From Nitzschia sp. pyKryTriq1 (Eukaryota > Bacillariophyta > Bacillariophyceae > Bacillariales > Bacillariaceae): a DNA stretch of 64,000 bases. The stretch spans positions 1,612,001-1,676,000 of the forward strand of contig OY101117.1 in NCBI GenBank assembly GCA_956465555.1. The letters are read 5' to 3'. The notes beneath the pieces were generated by a model. That model worked only from the letters and a program-made list of their open reading frames with translations. It did no database searches and was not told the origin of the DNA. The translations under genes were made by a program, and so were the position numbers. This document shows, one piece after another, positions 1 to 64,000 of this stretch. Position 1 is the stretch's first letter. Each line of letters begins with the position of its first letter.

Positions 1-6
1 CTCCAA

Positions 7-3000
7 TCAAGCTTTTCCTCGTCGAACCATGTGGAGTTGTAGGCGGTGTAGATCTTCCAGCGTTGTTGCTGTAGAAATCGTCTTGACTGGTTGCGCACCA
101 GCAAATCTCACTCGTCCAAATAACGGTCCCCCGTGGACGTCGCTTGTCGAGTGTTTTACGGCTGCAGAACCATGGCTTTCGAGCCACTGTCTAGCTGTAG
201 AAGCCGCCTCGTCAAGTTGTTGGGCTGCTGCGGCCTTTTTCTTCGCCATTGAATAAAGTTCGGCGCGGGGCGACTTCCCTGCGATTGGTTTGGATAGGTC
301 CACGACTTTGATCGAAGCTGTTTGGTTTCGATAGTTTGCAAGTGCCGAAGACAGCTGCATGAACGGACTAATATCTCCTTCGTCGGAGGTTTTCTCTTCC
401 CCGTCCGTTTTGTGTGCTGGCGCATTCAAAGGAGGTAGCTCCAAGAATGTCGAAACAGTTGCCTTCACTCTCCATTGGGCGGCGTCACGACGTGCCGCTT
501 GAAGAGCAGGCCGGAAGAGAGCGGCCTCAAATGCTCCAGCATAAGCCTCGGATGACATAGATTGCAACCCATCCCCACTTCGGCTCTGCTCTCGAAGCGT
601 TTCTGGAGCATATGATCTCCTCGGTGCACGTGCTTTGGTGGGCGATTTAGTGTCTTTGATGAATCGGATCTCGCTTTCGTATTCTTCGACTTGCCGATGA
701 AGAACATCCATGGCTTCCGTAAGCTGCAAAAATGCAGGGGGTTAGAAGACATTGCTGTTGCAGGAGAGAAATAAGCTGCAAAGAGAAACGTACCACGCGA
801 TTTTCTTGCTTGAGATTATTGATTTCTTCGGACGAGGTCATCTCTGCCGATTTGATGCGCGGTGCCGGCTGTGCACTTGTTCGCGCCAGCAACTTTTCGA
901 GTTCCGAAAGTCTAGTGTTTTGTACGGCAATTTCCTTCGATCGGAGGCTCAGACTCTTTTCCAGACTCGCCACCTTGGCATTGGCCAGAGCCAACTTGGG
1001 TTCCTTTTCTACAGCCTGTTCGAGGCTCTGCTCAATTGCACGCGACCGGACCAAATAGTTGACGTCTTCTTCGTCACCGTCCTTGGCGCGAATCGACCTT
1101 GCCAATAAAGTGACGCCTTCCCAGACATCAGCGACTTCGGGGGAAAACGGATGGAATCTTTGGTCAGCGGTCACGTTGAGGTTGGCAGTTCGCAGAACTG
1201 CTGCGAATTGAGAGACCAATCGCACCACTTCGTCGGTGGCTGCTTCGCAGGCGTGCAGTTTATCCGGGGTAATTCCTTCTTCCGAAGAAATCATGCTGAA
1301 AATTTTGCCTAGCAAATCGTCAGCGGCAGCCCTCCAACGATCAGCCACTCCTGAAATATCTCCAACGGTGCTATCGTCCTGAACATCTAATGTGGCCAAT
1401 CGTAGGCATGACTTGGTCGCTTCAGCTGATGCCTTGTCGAGCTTTCGTAGTAGACGCTTGAGCGCTTCGACAAGAACCTTGGTCTTTTCTACCATTTCGG
1501 GCGTCCTCACGGAATCCCCGAAGTTCAAGACCGAGGCGACAGCCGCGTAGCAACCCAGACTCGAATACTTGGCACGAGATGCGTCGCGGAAGAGCCTCAA
1601 CGCTGGTGGCTTCCAGTGCATGGGAACCAAAGACTCCCCGTCGTGCTCAATGTGAGATCGCAAGGTCTGCATGGTGCTGATAACAGTTTGACGGAAGGCT
1701 CCAATGTTCGATTGATGGGGCGACAGGACCCCCTCTTCCTTGAGGGTGTTCAATACATTGCCTAGTACCATGTCCATCTCGTTCATCGAATGTCCCATGA
1801 TAGATCCGAGCTCTGCCGATGCGTCGGGACCGACGATATCCGGCCACTGACCCGCCGAAAGCAACCACAGCAAGTCTCCACTAACATCAATAGCAACATG
1901 GGCAACTTCTGACTGGTGAATCATGGTCGCTGCCGTCTGTTGCTGCTCGTCTGTGAGCATAATAGCTTCGGAAAGGAACTCCTCCTTTTCGTCTTCCCCT
2001 TTGTCAGATCGCCACTCCCATGCCCGAGCACGGATAGTCTTGGCAAAGGATCTCGCAATGCCATCCAATGACAAGGAGGCCTTGCCCACCACCTTGGACA
2101 GCAACAGTTCACCTTTGATGGAGGCGATTTCTGCCGAGGCGACACTGGGTGGCAACATGCTTTCGAGACGTTCCGACAAATGCAAACGGACTTGGGAGTC
2201 GATTCTATCGATTGCAGCTTGAGCCTCTCGTTTGCGCATCTCCGCGGCATCTTGGACCAGTTGAGCGGCACGCGCCAAAGCCTTTTGAGAGGCTGACACG
2301 AGATCGCTCTTTTCCCCTTCTCCGCCCTGTTGCAATTCGAGCAGAGCTTTCTTTTCTTGTTTGAGGGTTTCGACCGTTCCACGATAGTTGCTGACTGCAC
2401 GTTGAAAATCTTCTTCGCGCTTTCGCTGCCTATTTGACAAAGATAAAAATAAAATAAGAAACAAAGCACAAATCGACCCATCAAGACACCACAGAGACAA
2501 GTCTTACATTTTGATGGCTTCTTCCAAGTTCCGAATGACAGTTTCGCGGTCTTCCAGATCCCTATTTAGCGCCTTGAGTTCTTCGGCCTGTACTTCTTCC
2601 ATTTCTGCCGTGATATCGGCGGCTTCTTCCAGCTCTCGAATCAGTTGTTGACAGGTCACCAATTCTTCTTCCAACGACAAGACTCGATCCGATAAGTCTT
2701 CGACCATAACTTCATACGCGCTTCCCTGTTCAACCATATCTTTAAGATCGGAAATTTGCTCCTCCAAGTCTGTCTTCAAGTTACGAAGCATTTGTAATTC
2801 ATTGATCTGGGCCTTTCCTTCTTCGGCCTGTTTTTCCGCAGCCCGCAGTTGTCGCGAGAGATCCATCTGTTGGACCGACGACTGTTCTCGCAACCGAATC
2901 AATGCGTCTCGCAATCGCGCATTCTGAATACTCAAATTGGACGCGTGATCTTGTGCCTCATTGGAGGGTCCATCACCCTCTGTCGTACCGGTAGGAGCCT

Positions 3001-4351
3001 CCGTCGCCGCTTGCATCGCCGCTTCTTGGGCCGCCTTGGCATGTTCTAATTCCATGCGCATTTCTTCCACTTCCATTTGAGCCGTTTCGGTATCCAATTT
3101 CAATTCCTCGTATCTATCTTCCAATGATTCTTTTTCTTCTTGTAACTGTTCCTTGTCCAGAGTCAGTTCCTCCACAGTATTGTCTAACTCCTGCTTGTCC
3201 AACTCCAATTGTTCGACTCGTCGATTCAAACTGGCCACTTCCGCTTGCAGCCTTGCCCGCTCTTTGTAATGAGTCGCATCAGACGCTCCTCTTACTTCAC
3301 TCTGAGCTGCCAGGTTGGCTAATTCATTTTGCAATTGTTCGCATTCTGCCTTGGCCTTTGTCAATTCGACTTGATAGGTTTTGACTTGTTCTCGTTCCTG
3401 ATCCAATTGTTGTTGAACATCCTTTTGGGACGCCTTGAGATCTTGCGTGCGTTGCTCAAACTGCTCTTGCAATTCTTGAATTTTGACTTGCAACGAAGGC
3501 CCCTCTTCGACACTACTACTGCTACTTTTCGCCGGAGTCGCAGCAGCAGGCGCCGCCGTGGGGGCTGGTTCGAGCTGGGCCGCCAGAACCTTATCATGCA
3601 AATCGGCAATTTCCTTGGCTTGAGCGGAAGCCTCTTCCTTTGCTTTCGAGAGTTCTTCCTTCAAAGAAGCGACTTCCTTGTCTTTGGACTGGAGTTGACT
3701 TTTGAGTGTTTCGATTTCACTTTCCAGTTGCGACGTGGCAGCCGAAGTAGTAGTAGTAGTAGCAGCAGCAGCTGCAGCCGGTGTTTCGTCCATGGCTGTC
3801 AAAGAGCCCGTGGAAGACGTCGGAGTTCGTCCCGCCAACTGGGCCCGCCGTTGTCGGATTTCTTCCAGCCGCGTCGCCGTTGTGGTGGAAGCCGAGGGTG
3901 TGGAAGTCGCCGGTGTCCGGCTGGTGTTTGTGGCGGCGGTAGGAGGGCGCGAAGGAGTAGCGGTGGCGGTACTACCATCACCACTCGTTTCAGCGGCGTT
4001 GGTGGTACCGGTACCCCCACGGACACGTCCCGGCGTTCGAGCCACGGGAGTGTCTCCTCCACTGGTCGCCAGTTCTCGTTTCAATCGCAATTCTTCCAAT
4101 CTTGTGAGTTGCCTTTTCTTGACCAAGTTACTCTTGACAAAGAGACCACATTGAGGGGGCGACTCAAAGTATGATTCTCCTTGCACCGTGCCGTCATTTT
4201 TGCCAAGACCCACACTGGCACCCGTCAAGCGAACGCCTACCCAATCGTCGCCGTCGGCAAATTGAACGGAGCCTAGAAAAGCCACCACTCCTTCGAGTTG
4301 ACGGTTATCGCGGTTTACGTGGACGGGATCATTCATCGATAAGGACGACAT
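7..4351 (-). CDS. DCTN1: Dynactin subunit 1 (p150-Glued homologue)
   Basis: Three exons, 4351-2508, 2429-794 and 723-7, joined by GT-AG introns of 78 and 70 bp that keep frame; the product is about 1398 aa against about 1280 in human. The N-terminus is a CAP-Gly domain with the canonical GKNDG motif at residues 50-54, the part that binds microtubule and EB1 C-termini. A Ser/Thr/Pro/Ala-rich linker follows (about 85-205), then a long Glu/Gln/Leu-rich coiled coil (about 210-615), then a helical C-terminal half as in the dynactin p150 family. p150 is the microtubule-binding arm of dynactin, the dynein activator. The ATG at 4351 is right in front of the CAP-Gly fold. The family call rests on domain order. 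It is intact, and the stop lies at the window edge. The CDS carries one GTACCGGTAC at 4005-4014. Confidence 0.9.
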
Positions 4352-5400
4352 GGTATTGAAGTGGGTGCAGTACGGATACGGTACTGCACGAAGTAGCCTA
4401 TCTACTACAAACTATGCACAGCTGCCACGAGCACCTGGATCCCAATTTTCAATCCAACCAAAAGAACTGTACTTTTCACAGTCAGTCAGTTAATCCTAGA
4501 GACCGTAACAAACGTCTCGCAATAATAGAGAGGTCTGTAGTGGAAAAGCCACCAAGGAAATGAGATTGTAAAAGGCTACAAGTACCGGTAGGATGAATGA
4601 GGTGTAAATACATACCGATATATCTCTCCATCTGATGAGAGACGCGTACCACGCTGCGTAGTGCGTAACCCACGCACAACGCACAACACAATGGCGGTAG
4701 CCATGCCGGGGCTTTTGCGTTTCCGCGCATTGCCAGTGTTGTTCGTTAATTCGAAATTGTCGAGCGATTGTCCGCTTGTTCGATGGTTGTTCGACATCTC
4801 CTTCCAACTCGAACATCTAAAAATTATCGGACATTTCGGGCGGGAGCCCAACGGACCCATTTCACCTTTCATCTCTTGCTTTCATTCATGTGTATCACTT
4901 TCATTCCCGAATACGACTCAGTAGCCGAGCACAATAAATCTACGTACCGGTGCAATCAATGCCGAGCCTGCCTGGTCTCATTCCCGCCAGAAAAGTTTGC
5001 CCCACCCACGTGTTCACCACCTCTACCTATCAGGTACCGTGGTGTACCGGTACCACAATCGGATGGGGAGAGACCATCAACATTATGCTCTGCATGCTTC
5101 CGTTTTATCACACCAGCCGATCCAGAGCCGATCTCCAGACCTCGTTGCTCCATGTGATGGGCGACGAACGGATCACGTTGTCTTTGCTCGTCGGGTCTTG
5201 GCAAGAAGGCAAATACTAAGTCACACGATAACGTAACACAATAATCTGGTCTCTGGTCGTCTCGTCCCACGTCCCACGTCCCACGACGACTGTCTTCTCT
5301 GCTTCCACATCCATACGTTACCATTTCCTTCTTCTTCTGCTGCGTAGAGGCAAAATCCGTACAGTACGCATATTTCGAATACACAACAGCATTGAAAATA
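4352..5400. other. Divergent intergenic region, dynactin / epimerase
   Basis: About 1 kb between two genes that point away from each other. It holds GTAC-rich patches, including a perfect GTACCGGTAC at 5044-5053, and three tandem copies of CGTCCCA at 5263-5283. Small open frames here have no coding character. It presumably carries both promoters; no TATA box stands out. Confidence 0.55.
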
Positions 5401-8400
5401 ATGTCACGCTCCAATGGCTGGGGATTCGAATCCCCCAAGCCGAGAAAAAGCCACGACAGTACTGAAGAGCAGAGCCCGCGCTACTCTTATTCGTACGACG
5501 ACGACGACGAACACGATGAATTCGAAGATGATGACGAGTTTTTGAGTGACCAAGAAATGCCGCATCAACGACGACGAAGCGCTAGCTATGGAGACGCTGA
5601 AGACATTCTTTTGAACACGGGCTACTACGAAAGCTTTTCGATGGAGGAACAGCAAGCCAGCACATCATCTACATCACCCAACAAATCCACCTTGCCAGTT
5701 CCCGGGGACGACATTCACACCATGACCAAGGGGCTGCACCATCGAAACAATACGGGAATGCACAATCGAGGTGGTGGTGGTGGTAGCCACCCACAAAACC
5801 AAAAAGGCCCACAAACGCCGCGGCAAAGCAACCTGGGATACGAATTCTATCGCACCCCGACACCCAAACGAAAACCGCTGCATCCGGGATACCACCACCA
5901 CCACGGAACCTGGCAGTTGTCGTATTGGAGACGACCCAAGCTTCTCAAGTTTTGTCTAGCCCTGGGCTTTGGAGCCTATCTCGTGCTCTTGGTGAAAAGT
6001 TCTGTCTGGCTCTTGAAATCATCATCATCTGGTGGCAGCGGCGACGGGGCAGGGACTCATCATCATAGACTCGGCGGCGGCGGCGCTGCGGAGAATGTCT
6101 ACGGGAAGACTGGACCCGACTGGATCCAGGATTGGACGGGGCCTCACTTTGGTGGTGGAGCTTCTTCCACGTCGTCCTGGAGTCAAGACTTGGTCGTCAT
6201 GCGACGAATGTCTCGCGTAGAAATGGAACAGCGAGCTCTGAAGAGACGCGAACGAACGAGACCGAAGCGATCCTTGTCGTCGTCAAGTTCAAGTAGCAGT
6301 AGCTATGGGTATGCGATTCAACGAATGGATCATCGTCCACCCCCACCAACAACGCAAGCACATCTGCAACGACCCTTCTCGTCTCTGGCGTCAATGGACC
6401 AACTTTGCGGATTTGTAGCCCAGAATGACAGTCTGGAACAACCCAATCACTATCCCGCCGAAACGGCCTTGAACGGAAATTCCGCTCGGGTCTTGATTAC
6501 TGGCATTTTGAATCCAGTCGGCTTTCCGCTCGCCATGTACTTGCACCACCGGTGTGGGGTGGAAGTCATTGGGGGCTTGGATCTCATGTATCCAAATACA
6601 GTCGAAAATCGATTGCAACTGGTGCATGATCGAATGGCCCTACTCCACACTAACATTCCGAAACTGGTCAAACCCATCGGTCTCTCCTTTGTGGGGGTGG
6701 ATCCCAAAACGCACAACGGCAGGAATACGCAGGGGGGAGAAGACGATTTTCTCGATTGGAAACCAACACATGTAGTACACTTGGCTTCCTATTCCCCAGA
6801 TGTCTATTCAGATGCTTCAGTTGATCCTACTTGGCGGAATTCTCAGTCCCCGTATGTTCGAGACAATGGCGGCGGATATCTCTCCTCGGCTCCATTTTTC
6901 GCATTACGATCTAGTATGGTCGCCATGGAACAACTCTTGCAACGATTGAATCAAGTACCTCCTGACGAACGGCCCCACTTTGTCTATGCTTCGGTAGCTC
7001 CCAGCACCGCATCCTCTCCGCTACAGGCAGCAAGCAAACTAGTTGACGAAGTCTTGGCTCGAACCTATTCCTTTCCCTCTATTGCGATCCGACTTCCAAG
7101 TACCATCTATGGACCATGGGGTCAGCCAGGATCGGTGGTTCATGATCTGATGGAAGCCGCTGCCACCAAATGGGGCACCAATTCTACAACGTCATCTTTG
7201 TCGTCGTTGCAGGCCCCAGCCAAAAATTCAGAAACTACCACTACTACGGGTAGTCCTCTGGATTTGCTTCACGTGGATGATGCCGTTGAAGCTATTGTGG
7301 CGGCTATGCAGTATCAAACCCCTCATGCCATTGCAGTCGATTTAACATCGGCAGCGCCTACCACAACAGTGCAAGATGTGGCGACAAACTTGGAGTCCAT
7401 GGCACCTGGAAGTAGTAATGGACTTGCTCCCCTTGTCAAGGCGTCGCGGCAACTCGACACAACGGAGTATGCGTCTCGTCGTGCTCTTTGGAAGTGGGAA
7501 CCACGGGTGGGACTCCAACAGGGCTTGCTATACACAATGGCTTGGCATTTGCATCGACACGCACCGTATGGGCCCGCTCGGGTTGAAACCGCCGACGGTT
7601 TTTTGAAGCGACATGGGCAACCTACCTGTGCGGCATCCGATTGGGGATGTCACAAAGGAAAGCACTATGTACCGTGCCTGTCGGAATGCAATACCCGTGA
7701 TCAGTGCTTGCCCAGTGTCTTTGATGAGATTCGGTCGTTGGTGTTTAATGTCACGGAAGGATGTGATATTGTCTTGTACACGCAATCAATGGGGTACAAT
7801 GTTCAAGATTTGGAATTGCATGCGGAATACATGGACGATGCTGATTTAGGGTCCAAGGATAAGTTGATTTGCAATTTTGCTTTTGTTCCCCGAGAATCCG
7901 ACCTCGTAGCTACGGTCACTTCGAAAGTGCCCAACGAACAATTGGCCAAATTTGGTATCAAACCGCAAGTCACGGACTCCGGGAATGATATGAAAGAACG
8001 CAAACTAAATGGTTTGAATGGACGCCTCTTGTATCGAGGCTGGATATTGTTGTGGGTCCGAGATGCCGTGGAGGAATTGAGTGTCCCAGACAAATCCCTA
8101 TTGAAACTGTCACCCGGCAAACTGTTCGCTCCCGATGTTGGTCGAGCCATTTTTATGGAAGAAAACTTTTCAGTGTCCCCCGATATTGATGATGTGTCCT
8201 TCCTGGTAGGCGAAATGAATCGGAAACCCTTTCCGAAACGTACCCTAAAAAAGGATGTTCATATGAAGGACCAACTGGGAAAGGAGACTGTCAAACGCAA
8301 AAAGTTCCGCCTCCCTCCCGAACCACGACGCCGTGCCGCCATTTTGTTTGCTCCTCTTCGTATCCCGAACGACCCTCGTGATTCGACGGTAAAGCGATAC

Positions 8401-9066
8401 AAAAATCGAGAAAAGAAACTGAACGTTCATGATGCCGCCAAATTCATGGTGTACGAATTGGGCACCGATGTTGCGGATCGAGAAGCTACTCGACGCCAGA
8501 GAGATTTTTACGAAAAAATCCCCTCGTATATCAATCGCAACGGTGAAATGCGATCTTTTGAAGAACCTTGGTATAGGTATTCCATGCGTCATTGGGTACG
8601 AACACGTTGGGTCGTTCATGATATGCATTTGGAAGAAAGTCGACTGCTGAGATGCGATTGGTATCAAGAACATTTGGCGTGGGGCACTGAATTGGATCAA
8701 TTGAGTTTCGCTCATGTCATGGCGGTACGAGAATTGAAACGCCGTATAGCCCACAATGAGCCTGATGATCACGTCAAGACGTTCATTGAACAACATCCTC
8801 ACCTCAAAGAACTGACTGATTCGTACGAATGGTATCCTATGGAAACAGATGCAAACCAGTTGTACCGAGAGCCTGTTCATTGGATGTCCGCACTTCCAGA
8901 TCATTTTATGGGAGAGGAAGAACAACCAGTGGCCGAGGAAACGGAAGAGACTGACCCCAAGGAACCCACTCCACTCTTTGTGCGAATCATGTCGGAACGC
9001 GTCATGGCGGCTTCCCGAAAAGTATGGGCCAAGGCCCGGAAACAAAACAAGAAAAAGAAGAAATGA
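5401..9066 (+). CDS. Type II membrane protein with degenerate NAD-epimerase domain and unknown C-terminal domain
   Basis: A single exon of 1221 aa; the start is the ATG at 5401 (an upstream in-frame TTG is not credible). Residues 1-180 are low complexity: Asp-rich, His/Gly-rich and Ser-rich. A hydrophobic segment at about 181-205 fits a type II Golgi/ER anchor. From about 360 to 700 the fold resembles extended SDR nucleotide-sugar epimerases such as UDP-glucuronate 4-epimerases (start VLITG, later an ASK near the usual YxxxK). Two hallmarks are changed: the TGxxGxxG loop reads TGILNPVG, and the Tyr four residues before the Lys is Gln. Residues about 720-1221 are a conserved-looking domain I do not recognise, with clustered Cys near its start and a Lys-rich end. 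Catalysis is doubtful; a glycan-related structural or binding role is inference. Confidence 0.7.
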   Translation: MSRSNGWGFESPKPRKSHDSTEEQSPRYSYSYDDDDEHDEFEDDDEFLSDQEMPHQRRRSASYGDAEDILLNTGYYESFSMEEQQASTSSTSPNKSTLPVPGDDIHTMTKGLHHRNNTGMHNRGGGGGSHPQNQKGPQTPRQSNLGYEFYRTPTPKRKPLHPGYHHHHGTWQLSYWRRPKLLKFCLALGFGAYLVLLVKSSVWLLKSSSSGGSGDGAGTHHHRLGGGGAAENVYGKTGPDWIQDWTGPHFGGGASSTSSWSQDLVVMRRMSRVEMEQRALKRRERTRPKRSLSSSSSSSSSYGYAIQRMDHRPPPPTTQAHLQRPFSSLASMDQLCGFVAQNDSLEQPNHYPAETALNGNSARVLITGILNPVGFPLAMYLHHRCGVEVIGGLDLMYPNTVENRLQLVHDRMALLHTNIPKLVKPIGLSFVGVDPKTHNGRNTQGGEDDFLDWKPTHVVHLASYSPDVYSDASVDPTWRNSQSPYVRDNGGGYLSSAPFFALRSSMVAMEQLLQRLNQVPPDERPHFVYASVAPSTASSPLQAASKLVDEVLARTYSFPSIAIRLPSTIYGPWGQPGSVVHDLMEAAATKWGTNSTTSSLSSLQAPAKNSETTTTTGSPLDLLHVDDAVEAIVAAMQYQTPHAIAVDLTSAAPTTTVQDVATNLESMAPGSSNGLAPLVKASRQLDTTEYASRRALWKWEPRVGLQQGLLYTMAWHLHRHAPYGPARVETADGFLKRHGQPTCAASDWGCHKGKHYVPCLSECNTRDQCLPSVFDEIRSLVFNVTEGCDIVLYTQSMGYNVQDLELHAEYMDDADLGSKDKLICNFAFVPRESDLVATVTSKVPNEQLAKFGIKPQVTDSGNDMKERKLNGLNGRLLYRGWILLWVRDAVEELSVPDKSLLKLSPGKLFAPDVGRAIFMEENFSVSPDIDDVSFLVGEMNRKPFPKRTLKKDVHMKDQLGKETVKRKKFRLPPEPRRRAAILFAPLRIPNDPRDSTVKRYKNREKKLNVHDAAKFMVYELGTDVADREATRRQRDFYEKIPSYINRNGEMRSFEEPWYRYSMRHWVRTRWVVHDMHLEESRLLRCDWYQEHLAWGTELDQLSFAHVMAVRELKRRIAHNEPDDHVKTFIEQHPHLKELTDSYEWYPMETDANQLYREPVHWMSALPDHFMGEEEQPVAEETEETDPKEPTPLFVRIMSERVMAASRKVWAKARKQNKKKKK

Positions 9067-9151
9067 GAGTACTAGACATACTGTAGTTGCAGCCCGAGAC
9101 CCACTTATTGCTTGCGTTTTTCTCAATGTTGCTACTATGTAGTTTTAGGCA

Positions 9152-10846
9152 CTATCGTTTTTTGGCTACGCGTTCCTTGGCGTTCCTTGCCTCCAATTCC
9201 CAATTCGTAGATAAACCAACAACAATTGCCAACAGCAGCATGTGAACCCAAGTTCCAGTCGCCATGCCCGCTACCAAACCAACGTCTCCACAAAAGTAGC
9301 TGTCATCACAAAACATTTCACGTTCGTGTCTCACAAAGGCAATGTAGTACGACAAAGGAACCGCCACAACCCAGTAGGCGAACACCACAATCGGAACTGT
9401 GACTAGCTGTCGTCCACAGCCCTTGATGATTCCATTGAGAGCTACTTGAATACCATCGGCAAATACGTATATAGCTAAGAGAGGTAACGTCCGGCTTGTT
9501 TCTAAGATGACATCTTCGGCGCCAGGAGCAAAGAGGGATGGCAAAAAGGTATGGGGTATGCAAAACAGCATGGTGCCCATTGCAAAACTCAAACATCCAG
9601 CACTGAGAATGCTCACGTTGGCCGCAAATGCAGCACCCTTGGGTTGTCCAGCTCCTAGCAAGTTCCCCACACGTGTTGACGCCGAAATTGCAAAGGCGAC
9701 TGGGAACATGAAGCAAAAGGTATTGATGGACTGATATATCGTCATACCACCCACAGCAACTTCGGGATCTGGCACCAGACGACCGGACAAGAAAATGGCC
9801 GTTTCAGAGGCCCACCACTCGGAAATAATAACAATTCCAGGCAACGCCAAGGCAAAGTATTGCATATGTCCGGGGATGGAAGAGACAGCAATCCAAAACT
9901 CGTTCCAAAAAGTAAGATGTGTTCTTCCAATAGACGTACCCCCCGACGATTCCAAAAGACGCCGCCGACCATGATCATAGAAGCAGAGGTAGCTGATGAT
10001 AAAGATTGGTTGGATAATATTGAAACATGTGGTCGCCACTGCACAACCAAGATACCCCCATTCCAGAAAGTAAATGAAAAAATAATTAAAGGGAACATGA
10101 AGGACAAGGCCAAGAACAGATGCTTTCGCCGGAACATCCGCCATACCAATGGATTGAAGCCACGCAGTAATTGTCCAGTTGATGGAATACCCCAGCAGAC
10201 TAGGTGCCAAAACCTGCAAGTACGCCTCTGTCATGGTAGATAGGAGCTCTGCCTGCCCCAGCGCGATCAAAACATCCTTCACTCCAAACAACCACCATAT
10301 AGCAATCGGAATTACAACCGACAATTGTATCACCATTCCACGCCAAAAGAAAATGACGGGAGTAATTGGTTCGTCATTTTGGCTGTTTGTTGTTTCTTCT
10401 CCTAATCCTATTCCACCCTCTTCTCCTGCCGCCAAATCAAAACTGACCCGCCGTCGTTTTTCATGAAGCATTCGTGAAACCAGCTCTCCCTTGGCCTGTC
10501 CCGACAAAGTACTGAGAGCCGAACTGAGACCCACTGACAAGCTCAAACCAGTGACATTACACAGTGTCGTCGCCAGAGCCGCAGCTGCCAACTCGTGGGC
10601 TCCGATCCCGCCAACAAATCGCAAAGAAATTAACCAGGGAATTTTGGTGAACACCATTCCCTGCAGGGTCGGAAGCGCCGTGTCCAGTTGATCTAACAGT
10701 TCCGCATATACTCGCGACAATAATGCCTTGTCGGGGGCGATCGCATTGTTATGTAACGGTATATTAGCGGGAGCGCTCAAAAGTGGCGATTCTTCAGTAG
10801 CCATAATCGTAGCATTTCTCGTTTCATCCTCGGACCTCGGTGGCAT
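9152..10846 (-). CDS. MATE family multidrug/organic cation exporter
   Basis: An intronless 564-aa membrane protein read from the ATG at 10846. About 12 hydrophobic segments follow a roughly 70-residue hydrophilic N-terminus. The sequence pattern, including the Gly/Ala-rich first helices and the AISASTRVGNLLGAGQ-type stretch in the second half, is that of eukaryotic MATE transporters, which export organic cations or metabolites in exchange for H+ or Na+. Length matches the family (450-600 aa). It converges on the epimerase gene with only 85 bp between stops and is divergent from the SDR gene. Substrate and membrane cannot be told from sequence. Confidence 0.9.
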   Translation of the reverse strand: MPPRSEDETRNATIMATEESPLLSAPANIPLHNNAIAPDKALLSRVYAELLDQLDTALPTLQGMVFTKIPWLISLRFVGGIGAHELAAAALATTLCNVTGLSLSVGLSSALSTLSGQAKGELVSRMLHEKRRRVSFDLAAGEEGGIGLGEETTNSQNDEPITPVIFFWRGMVIQLSVVIPIAIWWLFGVKDVLIALGQAELLSTMTEAYLQVLAPSLLGYSINWTITAWLQSIGMADVPAKASVLGLVLHVPFNYFFIYFLEWGYLGCAVATTCFNIIQPIFIISYLCFYDHGRRRLLESSGGTSIGRTHLTFWNEFWIAVSSIPGHMQYFALALPGIVIISEWWASETAIFLSGRLVPDPEVAVGGMTIYQSINTFCFMFPVAFAISASTRVGNLLGAGQPKGAAFAANVSILSAGCLSFAMGTMLFCIPHTFLPSLFAPGAEDVILETSRTLPLLAIYVFADGIQVALNGIIKGCGRQLVTVPIVVFAYWVVAVPLSYYIAFVRHEREMFCDDSYFCGDVGLVAGMATGTWVHMLLLAIVVGLSTNWELEARNAKERVAKKR

Positions 10847-11397
10847 AGTTCGTGGCTTGTATTATTACTGTACGAGCAGTGCTGCAAAGTTGAAAAGTGC
10901 AGCTACAAGCCTGTCCAAGGTAGTTGAAAGAAATTGAAATGCTCGTCAACAGTGTTTTCTCTGATAGCTTCTATTCCGAAGTCCAAGATGGTCGGTGGTG
11001 GGGAGAGGAGAGGAAGAAACTATGTACAGTAATAAAGTGAAGTCGACGTTCATCATCATGCGTGTTCTCGAAACGTGGTCGGTGCGGAGGACTGTGGCAC
11101 CAAAAAATGCGGTACCGGTACCTGGTACAGTACCGGTACCGTTACAGTGCAGTACCTGGTACTCTACCGGTACAAACTGTCGTAGTTTTCTACAGAGAAT
11201 GTCAGTCACGCACGCACTCATTTTTTATTTAATTTCGAGAAGAAATAATGACGTCATCCTTGCCGTACGAGTATCTTTGATCTTGGCTCGCTTCTCTGAT
11301 CTCTCGGCGGCATCACACTCAAAACCCTCGACCCTCCGCCTCGACGACCGACGACTTCGCACCTTCCACACAAAGTCACGAAGGATCACAAGGAACG
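10847..11397. other. Divergent promoter region, MATE / SDR, with GTAC tract and CRE
   Basis: The region between two divergent start codons. A GTAC-rich tract at about 11110-11175 contains GTACCGGTAC twice (11112-11121 and 11130-11139) plus several GGTACC and AGTACC units. A perfect CRE palindrome TGACGTCA lies at 11249-11256, 141 bp before the SDR start. Nothing here looks coding. Confidence 0.6.
11249..11256. promoter_or_regulatory. CRE palindrome upstream of the SDR gene
   Basis: TGACGTCA is the canonical bZIP/CRE site. In diatoms, TGACGT elements are known to mediate CO2/cAMP responses of carbonic anhydrase promoters. Function here is inferred from position only; an 8-mer is expected about once per 64 kb by chance. 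Confidence 0.35.
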
Positions 11398-12414
11398 ATG
11401 ACGATGCAGAGAAGCTTCTTCTTCGTCTCCATCCTTCTCACCGTTACCCGGGCCTTCTACCACAGCAGCGTCCAGCGACCACAAACAACAAAGCTGGGAG
11501 AAAGAGCTGAGACGAGGAACCAGAAAAATTACGAAAGCATGCTTCAGTGCAACGACGCCACGAAAAAGTCCTTCCAGGGCAAATCGGTACTGTTGACGGG
11601 GGCGTCAGGTGGACTCGGTAAAGAGTTGGCATTGCAATTCGCCGAGTGTCAAGTGAATCAGCTGGTGTTGAGTGGAAGGAATCAAGAGGCCCTCCAGCTG
11701 GTCGCCCAAGAATGCCAACAGGTTTGCCCGTCCATTAAAACGCATGTCGTGACCTGCGATTTATCGGATCGAAATTCGGTCCAAAGCCTCGGAGAACAAG
11801 CTCTGGCCCTATGTGACACAATCGATGTGTTGGTGAATAACGGAGGAGTGTCTTCGAGAAGTGACTTTGTGGATACAAAATTGGACGTCGACGAGAAGGT
11901 GATGCAAATCAACTTTTTTGCTGGAGCATCTTTGGCCAAAGCGGTGGTTCCCAATATGCTGACGAATGGTTCTGGAAAAATTATTTGGATCAGTAGTGTA
12001 CAAGGATTGATTGGTATTCCTTCCCGGACGAGTTATGCCGCCTCAAAATTTGCCGTCCAAGGATACGCGGAAAGCCTGCGAGCCGAGTTGGCCTCGAGCG
12101 GGGTGGGTGTGCATGTAGTGAGCCCGGGGTACATTCGAACAAATCTTTCCAGGTCGGCTTTGACGGGAGATGGAACGGCACATGGAAAGATGGACGAGAC
12201 AACAGCAAAGGGCAAGCCGCCGAAGGAAGTCGCAGTATCACTGCTAGATTCTGTCACAAAGGGCCAAGCGGATATTATTGTGGCAACCACGGTTTCTGCC
12301 AAAATTGCCATTTGGCTACGATTTTTATTCCCGACCCTGCTGCAGAAGATTCTTGTCTCGAGATATGATAAATCCAAAAAGATTCCCCAAGAAGATAAGC
12401 CAAAAGAAGACTAA
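11398..12414 (+). CDS. Short-chain dehydrogenase/reductase (DHRS7-like), probably plastid- or ER-directed
   Basis: A single exon of 338 aa from the ATG at 11398. It is a classical SDR: cofactor loop TGASGGLG at 67-74, NNGG at 147-150, catalytic Ser at about 199/200 and YAASK with Y213 and K217, all intact. The closest family by eye is DHRS7/DHRS7B-type reductases, NAD(P)H-dependent enzymes acting on steroids, retinoids or lipid intermediates. Residues 1-19 are a clear signal peptide, followed by Phe at about position 20 (TRAFYHSS). In diatoms an aromatic residue directly after the signal cleavage site marks plastid import, so a plastid location is plausible; ER is the alternative. A hydrophobic patch near 300-320 could bind membrane. 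Confidence 0.85.
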   Translation: MTMQRSFFFVSILLTVTRAFYHSSVQRPQTTKLGERAETRNQKNYESMLQCNDATKKSFQGKSVLLTGASGGLGKELALQFAECQVNQLVLSGRNQEALQLVAQECQQVCPSIKTHVVTCDLSDRNSVQSLGEQALALCDTIDVLVNNGGVSSRSDFVDTKLDVDEKVMQINFFAGASLAKAVVPNMLTNGSGKIIWISSVQGLIGIPSRTSYAASKFAVQGYAESLRAELASSGVGVHVVSPGYIRTNLSRSALTGDGTAHGKMDETTAKGKPPKEVAVSLLDSVTKGQADIIVATTVSAKIAIWLRFLFPTLLQKILVSRYDKSKKIPQEDKPKED

Positions 12415-12727
12415 GTCCGTCGAACATGATACTTCTGTCAGGCTCGCAACAATTCATTCTACTCTACTCAACGCGTACCGTACCGCAGGAACGTCTACTG
12501 TATCAACTCATTCCTCATCGTCATAATATGCTATCTACTCGTGAAATCGAAATAATGTTGGTCACTTTCTGTAATCTCATTCTCTAGACTAGCTCTCTAG
12601 AGAGGAGTCGTCTACGAATACAGCAGAGTCTGAAGTACCTGTAGGTCCTCCCTCGTACCGTACTCTAGACTATCGCTATTGAATTATTATTGGAGCTAAA
12701 CTTGCTCGAATTAGTCATTTAGTTTGG

Positions 12728-12779
12728 GATGATCCGACTAGACCGAATGAATTGATGATCCGACTAGACCGAATGAATG
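12728..12779. repeat. 26-bp tandem duplication
   Basis: Two adjacent 26-bp units (12728-12753 and 12754-12779) that differ only at the last base. Non-coding, upstream of DDX41. Confidence 0.85.
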
Positions 12780-12964
12780 AATATCGCTCGAGCGAAGCAT
12801 CGAGAAAAAGCACTCCTACATGAACATCGAGCATCGCGATCGCGTGGGATAAAAAATCAACGCAGGCATACGTGTACCGCGAAAACCGCAAACCCATACC
12901 AAATACCAAATACATCATCTTCCACACCGATCACCGATGTTGAGATGTGTTGGGTCTGATTTTG

Positions 12965-12996
<32 letters not shown>
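12965..12996. repeat. (ATCA)8 microsatellite in the DDX41 5' leader
   Basis: Eight perfect ATCA units ending 27 bp before the DDX41 start codon, so probably transcribed as part of the 5' UTR. Confidence 0.9.
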
Positions 12997-13023
12997 CCAA
13001 GAACATTAAGACATCAAACAACG

Positions 13024-15132
13024 ATGACAGCAGCAGCTGCAGAAACAACAGGGGATGAGGCTCGGTTGGAAGCTTGGAAGAAGAAACGAGAGGAGCGCAA
13101 ACGACGGCAACAGCAACAGGAACCACAGGATGAGTTTTTGGTGGCCGCAGAAGAGGCGCAAGACAACAACGACAACGACGCAAACGAGGACAAGGCGGAG
13201 TTTGTTCCCTTTGCCAAGCGGCGAAGAGAGGAACAATTAGCACTTCTCGAACAAGATCGATATGCCCATCGACGTCGAATTCTGCAAACTGGCGATGACA
13301 TCAACGGAGGAGAGGAGGAGCATCCAACGAAAAAAGCATTCACAAAAGGCGGCAGTCACGAGGGAGGAGGAGCAAACGAGGAAGAAGTGTCTCAGGAAAA
13401 AGTGGAATCTTTATTAGAGTCGGCGGCAGCCTTGCAACAATCACTCACCGAAGAAGAGAAGTTGGCACAGCAGCGCAAGGAAGAAGAAACGCGAATTTTG
13501 AAAGAGGCCAACAAGGTGCAAACAAATGCCTTGCAAGCCGCCTCCGAAGTCGCCAAGGGTGTTCAGTATGTGACCTCTCTTCCCAGTACGTGGACGTGTC
13601 CTAAGCACATTCTTGATCAGGGCGTTGATGAATGGAACAAAATCCGCAAAGAATGGCACATGGACGTGGACGGCAACGATATTCCGCCTCCGTGTAAACG
13701 ATTTCAGGATATGAAATTTCCACAGCCGATTCTTGACGTATTGACAAAGAAAGGTATCAAACGACCTACTCCGATTCAAATGCAAGGATTGACGGTGGCA
13801 TTGGCTGCTAGAGATATGATTGGGATCGCCTTTACGGGTAGTGGAAAAACGCTCACGTTTTCCTTACCCCTCGTCGTGGCCGCCTTGGAAGAGGAGTTTC
13901 GATTACCCTTGGTAGCAGGCGAGGGTCCGATTGGTATCATTTTGGCTCCTTCTCGAGAATTAGCCCGCCAGACGTTTGACGTGGTGGACGAATTTTGTAA
14001 AGCCATCAGTGAAGCACCAGGGTATCCTGAATTGCGATCCCAGCTTCTCATTGGGGGAGAATCGGTGAGAGACCAAACGGCAGCTTTGATGAGTCGAGGC
14101 ATTCATTGCGTTGTGGCGACTCCTGGACGACTGCGGGATGTCTTGAAACGACGGACTATGAAGTTGGATAACTGTCGCTATATTTGTCTGGACGAAGCCG
14201 ATCGTATGTTGGACCTTGGATTTGACGAAGAGGTGGGAGAGATCATGAATCATTTTCCACACCAGCGTCAGACACTACTCTTCAGTGCCACATTTCCCAA
14301 AAAGTTTCAAGACTTTGCCCGAGATACATTGGTACATCCCATCGTGGTCAATGTCGGTCGAGCGGGAGCTGCCAACTTGGATGTTATTCAGGAAGTGGAG
14401 GTAAGTCCCTTTGGAAGCGAGTTGGTTACTTTGATGCTTTGAAACCCTATCGTTTGCTGGTTTGCGCTTTCTCACCAAAAATATTGATTCGTTATTTGAA
14501 TGCAGTATGTCAAACAAGAAGCAAAGATTGTCTACCTCTTGCATTGTCTTCAAAAGACAGCACCTCCTGTCGTCATCTTTTGCGAACGCAAGGGAGATGT
14601 GGACGACATTCATGAGTATTTACTGTTGAAGGGGGTTGAAGCGGTGAGTATTCACGGAGGTAAGGACCAGGAAGAGCGTAACGAGGCCATTCAATTATAC
14701 AAGCAAGGCAAAAAAGATTGTCTAGTTGCCACTGATATCGCTGCCAAAGGTCTCGATTTTTCTGACATCCAACATGTAATCAACTTTGACATGCCGAGTG
14801 AGATTGAAAACTATGTCCATCGTATTGGACGAACAGGCCGTGCCGGAAAAACAGGCGTTGCCACTACCTTTATCAACAAATCATGCGACGAGACGACGTT
14901 GCTGGATCTCAAACACTTGCTCAAGGAAGCCAGACAACGAATCCCTCCGGTTCTCATGATGTTGGATGATCCAAGAGACCAGGTCCAGGATGGCGCTGTG
15001 GGATGTTCCTACTGCGGTGGTTTGGGTCACACCGTGGTCGACTGTCCAAAAATCGACAAGAACGCTCGACATTTGGCAAGCGGACGAAAAGATGCCCTGG
15101 TCAGTGGAAGCGGTTATGGAGGGGACTGGTAG
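13024..15132 (+). CDS. DDX41: DEAD-box RNA helicase DDX41 (Abstrakt)
   Basis: Two exons, 13024-14400 and 14506-15132, around a 105-bp GT-AG intron in phase 0; 667 aa against 622 in human. A further in-frame ATG at 12937 would translate the ATCA repeat, so the ATG at 13024 was chosen. The Lys/Glu-rich N-terminus precedes the helicase core: motif I TGSGKT (about 272-277), DEAD box (about 389-392), SAT (about 421) and [10 protein letters not shown] near the end. The DDX41 hallmark, a CCHC zinc knuckle (C-x2-C-x4-H-x4-C), is intact at 626-639. DDX41 acts in the nucleus with the C complex spliceosome, and in animals in DNA sensing and R-loop control. The gene ends inside a 38-bp tandem duplication. 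Confidence 0.95.
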
Positions 15133-15189
15133 ATCTCGCCGAAGAATCCGCTTATGGAGGGGACTGGTAGATCTCGTCGAAGAATCCAA
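15114..15189. repeat. DDX41: 38-bp tandem duplication across the DDX41 stop codon
   Basis: Two adjacent 38-bp copies, 15114-15151 and 15152-15189, differing at three positions. The first copy holds the last codons and the TAG of DDX41; the second repeats them in the 3' UTR, including a second GACTGGTAG. The protein is unaffected. Confidence 0.9.
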
Positions 15190-15298
15190 CTTCTTTTTTA
15201 TTATCTGTATTACCTGTAAGACCATTAAAATATTCTGACCAGATTTTCAATTATTTCAACTCCAATACGAATGTACCCCTCTACTAGACTCAACCTTT

Positions 15299-17570
15299 TC
15301 ATACACCCAGGATCATGTCGGCATTGTCATGCAAGAATGCCATGAGCTCAATCTCCCCTTCTGGGTAGCGACATCGCTCATCCGCGGCGGGCCCAACCAC
15401 GGTGGCTCCTAGCCACACACGAGCAAGCTCGCCAAGCTCAGGAAATTCCTTTTGGTTGGTGTTCCACCATGCAAGTGGGTCCTCAATGCGACTCCGCGAT
15501 TTCACAGTGGTGAAATAATGATCGACATTGGATCGGGCGTAGACAGCTGCAGCCTTGGTCTGGTCATCGGCTTTCCCCTGATCCCCACTATCGTCGCCCC
15601 AGAAAATTCCACCCATAGTGGATGACTCACCTGCTTTCTTGTTGGACTTGGGACCACTTTCTGAGGTGCTCGCCGCCGCTTGGGTCGTCACTTCGCCCTC
15701 TCGTGCGGCAAGCTTCTTTTCGCTCACCTTTTCGATCAATGATGCCGTTACTGCCTCCTTTTCCTTATCGGAAAGGCCACCCATGTGGATCAATCTGGGA
15801 TCGATGGGAATTGTCCACATATCAGGAGGATCTTTACCTAGGATAGAAGCGAAGGCACTTGAAAAGGCCTTAGAGAGCGTGCTACAAAAGCCCTTGGTAG
15901 ACGACACAGCAGGTGCCTCCTTGCTACCTTTGGTCAGCGCCTTGACATCCAACTTGGTCAAAACATCGTTTATCCTACGGGCAACTGGAATGGCTAATCC
16001 GACGGTAGAGTAGGCTTCTCCGGATAGTGTTTGGTGCGCATCATAAAATGGTTTGAGGAATGCTGTCAACACCGATATGATCAGCTTTTGACCCTTGTCA
16101 GGCTTCCAGTTGGCACTTGCCTCTGTGTTTTCCAAGGCCTGCAGTGCAGCGTAAGTACGACATACAAAACTGGTTGTTCCCATCTTCGATCCAGCAGCCT
16201 TTAACGCTTCTGCAACCACACTATCGACTAGACCTTCCGACGAACAAGCTTCCTGAACGATTGAGTCCATCTTGTAGAGAACACACGTGGACGAATCGTC
16301 AAGCCCAAGATCTATCGAGTCCGAGACTCCCGAGACAGTGACATGCGAAATTGCACTCAGTGACAAGGAATAGTCATTCAAGAGAGAAGTGACTGTCTCT
16401 TTGGTAGCCTTCCCCGACAGCACACCCAAGCAAACTGACTTGCGTTCGAAGGAGCTAGCACAGAAAATGACTGTCACAGATGTGTACCACTTGTCTTGGT
16501 TTTGGAATGTCTGGCACACCAAAGAATAGCTTTCTGCGTCCTTCAACACCCGACGGATTTCCAACTTAACTTTTTCCACATGATCCATGGCGATTTGAAT
16601 GATTCCCTCGGTTGTTGGCAGTTCGAAAGAATCGGAAAGACAACCGACAAAGTCTTTGATTCCCGAACTTTCGACAACGGACCATGGCTGAAAGCTGGAA
16701 ACTATCCACTTCAACAGCAGACCTTGGGCGGAGGACTGCTCAAACTCGTGTTTTCGCTTTTTGAGTGGGGGTGCATTTGTGGACCCCAAACTCGATCGCT
16801 TTCCTGTGCGAGTAGTAGTGGGGGTTTCCTTTTCGATCAATCCATGATAGGCCTGCATGTGACGACTGCAGCGTGATAAATATTGTTGTACCGGTACAAG
16901 TATGTATAAAACGGCGAGTGAGACACACTAGAGTTGTTGAAAGGGAAAGTCACATCATCATTGAAACCGTATCCTTTGCTCATACCTGATCGTCTTTGAA
17001 GTGCCCTTGGTGTAAGTGAATTGCTTACGACATTTGAGACAGTACGCCGAAACCGCATCTGTGCCGGCAAACAAGCATAGAGTGTGTTAGTACGGGTTTG
17101 ATACAGTACAGCATAAGTTCTCCAAGTAGCTTGTTCTCGTCTACTCGTACAGTACAGAGCGAACTATTCGTACCTTTGGTCCGCCACTTGATGAGACCTG
17201 GTGGAGGCTGATCGGCAGGGCCTGGTGCTACAAGCTTGATGTGCTCCCACAACTCTTTCTTCTGAACGCGATCGGGATCAAAGAGTCGCGACAGAATACT
17301 CTTGGAGGTCGACGGAATGAATGCCAATGCGGCATCCACGTTATTATCGTCGGTGCCCGCCGCCTTGATGTTCTTGGGGGCATTGCGAGCCGGGGGCTCT
17401 ACTGGATCATCGATCTTAGCATGCTCTTCGATGTTCCTCGCTGCCTCTTCGATTTCTCGCTTCTCTTCTTCTGTGTGAGCATCGGAAGCGGGCGCTTCTT
17501 CGCTGGCTTTCGGTACTCCCGTACCCGAGACTTTGGGCATCTCGTCGGCCTTTTCATCGTCCGCGCCCAT
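15299..17570 (-). CDS. BED zinc-finger protein derived from a hAT transposase
   Basis: Three exons, 17570-17174, 17058-16986 and 16865-15299, with GT-AG introns of 115 and 120 bp; 678 aa. An acidic N-terminus is followed by a BED-type zinc finger whose ligands are split over the three exons: C139, C142, H159 and H164 (CX2C-X16-HX4H), with the typical upstream Trp residues. A basic NLS-like KKRK lies soon after. The C-terminus from about 619 (DPLAWW...FPELGELARVWL) matches the hAT dimerisation domain. The RNase H-like middle is recognisable but eroded: where active hAT enzymes have a TTDNAxN-type motif with a catalytic Asp, this protein reads VTVSGVSDS. With introns, a full frame and a lost catalytic motif, a domesticated DNA-binding host protein is more likely than an active transposon. 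No terminal inverted repeats were seen. Confidence 0.75.
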
Positions 17571-18590
17571 TTTGAATGATGGAATATGATCAGATGGCTT
17601 GAATGGTGATGTGGATAAAGATACAGGTATTCGTCTTCTTCGTCTTCAATAGACCAGTGATGTCCTTTATTTGACGAGCACTGTGCTCTTGCCGCCCACG
17701 GTCATTGCGAACGATGCCTGACACCACGCCACACGGTGTTCTTCAAGTGCACAACAGACGTAGAATTTGGTACTTCTTCTACGTACCGGCAGTTTGGGAG
17801 AGTCATTTTTCACGGACGCACTCGGTCTCTACTCGTACCGTACCCGGTACCTGGTACCGTTACAGTACGTCGTACTCGTACATACTGTACGGTACGGTAC
17901 AGACTGTACCTGGTACAGTACCGATACAGTTGTTTACCTCCCCTACAGCAGCCAGTACGTGTACCAAGTCCTACACAAAATTTTAATACCAAAAATAAAA
18001 ACCCTCGAAAGCAACAGAAATTGAAACACGTAGAATCTGGTACATTTTTACTTCGATGTTGAGTTTCTCGTCCTGAAATAAGAAATAATGTAGTTTTCCA
18101 CCCACCTTTCGGTCAATCCGTTGAAATAGAGCGCGGGGGGCGCCGAGGGGTGCAAGTGGCAAAAGTGACCCGGAGGATTCCTACAGTCTGTCCGTCAATA
18201 CATGGTCCGCGGCCGACCATGGGCGGAGCTGCTCTACTGTACATGGTACATACCCCGACTCTTGTTTACCCCTGGAGTTCCGAACTACGGTGTGTACTCG
18301 GACGACGACGACTCGTATGCAGTAGTGTACAGTACGAGTTTCGACTGGTTTGACTCTTTTCGATTGATCAGTGAAAAAAACAATGGTGAATAATGACGAC
18401 GATGGTGATGTTGGGATGAAAGTCATCCCATGCCATAACGGTACCGGTAATAGTACATACAGTAATTGTTGCATTCCTCGTACTTTTCATCTCCGTTAAT
18501 ATCCGTACCAGTACTCGTACCCTTTCGCCTTTGAGAACAACCTTTCACTTTCGCACTCCACCTCTATCGACGTCTTTTTGATTGCTCGCC
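17571..18590. other. Divergent intergenic region with a large GTAC tract
   Basis: Lies between the BED/hAT-derived gene and an uncharacterised gene. A dense GTAC tract at about 17835-17960 (many GTAC, GGTACC and CGTACC units) and weaker ones at 18240-18330 and 18440-18515 dominate it. No credible gene. Confidence 0.55.
17835..17960. repeat. GTAC-rich palindromic tract
   Basis: More than ten GTAC tetramers in about 125 bp, arranged as overlapping short palindromes (GGTACC, GTACGGTAC, AGTACT-like). It starts about 265 bp upstream of the BED/hAT-derived gene. Confidence 0.7.
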
Positions 18591-19364
18591 ATGACTTCGC
18601 GAAAACTGGTACCTGCTTCTACTGTGTTGTCCCCACGAAACAAGTCTCCAACGATGACCGCGACGACGACGACGACGACGACGACCGACTACGTGGAAGC
18701 CGTGCAGACACTCAACGAGAGCACCATGAAGCAAGCATGCGAGTGGCTCATGGATGACCTGGATCCCGAAGCCAGCGAAAAACTCTTGGACGTATACTTC
18801 AAGTGTGAAAGCGCCCTGAAGATAATACAAAAGCAACAACCAGCTCTCGCGTCGTTGCTGACTAATTCTCCCGTGCCTCTACCAGGTGCACCGAATCTGA
18901 ACCTGCTCAATGGATCACAATCACAATCACAGCAGCAGCAGTTGCAATTGCAATCCCAGGCACAGCTTCGAGGCTCCCTACCCAAACTGACAAGCTTGAC
19001 TGCCGCCAAGAAAGGGGGTGCTGTGATTGCCAAGGGAGGTGTCATTCCCATGAGACGGACCGCGATGACCAAACCTGGGGGACGCCTGCGCCCTGAGGCA
19101 TCGTCGCAGTCCGATTCAGACCTCCTTTCGTCTGTTACTCAGCCGCTCTCCAAAAAAGCCCGTGTGGCGCCGCCCACAATGGATAATCCCCGAGCTCCCC
19201 CGCCCTCGGCGCTCAACTTTTTGGCCAAACTCAACAAGGATGGCAACAGTAGCAGTAGCGGCAACAACGGGAAGGCGCCTTCCCCTACCAATACGGATAC
19301 CAATGCCAGTTCTAACTCGAAACGGAATCCACCACGAGCAGTGCATCGACGATCCTCGGCTTGA
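18591..19364 (+). CDS. Uncharacterised Ser/Gln/Pro-rich protein
   Basis: A single exon of 257 aa from the ATG at 18591. I do not recognise a family. A Thr run (about 22-33) precedes an ordered, probably helical segment (about 34-85, with EAVQTLNESTMKQACEWLMD and DPEASEKLLDVYFKCE). The rest is low complexity: Gln-rich (about 105-125), basic, then Pro/Ser/Asn-rich with an NLS-like SKKAR at about 190. This layout suits a small nuclear or regulatory protein, which is inference. The reading frame is open over 770 bp and the start follows a GTAC-rich leader. Confidence 0.6.
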   Translation: MTSRKLVPASTVLSPRNKSPTMTATTTTTTTTDYVEAVQTLNESTMKQACEWLMDDLDPEASEKLLDVYFKCESALKIIQKQQPALASLLTNSPVPLPGAPNLNLLNGSQSQSQQQQLQLQSQAQLRGSLPKLTSLTAAKKGGAVIAKGGVIPMRRTAMTKPGGRLRPEASSQSDSDLLSSVTQPLSKKARVAPPTMDNPRAPPPSALNFLAKLNKDGNSSSSGNNGKAPSPTNTDTNASSNSKRNPPRAVHRRSSA

Positions 19365-19829
19365 TGTACATTGTATGTGGTGAATTGCCCCGTGCCAAAC
19401 AATATCATGGGGGAATCACGATTCCATGAATGAATCAATCATCCAGCCAAATTTCAAATGAATATCTACAGCCATCCATGCGAGACGTTGGAGAAAAACA
19501 ATACAGGATCATCACCTGCTACGATCTTCACTACCGGCAGGCCTTGGGTACTAACTGGGTGTCGGTCTGTGGGAGCTCGGATATAAGTACGTGTGTGGAG
19601 TAGGCATCTGCACAAAGTCCCACAGAATGATGTGATGTGGCTTTCCACAAAGATGCGCGATTCATTCATCCAAACGCTGATGTGATATAGCGGAAATATT
19701 ATCATTACTGTATCAAATCATTCATGTGCTGTTTGATACTCTACTAGGTAAACGTCTTTTGGCAGTCGTACTTGCCGATTCGTTCGTTCTTTCGAGGCCC
19801 CCATTTGAATCGATGATTTATTTAAAATT
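19365..19829. other. Convergent intergenic region, nothing recognised
   Basis: Between two converging genes. No GTAC palindrome tract, repeat or credible reading frame seen; presumably the two 3' UTRs. Confidence 0.5.
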
Positions 19830-21280
19830 TCAGGGGAGTGTCTTGAGCTGATTCTTCTCCTCTTGGAGGGTGGAGATACATTGGTTCATGCCGGACACTT
19901 GAGCGCAGATATTCGCGTGGCTCAACATTTCACCGAACATTTCGTCGAATCTCTTTGCAAAGGGATTGAGCTGACCACTTTCCCCCTTGGGGGACGTCGC
20001 GCTGGGAATTTTCTGTAGCTTCTGTAGCTTCTGTTCAAGAATTGAAGAATCATCGTCCTTCTTTTCTTCGACAAAGAAGTCCTTGCCCGGCTCCTCCACA
20101 GGTGCAGCAGGAACAGGCGTTGGCTTCTTCTTTGTCATACTTCCTTCGCCACACGGCTTCCAGGACAAAGTCTTCTCGTCCCATTCTTCCTTCAAGACAT
20201 CCATGATTATCTTGCGCTTCAGCGGGGTATTGTAAGGAGGAAGAAAATTGGGGGCAAAGAAATGTGTGATATTTTCACGGTCGGTAAACAACCAGATTCC
20301 ACTGTGGCACTCTTCAGAGGTCTCCCCATCCTCCTTTTCAGCTTCTCCTTCTTCCTTCACGTCTTTCTCGGTTTCTTCGGGAACAGGTTTGCCTTCAAGA
20401 TCACGTTTGATGGTATTCAAGGGTTGAGGACCTTGTTCTCGCCACTTCGAAATGGCAGCATCGCACTTGGCAAAGTATTGCGCTCGGTGCTGAAAACATT
20501 GGAAATGTTAGATATTTAATTTCGGCATACTACTAGGCCAGCAAGCAACGACTCAAGAAATCAAAACTTACCTCTTCCGATCTGAATTCAGCCTTACGAA
20601 GAATTGTCGAGTGAAAGGCACCAGGGCAGAAACGACTTGGGAAGATGAATTTCTTAAAGAGTTGATTGTGCAAAAATCGAAGCTGCCAGTTAATTGGGAG
20701 AGGAGCTTCGTTGTCATCAAAGTCAGGGATCTCTGGTTCCATGTCGAAGCGAATCTCCAGCTCAGGAGGTTTATCCGGGTTGGCAACGACCGCCGTCGGC
20801 AAAGCTTCAATCTGAGGGATGAGGAAATCTCCAGATCTCATCACTTTGATAATTTCTTCCTGTGAAACACCACCCCAGTCCTTTCGATACGTCCCAATTC
20901 TCATAATCTCCACATGGGCCGAATCTTTGGCAGCCAATTTATAGCTCGTTGGTGGGCCTGGTTCCCCGCCGCCGACGAGCCACCCGTCATCGTTTGTCGA
21001 AAAGATATATTCGTAATCCCGGTCCAAAACCTCGTTCAAGTCGAAGGCTTCTTGGTGAGTTGCCGACTCGGGATGACCTTGCTCTGATTTACGGGCTAGA
21101 GAGAGCCCGAGAAAGGCCAAACCATCGACCTTTGATTTCGATGGATCAAGAACGGGGGGCTTAATTTTTTTGGAAAGGTACGTGTTTGACGAAAGAACCA
21201 TCAATCGTAAGACGATCAGTTTGCAACGTAATCCTTTGCCACGAGGTATTCGAACCAAGAAGAGGAACAGAACTTACCAT
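19830..21280 (-). CDS. Uncharacterised conserved-looking protein, first intron directly after ATG
   Basis: Best model: ATG at 21280-21278, intron 21277-21160 (GTAAGT...TTAAG), exon 21159-20572, intron 20571-20490 (82 bp), exon 20489-19830; 416 aa. The second intron is firm. The first is chosen because a perfect GTAAGT follows the ATG and splicing gives MPPVLDPSKSK in frame; an alternative is an unspliced in-frame ATG nearby at about 21200. The protein is soluble, with aromatic-rich ordered segments (DRDYEYIFSTNDDGWLVGG; FCPGAFHSTILRKAEFRS; QYFAKCDAAISKWREQGPQP), then a Glu/Lys-rich stretch and a C-terminal coiled coil. I cannot name a family and propose no function. Confidence 0.65.
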
Positions 21281-21831
21281 GATGGAATAATCAATGAAAC
21301 AAGTTTGGTTACTATGAGCAGGTCTCCAATAATTTCTTTGGGCGGGAAACAAAAATCGCCTCGGAGGCGAGCATTCTCATCGGCGATGGATAGTCCTTAT
21401 CTCCAAAATACGTGTGACCATGTTGTTAGAGACACGTGCCTGTCGGAATAGCCATCATTCAATTTATTCATACCCGTAGGCTTATGTCAGACTGTCGCTG
21501 AGTATAAAAGTTATATGGATCCGAATAAATGGATTAAAAGAGGCGCCGGGCGTGCTCAACACTTCTCACATCCGCCGGTATAAAGAAGTACTAGTAGTTA
21601 CGGCGTCAGATCCTGAGATACCAAGGTTGTTTTGATCCGTCTCTACCTTAGAGGAGACTAAAAAACAGAAGCTATAATGTCATAGTGTCAGCAATTGATC
21701 TCTATAGATAAACAAGGAATCGTTGAAAGAGGCTTCTTAGCTATCATTCGGTCCTTCTCCTCACTGTGCTCCTAATTCTTCGAGTGATGTAGCAGCTCCC
21801 CCCGCCCGTACGATGCCTGAGGCGAATGGAA
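21281..21831. other. Intergenic region, nothing recognised
   Basis: Separates two genes on the minus strand. No repeat tract, RNA gene or credible frame found. Confidence 0.45.
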
Positions 21832-22737
21832 CTACCACAAACCAAAGAGGTTAAAGTTGATCCATGGAGAAGACGCCTCATCATCTCCAGCAGACATTTC
21901 GCCTTTATTTGACTGAAGGATAACATCAAAGCCATGATCAATGGCAGGTGGTTTTCCTTCACATTCGAACGAGGCCTGGGGAGAGAATATTTTGAATTTA
22001 TCCTCAACTGCTTCCTCGCAATTGCGCAAATACTGCGACTCGCTCAGCTCGATTGACAACTCAGTGTTTGTACTTCGACACCTTTCGGTTCTCGCGTAGC
22101 CCTGGACGAGAACCTTGAGAAGCTCTTCGTCTCCCATAGCACCAGGTACTGATTCATCGTCTAGTTCGTATTCCAAACCTTCCAAGATCGTGGGTGCTGT
22201 TTCTTCTTCCTCGTGAAAATCTCTGACAGGTACAGTGTACGTAGGAGGGATATCAATTTCGTCCAGTGATGATTGTGATGGAACAATTCCATCGAAAGTG
22301 AACTTCATCGGAGCAAACTTCTCTACCGTGGAGGCCGACAGAAGGCCATCGACGCCAAGCTCGGAAAACACAGTTACTGCTGCTATGACACCGTCGCCGT
22401 CGTCATTTTCCACTATCACCTCTTTTGGCAATGGCTTTTTAGGAGAGAATGCACGAGACGCATTTATCACTTTTAGTCGTTGTAACAAAGGAACCTCCTT
22501 CTTAGGCTGTCCGATCTTTGAGTGATTGCCTTTGTCGCTTTTTTGGGGATCAAGAGAATGTTTCATCTCGTTCTTATGCTTTCTCGACTGGTCAGGCAGA
22601 ACCTTGGACAGTACACCTTTCGGTGCTTTGAATGGCTTTTGGTTCGGACTCTGGGATACACGGAATATATTTTCGTCCGTTCTGCCAAGATGGTTCCCAT
22701 TGCCTGTTTTGACATTCATCTTCGGAGCGTCGATCAT
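21832..22737 (-). CDS. Uncharacterised acidic protein
   Basis: A 301-aa reading frame from the ATG at 22737; the frame is open further upstream but without an ATG, so a 5' exon is possible (GTATGT donor-like and AACAACAG acceptor-like sites lie between 22790 and 22910). The protein has a basic N-terminal third (KPFKAPKG, KKPLPKEV) and a strongly acidic C-terminal two thirds with many Glu/Asp and short hydrophobic patches. No domain recognised. Third-position usage looks coding, but the gene is supported mainly by length. Confidence 0.5.
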   Translation of the reverse strand: MIDAPKMNVKTGNGNHLGRTDENIFRVSQSPNQKPFKAPKGVLSKVLPDQSRKHKNEMKHSLDPQKSDKGNHSKIGQPKKEVPLLQRLKVINASRAFSPKKPLPKEVIVENDDGDGVIAAVTVFSELGVDGLLSASTVEKFAPMKFTFDGIVPSQSSLDEIDIPPTYTVPVRDFHEEEETAPTILEGLEYELDDESVPGAMGDEELLKVLVQGYARTERCRSTNTELSIELSESQYLRNCEEAVEDKFKIFSPQASFECEGKPPAIDHGFDVILQSNKGEMSAGDDEASSPWINFNLFGLW

Positions 22738-23486
22738 TGTGTCATAAAGGAGTCGCCAAGCAAGTATCGTCCCACAATAATCTTCTACCCGAGGCAATCT
22801 GTTGTTGGTAGTTCGAGCACCAAAACACTAGGTTTGAGCTTGTCGACACGAGATTTGAAACGCAAGTATTTGTAGCTCGATCCGATGTGGGCAACAACAT
22901 CATGCGACATACCGATAGCACGGTCGGTCGGTGGTACATCATCGCATCTTCGCTCGCCCGATCCAAAGGGAGAGGAAGTAAGCGATCATGCAATCGCGGA
23001 TTAGCGAAAATCGAACGAGTCGTCGTCAGTCGATTGGGAGGAAATACATAAGCGCGCGTAGCAACTCCTCGGGTAGTTTAATTACTTATATATTCATGAA
23101 GGTCAATCAATGATTTGTGCTGGCGGGCTTGAACGCCTGCCGGTCTCATTCGTGCGTACAGTACGTATGAAGTACAGACAGTCACTGCGGTACCCCGTAC
23201 CGGTACAGGTACCGGTACAGTACTGGTTCTGTACGCTACAGTACTCGTCCAGTACCTGGTGCTTTTGGAGTAGTATGAATCTCTAATACAGATTATTCAG
23301 AGAGCTGTATCGTAAAGCAGCGAAAAGTGCACGCACTGTCTTATTTTAGCTACTGCCTTGACGCTCGAGAGCAATGCATCTCTCTTGCGCCGGAACGACG
23401 ATCGACACGCCAGGCAGCTCTACTAGTACTAGAGATAATTCAGGGTACATGTTTTAGAGACACATTAAGATATTCCCGTCATTTTT
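22738..23486. other. Intergenic region with GTAC tract
   Basis: A GTAC tract at about 23155-23265 holds GTACCGGTAC at 23197-23206 and 23209-23218, 420-530 bp upstream of the acidic protein's start. The remainder may include an unmodelled 5' exon of that gene. Confidence 0.5.
23197..23218. repeat. Paired GTACCGGTAC palindromes
   Basis: Two perfect 10-bp palindromes two bases apart, inside a roughly 110-bp GTAC-rich tract. Confidence 0.85.
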
Positions 23487-26400
23487 TCACCTCACTGTGA
23501 CCAGAAAGGTGCGGATGTCCATTGGTTCGAGCCTTATTTTGGTCCCTTGTACCGGAAGGTGTCCTTTCCTTGTACCTGAAGAGACTCCTTCCCATTCCGC
23601 ACCGACCCAATCTAGCCGGTTGTTCTCCCAAGTCTGGTATTCTTGATTGGCACTCAGAGTGGTTTCCACCACGTCAACAACCTCGTACCCTGGCAAGAAG
23701 CTAGTGAGGTTGACCTCTACCGGCAGGGATAGAATCGCATCTTCGCCGATTCCATACTGATGCCCAAGACGAAGGAGCATAGTGGGAGTCTTTTCGTCGT
23801 AGAGAACTGCCCGGGTGATCAACATGACATTAGGGGGGATATGCTCCTTAATCCCATTAATGTGAGAAGAAATGAATGTCGGCTTCGTTTCAGCAGGTGC
23901 ACTACCCACGAAGACCAGTGGCTCAACGAAGGCTTGGTCCATCATAGATCGAGCCAAAGTCGCACCACCGCTGTTCCCAATGAGAATAAATTGTTTTCCC
24001 TTGATGACAACTCCGTTTCCTTGTCGCTCTGCATTTCCGTATGGAGGATACGCAGTCATTCCTGAATCTGTTTCATTCATGGGTTCATTCACTCCACGCC
24101 AGTCGTCAGCAAGAGTGCGTCTCTGCACCATTAGCTCCAAACTACCATCCCGGAGTGACGCACCACCCTGGGAACGATCTGTGGCTACTGCAATAGCCGC
24201 ACCAGAACTTTCTTCAATGTATATTGCCGCATTGACTGGGTAATAGTTTCCAGCGATTGGCTCAAAGACGTTTAGATCCCAAGTTGGTCGATAATTTCGC
24301 TTGCGCTCCATGAACTCCCTGCCATTGGAGTCGGTGTAGAACGTCCCGTCGTTCCTGATCGGTCCTGTGAGCTGACTTATGATCTCCTTCCCACGCCCGT
24401 CTTCTATTGGGATGGGCCCTACGATATATTCAATCTCCAAAAAAGGCTGACCTTCCATCACACGAGTCACTGTCTTCATCCAAGGCACCTCAAATTTAGC
24501 GTGCACCTCGACACCAATCGTAGTGTTGTAAATTGTAGAAGAAACCTGTTTAAGGATAACCGGCTTTTGGTCGGATGAGCTGGGTCTGAAAATGTAAGCG
24601 CCTGAGTTCTGATTGTCCCTTGACGTTGGGTTTTGATCTGGTTTGCCCGGTCCATCATAGTCTTTGTCGAAGGAGGTATAATAGCCCCAACCATTTTCCA
24701 ACCTCATCGAAACATTCTGTACCGTCATGCTTTTGACCTTTCCAGTGGACCTGTGTAAGAACAGAGGATGAGAAGTCTTGAATTGTCATACTACATTCCA
24801 ATATCTGGCCAAGGAAGCTTACCCGTCGAAAGTTACGCTGTAATATTCATTCGATGCGAAAACGTCAGGCACTTCATCTTCATCCGACAACTTTCGGCTA
24901 GTACGCACTGCCTTTGCCTGCTGTGACTTCATGCCTTTCCCTCTTGAAACGCCACCGATTGTTACCTTGTAGACACTGGCACCCAGGGGAGGTACTTTTA
25001 CTGCCATAAAAGCAATTCGATAGGGAGCTCCTCCACCTAGCTTCGAAACGACGAGCGCCGGGACGGCTTGCACTTCTTGGATAGTATGAGTAGAATTGCC
25101 ACCGCCGATTTCTTCTACGCTGTACATGGCCTTACTGGAAACAGGCAAATGGATGATGCTCGATCTTGTTTGAGCTAGGCCATTGTAGACAACGACGTAG
25201 ACGTCCGTTCCATTTTGCCTTGTAGCCTCCTGTTGTTAGTTATTTTTTCAGCAAGGGGCGAGGATTGAGGACAATACTCAACCAAGTAGATACGGAGCCA
25301 ATGCAAGGCAGCATTACTTACCTGAGATACATCGCATCTCGTTTCGTTGAGTAACTGACAGTAGGCCAAGTCTTGCAAGTACTCCGTGGCGTTGGCGCCA
25401 AACAAAAGACGACGAAGCTTGCGGCTGGCACAAGTCGACACACGATCAATACCAAGTTGAAGTCGCTTGGCGTAATCATTGGCTACATGTTGTTTGGATG
25501 TACCCGACACCCCATCGTGATGCTGCGCGACACCGGACGCATCCTCCAGGTCTCCAAGGGAATTCTTACATTGGAAAGGATCCCGCTTTCCGGTATAATC
25601 CAATATTGACTCGATTTGTCTCGCGCCCAGAAGAAAGGCCGACGATACTCGTTCCAATTTCTTCAGACCGCTTCTCGACGTGAAATAGCCAGTCCAGAAA
25701 CAATGCTCGCAATCAGAATAAGGCATGAAGTCATCGGTCTTGACAGTATACGTGCCCGTACCGCCCGAGAATCCCTGCGGAGCAAATTGCTGCTGTGCAG
25801 GTGACGATGATTCCTGACTGCGCACAGTTGCCTTCAACTCCGCGTATTTACACTCTGTGTAATAGTTTGGAGAGGAGTAAAATATGTTTACGTGCTCAAA
25901 GCGGGGACCAAACATAGCTGGAATATCCACCTTATTTAACCTCTGCATCTCTGAGATGGTTGAAATCATCAAATCCAAATTCGCATAATTGATATGTGCC
26001 CGTTGGTACTACGAGTACAGCAAAGAGAAGGTTTAATAAGCCATGTTCGCGGTGGAGTGTGACAAAGCAGCCAAGCAACGAAACGATTCTTCGCCTCCGT
26101 GCAATCTACAGACTACTATACTCGTACCTGAAAGTCAGAGCCCATTGTAATCATGATATGGTTTCCCTTGGTGCGATCGCTTTGTACCCGTAGCTCTTCC
26201 AGGAGTCCATGTACTGCCAGCTCCAACTCACGATTGTCCATCTCGATAAGGAGAGGATCTTCGCACCCGATGTCGAAGCAATACCCCTGTGGAGCCCCGT
26301 AATTACCTTCGTAGCTTCCGGTCAAACCCCAGAAAACAGTAGTGTCCGCAAGATTCTTGCTGCTGTTCCACAATCCTTCACATTCTTGTTCATAATGGCG

Positions 26401-27120
26401 TTTGTTCAAATCTTGGTAGTCGATCCGCCCAAAGTAGAGGGCATCAAATCCCACCTTGGAAGAAAACAACGACGCTTGGGACGCCGAATGCCCGAACGGA
26501 TCGAGTTGCCAACCCACGGTGGGAATGACTCCCAGTTCCTTTTTCAAAAACCGGTGGCCCAAGGTTGTCTGATCAATCATGCCCATGTAGTGGGTCGCTG
26601 CTTCGTCGTGCATACACCACCCCCCATTGACAAAAGACAGCTGCTTGTTCGCAACGAGGTACCTCACAGAATCTTTCACCGCGTCATCCTGAAGATGCCA
26701 CCACATGGAGAAGAATTTTTGTTCCACGTACGTAAACGTCCGGGCTGGATTCTCCAAGAGAGATGTTACCACCGAGTCCAATATATCTTCCACACAAGCC
26801 TGCTGGATGGTCATGTTCTCACCGTAAAAGTACTGTTCCACAGTCTTGAGCCAGCCAACATCGTCGTGGGTGTGGGCCACCACGTGAACATTGAGAACCT
26901 TGGGATCGTCCAAGTGGGCTGCCAATTTAGTACTTGCAGGAAGATCTCGAAGTGCAAGGCGTGCAGTAGCGCCAGTTGTTATTTTCCCGGGATGACTCCC
27001 CAGAAAGGATAACCAGTTATCAAAAGGGAAACCTGTTTCTGACCAAAATGCGACGCCTATCAACACGCATCCCGATATCACAGCCAGCTGGGCAACTGAC
27101 AGCACTTCCAGAAGTCGCAT
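23487..27120 (-). CDS. Lysosomal-type alpha-mannosidase (GH38)
   Basis: Four exons, 27120-26128, 26008-25322, 25229-24823 and 24750-23487, with GT-AG introns of 119, 92 and 72 bp; 1116 aa against about 1011 in human MAN2B1. A hydrophobic stretch at about 8-26 is a signal peptide or anchor. The zinc-binding HTHDDVGW lies at 83-90 and the nucleophile region GWQLDPFGHS at 203-212 has its Asp at 207; both are intact. The remaining GH38 middle and C-terminal beta domains are full length. The enzyme trims alpha-linked mannose from N-glycans, normally in lysosome or vacuole. The HTHDDVGWLKT form favours the lysosomal class over Golgi mannosidase II. Confidence 0.93.
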
Positions 27121-27553
27121 GATCTGCGAGTACGTTGCAGACAGTCAGTGAATCCGCGAAGGTGTTGAATGTTTCGATCAAGTGATAAAATGTCAGGTGG
27201 GACGACAACACGACCTGTTGGAAGTTAGTAGAGAAGCTCCAAAGACAACGAGAACGACAACAATCAAATAAAATGGGCGTCACAATGTTACAATAGTAGA
27301 TGTTATTGTAGTAGGCGAGAATATGAGCCAATTCACAATAATAATATTATACAGTAGAACCCGCCCGCCCCAATAAAAGATATCATATTCGACTCAGAGG
27401 ACTTTATTTTCGCGTAAAAAGCCCATTTCTGTTTTTTATGAGAGTATCCGTATTACATGTAGACATTACCTGAGCTTCATACTATCCTAGATTAATAAGC
27501 TCTGCCCTTTGTCTTGTCCTACTGTACGACTGCTTTCACTATTTGTACTATCA
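27121..27553. other. Intergenic region upstream of alpha-mannosidase
   Basis: AT-rich, with no palindromic GTAC tract apart from single tetramers. It holds the mannosidase promoter and the 3' UTR of the HCF173-like gene. No gene seen. Confidence 0.45.
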
Positions 27554-30085
27554 TCACGTTGTGGAGTCATTTGGCAGGGCAGCAAACTTCGCAGATATGT
27601 CCTCGTCGCTAGCAGTGCCTTTCCGTTTGCCTATGTACACGCTCTTATTCAAAGCATGAGGATCTAGTAAAGCACTCACGCATACTTGCGCTGCCTCGGC
27701 CCGTGATACAGGCGAGATGTTGCTGTTCGTCTTCATTTCATTAGAATGGCAAAGGTTCAAACGTGTAAGCACTCAACCCGGTGGAGAGGTAAACATATTA
27801 GTCAAAATCAGTAGTGAACTTACCGAACTCAAGTCAATTGTACTGGCTTCGCCCGAGGGTGATTCATTATACCCAGCCACTCGAACGATCGTGTAGCTGA
27901 GGCCACTGCTCTTGAGAACTTCCTCCCCACGAAACTTGAAGTAGGTTTCCTCTGGACTACGCTCGAGTGTGTTCACGTTTTGTAGCGTCTTTTCATCGAG
28001 AATTTGGACGACATCACCAGCATTTCCAATTGCATCCCAAGAAGATGATTCTACTAGCAGTCTTCGTTGGTCATGTCGCACCATCCCACTGCGCACTACA
28101 GGGGGTATCCTTGCATCACTGAGATATACGAATTCTGGTTCCGGTTGCTGCCTGTAAACCTTCACGTAGGACAATGCAATGTAGAAGCCTACATTGTCGC
28201 CATCCTGGAGCTTGTTTTGTTTTGGATTGCTCGCACTGCGGTAGCGAAACCCGATATACTGAACGTCGCTTCCATCGAAGGGTGGCACCACCAGATTTTC
28301 TACTGTTATTTCCTTCTGCAGCACCGGTTTGAAATTGTTGAATGAAAGTCGAACAGTGACGAATTTGTTGCGTGATTTGCTATCTCGGCTCGTTGGTTTG
28401 GTTGCAGTTGAAAACTGGCAAACGTACTCGATGCCCGTCTTCTCGTAGGCTTCAGTCCGGACAAACGCTTCATAGTTGCCACCGTCCGCAAGAAGACGCA
28501 CGATAAACCCTGCAAAGCCTCCACTTAAATCAATTCCATTTTCAGGGTCTTCGCGAGAGCGAAGGCGACTACTAACAATTGCAGCTTCCCCACCCACGCC
28601 GGAGCTATCTGTCTTTGGAACTTTGCCAACAAACACACCATGACCAAATTCATTCCGAATCCACTTGATTTGAGATTTTACTGTGTTATCTCGACGGGCC
28701 TCGATGTCTTCGTAGTACTCATCGTCCTCCAAGTAATCGTCTTCGTCGTATTCGCTATAATCGTACTCCGCATAAAGATCATCATCGTCGCCATCGTCAT
28801 CTTCACTGTCGACTGCGGCTAGGATTGGCTCAGCGTCATCGTCAACATCTTCGTCTTCCGCCACTGTATTCGCCAAGAATCCAACGGTGTCTTCATCCAA
28901 GGAAAACAACGCAAAGTCACCCGGGCGGCTCGAGAATTTAAAGACAGACCGTTTGGCCGCCTGAGAAGTTCCATAATCGGCATGACGGACATTTTGGTAT
29001 GCTCGAACCAAATTCTGCATTCCGAGCGAATCCACTTGTTCTGCAAGCTGAGCTCGAACTTCAAGAATAGAGCTTAGCTGTTCCCATTCCATATCATTCT
29101 GAGGAGATTCATGGTTGGCATCGTCTTCGATGATATCTTCCACCTTGGAATCCAGATTTTCCTTCAAAAAGTACTCAAACTTCTCTTGGAAGTCCCGCTC
29201 ATCTGGTCGAGGAGCCGATGCACAAAAAACGATCTTGTCTACATCTGTCAGTGCGTATTCTAAGCTTTCAACATTGCCAAGATCCCCCTGACAGTAGGTG
29301 ACACCTGTCCCTAGTAAATTCAGGGTTTGCGAGTACAAGTCTCGCACCAGAACACGGACACGAAATCTCCCCTCCAGCAGTAGGCGGCGCACCACCAAAC
29401 GCCCAATTTCTCCGGTAGCACCAATCACTAAAACTTCCGGGACGTAGTTGTTGTCCTCCTGTCGCTCCAAGTAAGGGTTGCGCTCCGAAAGAGCTCCACC
29501 ACTGCTCTCTAAAAAGCGATCATCCAAATAGTATTTTTGCTTCGTCTCTTGATTCAAACCCGACCCCAGTGAAGTCAACGTCCCAAGTGTCTGGCGAAGA
29601 CTTTGTCCCGCTTGGAAAGGATTTAGCTTGCCCAAGAACCCTTCACCTTGCTTTTTACCTTGTGGAAGGTTAGCTTGGTTCTTCTCACCCAATTTACTCC
29701 TTATTTGCTTCATGATTTCTTCCTTTTTCTTGGCCTTTTCTTCTTCCTTGCTGGCGGCACTAGAAGCTGCAGACGATGTTGTGCCCGAAGCCTTTGACTT
29801 TTTCTTGGTTTTCAATTTCTTCTTGCTGACTTTTTTCTTGGGAGCTTCGTCATCATTATTTTTCGAGGCAGAAAGAGCAAGCGTCGGCAATCCGAATGAA
29901 GTGACAGCGGATCCACGTGGGTACCGTCGGCTGCACTGTCGAGCGGATATCGAATCATCCATCGGCGCTGACGGAGAAATACCACGTTGTTCACAGTGAT
30001 GGCGGGGAATCAATGCCCTAGCGACGTGGATGGGACCATGGCAGAGAAGGACCAGTTGCCATGGGAGTACCCGTGGAACCCTCAT
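27554..30085 (-). CDS. HCF173-like SDR/CIA30 protein, probable psbA translation factor of the plastid
   Basis: Two exons, 30085-27824 and 27730-27554, around a 93-bp intron in phase 0; 812 aa. ATG at 30085. The N-terminus is hydrophobic (about 1-24, ending ARALIP), compatible with a diatom plastid presequence with Leu after cleavage. A Lys-rich linker follows, then an atypical SDR (Rossmann loop GATGEIG at about 222-228), a very acidic Asp/Glu/Tyr insertion (about 420-475), a CIA30-type beta domain (about 490-670), and the returning end of the SDR fold (YTIVRVAGY...ISPVSRAEAAQV). SDR split by CIA30 is the layout of plant HCF173, needed for psbA mRNA translation and stability. Orthology is inferred from domain order. 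The acidic insertion is unusual. Confidence 0.8.
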
Positions 30086-30939
30086 TGCGAGCAAACAATA
30101 ATATCACTTTTGCTTCAAATACAAACTGGCCCTCGGTATCGACCAAGATGTTTGATTGATCTCCTGCTTGTGCGTTTTGATTATTCTTTTGCTTTTGATG
30201 TCGATTGCGTGTTGCGTCGCAATCTTCCTCCCTTCTCTCCTTCAAGACGAGAGCCGAGACAACCACACTATGTACATACGACGACCTGACAACTGACCCA
30301 ACCAGGGGTACAATGTACTGTACTTGTACCCCTGGACCCAACCCCGACCGCCGACAGTGAGTATTCGCGTTTCCTCGACAATCCCTCCCCCAAAAGTCCT
30401 GGCAACCCCCGAATACTAGCTGTACGTGTATGTACATTGTACAGTACCGGTACATACTACCGGTATGGAAAACCTAGAGTAACACAGAAACCATTGAGAT
30501 AGTCAAAACACTCGGCCATCTACCTTTTAATAGATATAACTATGTCATCTCTTGCTAGGTCAACCAATCTCGGATATGATTTGGCTGTCCCTAGAAGAGA
30601 ACCTTCGACGGAGAACAGAAGACCCCTAGGAACCGACAACTTCCGATGCGATGACCAGGTTCCATTTTGTCCAGAATCCCCAAAAAGATCCAACCTCTCT
30701 CTTGTCCTGTTGCTTCATCATTACTACTAGTAGTAGTAGTAGAGTAGCTCCCTCTACTACTAGTAGAGAGTAGAGTAGAGAGCATCACCTCTACTCTACT
30801 AGTAGCGAGTCACTGATACTGTAGTACCGGTGCGGGGCTCTCTACTCTACTAGCTGATCGCCTCGCTAATACCTTCTCCTTGTATCATCCCTTCCCTTGC
30901 CGTTTTGCCGTGCCAAAATCCTTTTCATTGTTGTTATTG
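30086..30939. other. Intergenic region with GTAC tract and TAG palindromes
   Basis: A GTAC tract at about 30305-30470 includes GTACCGGTAC at 30444-30453 and lies 220-385 bp upstream of the HCF173-like start. Further on, 30721-30810 is made of CTACTAGTAG-type palindromes and TAG runs. No credible gene. Confidence 0.55.
30721..30810. repeat. TAG/CTA palindromic repeat cluster
   Basis: Contains TACTACTAGTAGTA (30722-30735), a CTACTAGTAG copy near 30757 and another near 30797, separated by GAGTAGAGTAG runs. It can fold into several hairpins. It lies 3' of the alcohol dehydrogenase gene. Confidence 0.7.
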
Positions 30940-32172
30940 CTAGGTACAAATGACTTGGACTTTCATGGTCGACTTTTCGGCTGCACATTGGATGGCTTCG
31001 TTCGCCTTGGAAAGAGGGAACGTTTTCGTTATATATTTTTCCACGTGAAGCTTTCGATCACTTGCTTTGAGGGGATCGCTCAATTTCAAGTCTAAAAGTT
31101 GCAACGCTCGATCAATGGGCCCACAGCGACTGCCAATGACTTTGAGCTCATCAATCACAAATGGCGCGGCATTGAATTCTTTCCCAGCTGCACACGTGCT
31201 TTTTAGAACCTATCATGGACAAAAAGGAATGAGAAGAGCACAAGTCACAAAATACAGCGCTTTTGCCACACGCGTACTGGTACTTGTACGGATCTTCGCA
31301 CGTACCAGGGTGCCCATGGGACGACATAGACTAGCCGCCAGCGATAATCCTGCTGGACTACCCGTCGCATCTACTACAACGTCATACTTGGCAGCATGTG
31401 CAGCAGCCACGCCATTGAACGCTTTTTCATCCTGACATTCCGAAACAAACTTGCATTCCACCCCACTGTCTTTCACGAGATCAAGCTTGTGTTGGTGCTT
31501 GCCAAACAACACAGGTTTGTTGTCAACAGGCAAGTCGTGCCGAGAGTGTTCTCGGCCCAAAACCTCAGCAACCAGAAGTCCCAGCTTGCCATCGCCCAAA
31601 ATTGCCACTTTATCTGGCCGGACCGTATCATAGCGGATCAGTTCTTGTTCGGGAATCCGACAAGCTGCCGCCAAGGGCTCCGCAAAGACAGCCACTTCGT
31701 CCGACACATCATCCGGCACCAAATGCAAATTTCCCACTGGAAGCGTCAGATATTCTGCCATAGTTCCATTTCGATTCAGAATTCCCAAGACGGTTCTATT
31801 CGGACAGTGATTCCGTGAAATTTTACTACAGCAGGCATCCAACTGCTCTGTGTCGCGACAAACACCACATGTCGCACAACCGACGTTGATATCACCACAA
31901 ATTCGTTTACCAATCCATTTTTGTTTCACCTCATCAGCCACTTCCGCAATATCTTCCACAACACCCACAAATTCGTGTCCCAATACGCCATGAAATCCCA
32001 TATAGCCTTGCAAAATTTCCAAGTCGGTGTTGCAAACGCCCGCCCTCAACACTCGGATCAGTGCAAATCCTGGCTCCGGAGTGGGTTTGGGCATTTCGAC
32101 TACTTTGCCGACAGTGTCTCCAGGATTCACGATGGAAAACGCAAGCATTGTACTTGGAGAACTCTCAAGCAT
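30940..32172 (-). CDS. Zinc-dependent alcohol dehydrogenase (MDR family)
   Basis: Two exons, 32172-31306 and 31209-30940, around a 96-bp intron in phase 0; 378 aa, the usual MDR length. ATG at 32172 (a second in-frame ATG is at 32148). The GroES-like N-terminal domain carries the catalytic zinc residues C47 (AGVCNTD) and GHE at 65-67, and a Cys cluster from C99 to C115 of the structural zinc type. The Rossmann half has GDGKLG for NAD(P). It resembles the GroES-like alcohol/threonine dehydrogenase group that also includes sugar-alcohol dehydrogenases; the substrate cannot be fixed. No targeting peptide, so probably cytosolic. Confidence 0.88.
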
Positions 32173-32651
32173 GGTGTTCGAAGAGTCAGCCAGTCGTTGT
32201 CGATGTACTTTGCTGTTGCCGGGTCGACAGTAGTCGACAAAATAAAAGTGAAACGAGCAACAAAACAAAAAACAAGAGAAACAAAACACTCAAAACCAAA
32301 TCAGTTCTCTAGCTAGTAGTGGCCACTCCATCGCATGCACGACCGCACGAAGCACGAACGAAGATCCAAAAGATCTAAAATAATATTCGTGCGTCAAGCG
32401 TCAAACTGACGACGACTCATTCGACTTCCGTTGCAAAACTCAAGAAGGAGATGGATGTGACGACTGACGACCATGGACCACATTCTTCGGCTCTACTCCA
32501 AAGTTCACTAGAGATGTACCCGTAGTAGAGGAGAGACTCCATGTTGTCGTATCATACTTCTGAGTTGTGGCTTTGCTCTTACATCTTCTTGGCACACAGG
32601 CAGACACGCACTACACGTGCTAGTATGAGTCGTCAGTCATAATCAGGATTC
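32173..32651. other. Intergenic region, nothing specific
   Basis: An A-rich leader (32240-32300) upstream of the dehydrogenase, then the 3' side of the kinase gene. No repeats or RNA genes recognised. Confidence 0.45.
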
Positions 32652-34007
32652 TCAAGATCTCAATAGTTCCAGCATCAAATTGCTGCTCGCAACTTCTCCA
32701 TCGTCAAGCTGGTGGGTAGTAATGAACGAATCTAATTTGAGCATCAACTCCACTTCGGCAGGGGTGCTAGCGGCCCATCCCTTTTGAAGCCAATGCCGCG
32801 TCATCTCAAGTTGCGAAAGACGAAACATGTTCAAAAATGTTTCCAAAGACAACGTGGAAGGCCCACCCTTTCCATGAATCATGAGCTGTTCAATGAGTTC
32901 TGAATGATAGCAATTGATCAGATCATCCTGATCTTCGTTCCTGAAATGACCACGGGCATCTGGGTAAAGCAAATACGCAACGTCATCCGAACACAATCCG
33001 AAACCAGTGTACTGAAAGTCTACGACAGCGACATCATCTGAACTCTCATTGCCTTCCTCTTGACTGGTGTTCTCCTTCCCCGCACAATTAGTAGAAAGAA
33101 ACATGTTTGCCGCTTTGTAGTCCCCATGGATAATAGTTCCGAGGTGACTGGATGCCGCCAATTTGTTCAAACATTCATGAATTTCCTTTCCGGCATTCTG
33201 TAGTCGCTTTCCAAACGTTCGAAGATTGCCTGATGGTGTACTGGTAGTGAGTGCGTCTCCATACTTTGCCTCAATGTATCGAATCGTTTGCAGCCAGTTA
33301 GCTCCAATGCGAGAAGTGTCGGATGTTTTCGTCCAAAATCCGCCCCTATCCCACAAGCGCCAATCCTTCTGTTGTTGTTGTGGTGGTGTCCCCCAAAACA
33401 TTGCATGAAAAGAGGCAATCCATTTCAAAGCTGCCTTTGCTTGATTCACGTGTAGAAATATCGGATGTTCTGGGTGCGTTATCGTCACATCATTCATGAG
33501 AATGCAAAAGATCGGCCAGGCCTTGGAGCCGTCCAAATCGGAATGCAACATTCTTGGTATTGTCAGCTGTTTTGGTTGCTGTCGTCGTCCAAGCTGCAAA
33601 GCTATCGTATCGTAGAATCGTCGTTCGACCGCATATGATTCACGGAGTTGAGCTACTTTCGCCCTTTCTTTGTCGTCGTCGTCGTCGTTGTCGTCCATCA
33701 TGACCAGTTTCGCTATAAAATGACGTGATTTTCGAGATCCGTTCCGATGAACGGTAGCTGTGATGGAATACACAGGGGTCGACCGACCCCCTGTGAATGC
33801 TTCGCCAAGAGATTTTTTCAGATCCACATCTTCCACCGAGGCAGATCCATTACGAGTAGTATTGGGTAGACTTTGTTCCAATACCTTTTGAATCGAAGCT
33901 AGATCATTCTCGAGAATGGCCGACGCCAACGGACATTTTTGCAATAGTGGCTGTTCTTGTTGGTCGCAACAGTCGGCTCCTAGTATCTGCTTCTTCTTCT
34001 TTGGCAT
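32652..34007 (-). CDS. APH/CHK-like (ecdysteroid-kinase-like) small-molecule kinase
   Basis: A single exon of 451 aa from the ATG at 34007. It is a protein-kinase-like fold of the aminoglycoside phosphotransferase / CHK-kinase-like clan: catalytic loop HGDYKAAN (H294, D296, N301) and metal-binding DFQ at 330-332, preceded by a hinge at about 168-174. N-lobe Lys candidates sit near residue 100. These kinases phosphorylate small hydroxylated molecules (choline, sterols, antibiotics); the actual substrate here is unknown. An acidic Asp run at about 106-112 is a loop insertion. It is divergently paired with the sulfatase; no functional tie is evident. Confidence 0.8.
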   Translation of the reverse strand: MPKKKKQILGADCCDQQEQPLLQKCPLASAILENDLASIQKVLEQSLPNTTRNGSASVEDVDLKKSLGEAFTGGRSTPVYSITATVHRNGSRKSRHFIAKLVMMDDNDDDDDKERAKVAQLRESYAVERRFYDTIALQLGRRQQPKQLTIPRMLHSDLDGSKAWPIFCILMNDVTITHPEHPIFLHVNQAKAALKWIASFHAMFWGTPPQQQQKDWRLWDRGGFWTKTSDTSRIGANWLQTIRYIEAKYGDALTTSTPSGNLRTFGKRLQNAGKEIHECLNKLAASSHLGTIIHGDYKAANMFLSTNCAGKENTSQEEGNESSDDVAVVDFQYTGFGLCSDDVAYLLYPDARGHFRNEDQDDLINCYHSELIEQLMIHGKGGPSTLSLETFLNMFRLSQLEMTRHWLQKGWAASTPAEVELMLKLDSFITTHQLDDGEVASSNLMLELLRS

Positions 34008-34400
34008 GGTGATCCCGTTATAAGTTCGGACATTGGATTGAAGAACTACCCCTCCTGGATGATGATGATTCGCAGTGCTGGTACCTACCGGTACTGTACG
34101 AGTAGACTACTCCTAGGTGTGAATAAACAATGTGAAAAATGCCGACAGATCCTTTTCGATCGTCATCATCTTTGCTGATCGCAAGCGTTTTACTGTACGA
34201 CAATTCTCGCGCGGTTTTGTGTGCGTTTTGTTAGTGCGTATTTTCAAATTTTAGTATTATTACAGTAGTCTAGAGTGCGTCAAACTCACCCATCACATAA
34301 AACTGAACTTTAAAGCTATCGATCGACGACTTTCAACTCACTCCATAGTTGAGTACTGTACAAGAAGTACATACGTCTTTCTGATAACGCTGTCGCCCAT
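34008..34400. other. Divergent promoter region, kinase / sulfatase
   Basis: Less than 400 bp between start codons. GTAC-rich patches occur at about 34078-34110 (with TACCGGTAC) and 34360-34375, close to each start. Confidence 0.5.
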
Positions 34401-35957
34401 ATGATGTCTTGGACCATCCTATGGTTGTGGTTGCTGCTGATTATTCTTTGCACCGCAAATCAAGATCTGCCGAAACCGAATAATATCTTAATTTTGCTGA
34501 CCGACGATCAAGATGTCATGCTGGGCAGCTTTGATCACATGCCTCATGTCAAGGCATTGATACAAGAACAAGGCATGACTTTTGTGAATGGATTCGTTCA
34601 CACACCGATTTGCTGTCCTTCTCGGAGCTCCATCATGACGGGACGGTATTTGCACAATTGTGGCGTCACCAACAACAGCCTTTCGGGAAATTGCTACGGC
34701 GGCGATTGGATTGAAAACATGGAAGGAAAACATACCTTTGCCGTGCACGCCCAAGCCGCGGGATACACAACGGCTTATACGGGAAAATATCTCAACATGT
34801 ATGGCTATAACGAGTCGTCCAATGTAATTCCAGAGGGCTTTGATCATTGGTTGGGACTGGTGGGGAATTCACAATACTACAACTACAGTTTGATCAAGGG
34901 TGGAAGCAGCAGCAACCAAGACTCGTCCTCGGAACGAATTCGGCACGGAGATCAATACCCGCAGGATTATCTTCCGAACGTCATGAACGGACAAGTGCTG
35001 AAGTGGATGTCAGACTTGCCAGAACCATGGCTCATAGTGGCGGCCTGGCCGACTCCTCATGGACCCTTCACACCGGCTCCCTGGGCGGCAGGGACCATGT
35101 CGGAATTCCACCCACCGATTACAGAAAATTACAATGCTTCGGATCGCTTTATGCAACAAAAACATTGGCTCTTACGCCAACTGCATCCAATTAGCGAATC
35201 CAATGCCGCTCTAGTCGACAAGTATTATCAAATGAGGCTAGAGGCCTTGAAAAGTATTGACCTGCACGTGGCCGAGATGTTTCAGCAGTTGGAGGCTAGC
35301 AATCAGCTTGACCATACTGTTACTCTCTATACCAGTGACAATGGCTTTCAGTTCGGCCAACATCGACTCTCCATGGATAAACGCCATTTGTACGAAAACG
35401 ACATTCGGGTCCCGTTTTGCATTCGAGGACCTGGCATTCCACCCAATACGGAATCCTCAGCTATTGTCGCGAACATTGATATCGCACCGACCATTTTGGA
35501 TATTGCACAAGCAACAACATTGAAAGGCGAAAAACGTAGTAGTAGTATGGATGGAATCTCCTTTTGGAAGTATGCGCGAGGCCAACCCGATCCTGTCTTT
35601 GCCCGCCGGCGAGACTTGTTGATTACATACAATGGAGAAGGCCAGAACCCCTGTGGCATGTCAGAGTGCCCCTTTCCTTGGGACGATGTATTGTGGATGC
35701 CAGACAGTTTCAATAATACCTATCACTGTGTCCGAACCCTCGACCATGATGGTGGTGCTGTTGCTCATCATCATCATCAGGAAGACAGTATCTATTGCCG
35801 TTTTGTCGACAATGAAGAGTTTGTCGAATACTATGATTTAACAGAAAATCCCTACCAGATGGACAATGACATCTCCAAGCTGGATGCAGTCCAACGTCAG
35901 CGCTACGAACGTCGTTTACAAGAACTACTACATTGTCAGGGGGAAAGTTGTTTATAA
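34401..35957 (+). CDS. Secreted sulfatase, glucosamine-6-sulfatase (GNS)-like
   Basis: A single exon of 518 aa. A signal peptide occupies about 1-19. The metal-binding ILLTDDQD lies at 31-38, and the formylglycine signature C-x-P-x-R is present as CCPSR with C71 as the residue to be converted. TGKY and SDNG-type motifs follow at the expected spacing and the C-terminal subdomain is complete. Sequence style (HTPICCPSRSSIMTGRY, DNGFQFGQHR) is that of GNS and extracellular 6-O-sulfatases, which hydrolyse sulfate esters on glycosaminoglycans; in a diatom the target would be sulfated cell-wall or mucilage polysaccharide (inference). Its stop is 60 bp from the stop of the converging gene. Confidence 0.9.
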   Translation: MMSWTILWLWLLLIILCTANQDLPKPNNILILLTDDQDVMLGSFDHMPHVKALIQEQGMTFVNGFVHTPICCPSRSSIMTGRYLHNCGVTNNSLSGNCYGGDWIENMEGKHTFAVHAQAAGYTTAYTGKYLNMYGYNESSNVIPEGFDHWLGLVGNSQYYNYSLIKGGSSSNQDSSSERIRHGDQYPQDYLPNVMNGQVLKWMSDLPEPWLIVAAWPTPHGPFTPAPWAAGTMSEFHPPITENYNASDRFMQQKHWLLRQLHPISESNAALVDKYYQMRLEALKSIDLHVAEMFQQLEASNQLDHTVTLYTSDNGFQFGQHRLSMDKRHLYENDIRVPFCIRGPGIPPNTESSAIVANIDIAPTILDIAQATTLKGEKRSSSMDGISFWKYARGQPDPVFARRRDLLITYNGEGQNPCGMSECPFPWDDVLWMPDSFNNTYHCVRTLDHDGGAVAHHHHQEDSIYCRFVDNEEFVEYYDLTENPYQMDNDISKLDAVQRQRYERRLQELLHCQGESCL

Positions 35958-36017
35958 TAACAACAAATGGCTTCCGTTTTTACAGTAGTAATAAAAATTA
36001 CTTAGAAAAAAATGTGA

Positions 36018-36905
36018 CTATTGACGATGAACCTGAGTCTTTCCACGGCGTATCCGACGTGTGAACTTGGAGGGAATTTTCTCTTTCAACAGACTGTCCA
36101 GTTTGTGTTGATGTCGGAGCGAATAATCGGAATCCGCCCGAACATAAAGTGGATCTTTGCGATCATCGACCCACCACCCTTCTTCCATATTGTCTCCACT
36201 ACTCTCGCTCTCATCACTGCTGCTGCTGCTGACGCTAGCAGAATCGCTGTCGTCGTCCGCATCCGAGAGTTCTGCTGGATGCCATCCCTTGGTCGTCTCG
36301 ATGAATTCTTGTGCGAATTCATCCGAAATGGTAAGGCAACCCCTTAGCATGATATCCACGTAGGATTGCGCGATAGGATATTGGGCGGAAGCTGGCACTT
36401 GATTTTGCTGGACATAGATCCAAACTTGGGGGACATCCTCTTCGACGGTAATGTCGAAAGATTCGTCGAGAAATGTATTTTCGTACATGTCAGCGTCGTC
36501 GTCTCTGAGGAGGTGAGTGACGGCTTCGACGTCCTCCAGTCTGATTTCGTAGCGATCGTAACCGACTTCTCGCTTATCAAAGGCCTTGAGTTCATTGTCG
36601 TTGACGGGCACCAAGACCCCAACGCATTCGGCGCCATCGCGAAATTGGACGCCCATACTCGTGGCCTTGGAGGTTTGCGATTTCTTGGCCCACGTTCGCT
36701 CCACTCCCTTGATGGCGACGGGGAGAGCCGTTCGATCGGCAACCGTTGGGGCCGTGATGGCTCTTGAATCGGGACAGATTAAGGAACCGTAACCGAACAC
36801 TAAATGAGGATACTTCATGATGTCTGGTTTGGGTTTGTTTAAATTGGTAAAGGAACGAGATAAAAGAAGAGGATATAGACGAAGCTTGGAAGATATAAGT
36901 TGCAT
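36018..36905 (-). CDS. Gamma-glutamylcyclotransferase-like (AIG2/GGCT fold) protein
   Basis: A single exon of 295 aa. ATG at 36905; a second ATG (residue 30) sits just before the fold and would remove a basic, hydrophobic presequence (LRLYPLLLSRSF) that may direct the longer form to an organelle. The substrate loop FGYGSL at 37-42 and the FDKREVGYDRYEI stretch with the candidate catalytic Glu match the GGCT/AIG2 family, which forms 5-oxoproline from gamma-glutamyl compounds. The C-terminus adds a Ser/Asp-rich disordered region and a basic tail absent from most family members. Activity is likely but the substrate is open. Confidence 0.8.
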   Translation of the reverse strand: MQLISSKLRLYPLLLSRSFTNLNKPKPDIMKYPHLVFGYGSLICPDSRAITAPTVADRTALPVAIKGVERTWAKKSQTSKATSMGVQFRDGAECVGVLVPVNDNELKAFDKREVGYDRYEIRLEDVEAVTHLLRDDDADMYENTFLDESFDITVEEDVPQVWIYVQQNQVPASAQYPIAQSYVDIMLRGCLTISDEFAQEFIETTKGWHPAELSDADDDSDSASVSSSSSDESESSGDNMEEGWWVDDRKDPLYVRADSDYSLRHQHKLDSLLKEKIPSKFTRRIRRGKTQVHRQ

Positions 36906-37250
36906 TCGTTCCTGATGGATTGAAACAGGAAACAGAACTTTTAGCTTGCGGTGTCGTCGGCAAAAGAAATTGTGAGCTGTCGGCAGTTGCGAATTTTTGT
37001 GTTTGTTTGGCAGCGAGAGCCAAAATCAGCTGACCGAGGCTGTGCTTCCAACTTTCGAGGTCGGACCTCGCAGTCTAAACGTGATTTCTACCTGTGGTCC
37101 GGTAGGAGGTAACAGTATGTAGAATTGCTGCGAGACTGTACGGAGAAAAAATTCATTCGAAACCGAAAGTTCAGCCAATCGAGCATTTTGATTGGTTGTT
37201 GAAGAACGCAGGTGTTCTGATTTGATAGATGACGACGTCCACCCAAAATT

Positions 37251-37295
37251 AGACCTCGCTTAGATTCAGACCTCAGACCTCTCCATAGACCTCGC
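37251..37295. repeat. Cluster of four AGACCTC motifs
   Basis: AGACCTC begins at 37251, 37268, 37275 and 37287; two copies extend to AGACCTCGC. All are in the same orientation. A related inverted pair occurs at 37056-37070. Confidence 0.8.
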
Positions 37296-37368
37296 AGAGC
37301 TCACAATCTTTCCCCCCCCAATTTGAGTTTTTGTGGAACAAACACCCTTTTCGAATTCCTCCTTTTTA

Positions 37369-37380
37369 TTTGGCGCGAAA
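37369..37380. promoter_or_regulatory. Canonical E2F/DP site upstream of POLD3
   Basis: TTTGGCGCGAAA fits the E2F consensus TTTSGCGCSAAA completely. A half-match (TGCGCGAAA) lies at 37871-37879, also on the POLD3 side. Replicative polymerase genes are classical E2F targets, so a cell-cycle role is plausible; distance to the POLD3 start is about 900 and 400 bp. Confidence 0.45.
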
Positions 37381-37949
37381 ATGGCGTCTTTTGCATATCC
37401 AATGGATAAGCGAACATTCAGAATTCTCCATATCCGAATAATTTTTATGATATATCCAATCGATAGTGTCTGTCGTGTCTGCGGCGTCTGTTTGTTCTTC
37501 TCCTCCCTTTTCGTCCTTTTTCCGTCTGTCATCCCTTTCCTCGGTAAAATGTGACCGATCCGATCACTTCGTCTCAACTCCAAGATAACGTGATCGATGG
37601 GACCGAATTATTTTTTCATGCCGCCACGAGGAATTTCATTCGGATGGCAAGTCGTATTACAACCGATGCAACCGACCGTGATCTTTCACAACCTAGCGTT
37701 GTGTCAGTTTACGTTTGATGACAGAAACAAAAAATCAATTGTACTACTACCTGTGAATCACGTTTTATTTTGTTGCTGGCGTGCCAGAGTCGCATAGGAC
37801 ATAGAATCGTTAAGTAATTTTATCGCAATGGATTGGATTTGCCTATTTTATCCATTGGATATGTATGGGGTGCGCGAAAATGGCCTGTCGATTGACAGAC
37901 AGAAAACTGCTGCCAGCATCCAGCATCCAGCATCGCATCTCGTGCTACT

Positions 37950-38110
37950 GTACAAGTACCAGGTGCGGTACCAGTACCTCGACCTGTACGCGACGAGTAC
38001 CAGTACTGGGACCGGTACCAGGTACCGGTAGACGACGACTCCTCGTACGCCCGGTACACCAGGTACGGTACCGGTACTGTATGTACGAACAGTACAAGTT
38101 ACAAGTACCT
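37950..38110. repeat. GTAC-rich palindromic tract upstream of POLD3
   Basis: About 160 bp packed with GTAC, GGTACC and AGTACC units, with one perfect GTACCGGTAC at 38069-38078. It ends about 170 bp before the POLD3 start codon. Confidence 0.75.
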
Positions 38111-38281
38111 GGTTGCGTGCGCTTCAGCCGCTGCGCCGGCGTTTTGTCTCCAGTGTACTTGTTTCTGTCATTGTTGTTGTCATCGTTGGATGTTGCCTCC
38201 AACAACGGCATAGTATCATTTCCTTTCATTGCTCTTCTCTTTGACAACCTTCATCGGAGTCCGAGTGCGAATACGAGTAGT

Positions 38282-39820
38282 ATGGCTAGTAAACTTAGCA
38301 CCGCTGAATGGCAGAGCGCCAAGCAAAAAGTGGCGTCGTGGATCGACAACGAAGAACGCTGTGTGACGGCGCAGCGGGTCTGCCAGACTTTGAATGTGTC
38401 GAGATTGGAGGCCTCGCAGCTCTTGGAGGAAATAATCTGCGATCAAGCAAAAGGGAGAGGCGAAAGTGAAACCAAGTTTCAAATCACCACATGTCAAAGA
38501 GAAGACAAGGAGGAAGAGAACGTCCCCGTCACTGGTACGTGCTGCGCCTTTCGCACCTGTAACCTGTAACACCAGACCAGTTTTGTAGCAGCAAGTCGAT
38601 GGATTCGCAACACAAAGCCTTCTCTCACACTTTCTGTCTGTTTGCGCCCTACGTACTATCCACCATCTACTGCAGTCTTTCGATTACGCCAATCGACGAC
38701 GATTATTCCACAGGATTCCGATGCCAGCCACAACAACAACAACAACAACAACAGCTGTAACATTGTCGCCATAGCTTCGCTGCAAGCGACCGAATCCGTC
38801 GCCACGGCTCATGAACGCGACCTGATGGAGTGGCGTGAAATGGTGGCAGATGGGCGTTACCAACAGCAAACCAAGGACGATGGGGCCATTCAACCCGCCG
38901 ATGTCATTGCGCCGCTCAAAGATGCCGCTCCACCATCGTCGTCGTCGTCGCCATCGAGCAGCACCAAGATGACGGTCGAAGACGATCCTTCCAGCAGCGC
39001 TACCTCGAATCTCAGCTCCAATCGTCACAAAGCTTTTTCGGGCAAGGCCAAGAAGGTGACAACAGCGGCCTCCTTTTTTGGAAGCAAGTCAAAGAATGGA
39101 AACAGCAGCAGCAGCACACCTGCGAAAAGCGCAATCACCGTCGCTAGCAACAACAACAACATTAGTAGTAACAGCAGCCAGAGAGCGCCGCAGCCCACTG
39201 AAGCAAAGGAAAACGACAAGGTGCAAACCAACCAGGTCGCCCCTACCGGTACGGGTACCGGTACCGGTACTGCCAAGGCTTCTGCTACTAGCAGCCGCAG
39301 CAGCAACAACAAACCGAAATCCTTTGGAAATGCCGATGACTTTGTGGCAGACGAAGAAGAGAGTGACGATGAAGACAAGGAACTCCATGAACGCAAACAA
39401 AAACAAGTTGCCCGTCGGAAAGCTGTGCAGGAGGCGAACAAACAATCCGAGGAGACGACTCCAGTCGATGAGGGCGACGACGATGTCGATGATGACAAGG
39501 GCAAAGTGGTGGGTGCCATGGATGCCTTTGCGACTACGGCGCCCAAAAAAGTGGCCGTGGAAATGAACAATAATATTAATAATAATAATAACGGTACTCG
39601 GCAACGAAAGCGTAGAAAGAAGCTGGTGGAGGAGACGGTCATGGTCAATGGCTATCTGCGAACGGAAACCAAGGCCATCTGGGAAGATGTACCGACTGAT
39701 GAAGAAGAGGAAGAAAAGGAGCAAGAAAGGCAGCGAGTCACCAAAAAGCCGTTCAAGCCGAGCAAACCACAACAGGGTATGAAGCAAAAGAGTTTAATGG
39801 GGTTCTTTGCCAAGAAGTAA
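38282..39820 (+). CDS. POLD3: DNA polymerase delta subunit 3 (p66/Cdc27)
   Basis: Two exons, 38282-38534 and 38676-39820, around a 141-bp GT-AG intron (phase 1); 465 aa, the same length as the human protein. The N-terminal winged-helix region (WIDNEERCVTAQRVCQTLNVSRLEASQLLEE) binds the catalytic subunits. The middle is disordered, with Asn, Ser, Thr and charged runs. The C-terminus ends in a PCNA-binding PIP box, QKSLMGFF at 455-462. POLD3 links DNA polymerase delta (and translesion polymerase zeta) to PCNA. The disordered middle contains a Gly-Thr repeat encoded by overlapping GTACCGGTAC palindromes at 39255-39270. The ATG at 38282 opens the conserved winged helix; the frame upstream translates the GTAC tract and was rejected. 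Confidence 0.92.
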
Positions 39821-40162
39821 GAGAGAATAAAGTAACCACCTACGAGTACCATTACAGTACAGTGCAGTGTAGTACAATTTTTTTGGGCATTTTACGGATG
39901 AAGACGAGCAACAACATTTGTTTTTGCTTGGGCTACGTAGGGCCTTTAGCTATATTATACTCCTCCTACTAGAGTAGTTAGCGCATAATCGAAAAGAGAT
40001 CGCCGGCTGTCCAGTGAAATGTTTCAACCAAAACGTGTGCTGTTCAGGAATCAGTTGAATCCTTGCCTTGGTCGGTTCCAGTACGTTCCAAAAGTATCGA
40101 ACAGGTACAGTAGTCTAAACTGTGTTCGCATGAACCATCGCCACCACGCATACGGACGCTGC
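39821..40162. other. Convergent intergenic region
   Basis: 3' sides of POLD3 and the vWA gene. A few GTAC/AGTAC units at 39845-39875 and 40080-40110 make it the clearest exception to the upstream bias of such tracts. No gene seen. Confidence 0.45.
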
Positions 40163-41840
40163 TCAAAAAGCTGCTCGATTCCGAATATTATTTGTTTCCG
40201 TACGTAAAGACTTGCGCTTGAACAAGCCAAGCACACCCCCACCGAACGACTTCTTCAACTGCGCGACGTCAATCCATGGCGCTAATTTCTGGGTCAAAGG
40301 ATTGTAATGAAGAGTCTTTTGGTTTTTGAGAAGATCACCCAAGAACTTCAAAAAGCCATTCCAGTCTGTATGGACATCCGGGCAATTTTCGAAATATTCG
40401 GCTCCTAGAAGAACAGAGCAGAATTCCTTAACTTCGTCCTTGTTCAACGGCCTTTCGTCCAGCAAATCGAAGATCCGATGTTGATAGCCAATTTCCCGAC
40501 CTTTCGATTACAGGAAGAGAGATTTCAATGTGAGAACGACATGACGGCTAACGTCTCATCGAAATAAAGAAGGTGTTGGTGAGAGTACTTTACTTACATC
40601 GATGGAGCGGCAGTGCGTAGTTGAGCCAGCTATTGAATTGATGGCATTCTTTCGCTTCGTTCAAGTGGTCATCAAGCACCTCAAGTGGAAGCTCTAGAAC
40701 ACTGTCAAGAGCATTATAGAAATCGACAACAGGTTGCTCATCAGTGCATAGGCGGATCACTACCCAGACTGAGCAATTGCCGGGATGGGTATTGTGGTAC
40801 GAACAAGTATGGTGAGGGACCTTGTGGGGCATCAAGTCAAAAACAATCCTGTTTGAAAAAACCTTGACATACCTGGTAGGTTTTGAAGGCGTGATAGCGC
40901 ATGGATGAATTCGTTGTTGATTCGGTCACTAGTTTCACCTTCCGGGGACGTTGGCAAGCCGTCTGTAGCGATAATGACGACAGCCTGGAGTCCTCTCTGG
41001 CGCATAGCGCCAGCCATTTCAGAGATACGCGCCGTAATTTCTATCAAATGAGCTGTCAGCGGAGTCGCTCCATTTGGTTTCGTATGTTGCATAATTGCCT
41101 TGGCCATCTGAATCTCCTCTCTGGCAGATCTAGCTTGGTCAGCGATACTGAACTCCTGGGGCCCTACCCGGACTCCAGGATCGTTGAGCATGCGGAAATG
41201 AGTGGTGGCCTGCAATACTGCGGCAAGCTCGGCATGATACATTACGGTTTCCTGCAGCTCACTCCATCGCGTACAAGGAACCATAGAGCCGCCGCGTATT
41301 GTGTGACCATCATTGTTTAGCATACTGCCTGAATTATCTATTATCCAAAACCTTGTTGGAAAAAGAGAGCGAGTACTTCCAAGCTGCGTGGCCAAGCCAT
41401 TAGGATACCCCATCTCTAGAGTATTGTATAGTCACGGAGCCAAAGTAAGCGCACAAGATATGTCAGATCAATTTTTCGATGATTGATCAGAGACTTCAGT
41501 CGAACCTACTCTTACCTCGTAGATCTGTGAGCTGTTCCTCGACCAAAAAGGAGGATTTTGTTCTCACTAGACTGGCGGTGGGACGTGACGTTTGCTCAAA
41601 ATCGGCATAACTAGTCACTCCAACGCTGTATGCTAGGCTATCTGGACGCTGTAATTGGGGTGGGATATCGGCACGATTTACATTACCAATACCCGTTGCC
41701 GTCGACTGGCCCAGTAGGGAGATCCTCGAACTTCGGCCGTCATACCCATACCCATTTTCGTCTAAATGTATCTCGGCCTCTACCATTGTCGGAATGGGTG
41801 GATACCCGTCATTCTGTGCCATATTGTTTTGCCGATACAT
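40163..41840 (-). CDS. von Willebrand factor A domain protein
   Basis: Four exons, 41840-41516, 41415-40873, 40768-40598 and 40500-40163, with introns of 100, 104 and 97 bp, all GT-AG and in consistent phase 1; 458 aa. After a disordered N-terminus (about 1-108) comes a vWA domain with the MIDAS triad D135-x-S137-x-S139, a Thr in NGATPLT and the Asp of ATDGLP, so metal binding should be intact. The junction LP|VWVVIRLCTD restores a beta strand and supports the third exon. A C-terminal helical region (about 280-458: NYALPLHRC...DLLDERPL...NPLTQKLAPWIDV) looks like a conserved partner domain of unknown role. Intracellular vWA proteins act as metal-dependent scaffolds; the partner is unknown. 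No signal peptide. Confidence 0.82.
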
Positions 41841-42722
41841 GATGGTGAGAGTGCCTTTGTTTGGAGAGGAAGTTTACTGGTAATGAATTAGAGGACGGAA
41901 GCTTCGTCACTTCTTATCATTGTGGACTAGTAGTGTCTAATTTGTATGATTCTCGTTTTTGTTTTTCGTTTGTGTTTTGGTGTTTCGTGTTTGGGTTCTG
42001 CCGTTGTGAACTATGTACAGTACTGTAACAACGCGCCACCGCACCACGTGAGGAGTGAGTGAGTCGTCCAGAGAGGAGTCGTCGTCCAGTGCGAGCCTCG
42101 TAGAGTACTGGTACTACACGTACATTATGTACTACCAGTACAGTATTCGTACTGTACAGGTACTGGTAGTGTACTCTGCACGAATACTGTACCGGTAGAC
42201 TGGTGTACGCTCTGTACCAGGTACAACATACATACCGGTACGTACCGGCACCACCTGCCGGCGGTGTTGGTTACGTTTGCGTTCCGTTTGCGTGAAGAGC
42301 GAAATCCAATTAGTCAAATGTGCGGAAATTTTTGCGCGCTGGCCGGTACACGTACTGTACTGGTACCTGGTACAGTACCGGCTTCAGTTAGACTACCCCA
42401 GTCGTAGTAGCTGCTGCTGCGCGCTTTGAAGCGAGACAGAAAGTGACAGAATGATTATAATATGCCCTTCGCAACAGAAGGCTGGCGCGCACGAACGAAC
42501 GAAGAAGATTGCCATCATCAAACTTGAAAACTACGACGAGCGAAATAAAGCTAAAAAAAACGAGGCAAGAACAGAACACCGATCTTTCCGATGGACGGAA
42601 GATCGAATGCCATCACTTCATTCTTCATTCCCATTCGTTAGAGTAAGAGGGTTTCGATAAAGAAGAGACTTCTTACATTTCCAGAGTCTTCAAGGATCAA
42701 CAAGTTACCGAGTACTCCTACA
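41841..42722. other. Divergent intergenic region with GTAC tract and inverted repeats
   Basis: The GTAC tract spans about 42010-42385. Within it TACAGTATTCGT (42139-42150) and its exact reverse complement (42180-42191) can pair. The rest is T-rich near the vWA start and purine-rich near the plastid-protein start. No gene seen. Confidence 0.55.
42010..42385. repeat. Large GTAC-rich tract
   Basis: The longest GTAC tract of the window, nearly 380 bp with interruptions; it mixes GTACTGGTAC, TACCGGTA and CAGTAC units and lies midway between two divergent starts. Confidence 0.7.
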
Positions 42723-43410
42723 ATGGCATTCACAGGAAATTTTTCATCTGCTCTCATCGCCCTGGTGTCGGCCATGATGCTTACCTCGTCCACTGCGTTT
42801 CTGATTCGATCACCTGCTCCTATTGCTACACGATTGTACCTCGAAGATTGGGTTGCCGATCTAATCGATAAAGAGCTGTACAGGCAGGGCCACATGAAGG
42901 AGTTTGAGGCCGAGTGGATGGAAAAGAATCGAGCCGCCGTCTTCCACAAGATCGAGACCGATTTTGGTCCTATCAGCGATCCTGATGAAACCGATTTCCG
43001 GATGTATGCCAAGGACAAGAAGATGGCTGAAAATGATCCGCAAAGGTATTGCGCCGACAGATGCGTCGCGACTGGGAACTGTGACATCTTTGAAGACTTG
43101 TGAGTGCCCAAAGTGTTTCCAGAGTACTACTATGATGTCGGTGTGGCAAGTGGTGACAAGGCGATGTCGAGCCACGAATCATCATTTGCTCGAGGCACGA
43201 CCTGATAGCCTCAGCTTGATGATTCTCCTTCCTTGTGTTGTGGAATCGTTGGACATAACTTTTCAATGTCTCACTTGTCCTTCTCTTCTCCATCGCAGTT
43301 ATGAACTGGGTCCTGAGGAAGTGATCAAGTTCTGCACTGAGTGCGTTCTCAGCGAGGAAGAAGGAGAATGCGATCTCCCGCCGGGTTTTTACGACAAACC
43401 TCGGCCATAG
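42723..43410 (+). CDS. Small Cys-rich protein with diatom plastid presequence
   Basis: Two exons, 42723-43099 and 43299-43410, around a 199-bp GT-AG intron (phase 2), the longest intron here; 162 aa. A signal peptide (about 1-25) ends TSSTA with Phe next (FLIRSPAP), a textbook ASAFAP-type plastid import motif. The mature part is charged and helical, and its C-terminal third has paired Cys (CADRCVATGNC; CTECVLSEEEGEC) suited to disulfides or redox switching. The Cys pattern is loosely like CP12, but the CP12 core motif is absent, so I do not call it that. Plastid stroma or thylakoid is likely; the function is unknown. Confidence 0.78.
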
Positions 43411-43846
43411 ACGAGTTTCGGCGTGGGCATAGGATACAATACTTTATTGTCTTACTACTGAGCAATGGAGCACTTAATACAAACAATCCATATTGAACAA
43501 CGTTGAAAACATCGAATGGAGGAGATGACTAGTAGGATGCAAACACGGACCGCCATAATCAGACCATAATGCAGTAAATGTAGAGGCCGGATTACGGAAG
43601 ACGAAACGGCGGGAATCATTGTTTCTCTCAAATCGATGGACACTTTAGAGATATGCGTGCTACTTTCAATGATACTACTGTACTCAAATGCGTCCATAGA
43701 GAAGGCTATTGTTACATTAATTCTAATTCCATCGCTCGCTTTTCCCATGTCCGGGAAGGTGTGTTTCATTCATGTTACTCGTAAGACGTGGCGCTCTTAG
43801 TTTTCATCCATGGTCCTACTCGTACAAAGGAACGAGCCTATCAATT
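43411..43846. other. Convergent intergenic region, nothing recognised
   Basis: 3' sides of the plastid-protein gene and the four-helix membrane protein. No repeat or credible frame. Confidence 0.45.
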
Positions 43847-45072
43847 TTAGTCAATGCCTCGGAAACTGCTATTGTTCTCCTCGCCCAAAAATCTCAACTC
43901 CTCTTCCGAGAGATTGCCTTGGCTTTTGCTCAAGTCTTCCGATGATTGGTGGAACGCGTTAGAGTCGTCCGCGCTTGAAAAATGGGAGGAATCGTCCTTG
44001 GTACTTTCAAAGTGTGAGTTGGCGTCAAAGTCATCGTCGCGCCCTTGTTTGTATCGGCGGCTGTCTTCTATCGGTTCAGGTTCTTGATAATCCGTCTGGT
44101 AAGGATCGTGCTCGTAATCTTGATCCTGCCCTTCTCCGTCAATGTAGCCTTCGGGATTTTGATCGTCATAATAATCTTCACCCTCACCCTCTTGGTCATC
44201 ATAGTACTCTTGGTTGGGATCATCATAGTATTCGTCATCATAATCATCATAGTATTCACCATCGTTTTCGAAGTCACCCTCTTCTCCATCGTACTCATCG
44301 TCCCATCCTCCAGCGGCGTACGGGTCCCTGTTCTCGTCGTGCAGGGGGGGCTTTCGTCCACGTCCACGAGGTGGCAAAGCCTCTGGAAAAGACTTGATCA
44401 TATTGGCTGCCCACACCCACAACATCGCTGCGGTGATGTTCATGCCCGTTCCACTCGACCAAGTGCACTCGTACTCATCACAAAGGTCACTTCCCCATGC
44501 CAAGAAAGTAAGCGCCTGCGCAACGAAGCAAAACATGCAGGTCCAGAAGAGACCCTCAAAGGTTGGCAGCTGGAAGGCCACACAACAAGTGCACATAATA
44601 ATGAGCATTACAATTCCGCCAATCCCACACGCCATCAAACTCATGGCTTTTCCAGCCCGCCACATGCTATCAAAATACAGATCTTTTTCGTCTCGGTCAT
44701 AGAAGACGCACTGTCTGTAGTTCGGAGGCTCCAAGACTCCCACTTGGCGCGAAATATAACCGAAACCTTCGCGAGGTAATTCCGGTTCACCCTCTTCTGG
44801 GATAGGGCGAACATACATGTAAAAGCAACTGGTGATGGCCATTAACGAACAGATCCACGAGGAAATAGTAAAACACTGCGCCAGGACGGTAAAGCAACGC
44901 CCATGGGGACACGAGCTAAAATAGAAGGGAAAAGAATAGCGTTAAGACGTAAGACAAGGGTAGTTCGAAAAAACTACGAAACGAGGTGCGGATCTTGGTT
45001 CTCGAGAACGGGCCGATGAGATATTACGCGACGGGTGACGCACCATGGTCCATAAACATCGTAGATACACAT
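43847..45072 (-). CDS. Four-helix membrane protein with Asp/Tyr-rich tail
   Basis: Two exons, 45072-45044 (only nine codons plus two bases) and 44915-43847, around a 128-bp GT-AG intron; 365 aa. The tiny first exon (MCIYDVYGP) is inferred: it is the only in-frame ATG that joins in phase to the helix starting SCPHGRCFTVLAQC. Helices at about 18-45, 100-124, 131-151 and 165-183 are rich in Cys and Met, with a hydrophilic loop between the first two. Residues 184-365 form a soluble tail with many YYDD and similar Asp/Glu/Tyr units, then Ser-rich sequence. I recognise no family; the topology is tetraspan/MARVEL-like only in outline. The tail could bind cations, which is inference. Confidence 0.68.
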
Positions 45073-46104
45073 CTTCCTTCTCTGCTGAGCAAGATAGGGT
45101 AGCTCGTCCAAAGGGGGGGGGTGCCTTGAAAGATGGCAGCAGGGTCTTTCTCTCGAGGCGAAAGAAGCTTATCAATGATACGATGGTGATAGCAGCCGGG
45201 GGAACAAGCTTTCGAGTTTCCAGCATGATCGTCTTGCTTGGTAGACTACACGGTGGTGGGAGCTGGGAAGAATTTAGCGCAGGCAGGCTACGTACTGAGT
45301 GCGCCTCAAACCATGTTCAAACTCGTAGAAAATAGTACCAGAGATGCGTACATTCTCAGTGCCGTTTTACTGCACTGTACGAGTACAGTACATAGAGTGT
45401 TTCAGAAAGGGCGTACCTCCGTCCGGTCACCAAGATCAAAAGGGTCATCGCATAAATACTCGTACTACTCGCTTCGCCCTCGCCCAGTCTGTCCGGTATC
45501 CCAAGCCCTGGAGTGGTCAATTGAGTCATCGAGTCATCGACATCGCATGCAATTTCATAATGCACCATGCCTCGTGAGGCTCCACAGAGTGAGTAGTGGT
45601 ACCTGGAACTCGTTGAGAAAGCAGTAGTTTCTCTCTCTAGAGTTAGACTAATCCTTGGTAGTAGTTAGTAGTGTACTCCTCTACTCTAGATCATAAGCCT
45701 GTTGTTGTTGTTCTTGTTCTTGTTTAAACACTGGTATCTTGATATCTCGACTACTACAATGGAGAGAGACTTAACAAAACGATTTACGAGTACGAGACTC
45801 GCTAGCATACGCCGTAGAGATGCTGGGATGGATGGACCGTGAATAGTAGGAGTGGTTTGCTTTGAAATCACACATATTATTGAAGACCTGTGGTCAAATA
45901 AAGCTTCAAAGGGCTCGATTGGAATACGATTGTTGTTCTGGTTCATCCGCAATCAAATTCTTCACAACCGTGTTGGTTTTCTGGCGGCGCCTGGGCCTAT
46001 TCATAATATAGCACTCCATAGAATAGCAAGAAAGATAAAATTAAAGCATTATCAACTCAAGAACTTCTCCATTGCCACAGCATACACTGCACAAGCCCCT
46101 TGGT
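45073..46104. other. Intergenic region upstream of the four-helix protein
   Basis: Contains a run of nine G at 45113-45121, scattered GTAC units (45370-45400 and 45590-45610) and CTCTAG patches near 45635-45690. Also the 3' side of NHP2. No gene seen. Confidence 0.45.
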
Positions 46105-46560
46105 CTATCGGGCTACACCCGTCGGATCGTACTCCTTGGCTTCTTTACTCAACGCATCGTATAAATCCTTTCCTTCAAAATCCTTCTTCGGCGTTCGTAC
46201 CAGAACAACACTTGTTGGTCGCTTGGTGCTGGCTGCTGCTCCAAGATCTTGCTTGGAAGGAACGAACAGGTAGGGAATGTCCTTTTCCTCCAACAACACT
46301 GGGATGTGCGATATAACGTCCAGCGGATAGATATCTCCCGCCAAAATTGCCAGACCAGTTTCACCTTTGCGAATTCCCTTAATCACCTCTTTGACTCCTC
46401 TTCGGATCTGTTTTTGACCTGCTGCTTTTTTTACCAACTTGTGCGCTTTCTTCGTAGATTTCTTGGATGCCAATGGATGGCTGATAACGTTCACGGCCTT
46501 GACGCGCTCTTCGTAGGTCTTGGAGCTTCCTTTCGATGCCTTATCTTCAGTATCGGACAT
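46105..46560 (-). CDS. NHP2: H/ACA ribonucleoprotein subunit NHP2
   Basis: A single exon of 151 aa, the usual length. It is an L7Ae/L30e-type kink-turn RNA binder: RRGVKEVIKGIRKGETG followed by LAILAGDIYPLDVISHIPVLLEE and a VP/LVR C-terminal part match eukaryotic NHP2 rather than Snu13 or ribosomal L7a. NHP2 is one of four core proteins of H/ACA snoRNPs (pseudouridylation of rRNA and snRNA) in the nucleolus, and of telomerase in animals. It is divergent from the DUF1415 gene. Confidence 0.93.
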   Translation of the reverse strand: MSDTEDKASKGSSKTYEERVKAVNVISHPLASKKSTKKAHKLVKKAAGQKQIRRGVKEVIKGIRKGETGLAILAGDIYPLDVISHIPVLLEEKDIPYLFVPSKQDLGAAASTKRPTSVVLVRTPKKDFEGKDLYDALSKEAKEYDPTGVAR

Positions 46561-47311
46561 GATTGATTATTCTATGATTCTTTGTTCGGCTAACACTATT
46601 CGTCGAGAGAAATATACTTCAAAGACACCTGATCATGTGGTTTGAGCAGTTACAACACGAGGTTTGTCCGATCTCCGATCGCTGCGCTCCGAGAGCTGTG
46701 CTCCGATCTCCGATAGATCTTCATCATCAGCTGGCGGCGGCGCTGTGAATTTGGGTGGCATCCGCGAGTTTTGAAGCGGAGGCGCGGACAGACGAACAAT
46801 AGCGCGTTGGATGGAGTTGCATTGATGCACATGCGCACGCTCGATCCGCTGTTTATCGAAGCACATGTTACCTTCATCTAAGTAACCATCTAAACAGTTT
46901 ACTTATATTAAACTTATACGCCTCTGAATAATTTCTGATGTTCAAGAGGACTGACGTCACAGAGGCGAAACAGACATCAAACATCATTTCATCGTCGAAC
47001 GAACATCAACCATCAATCGATCAATCATCTTCATCGCGATCATCAATGATGGCGGATGATGGGCGATGATGATTGATGATTCATTCCTTCTCTTCTCGTG
47101 ACGGTTTTTGGACGGATGAACTACAGTAGTCTTGACGAGATTTGGTTTCATATCCAACGAAACAACTGCAAATTAGTTTGATGCTAACAAGGTCGTCCAA
47201 TCATCGGCATACCGGTAATCGTAGCGACCAACCACGTCACACTCCCTGACATCACCTGACCTGCTCGATCAGCGAAGGAACTTCGGTCACTGAAACTACT
47301 GCTGCGAGAAT
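46561..47311. other. Divergent intergenic region, NHP2 / DUF1415
   Basis: Holds a perfect CRE palindrome TGACGTCA at 46952-46959 and a stretch (about 46975-47090) in which ATCA units on the left give way to TGAT units on the right, so it can fold back. Alternating CTCCGA units occur at 46670-46720. No gene seen. Confidence 0.5.
46952..46959. promoter_or_regulatory. CRE palindrome between NHP2 and DUF1415 genes
   Basis: TGACGTCA, the bZIP/CRE consensus, about 390 bp from the NHP2 start and 350 bp from the DUF1415 start. Regulatory role inferred from position. Confidence 0.3.
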
Positions 47312-48241
47312 ATGCGTTCTCAGATTTCCCCGCACCTATTAAGACAACGCCGACATTTGGTGAGAAATCGAGGGAGTAGAAGTACACCATGTACTCAGGT
47401 CTGGCGTCGAGCTTTCATTTTTGCGTCCACTCTCTCCCTGCACAATGGCCTCACTACAGAGCCAATGGAAGCTCCTGGTCAGTTTCCATGGGGAACGAAA
47501 AGGTTCATGTCGGGTGAAAGTGGAGATAAGGACGGAAAGGATGACACAGCCTCTTCCGACAAGCAACGTGTTCCAATCAAAGATCCTCGTAAATACATTT
47601 TGTCCAAAAGTACGATACCAGAAGACCAGATTATTTTGGAATCAACTTTGGACTGGGTACAGAATGTCGTCATCGGAATGAATTTTTGTCCGTTTGCCGA
47701 GAAACCCTTTAAATCGCAGCAAATGCACTTGGAGGTGATACAGGGTCGGGACGAGAACGAAATTTTGGCCCGCGTATTGGGCGAATGCATAGTTCGACAG
47801 TCGAAGCCAGGAACCTCGCTCCTGATTTGTCCGGATCTATATCCGAACAACTTTCAAACATTTCTCCAAGTCTACAATATGCTGAACGACGGGGTCCTTG
47901 TAGACAATGAGTTGACGGATGACGTGCAAATTGCGCCCTTTCACCCGCTCTTCGAATTCGATGGGTCTGGACATGACGGTGTCGATAACTATACAAATCG
48001 ATCGCCATATCCCATTTTCCATGTGCTGAGAGAAGAAGAAGTTGGCCGGGCAGTCGATTTGTTGGACGGGGACGCCAGCAAGGTGTGGAGAAGAAATGTT
48101 GAATTCCTCGAGGCATTGAGTGAAGAGTTGGAGCTGGAGCATCTAAAAGCGGTGATGACTGGAAAGCCGACCGACCGGACGATTGGAGAAAAGGTCAAAG
48201 CAATACTTCACAACTTGAAAAGGAAAACGACGGAAATGTAG
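47312..48241 (+). CDS. DUF1415 family protein, probably mitochondrial
   Basis: A single exon of 309 aa from the ATG at 47312. Residues 1-45 are rich in Arg, Ser and His with almost no acidic residues, typical of a mitochondrial targeting peptide. From about 106 the sequence follows the DUF1415 family: LDWVQNVVIGMNFCPFAEKP with the conserved Cys/Pro, then QIAPFHPLFEF and SPYPIFHVLRE. DUF1415 proteins are widespread in bacteria and algae and have no known function. Family assignment is good; the targeting is a prediction. A second ATG at residue 52 would remove the presequence. Confidence 0.85.
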   Translation: MRSQISPHLLRQRRHLVRNRGSRSTPCTQVWRRAFIFASTLSLHNGLTTEPMEAPGQFPWGTKRFMSGESGDKDGKDDTASSDKQRVPIKDPRKYILSKSTIPEDQIILESTLDWVQNVVIGMNFCPFAEKPFKSQQMHLEVIQGRDENEILARVLGECIVRQSKPGTSLLICPDLYPNNFQTFLQVYNMLNDGVLVDNELTDDVQIAPFHPLFEFDGSGHDGVDNYTNRSPYPIFHVLREEEVGRAVDLLDGDASKVWRRNVEFLEALSEELELEHLKAVMTGKPTDRTIGEKVKAILHNLKRKTTEM

Positions 48242-48445
48242 AAGCTGAACAATAAATAAATTTTGGCACTGAATTTTAGAGCGTCGTGTCGACATCAGCG
48301 ATCATACAGTGTACATCCTATCGCGCGGCGGAGTGCTTCTTGCCTCTTGAGCCGTCTTGCGGCGCGGCCGATGCCGACGCTCCAATCGTCTTAACGTACT
48401 ATTATATGAAGTCAAATCGTTTTTTCCGTCGTCGAATAATGGTCT

Positions 48446-49144
48446 TTATGCTTTCCTTGCCTTGGGCCTGACGGTTTCGTATTCGCCCGCAACTTCCATT
48501 AGGACCCGTCGAAGCTTCTTGTGCATAGTGTCCGGCGAGGCAGTGGCACATGCCACTGATAATCTGCCCCCCGTTTCCGTGTGGACAGCATGAGCGATGA
48601 CATTGAATGTCTTCATCATCTCCGAATTACGAAATCCTGAAAAGAAGAGGACCGGAGTCGTTGCCAGTAGACCAGCATCTGTGGTCAACGGGCTGGGACC
48701 TTCTTGCAAGCTTGGGTCCTTGCTGTTGCGGACCACTTTCGCCAGTGCGTCTTCCAGACTCAGATCCATCCATTCGCTTGAGGTCGACGTGTCCATTCGT
48801 GAAAGCGAGACGCCCTTGCGAATAGCTTTCGGTGCCTCGTCTCGCAGAATATCTACGAGCTGGTCGTCTAGAACTCCTTGCGGAACATTGTAGAAGATCA
48901 AAGCAGGGCCGGGGCCGTATTCTTCGTCCGAGGCCTCGAACTTGATGAATTCATTTTGACGATCACGGAAAAAGTCGCCGCCGTCGGAAACTCGTCGATC
49001 CTGCTGCCGAAGAACTGTGGCTTGACGGGAATTCGCGAAAAATCCTCTCGACGGAATTGACGACGGCATCCACCCGAGCACCCGTTGTCTGGCAAGGAGG
49101 CAGACAAGTAGAAACCAGTTTACGAACAAAGTTAACTTGGTCAT
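48446..49144 (-). CDS. Uncharacterised protein, DUF3783-like, with signal peptide
   Basis: A 232-aa single-exon frame; the ATG at 49144 begins a signal peptide (MTKLTLFVNWFLLVCLLARQ). It ends near VLG followed by Trp (WMPSS), which fits a diatom plastid presequence since Trp is tolerated at that site. Two halves share a pattern, PALIFYNVPQGVLDDQLVDI and PVLFFSGFRNSEMMKTF, reminiscent of the DUF3783 fold in which a strand is followed by a helix starting at conserved acidic residues; this is a weak similarity. Upstream in-frame sequence is Arg/Thr-rich and lacks a good start. Function unknown. Confidence 0.6.
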   Translation of the reverse strand: MTKLTLFVNWFLLVCLLARQRVLGWMPSSIPSRGFFANSRQATVLRQQDRRVSDGGDFFRDRQNEFIKFEASDEEYGPGPALIFYNVPQGVLDDQLVDILRDEAPKAIRKGVSLSRMDTSTSSEWMDLSLEDALAKVVRNSKDPSLQEGPSPLTTDAGLLATTPVLFFSGFRNSEMMKTFNVIAHAVHTETGGRLSVACATASPDTMHKKLRRVLMEVAGEYETVRPKARKA

Positions 49145-50323
49145 CGTGTTTCTTGTGTTGGAACGAGGCGTGATATCTCTTCCGATGGCCTCAGGTTCAG
49201 TTTTGTGGTGTGTTCTTTCTCCCTTTTGTCTTCTTGTTCGGGAACGACTGATGGCCGTAGACTGCTCTACTTCGCGCTCGGTCGTTGGTTTGTACAGTAC
49301 GATGTGCCAATGTTCTTTGATGGGTGATGGGACCAATTATGGTTCGTTGTTCGTTGGCTGATGATGGATCCCGCCACAAATTCTGTGACTATCTTGCTCC
49401 TGTTTTGTTGTGTCTGTCGGCACCTGCAACGGCCAGATGTTATGTTGGCGATCGCTGATTGGCTGTTGAAGAGGCTGGAATGCGTCACTCGGTGCCAAAC
49501 TTCATTCATTCAACTGGAACTGGACGCGCGCGCTTGCTCGCATGCGATGAGTTTCATGCTTTTCTTCTCCCCCCATCATCATGCATGCATGACGACGAAT
49601 TTAGCGATCTTTTTCGATCGACGCACGGACCATGGATCTTTGTTACTTGTTACGTACCGGAAAGTACTACCTGGTACTGTACCGGTAAAGTGCAGGTAGT
49701 ACCTGGTACCTGGTACCTGGTACGGTACTCGTACCTTGCTCGTACAGTACTGGTACGCTGGAGACCCTTAACAGATGTACATCTAACTGTATCCAACTGC
49801 TTTTTCCGAGTCTGCCATCCTGAGGAATGGCGGAAATCACCGCGGACGGCTTCACCGCGGTGATTTCCGCGATTCCGCTAGCGCTCCGCAGTTTGCCAAA
49901 TTCGCGTCTGTCGTCTTCCGTGCAAAAAGGTCTATCGCACCCACCATGTTGTTCGCAACTGCTGTCGCACCTCCGGATTTGTATGAATACCTTCTGAGTG
50001 CATTGAAAGCTGCCGTACCTGTAATGCAGTTCGTACTGGTACTGGTACCAGTCCCTCGACAGTACAACAGCTACGTGGTACACATCCGCTGCACCACACC
50101 CTGCTCCGTCGCTCTCTACAGTAGCGGTACCGGTAGTAGAGGCGTTTGCCACAATCATCATCATCGTCACATCATCGGCTTTCTCATCAGAGTACTAATA
50201 CCGGTACCGGAATACAAAGTAGACTGCGCTATTCATTCAACATTCGTCAGCTCGTCATTCAAGCATCCTGTCAATGTTTCTAATTCAGTCGAATGCACCA
50301 CTCGGTGAAATTCGAAGGAGAAA
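49145..50323. other. Divergent intergenic region with GTAC tracts and a strong hairpin
   Basis: GTAC tracts at about 49655-49765 (including three GGTACCT units in tandem), 50030-50065, 50130-50140 and 50195-50210 flank an inverted repeat at 49824-49876. No credible gene. Confidence 0.55.
49824..49876. repeat. Perfect 16-bp inverted repeat (hairpin)
   Basis: Arms GCGGAAATCACCGCGG (49830-49845) and its exact reverse complement (49855-49870) around a 9-base loop. Pairing extends by about five more bases on each side (GGAAT with ATTCC) after one mismatch. It is not followed by a T run. It lies between the two divergent starts and could be a structured RNA, a small MITE remnant or a cruciform. 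Confidence 0.85.
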
Positions 50324-51370
50324 ATGACGTTGAAATACGCGGAATCGTCGTCATCGAATTCAGCTGGCCGTCATTGGTCAGTCGCACGCTGGCCTGCTGA
50401 CTCCCCACAATCAACCAACAAGGAGCCATCGACCACGACCACGACGACGTCTCCTCGCATGTCCACCGACGATGAAGTTGCGTTATCGTTTGAAAACGAC
50501 GGATTCGTGGTCCTACCACAGGGAATTCCACTCTATTTACTTCAAGAATGGCGAGATTTCGGCGACGACTACTTTCGGCGATGCTTTGAAGTTCTTCACC
50601 AGATGGGGCATACGAGCGCGCCTTTCCACCAAGTAACTAAAAATAATCAAGAAGGAGGCAGACAGAACTACGAGTACGTCTTGGGTCTCGGCGCCAAGAA
50701 TGGATATCGAGAGGTCGTCATGCGATCACCAGGACGATACGAATTGAGTTTGTTGAACCTGCATCCCCAAGAGTTTGAGAAAGTCTCGAATTCTTCCATC
50801 AATATGCCCGACACTACTTGCATTTTGAAAATTCTGGAGCCATTATTGCCGAGGCTACTCGGCAAGCAGGGTGACACTAGAACTGATACTTCTTCCACGA
50901 ACATTAAACTATGCCACTTGAGTTTGCTGGTAGCGACACCCGGGTCTGCCGATCAAGGATGGCACGCGGATGGAGGGCACCTTTCTGTTCTGAAGCACTT
51001 TCCCTGTCACTGCTTCAATATATTCATTCCGCTTCAAGACGTGCCGGCGGAAATGGGGCCGACAGAGTTCCGTCCTGGTGGTCATTATTTGACGCGAAAC
51101 CTGGCTCCAATGATGTTGGCTGCCAAGTGTCGGAAAACACTTCGATCCCCAGTGTGTCCATCATTGAAACTGGGAGATGTTTTGCTGTTTGATTACCGCG
51201 TCTTACACCGGGGGCGAGCCAACAATACACTTCAGAATCGCAATGTCTTGGTCATGACATTTTGTGAACCATGGTTTGAAGACGTCTTGAATTTTCCGAA
51301 ACGCAGCATGCTGGAACCATCTAACGACGACTTCTCAGGCGACGAGGAGGATACCGCGTCATTACAATGA
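50324..51370 (+). CDS. Phytanoyl-CoA dioxygenase (PhyH)-type 2-oxoglutarate/Fe(II) oxygenase
   Basis: A single exon of 348 aa from the ATG at 50324 (an alternative ATG at residue 46 would drop a disordered Ser/Thr-rich leader). The double-stranded beta helix has the Fe(II) ligands in place: WHADGG gives H214 and D216, and YRVLHRGRANN gives H295, with R297 as a candidate 2-oxoglutarate anchor. FENDGFVVLP at about 56-65 is the typical family start. PhyH enzymes hydroxylate lipids, sterols, natural products or proteins; the substrate here is not predictable. The stop codon lies in an ACAATG repeat (51364-51387). Confidence 0.85.
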   Translation: MTLKYAESSSSNSAGRHWSVARWPADSPQSTNKEPSTTTTTTSPRMSTDDEVALSFENDGFVVLPQGIPLYLLQEWRDFGDDYFRRCFEVLHQMGHTSAPFHQVTKNNQEGGRQNYEYVLGLGAKNGYREVVMRSPGRYELSLLNLHPQEFEKVSNSSINMPDTTCILKILEPLLPRLLGKQGDTRTDTSSTNIKLCHLSLLVATPGSADQGWHADGGHLSVLKHFPCHCFNIFIPLQDVPAEMGPTEFRPGGHYLTRNLAPMMLAAKCRKTLRSPVCPSLKLGDVLLFDYRVLHRGRANNTLQNRNVLVMTFCEPWFEDVLNFPKRSMLEPSNDDFSGDEEDTASLQ

Positions 51371-51387
51371 CAATGACAATGACAATG
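51364..51387. repeat. Four tandem ACAATG units across the PhyH-type gene stop
   Basis: Perfect hexamer repeat; the first unit plus one base contributes the TGA stop of the dioxygenase gene. Confidence 0.85.
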
Positions 51388-52310
51388 GTTGCAACCAAGG
51401 TATGCTTTCCCATGGTTGGCCCAACACGATCTGCTACTAGTAGAGAACACCTCCCCCCGCCCAATCATTATTTCCCGGGTGTTCCTGATTAGCGTACCAG
51501 GAACGGACGATTGATGATGATGAAGATGATTGGATTGATGATGATGATTTTTTGTCTTCATTCTGGCCATCCTTCTTTTACATGTTCGTACTGTACACGT
51601 ACGAGTCAGTACCTGGTAGACCAAGAGGTCGAAAAAGTCGCAGACAAAAGTCAAGAATGAAGTACCATACAAGAAGTACCAGGTAGAGTACCGGTACCTG
51701 GTACTGTACTACCGAGTGTCTTGTTATTGTGATTGTAAGACCTGTCTCAAAAATCGCTGTTGTTATGTAGAACAACTGTTTCAAGAATTCGCGTTCCTAC
51801 CAAGGCAACGAGAGATTCTACGTATACTGGAAATGGAAGGATTTGATTCGACTGTGGCACGCGCATCAATGGCAGGGTTCTTCAAACGTGAAGCTTGGAG
51901 GTGAACCAACGGACAAGCATACAGCACAGCAAGTAGTACACTCATACTTTCAAGAAAAAATGCTCAGGACTCCTCATCAAGACGACGGTTCTTTTCACTT
52001 TTCTCAGCTTTCATAAAATATCTTCTGACAACGGCACTCGACTTTCAAGGAAAAAGAAAAGGGTAAGCCTCCCTCGCTCTCGACATCATCGTTTGATCAG
52101 CCTACCTCCCCAGACTAGATTATTCATTCGGGCGCTCAGATCGCAAGATATGCCGTTTTGCGGGTCTTTAGCTGCTCGTCGTCCTCATTTTTGTTGACGC
52201 TGGTCGAAACATTCGGCTCCTTCTGGATAGGAAGTCTGACGTTTGCTTTGCTTGATTCTCATATTTTTCACTGTCTCCGTACCGGTACCTGAACTTGCAG
52301 AAGAAGAATC
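51371..52310. other. Intergenic region upstream of the SLC6 gene
   Basis: Starts in the ACAATG repeat. A GTAC tract at about 51585-51715 holds GTACCGGTAC at 51688-51697, and another copy at 52279-52288 lies 23 bp before the SLC6 start, probably in its 5' leader. A 60-codon frame at about 51720-51904 has no supporting features. Confidence 0.55.
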
Positions 52311-54590
52311 ATGAGTGTGAAAGAAGAAGATCACCAAGAACGTGGTGCATGGAGTAGCCGTTGGGCTTTCTACTTCGCGGCCATTGGAGCTGCCGTCGGA
52401 TTCGGTGAGTACTGTCTTTTTGTTAGTGAGCGCCTGTCCCTTTACGAGTTTTGCGGGTCTGCTCACATTCGTTCATCGTGGCGCCATAGGAAATGTATGG
52501 CGTTTCCCCAGTCTTTCCGTTGAGTACGGAGGAGGAGCTTTCTTCATTCCGTACTTGATGGCTCTCTTCATTTTGGGTATCCCGCTCGCGATCCTCGAGA
52601 TTGGGTTTGGGCAGTACTTCCAAACTGGAGATATTGGTGTCTTTGGAGGCTTCCACCCTCGTCTTCGAGGTGTTGGTTTGTCTAGTGTCGCTTGCGGTTT
52701 CATGTAAGTTTACTACAAGTACTGCTGGAGACAGGTGCAATCCCTCCTGTTCAATGACAGCGCGAGCTAATTTGTTTTTATTTCTCCTACAGGCTTGATA
52801 CGTACTACAGCGTTCTCATTGCTTGGGTCGTCAACGCCTTTTTTGATTCTTGGTCCGACGATGCCCCCTGGAATAACGAAGACGTCGACGCAACAGAGGC
52901 TGTGGATTACTTTATCAATGATATCATAGGAGCAGGCACTCTTGGCCCTGATGGACGCCCCACTCGTCTCGTTGGCAAGAATGTTGGATATTGTTTCCTC
53001 GTTTGGGTCATCATCTTTTTCTGCATTGCCTTTGGGATCAAGTGGACTGGTCGTTTGACCTACTTTGTGAGTGAACCCCCTTTGCCAATATTATGTGGAC
53101 CATGGTGTCTACCTTTTTCTCACACTATTCTTTCTGGGTTCTTCTCGACTGAAAGACTATGGGATTGCCTATCGTGCTTTTGTTCGTCTTCTTGGGAAAA
53201 GCCGTATCTCTTGAAGGTTCCCAAGAAGGTATCAAGCAATATATTGGTATTTGGGATGTCTCTGTTTTGACAGAGCGAGGAGAAGTGTGGTCTGTCGCCT
53301 GCTCGCAGATTTTCTTTTCTATCGGTGTCACTTTTGGAATTTTGACTGCATATGGATCACACTGCAAGCGCGACGAACCTGCCGTCATGAACTCTTTTGT
53401 CGTTGCTATTTGCAACTCCATCTTCTCCTTCATAGCTGGTTTCGCTGTCTTTGCGGCTCTCGGTCACCTTGCCTATGTGGAAGGTGTGGCTGTTACAGAC
53501 CTGCCATACAGTGGTTTTGGGCTCGTTTTTGGAACCTGGCCGGTCGTTTTCAATCAGCTTCCGGGAGGCATCCACTGGGTGCGACTCCTTTTCTTCGACC
53601 TCTTTTTGCTTGGTTTGGACAGCGCTTTTGCTTTCCAAGAAGCATTTGTAACCGTTCTGAAGGACACTGTCTACTTTGAACACTACAAACGGCGCACCCT
53701 CGTCTTTGGATTGTGTCTTATTGGATTCCTATTCTCTCTCATCTACTGCACTGACGCCGGTCTCAACTTCCTCGACGTCATTGACTTTTACATCAACTTT
53801 GTCATGATTTTGGTTGGCTTCTTCGAGGTATGTCTTTGATTCGTTTTGAAAGAAGTTTTCTCGTAACGCGTCGTCTCAATTTTTTGCATTCTTTCGTTCA
53901 TTCTTTCAGGCCTTTGGAAGTGCCTGGGCTTACCATATGGTTGATCAAGTAGAGGCAGTTGGACAGCCTGCTGTTGCGTCGTTCCTGATTGGTAACTTCG
54001 GTGCCGTCTTCCTTGGATGTGGTTTGTGGTTTGGATTGAAAGAAAACCAAGTATGGGGCGGCTTCCTCGGATATGGTCTCTGGTATTTGGCCGGTTGCGC
54101 CGTCTCTCATTATCACCTCAAACAGACTTTGGCTGCAGACACTGAGGGCAAGTGGACGATTGGCAAGCTTTGGTGGGAGCTCTCAATGGGCAACATTTTG
54201 TCTCTGCGCAACAGAATTCAACCTGTCATTGGACCTATTCCTTTTGTCTGGTGCTTCCTCATGAAACATATTATTCCCCATGTGCTCATTATTCTCTTTA
54301 TCAACCTTGCGCAATCTGGCAATGGACTAGATCCACCAGAGCCAATCTTTGGAGGATACGGCGGATACTCTACCATTCCCTACCAAGTGCTCGGAATCTT
54401 GACGTTTGTCTTTGCTCTCTTCCTTTTCGTCAACGGATTGATCTTCCCAAAAATGTACGAACCCTTGGCCAAGCCTCAAGTAAAGGATGAGGATGATCTC
54501 CCTGCCAAGACTATCGATCCTGAGCAGGAAGAAGCCTCTGGTGAAGAGGAAGAAACTCCCACCAAGGTTGAAGAGGAGCAAGAGGCTTAA
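52311..54590 (+). CDS. SLC6 / neurotransmitter:sodium symporter family transporter
   Basis: Five exons, 52311-52404, 52490-52703, 52793-53066, 53156-53827 and 53910-54590, with GT-AG introns of 85, 89, 89 and 82 bp; 644 aa, 12 hydrophobic segments. The first helix carries the family signature AAVGFGNVWRFP, split by intron 1, whose backbone forms the Na+ and substrate sites in LeuT-fold transporters. EYGGGAFFIPYL and the unwound sixth-helix region follow. The tail is acidic (EEEETPTKVEEEQEA). SLC6 members carry amino acids, amines or osmolytes with Na+; in a marine alga uptake of amino acids or betaines is plausible, but the substrate is not readable. The ATG at 52311 starts a short polar N-terminus. 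Confidence 0.93.
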
Positions 54591-54800
54591 GCGCAAACTC
54601 TTGGTTGCTGTTCCCTATGACTTTGATTGTTCACGGGCTTGGTACGCCCAATAACACTTCATGTAGTAGATCGTATATTGCTTTGTGGTCGTGTTATATA
54701 TCTTGTAGATAGAAACTAGCAAAGAGGTGGCAAGCCTTTGAGTGGAGTGTGCGCATAAGGAGGTACCAGAACAAGTAGACTAGTAGCCTTTGCAAGCGCC

Positions 54801-56472
54801 CTACACATACGTTTGCTGCTGCTGCATCGCCCCTGCTTGCGCGCGTTGTTCATTTGCAAGTCGACGTCTTCGAAAAGATTCAGCAAGGCCATTGCTGTTG
54901 CTAAACACTCCAAAATCCTCCATGATTTTATTTTGGTCTTGCGTGCCACGAAATGCTTTCAATAGGCTTTCCTCTTTTGTGGGCTCAACATCCTTGAACA
55001 ATGCTTCTTGGGTCTCCATCAGCGCCAACCAATGTTTTTCCACAAAGAATTCGATCGCTTCGTCAACTTGCGTGGTGCTTGGCAATGATTCAGTTCCCGC
55101 AGTGCTCGTTTCTTTCCACCTTGACGGTTCCATACTAACTAGAACATCTCGTAGCTTTTCGGCAACTTGTTGCTTGAAATCTCCCCCCACTCCGTTTCCT
55201 CTATTCATGGATTCGATCGTCGAGCGCCAAGCTTTCCCGCCAAGGAACCCAAATGGAATACTCCCCATTGCCTTCCAATAGATGGAATCATCCGTGAGGT
55301 CTGCGTTGAATCGTCTGTTGGATCTCTGAAGGAGACTCCATCGTACATGAGCCATGGTCAAGAACCATACTTGAGTATCAAGTCCAACTGTTAGATGTAC
55401 CGAAGACTCGTGAAATGCTGACTTTTCTACTCCATCAACAGCTGTAGTTGTATCGGTGGTGTGTGGGAATCCAATAGGGACGTACAAGACATCTCCTGGT
55501 TGGATCACCTGATCGATTAAGGGGTCACCCAATTCCTCCAAAATAAGAACATCACCAGTTTTTCCTCGTGCCATAGGATCCTTCCCTTTCGATCTCGGCG
55601 GTGGAGCAAAAACTCGCCACCGCTTCGCTCCCTGTGTTTGGAAGACAAAGACATCCTGTTGGTCCGTATGGAGGGGAACACTCAACGGACACCCTGCATA
55701 CAAAAACACCATGAGAGAACAGTATAACTTAAAATTGCACCTCAAAGTTGATTTGATTTTGGGACCATCACTCACCGGGTGGAGTAACGTAAATGTTTGT
55801 GTTCGGGGGCAAACCGAATGCATAACCCATGAGCCGGCACAGTCCTCCTACATTTCTCCAGAGGCTACCGGCCGTATTGAAGTAAATAGTTCCGCCTTTC
55901 AAAGCTTCTTCAACGTCTGACCATGATGTTTTCTGGGCTGGGTTATCCTTCAAAGGAGTCAGGGCCCAAGTATCAGTTTTGGTTCCATTCCGTAGTACCT
56001 CTGCTGTCTTAAATCCTGTGATATATGTGCCATCCAGAAGCCGCAGATGCTTCTCGACCGTGAAACTTCCCTCGATCCAGCCACCAGTATCTCTGGAGCG
56101 TATCAACAAGGGGCGCTTCTGCCAAAAGTCTCGCACGAAAGTTTCTGATCCAGCAATCGCCTGTAAAAAATTCCAGGATGCTCGCCCTTTTGCCTCCTCT
56201 GAGGCAGAGAAATCCAGGATCGCGCTCTCTACATCCTTGATACCTCTGCCGGGGACGCAGATACCATCCACATCCAACGACTCTCTTTTCAATGATGTTC
56301 TGATTTCATCAAGAAGTGCTGATTCGGGCGTCACGATTTCATGGCACTGCTGGATTTTTTTCTTTTCGCTGCGCACTCCTTTAGTCGACGGGAGAGGGGC
56401 CCATGTTGTTCCGAAAGAGTCATGCAACGTCAAGAGAAGAATAACTTGAAAAGGAATGGAGCAAATCATCAT
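54801..56472 (-). CDS. JmjC-type 2-oxoglutarate oxygenase with N-terminal signal peptide
   Basis: Two exons, 56472-55776 and 55693-54801, around an 82-bp GT-AG intron; 529 aa. It resembles the ROX (NO66/MINA53-like) JmjC hydroxylases: FWQKRPLLIR in the first third, then the beta helix with iron ligands H241 and D243 (PLHTDQQD) and H310 (GFPHTTD). The C-terminal half is helical, as in the ROX dimerisation and winged-helix part, and ends in Arg and Gln runs. The ATG at 56472 gives a hydrophobic leader (MMICSIPFQVILLLTLHDSF), unexpected because ROX enzymes modify ribosomal proteins or histones in the nucleolus or nucleus. The next in-frame ATGs are far downstream, so a secretory or plastid location is the straightforward reading. 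Confidence 0.82.
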
Positions 56473-57110
56473 GTAAAGCAATCAATCAATCAATCCTCGT
56501 CTTGATAAGCCGTTCACGATACTATGTTCGGCCAACTATTGCCGGTACTAATCTTTAGCGAAGCAGAAGTGGTGTGGATAGCTGGTCATATCGATATCAC
56601 CTGACCCATCTCTTTCCCGCTGGTTTTCCCGTACTGTATCAGGTACCCCCGAGCTACTCCACGACGAATCATCAGTCAATTGGTAACGCCGCTGGCTCGA
56701 AATGGTTTCTGCTTCCCCCTCTGCTCCCGACTGATCCCCCTTTGTGACCCCTGGGCGCACCCCGGGCACTCTTGTACTTGTATTTGGCCGAATGGCTACA
56801 TTATTATACACGTTACGTACGAAGTGGTGGTTGCCGAGTAATTCGGGCCGCGGGCGATTTGATTTAGGATTTGGCTTTAGGCCTCCAAGCTCCAAGTCAA
56901 GTACCTGTCTAGAAAGTACAGTACAGGTACTATTAGACGCCTCTCACACTCTTATTAATTTTCCGACAACGATGGAACTGTAGTCGTATGTTGTAGGTTA
57001 TTGTAGTGTCTAGCTAGTTTCTTAAGCACTGTACGACTGTGATTGGGAAGTGCTCTACGTCGCTGCCTACAAGGCCAAGCGCGATTCAATTCAATATGAT
57101 CAAAGCAGAA
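56473..57110. other. Intergenic region, JmjC gene / INTS1
   Basis: ATCA units at about 56480-56495 sit just before the JmjC start codon (TGAT on its coding strand). Single GTAC elements occur near 56525-56545, 56640 and 56900-56935. The rest is the 3' side of INTS1. No gene seen. Confidence 0.5.
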
Positions 57111-60100
57111 CTAATTCTCTTCATGTGACGCCTTGACACCTTGAATCGCTTCCTGGTGCGAAATGAAATCACAGCTCAGCAACACGTTCCTGGTCGAGCC
57201 AAGTGACTTGAGCCCGGGGATTTCTTGACCCATCCACCTTTCCCAGCCAGTTTTGTTGGAAGTCTTGAATGAAGTAAAGAACTCAGAAAGTTTTCCTTTG
57301 AGTCGTGAAAGACGATCGCTTGTTCGGAGCTGGGTCTGGACGGACATGAGCCGTAGGTAGACACCGAGAAAGCTGTCCAGGCCCATATTCAAGCCACAGC
57401 CGAAAAGCACCTCTTTGGGTACCGAGGAGATGGCATCGAGGAACGATGTCCACACTACCTCAGTAAAATTGAAGCCCCAGTGCCGTATCGTGACTCGAAT
57501 AGTTCCTGATCCTATCGTACCTTCAGCCGGGGAAGCCAGGCTGTGGCCGAAAATTACACCCCTTTTCTCATTGTCCAACGTCGCTGCATGAGTTGTAGCA
57601 TCTTCCTCCAAAATCGCCTCTATCCGTTCAAGCTTTCTTAGTACCAGAAGAGGGTGTTTTTTAGAGCCCTCGGCGAGGGCCAGTGCTATCCTATTTGGTG
57701 TGCTCTGGTATGTGATGGTTTGAATTAGATCCTCGAAGTAATCGTCCAAAGGGGACCTCCAAGACAGCCAATCTTGTGAGTATTGTTCCACCGCCTCCTT
57801 TAGGGCCGAACGAAGGACGGCCACACCAAGATTCATATGATTCGGGAAATAAGCGTAAAGGCGAAGAATACACGCGAGTAGAACGCACCGATCCTCAGTA
57901 CCCACTCCGTTCATCTTTTCAACTAGGGCTTGACTGACAAGCTGAACTTGCTTTCTGCCGAGACGGGACAGAAGCAGGAGCAAGATGAGCCCTTCCGGCG
58001 TATCGTTTCGGCTCTGAAAATGAGTCATCGCCTTTTCGTCCGAAGAAGCAATAAGAGAGTCAATAGCAATTCTAACGACCTTGCGGACTGAGTCTTCGGA
58101 GAAACCCCAGGCACGGTCTTTCTTGCTGAGCGGGGCATCGACAAATGCCTCAACATGGATGCTTCCCCAGGATGACGACTGGATCAAAAGTCGAACCGCC
58201 TTCGAGAGATCAAACGTACTTTCGTCCGGCTGGGATAAAATCCAGTTGCGGCAAGCAACAATGTGGTCGTGGGACCAGGTTTGGCAACACCTTGAAATGA
58301 GGTTGCTCCATAAAAAGGATGGCTTTTGGCCGTCTGAGAGAAGAATCACCCACAAATCCGGAGAACCTGATCCAGCTGACAACCAGGGAACCCATTTCAC
58401 AATCGTTGTTCCGAGGCCTTCTGTTTTGCGTTCGACTTTACTGAATGATCTTAGCAACAAGTAAGAAATGTCGGCGCCATCCGCCCCTTCGGCGACTGGT
58501 GAATGGAAATCTTTCTGTGCGCCAGTGCGCATTGGTGGTTTGCCGAAATTTTCCTGAAGCCAAGCCTCTAGTAGCTGGACTTGGTCATTGGCAAACGCTG
58601 TCTCGAGGAAAGAGGAAAGTTCGTCGAGGTCAGTCGTCGAAGCTTGATTCTGTGGAGATGCACCCCTGCGTTCGAGAAATCTCGTCATGTCTGATACGTT
58701 GCCGTCTAGTTCAGTTGTCGCAGACTTCTGACTTGCTTCAACTGGCTCCTCCGTGACTGATTCCAACATATGTTCACAATTTTCAATATTCGACAGCATT
58801 GGAGGAAGGGTAGTCTTGTCTCGCTTCGCCTTAAATCTCCGTGGTTTCTCAGTTCCTTGGCACAGGCTCGAAAGCCATTCTAGGAATGTGAACGATACCT
58901 TCTCGTCACCTGACAAATCTGACAACTGGTACATTCGTGCGTAGGCCGACAAACGACCCAGTAATTTGCGCGAGACTTCCCTCCGCCGTCCCAGTCGTCC
59001 AATATCCCATTCGCTTGTCGCTGACGGGACCAGAAGCTGGTTGTAAGTCTTGTCAATATCCCGGGCCTTGTCCCCTAATTGACCAAGCCGGTCTATCATG
59101 GAAAGCAACGATGCCCGTGGAAGTCCAGAACAAAGGAGTAACCGGGGAAGAAACCCAGTTGGAGCTGTTAGCGCTGCTCGCTTCGCAATGAAATCACTTC
59201 TAGATCGCGCAAGCATTACCCACTGTTAAGTGAAAGCGATATAAGGGGTAAGATCGACCTTTGCATCTATTGTAACAATGATGCAAGTCTCGCAACACTC
59301 ACCGATTCCACTGGAATAGCACTCTTTCCATTCGCACAGAGTCTAGCACTCGCTAGACCGTTGACATGGTCCTCGTCAGCCCTACCGTCGCTTCCATCGT
59401 ATCCGTCTGTCCGCATCAGCATTCTCACAAGGCTCTCGACGGCACGACTATCTTCAACTGCCTTCACATTCTGTAGCCAAATGCTCAAAAGAACGCAAGA
59501 GGACTCGAGAAGCGCAAGAGGAAGTCTGACCTTCGTGGCCTCGTCTCCGTTCTCTGTTGACGGCCTACAGCATAAAACAATATCACACGCATCGTTCATG
59601 GTTTCTGTCGACGCATCCATTTTCTCGTCTTTCCCAAATTGAGTGTACTTCCTGAATTCACCATTGACAACTCCGATCGCTAAAGACCTAAGGTCAGGGA
59701 AAGACCCCATGGTTGAAGCAAACACAGTTGGTCGACTGGATACAAGGTCGATAAGAACAGAAGGAAAGTCATATCCATCCAAGAGATTCCCTTCAGCAAC
59801 ATATTTTGTGAGTTTTTCCAAAGCAAGAATCAGAAAGCGCAGGACGCGGCCTCTTTCAAACGAAGCAGCACGCGAGAGATGGCGTATTGCGTCACCGACG
59901 ACTAAGGAAGAGTGTCGAACGTGCAAAAGATTAATCATCCATCCACAATTTGAACGTGAAAAGGGTTCAGGAAGGTTTCCATCGAACCCCTTTCCAATAG
60001 CATCAAACAACACACGCCTTGCGCAGCGACGGCGGTCTGCATTGTGGCTAGCAACGTCTGTGAGAAGAAGATCAAACGCTCGTACAGAATCCGACTCGCC

Positions 60101-63100
60101 GAAAGCTCCAGTCAATGATTGACGGACATGCGCCAGAAGCGGGGCAGAGAGCTCCTGTAGCTGAGCTCGCTCTTCTCCTTCCGTCCCATAGGCTCGGAGG
60201 AGCAGAAAACAAGAAGCACTGGCGGGGAGCCGAACAATTGTCTCTGGAACAAAAGAAATAATCGGGATCAACCAGTCATATGCCCTCTCGATGGCACCCC
60301 GTGTCGTATTCCCAATAGTCATCAAGAGAAAGTCAGGATCTGTCGTGCGCTGGAACTTCCGGGGGAGATCGAAGAGTTCTCCAACTGAAAAAATGAGATC
60401 AGCGGACTCCTTCGGAGGTTTCCGGGGACCTTTTCTGGGGTCCCATAGCATAATTGACTTCTGGGCTGCTCGCAAAATCTTCCTCCGACGATTGGCTTCT
60501 TTTGAGGCTTCGTGTGCCTCCTTCTCCTTCTGCTTCTTAAGCATGCGCTCTCGTTTTTCCTGTTGCCGCCTCGAAGCTCGCGAGCCTCCAAATGAGTTAT
60601 CAATATCTTCCACCTCCTTTGGCTTTGTTTTTTGCTTCTGTTGAGGAAGAAACAGTAGCTCGGTGATCCGTGCTTCTTCGTCCCTCATATCTTGTTCCGT
60701 CTTCTTCATTTCTTCTCTCGCGGCATCATCACAGTCAACCGTCGGGAAGCGATAGCGGTCTGAGGTAACCATTTTGATAAGGGCCTTAACAGTGGGATGT
60801 TCATTCCAGGCAATAGAGCTGATTCGCTCTGAAGCCCCACACACAACGAGCGCAAGCCCTGTTGCCCGCCACCAAAGACCAGGGAATGCCAGGCGGGGTA
60901 TACGATTTGCGGTCGACTGACTGTAAATATTATCCATCTGCAACTCTGCATCTTTCATATCAACATCTGTTGCGTCTTCGACGTTGTGCGTCACCTTTGT
61001 ATCGGAGTTGCGCTCGGGAATGAATTCCACCAGACGGTACAATTCCCAAAGAATTTCTGGGTCGGTAATCGACAGCGAGCATTTGCAATCTTTGTTACAC
61101 CCATGGAACATGTGCTCTAGAATGGATAGAGCGACATCCGGCGGGGTAGGATTTTTGTCCTGTGCTGCTGCTCTTAGAACAATCCAAAGCATCTCATCGT
61201 CTACATTGGCTCCAAACTCATTGCAAAGCCGAATCCTTGTAGCTTCTTCTCGCCATTCAGAGTCATTTTCGTCCGGCAATCCATCGGGGAAAAGGAATGT
61301 TGTTAGACGAGATGATTCAGGATTCTCTAAAAAGAGCACGACTCGAAGGACTGTAAGCCAATCTGGGAACTCGTCGTCATTGACTCCGTCGAGTATCGAC
61401 GAGTAATTTGGAACCCCAGCGCCTACAATTTCCGATCCTTTCTTTCCGTCTTCTATTTCACATGGGGGCTTCGAATTACAGAACGGAGCATAGTTCCGAC
61501 AAAACCAATGAAGCAGTACTTTCCTCGTGCTGGCTAGAGTCTTCTCTAGAGCAATCACCGCATCGTCGTCCTCATTATTTCCCCTCGATCGCTCCACTTT
61601 ATGAAGCTTTGTGTCCAAAATGGTGGGTTCATCTATGCACAGGATGGCAGACTGAAACATTAGGCGAGCTCGGTTTTCTTCATCGTGTAGTGCCCAATCG
61701 ACGGACTCAGGAACCTGAAAGCTGGCAATGGAGTACAAAAGACGGGAACCGTTGAACGAGCTCCCCAAGTCTTTGGCCACGGCGCGAACAAGACCGCATA
61801 GCCGACGTACAAACGTTGAAATGCTCACTTGACGCAGTGGCTCAGGTCGCTCGTAGAGAAGATGCATCAAAGACGCCGCTATACCATCAGCACTCAATGA
61901 CCCGGGGAATACGCCGTGAACAGCATGAATCATCGTTAGGTGTTCGCCTACTGATACGTTGATTCCATCCATACCAAGCAGAACTTCCCGTAGAAGATGT
62001 TTGTAAACGTGACGAGCAACTGCAGCAGTTGGGATTCTTTTTGCAATCGAGTTAATATTCTCGACGTGTGCATTGAGTTGATTAGCCTTCAATCGCATGG
62101 ACAAGATATTGTCGATTGCGTCGAGGTCAGCTCGCAACGGTGGGTCAGTGTTCTTCATCATGTTCACTGTCTGTGCAAAAAGACTTCGAGCAAGACCGGC
62201 GAGAGCAGGGGACTGCAACCATTTTTCCAGATTTGCCGTGATAATCCGCCTGACGTCAGGAATGCCCGCGAATCGGGGGAGTGTTTGTAGAAGTCCAGAA
62301 TTCTGCTTGGTTTTGATATCGACTCGTTTTTTCAACGACAAAGATATGGCGCGATGGGCATGTTCCAAATTGAGACCAAAGTATCTTTGTCTCACCTGTG
62401 TGAAGTTCAACGTTCGCTGCGTGATTGGATACGAAGGTTGTAGACTGCGCGGAGCCTCACTTGTTTTAGACACAGGGCTGGATCTCATGGCGCTGCTGTC
62501 GTCCCCACTAAACGACTTTGCAGTTATCACAACTTCCTCGTCTTCCTCCCCCGAGGAAGAGGATCCTCCGTCATCATGTCCAACAGGAAGAACCGACGTT
62601 GTCACTGCTATCTCTTCTTCATCTCCAGAATCGGATTCCTCGCCATTGTCGGTCGACTGAGACTTGGCCACAGGCAAGGAGCTCACTTGATCGTAAGAAT
62701 TGTACGTGGCCATGTCAATAGAATCGGTGGACATCGAACGGGCTCTTCCTATTTGTGGGATTGCAGAAGAATTCTGGGAAGCAACCGATGACATACTTCC
62801 TCGTCTACGAGTTGGGGAGGAATTTGTGTCGTTGACCGGTGAATTCCCCTCAGTGGTCTGCGCGCCGTAGAATTCGGCAACAGTCCGCGCATCTGCTTCT
62901 TTCTCTCCGTCATCCATGGCGTTTTCATCCGTATTCTCGGATGCGTGTGCGAGCGCCAAATTCTCCACAAAGAGGCGACAAGATGCGTCATCAACCCATG
63001 CTCGGGGCCCAAAGCAATCCTCAGAGTAGGCTTTTACGAATGCAGCAGGCCAGTGGTCCAAATGTTCAAAGGCGACGAAAAGGATCGTAGCCGCCAACAA

Positions 63101-63713
63101 TCTAACATGAATTTTGGGTCGGGCGTAAGACATGGACCGTTTTGAAATATGTGGAGAGTGTGCAATCTTCATGCTCTTGGATGGAAACATGTCGCCGGGA
63201 ATATTTCCCGCGTCCATCGAGGCCGTGCGTTTCCGAGACCCGGGAGGTATTTGATGCCCCCGACTGGCGCCTTCCGTGGATTCCATCTCGCCCACCGTCG
63301 AGGACAAGCATGATACTAGCGCATGGACTAGCTCCTGATTATGGACGACGGCAGAAATCGCGGGAATAGAATTTGGCTGGGGGAAAGGGATAGACGGCTT
63401 TCCATCGTGTTTCTTGCTGTTGGGTAGTATGGATTTTGGATAAATTCGAAAATGCGAGCAAAAAAGTGAGATCCTCGAAGCGAAATTATTGACCGAAGAG
63501 ATAATTTCCTTATTCCAAGAAGTAATTTCATAGTCCAGCGACTCACCGAATGTGCTGTATCGTCGTGCGGTCAAGTTTCAGATGGTACAGCAAACCAAGA
63601 CCACAAACATAGATTTCACCAAGAATTTTGGGTGACTGGGCCTGTGAGAGGTTATGCAGACGCAACAAGGCCTGGCAACAATGATCCAAATCGGGAGGCC
63701 GTCGCTTCACCAT
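57111..63713 (-). CDS. INTS1: Integrator complex subunit 1
   Basis: Three exons, 63713-63547, 63416-59303 and 59222-57111, with GT-AG introns of 130 and 80 bp; 2130 aa against 2190 in human. Exon 1 (MVKRRPPDLDHCCQALLRL) was found by following the frame back through a GTGAGT donor; phases match at both joins. Landmarks are the RLLAATILFVAFEHLDHWPAAFVKAYSED helix early on (in segments), a Ser/Asp/Glu-rich insertion, the DUF3677-like VRRIITANLEKWLQSPALA, and the WWRATGLALVVCGASERISSIAWNEHPTVKALI region, which aligns by eye with human INTS1. INTS1 is the scaffold of Integrator, which cleaves snRNA and other nascent Pol II transcripts in the nucleus. Confidence 0.93.
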
Positions 63714-64000
63714 GGTCGACACAGAGAGTCGAAAGACTGCGAATCAATCGCGGTATCAATTTCACCTACTGTACCGGTACCTGCACCACCGGTAGTAGGT
63801 CATCGTCGAAGTACCAGGTACAGAATGTACGGTACTGTGCGCCGGTACGTGAACAGGTACATTGCAGTACTTGTACTGTACCGGTATAAATAAGGCGGCG
63901 CGATCGATGAGCATCTTTCTTACAGTATCTATGTATCCCATGCCGCCAGTTAGTAGCGAGCAATCATCTTGCGATTTTTTTTCGCGCTGAAATTGAATGA
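63714..64000. other. INTS1 upstream region with GTAC tract
   Basis: A tract at 63771-63895 starts with GTACCGGTAC (63771-63780) and ends GTACCGGTATAAATA, where TATAAATA could be a TATA-like element on the plus strand. It lies 58-180 bp upstream of the INTS1 start. Confidence 0.55.

Follow-up and report, generated by a model that had tools for sequence, protein, structure and literature searches.

We propose that the GTAC-rich palindromic tracts of this diatom DNA are stacks of small insertions targeted to TA dinucleotides (probability about 0.8), because the tracts have a TA-core-TA spectrum, neighbouring units are independent, the arms of the units decay at all positions, the enrichment of units in coding sequence depends on the reading frame, and one gain of 6 bp was found between repeat copies. 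We lean slightly towards excision of transposons of the Tc1/mariner/pogo class as the process that made these TA-core insertions. The palindrome is not the unit; GTAC..GTAC strings, including the 10-mer GTACCGGTAC, are a by-product of unit stacking.

Palindromes in the window and in the genome

The sequence-only reading of the window (the whole analysed stretch of 64,000 nucleotides) reported 14 exact copies of GTACCGGTAC. The count is correct, and one start is shifted from 38069 to 38068; the copies begin at positions 4005, 5044, 11112, 11130, 16888, 23197, 23209, 30444, 38068, 39255, 39261, 51688, 52279 and 63771. The expectation from base composition is 0.057, in agreement with the earlier estimate of about 0.06, and none of 100 dinucleotide-preserving shuffles of the window reached 14 copies (mean 0.00). 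The host genome is that of a diatom, with eight silicon-transporter matches. The proposed genome-wide check gave an excess and not a near-expectation count: 4,817 copies of GTACCGGTAC in 40.65 Mb versus 132 for the reversed word. The 16-mer GTACCGGTACCGGTAC occurs 272 times genome-wide, and its reversed word once.

The many variants noted around the palindrome are reflected in strongly enriched GTAC-to-GTAC distances of 5, 6 and 7 in the window (31, 38 and 19 pairs, respectively, versus about two expected), with no enrichment at distances 4 and 8 (one pair each). GTAC pairs at 4–39 bp number 428 in the window versus 77 expected; the other 15 palindromic 4-mers all have far lower observed/expected pair ratios. 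The bases adjoining GTACCGGTAC indeed differ from copy to copy. The suggestion that the tracts grew locally and are not dispersed copies of one element holds; the units, given earlier as GTAC and GGTACC, are instead a TA with a C..G core of 3–5 nt.

Structure of the units

The tracts can be parsed as TA-core-TA-core-TA, where the core has 3–5 nt, with C first and G last; the main cores are CAG/CTG, CCGG, CGAG/CTCG, CCAGG/CCTGG and others. The core spectrum was calculated for 123,050 bp of predicted noncoding DNA, with the units masked in the background and each core pooled with its reverse complement. In this DNA, C..G cores between TAs exceed expectation about 8- to 160-fold in the case of CAG (187 versus 10.2 expected), CCGG (111 versus 0.7), CGAG (59 versus 3.1), CCG (57 versus 7.5), CAAG (46 versus 3.6), CCAG (45 versus 2.2), CCAGG (43 versus 0.4), CAGG (29 versus 1.9) and CTAG (18 versus 1.1). 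Cores of 3 and 4 nt predominate, and the 2-nt core CG between TAs reaches only 53 versus 21 expected. Some cores of other form are enriched too, namely CTC/GAG (54 versus 11.8), GAC/GTC (43 versus 9.8), CTAC/GTAG (57 versus 2.1) and TAA/TTA (31 versus 6.7). The main core is equally common in both orientations (CAG 95, CTG 93).

Isolated units, taken together, carry G (0.37) and C (0.34) as flanking base at similar rates, so that TA, and not GTAC, marks the end of the unit. Isolated CCGG units have more G (0.45) than C (0.32) before the TA. Of the 340 isolated flanks counted on both strands, no more than 56 are G-C. The flanks of isolated units rule out GTACCGGTAC as an independent palindromic element, and they disfavour a GTAC-dependent nuclease or factor. 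GTAC is the core of the copper-response sites of SBP-domain factors in green algae; the tracts share this core, but the isolated units lack regular GTAC flanks. The link to SBP factors raised in the sequence-only reading gained no support: no SBP-domain match was found in the genome, and the same search gave none in the control genomes, so the absence is unproven.

Neighbouring units are no more alike than expected. Adjacent units have the same core, strands pooled, in 26 of 244 pairs versus 27.6 expected, and are strictly identical in 19 versus 17.3. Among 203 pairs of 3–5 nt cores, adjacent core lengths depart weakly from independence (chi-square p 0.04), equal-length neighbours being scarcer than expected at 3 and 4 nt. 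Neighbouring cores would have to match under a fixed 3-bp CWG duplication split by TA, which is thereby ruled out.

The arms of the units decay. One-base variants of TACCGGTA number 71 versus 15.6 expected, spread over all three arm positions, with transitions the highest. For TACAGTA the corresponding count, with units masked, is 336 versus 209 over the arm positions; the change C>G was omitted, as TAGAGTA is enriched in its own right. An apparent absence of TACAGTA decay was specific to the unmasked background, and the excess emerges once the units are masked.

Tracts in the window

Lone TA-CCGG-TA units lie at 5045..5052, in a divergent intergenic region, and at 52280..52287. The tract CCGG-CCTGG-CAG-CCGG (11113..11138), also in a divergent region, holds two of the 14 palindromes; past it, more units, some of them altered, extend up to about 11172. 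Two further palindromes fall in CCCCG-CCGG-CAGG-CCGG-CAG (23191..23222), and single ones in CATTG-CAG-CCGG (30433..30452, palindrome 30444), CGG-CCGG-CTG (38064..38081, palindrome 38068), CCGG-CCTGG-CTG (51689..51708, palindrome 51688) and CTG-CCGG (63767..63779, palindrome 63771). The tract CCGG-CAAG (16889..16902) precedes the ATG of the ORF 15299-16858 (- strand) by about 30 bp; the palindrome at 16888 is inside a merged gene call of uncertain structure.

Further tracts are CTCG-CCG-CCCGG-CCTGG (17830..17856), followed in 17861..17899 by CAG-CGTCG-CTCG (17861-17880) and CTG-CGG-CGG (17883-17899); CAATG-CTG-CTTG (30309..30328); CCGG-CTG-CGAG (34086..34104), in a divergent intergenic region; CTG-CAGG-CTGG (42150..42168); CACG-CTG-CTGG-CCTGG-CAG (42347..42377); two tracts in 49668..49733, CCTGG-CTG-CCGG (49668-49687) and CCTGG-CCTGG-CCTGG-CGG-CTCG (49700-49733); and CTTG-CTG-CCGG (63868..63886).

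Distribution in noncoding and coding DNA

Of the 126 intergenic intervals that are 150 bp or longer, 101 have one or more chains of units: 40 of the 44 divergent ones, 36 of the 45 tandem ones and 25 of the 37 convergent ones. In the sample, units exceed expectation by about 4.6 per noncoding kb. The density of all chains is 2.60 per kb in convergent regions versus 3.74–3.76 in divergent and tandem ones, and chain counts are over-dispersed, most of all in divergent regions (2.65). Noncoding DNA has 39 times the GTAC-pair density of coding DNA; divergent, tandem and convergent intergenic regions hold 2.77, 2.31 and 1.09 pairs per kb, respectively. The pairs are fewest beside ORF ends and peak in the upstream bin at 300–400 bp (4.37 per kb), and the density stays at about 3 per kb as far as 1,500 bp upstream. 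Putative introns contain five units in 1,365 bp, a small sample.

Three of the palindromes (4005, 39255 and 39261) are within predicted coding sequence. The first belongs to a TA-CCGG-TA unit (4006..4013) in a Gly/Thr-rich low-complexity stretch of a CAP-Gly ORF (2504-4351, - strand). The other two are part of the tract CCGG-CGGG-CCGG-CCGG (39244..39269), which encodes a Thr-Gly repeat; every core has 4 nt, and the frame is kept because each unit has 6 bp. The same preference was found in 189,585 bp of coding DNA compared with synonymous shuffles within genes or with shuffles of 40-codon blocks. The 4-nt cores number 55 versus 18.0 (within-gene) or 28.9 (blocks; the highest of 60 shuffles gave 39), and without CTAG and CGAG they number 35 versus 13.8 or 21.2 (blocks, highest 30). 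No enrichment was seen for 3-nt cores (15 versus 22.4 or 18.4), for 5-nt cores (1 versus 0.5 or 0.3), or for six other C..G 4-mers (8 versus 8.0 or 9.7). As expected of excision footprints, frame-shifting units are not enriched in coding sequence, and frame-keeping ones, with a 4-nt core and 6 bp, are tolerated. A test of shares gave p from 6e-9 to 0.008, the block-shuffle control being weaker than the gene-wide one. Many coding units sit in Thr/Ser/Gly low-complexity stretches, and the microsatellite-like 4-nt spacer CTAC/GTAG is also raised in coding DNA (25 versus 8.1 and 11 versus 1.7).

Insertion of a unit between repeat copies

One copy of a diverged repeat reads TGTA-CCGGTA-AGTC where its relative reads TGTA-AGTC; exactly CCGGTA is extra, and it is placed at a TA. 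This is one of three distinct indels of 4–9 bp in the three-copy repeat family, and one of 23 gap lines of 4–10 bp (repeats counted) in all paralogue alignments; most of these gap lines are in a tandem array and silicon-transporter copies. The third copy of the family also lacks CCGG and has three other base differences at the same spot. A second diverged noncoding repeat had no indel of 4–9 bp. Matches to Copia, whose copies could reveal further insertion events, number at least 30. The direct evidence of insertion is a single event, and an empty site, the counterpart of an excision footprint, was seen once only.

Mechanism and alternative explanations

In each event, a 3–5 nt C..G core and a second TA would enter an existing TA, with a gain of 5, 6 or 7 bp. 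The new TAs would be open to further hits, so that tracts could lengthen and GTAC..GTAC strings arise. Insertion of a Tc1/mariner/pogo-class element duplicates the TA, and its excision would leave a few terminal bases; end-joining of overhangs with C first may favour cores with pairing ends (C..G), and in cores of odd length the central base, left unpaired, would be A or T. Elements of low copy number that were mobile over a long time could leave many scars and few elements. TACAGTA/TACTGTA is described as the consensus footprint of Sleeping Beauty (PMC4378557), and its core, CAG/CTG, is the commonest one here. Reported footprints have 0–3 bp for ZB, 2–4 bp for Tc1/mariner elements in general and 0–4 bp for the pogo-type Passer (PMC7913693, PMC9976928). 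Like such footprints, the units have a duplicated TA and a short core, the main one being about as common as its reverse complement; a TA on both sides of a short core is seen in the spectrum and in the one gain. In contrast to footprints, the units are stacked, have several cores of up to 5 nt, with CCAGG/CCTGG (43) exceeding the reported range of about 2–4 nt, and would number tens of thousands per genome by extrapolation. In the cited accounts footprints are single events at known elements, whereas here no matching element was found.

The sequence-only reading offered a regulatory code, a structural DNA element or a mutational bias. The last is closest, since the tracts look like the trace of insertions with a strong bias. 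Chains in most intergenic intervals, arm decay at all positions, units in putative introns and coding enrichment of frame-preserving units only speak against a regulatory code. We consider it unlikely that the tracts are homotypic clusters of binding sites, selected in promoters, of a transcription factor recognising TAC(N1-3)GTA half-sites. The noncoding bias of GTAC pairs, their moderate excess in divergent and tandem over convergent regions, their scarcity beside ORF ends and their upstream peak fit such clusters, and in the stramenopile Phytophthora infestans TACCGGTA (M94) and TACATGTA (M93) are listed among high-confidence, stage-associated promoter motifs (PMC3597505). The 8-mer M94 is identical to the commonest 4-nt unit here; however, TACCGGTA belongs here to a family of units that bear insertion signatures, and CATG cores of the TACATGTA type are rare (four). 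Moreover, the far-upstream density and the chains in convergent intervals argue against promoter selection, as do arms that decay at every position, and binding sites predict neither coding enrichment of 6-bp units only nor a clean 6-bp gain that duplicates TA.

Neighbour independence and the missing source element are also accounted for if a nuclease or damage opens the TA and a few bases, C first, are added and joined, with the TA duplicated and no transposon involved. Such break-and-repair would yield TA duplication and the common C..G form, but we find it doubtful: with independent tails the 4-nt core counts should factorise, and by hand they do not, since CGAG/CTCG (59) and CAAG/CTTG (46) are too frequent and CCCG/CGGG (5) is nearly absent; simple base addition would not yield such a narrow core set. 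Growth of TAC-containing units by replication slippage, or in the manner of a microsatellite, agrees with the head-to-tail order and with tracts that repeat a core (CCTGG three times at 49700); it is nevertheless highly improbable, being contradicted by the independence of neighbouring units and by the deficit of equal-length neighbours at lengths 3 and 4.

Search for a source element and implications

Tc1-like genes are present in the genome at low copy, and a pogo/CENP-B-like gene is a candidate domesticated transposase. The only resident Tc1-like family with visible ends has termini that do not correspond to the cores. Its ends, around TACATTTTGCGG, predict CAT/ATG or CATG cores, observed 22 times (versus 9.0 expected) and four times, respectively; with the end moved outwards by 5 bases (CGCTACATT), the prediction is CGC/GCG, which is outside the 16 most enriched 3-nt spacers. 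This family was rejected as the source. A scan of 314 kb for intact TA-bounded inverted-repeat elements with a length limit of 3 kb detected nothing other than the tracts themselves and an inverted duplication involving silicon transporters, and the 314 kb also yielded no miniature inverted-repeat elements as a source. A looser TA-bounded scan of up to 1.2 kb gave three hits, similar to the control dinucleotides (AT 8, GC 5, CG 2). To account for the different cores, several families of elements would be required. We regard as a long shot the idea that a TA-directed insertion process, still going on and perhaps under host control, is a leading source of small insertions in this diatom. In this reading, TAs would be opened, and C..G scars left, by a domesticated transposase such as the pogo/CENP-B-like gene or by an element that is unseen or erases itself almost completely; the scars, about 60,000 genome-wide by extrapolation, would seed GTAC-rich intergenic DNA and add two-residue steps such as Thr-Gly and Thr-Ser to proteins.

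If the footprint reading is true, the genome is a readable record of transposon visits, with several scars per kb of noncoding DNA, and transposon activity could be measured in a diatom without a surviving element; the analysis turned up few DNA transposons of the class concerned in this species. Over-represented palindromes of stramenopile promoters, usually read as factor-binding motifs, could then be insertion scars, and the insertions would be a source of small in-frame additions to proteins. The internal eliminated sequences of Paramecium, described as germline segments between TAs that are removed precisely, resemble the units in their TA boundaries and large numbers per genome; in contrast, the short insertions here stay, with no sign of programmed removal. 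Among the matches listed from the open-licence literature, none described tracts of this kind in a diatom. The longer tract pattern was absent from 2.9 million viral contigs, in which the 16-mer GTACCGGTACCGGTAC occurs in 43 stretches.

Abundance and structure of the TA units

All 14 exact copies of the 10-bp palindrome counted in the window by the sequence-only reading are present, one of them starting at 38068 rather than 38069. Their excess over chance holds: shuffled windows yield 0 copies, and genome-wide the word occurs 4,817 times vs. 132 for a reversed control word. The window (C3:1612001-1676000) belongs to a 40.65-Mb genome of 20 contigs. The 314-kb working sample joins the window to 50-kb stretches of two other contigs, four from C1 and one from C5; it is non-random, the window being its richest part (7.81 units per kb of noncoding DNA; 4.05–6.55 in the other stretches). 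Extrapolation from its 43 palindromes exceeds the true genome count by ~15%. Coding pieces, totaling 189,585 bp, were predicted from sequence alone by a script that scores dicodons and was trained on long ORFs; putative introns were merged into genes, and spectra were computed on 123,050 bp of noncoding DNA.

GTAC-to-GTAC spacings of 5, 6 and 7 bp are enriched, and those of 4 and 8 bp are not. The GTAC-type growth unit gives way to a simpler reading from TA to TA. The TA-to-TA spacers are dominated by cores of 3–5 nt with C at the start and G at the end; a TA-core-TA is termed a unit, and head-to-tail units sharing TAs form chains, or tracts. Against a noncoding background computed with units masked, and with reverse complements pooled, the cores include CAG/CTG (187 vs. 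10.2 expected), CCGG (111 vs. 0.7), CGAG/CTCG (59 vs. 3.1), CCG/CGG (57 vs. 7.5), CAAG/CTTG (46 vs. 3.6), CCAG/CTGG (45 vs. 2.2), CCAGG/CCTGG (43 vs. 0.4), CAGG/CCTG (29 vs. 1.9) and CTAG (18 vs. 1.1). Some CCAG/CTGG cores may be CCGG mutated at CpG. The excess over nine cores, ~564 units by hand sums, extrapolates to some 60,000–70,000 units genome-wide. Noncoding spacers that lack the C..G form are also raised between TAs, namely CTC/GAG (54 vs. 11.8), GAC/GTC (43 vs. 9.8), TAA/TTA (31 vs. 6.7) and CTCC/GGAG, all 4- to 8-fold above expectation and perhaps representing other element families; the excess of CTAC/GTAG (57 vs. 2.1) is in part a TAC microsatellite. Isolated units are flanked alike by C (0.34) and G (0.37) when pooled, although CCGG units alone have G (0.45) more often than C (0.32). 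Therefore, GTACCGGTAC is mostly TA-CCGG-TA located beside other units, or between G and C.

The noncoding DNA contains 551 chains (counted with cores of 2–6 nt): 406 single, 85 double and 60 longer, with a maximum of seven units. Neighboring units share the same core in 26 of 244 cases, with 27.6 expected for independent identity; their core lengths depart weakly from independence (p 0.04), equal pairs being under-represented at 3 and 4 nt. This independence speaks against slippage as the mode of tract growth and fits separate, repeated events at TA sites.

Evidence for insertion

A TA with a 4-nt core adds 6 bp and keeps the reading frame, whereas TA+3 and TA+5 break it. In coding sequence, 4-nt units number 55, compared to 16.8, 18.0 and 28.9 expected from synonymous shuffles pooled, within gene and in 40-codon blocks, respectively; the corresponding values are 15 vs. 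23.3, 22.4 and 18.4 for 3-nt units, 1 vs. 0.6, 0.5 and 0.3 for 5-nt units, and 8 vs. 7.8, 8.0 and 9.7 for other C..G 4-mers. Setting aside CTAG and CGAG, since runs of AGT can produce both, leaves 35 units vs. 13.8 (within gene) or 21.2 (40-codon blocks). A share test yields p values of 6e-9 and 0.0014, which become 3e-7 and 0.008 once clumps are collapsed. Misassigned noncoding DNA would raise the 3-nt units too, yet these show no excess. Many coding units lie in stretches rich in Thr, Ser and Gly, which tolerate insertions but to which local codon habit and microsatellites may also contribute units; microsatellite-like CTAC (25 vs. 8.1) and GTAG (11 vs. 1.7) are also raised in coding sequence. 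In the window ORF 38573-39820, four consecutive 6-bp TA units encode a Thr-Gly repeat (39244-39269), perhaps a case of low-complexity protein sequence built by insertion.

A repeat with three copies on C1 (L006:7947-8140, L007:799-999 and L007:5456-5699) has TGTA-CCGGTA-AGTC in one copy and TGTA-AGTC in the most distant one; CCGG is missing from the third copy as well, which however carries three other bases at this spot. The CCGGTA gain is one of three distinct 4–9 bp indels in this family, and one of 23 gap lines of 4–10 bp in all paralogue alignments (repeats counted), most of which come from a tandem array and silicon-transporter copies. A second diverged noncoding repeat (C1b, 85–89% identical) shows no 4–9 bp indel. 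Another noncoding repeat, of ~180–730 bp, has several copies ~99%+ identical within 12 kb, in both orientations (C1c 34504-46462, L018-L019). The silicon transporter has eight matches in the genome, seven spanning nearly the whole profile, which identify the source as a diatom; several of them lie on C1 as near-identical tandem or inverted duplicates of up to 99% identity. Loci with these matches include L005-L006 (C1:307304-317295), L025 and L026.

In the TA-C arms, variants of TACCGGTA that differ by one base are in excess (71 vs. 15.6), to a similar extent at all three positions, with 37 transitions vs. 5.6 expected and 34 transversions vs. 10.0 (hand sums), a decay as for scars eroding unprotected. 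Together, frame dependence, the single gain between repeat copies and arm decay make it probable that units arise by insertion and not by substitution.

Interpretation of the tracts

The tracts are best read, with a probability of about 0.8, as a dense record of micro-insertions targeted to TA. Duplication of TA around a short core is the hallmark of TA-targeting cut-and-paste elements, the Tc1 footprint core being CATG, and the tracts behave like such footprints. Excerpts of published work give TACAGTA/TACTGTA, made up of three terminal bases and the duplicated TA, as the consensus footprints of Sleeping Beauty (PMC4378557). The footprints reported for ZB, for Tc1/mariner elements and for Passer, a pogo-type transposon, are 0–4 bp long (PMC7913693, PMC9976928), a range that the 5-nt core exceeds. 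Overhangs with C at the start and G at the end would pair at both ends on joining, giving C..G cores; complete pairing would give palindromes such as CCGG, and odd-length cores would have an unpaired center resolved to A or T. That the micro-insertions are transposon excision scars is somewhat favored.

The main rival, a family of binding sites as in the regulatory code suggested earlier, is unlikely. In an excerpt of PMC3597505, TACCGGTA is also among the Phytophthora promoter motifs, but binding sites account neither for frame dependence in coding sequence nor for the 6-bp gain between repeat copies and the even decay over arm positions. The Phytophthora infestans motifs TACATGTA, with 4,150 promoter occurrences, and TACCGGTA share the TAC-NN-GTA form of our units (same excerpt), and could prove insertion scars on re-examination. 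TA-directed break-and-fill involving no transposon would explain the absence of a source element but not the narrow set of cores, and we regard it as improbable.

Search for a source element

A scan of the 314-kb sample for TA-bounded inverted repeats in elements up to 3 kb found only the tracts themselves and the silicon-transporter duplication; a second scan found about as many as with control dinucleotides. Tc1-like genes are scarce (two DDE_3 matches in the genome). A low-copy Tc1-like element (L032:105-2760) carries an intact 502-aa DDE_3 open frame, with DD34E spacing by eye, and long inverted repeats beginning near TACATTTTGCGGAACA; its protein has 11 whole or partial matches and its end word nine exact copies in the genome. 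A related end word, TACATTTTGCTAAACA, forms an inverted pair ~1.5 kb apart on contig C13. The ends of this family (around TA-CATTTTGCGG, boundary approximate) predict cores that are rare or mildly raised, and it was rejected as the source. The mariner Transposase_1 profile has no match in this genome, nor in control genomes. The sole DDE_1 gene matched, a pogo-type gene with an 862-aa open frame (L034:394-2982), also encodes CENP-B_N-like and other helix-turn-helix domains; the 3.7 kb around it show only short scattered matches and no visible terminal inverted repeat, and the gene may be domesticated. The source element could have died out, be very rare or belong to a different kind. A 519-aa ORF in the window (15299-16858) has a weak, below-cut-off match to the hAT dimerisation domain (E 0.0008).

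Genomic placement

Of 44 divergent intergenic intervals of at least 150 bp, 40 contain chains (density 3.74 per kb, over-dispersion 2.65); the figures are 36 of 45 for tandem intervals (3.76 per kb, 1.61) and 25 of 37 for convergent ones (2.60 per kb, 1.45). GTAC pairs are sparse within 150 bp of ORFs on either side, peak at 4.37 per kb 300–400 bp upstream and continue at ~3 per kb to 1,500 bp. Eleven putative introns (1,365 bp) contain five units. This placement fits insertions landing in DNA that is untranscribed or under weak constraint, with some bias to open or promoter-side chromatin.
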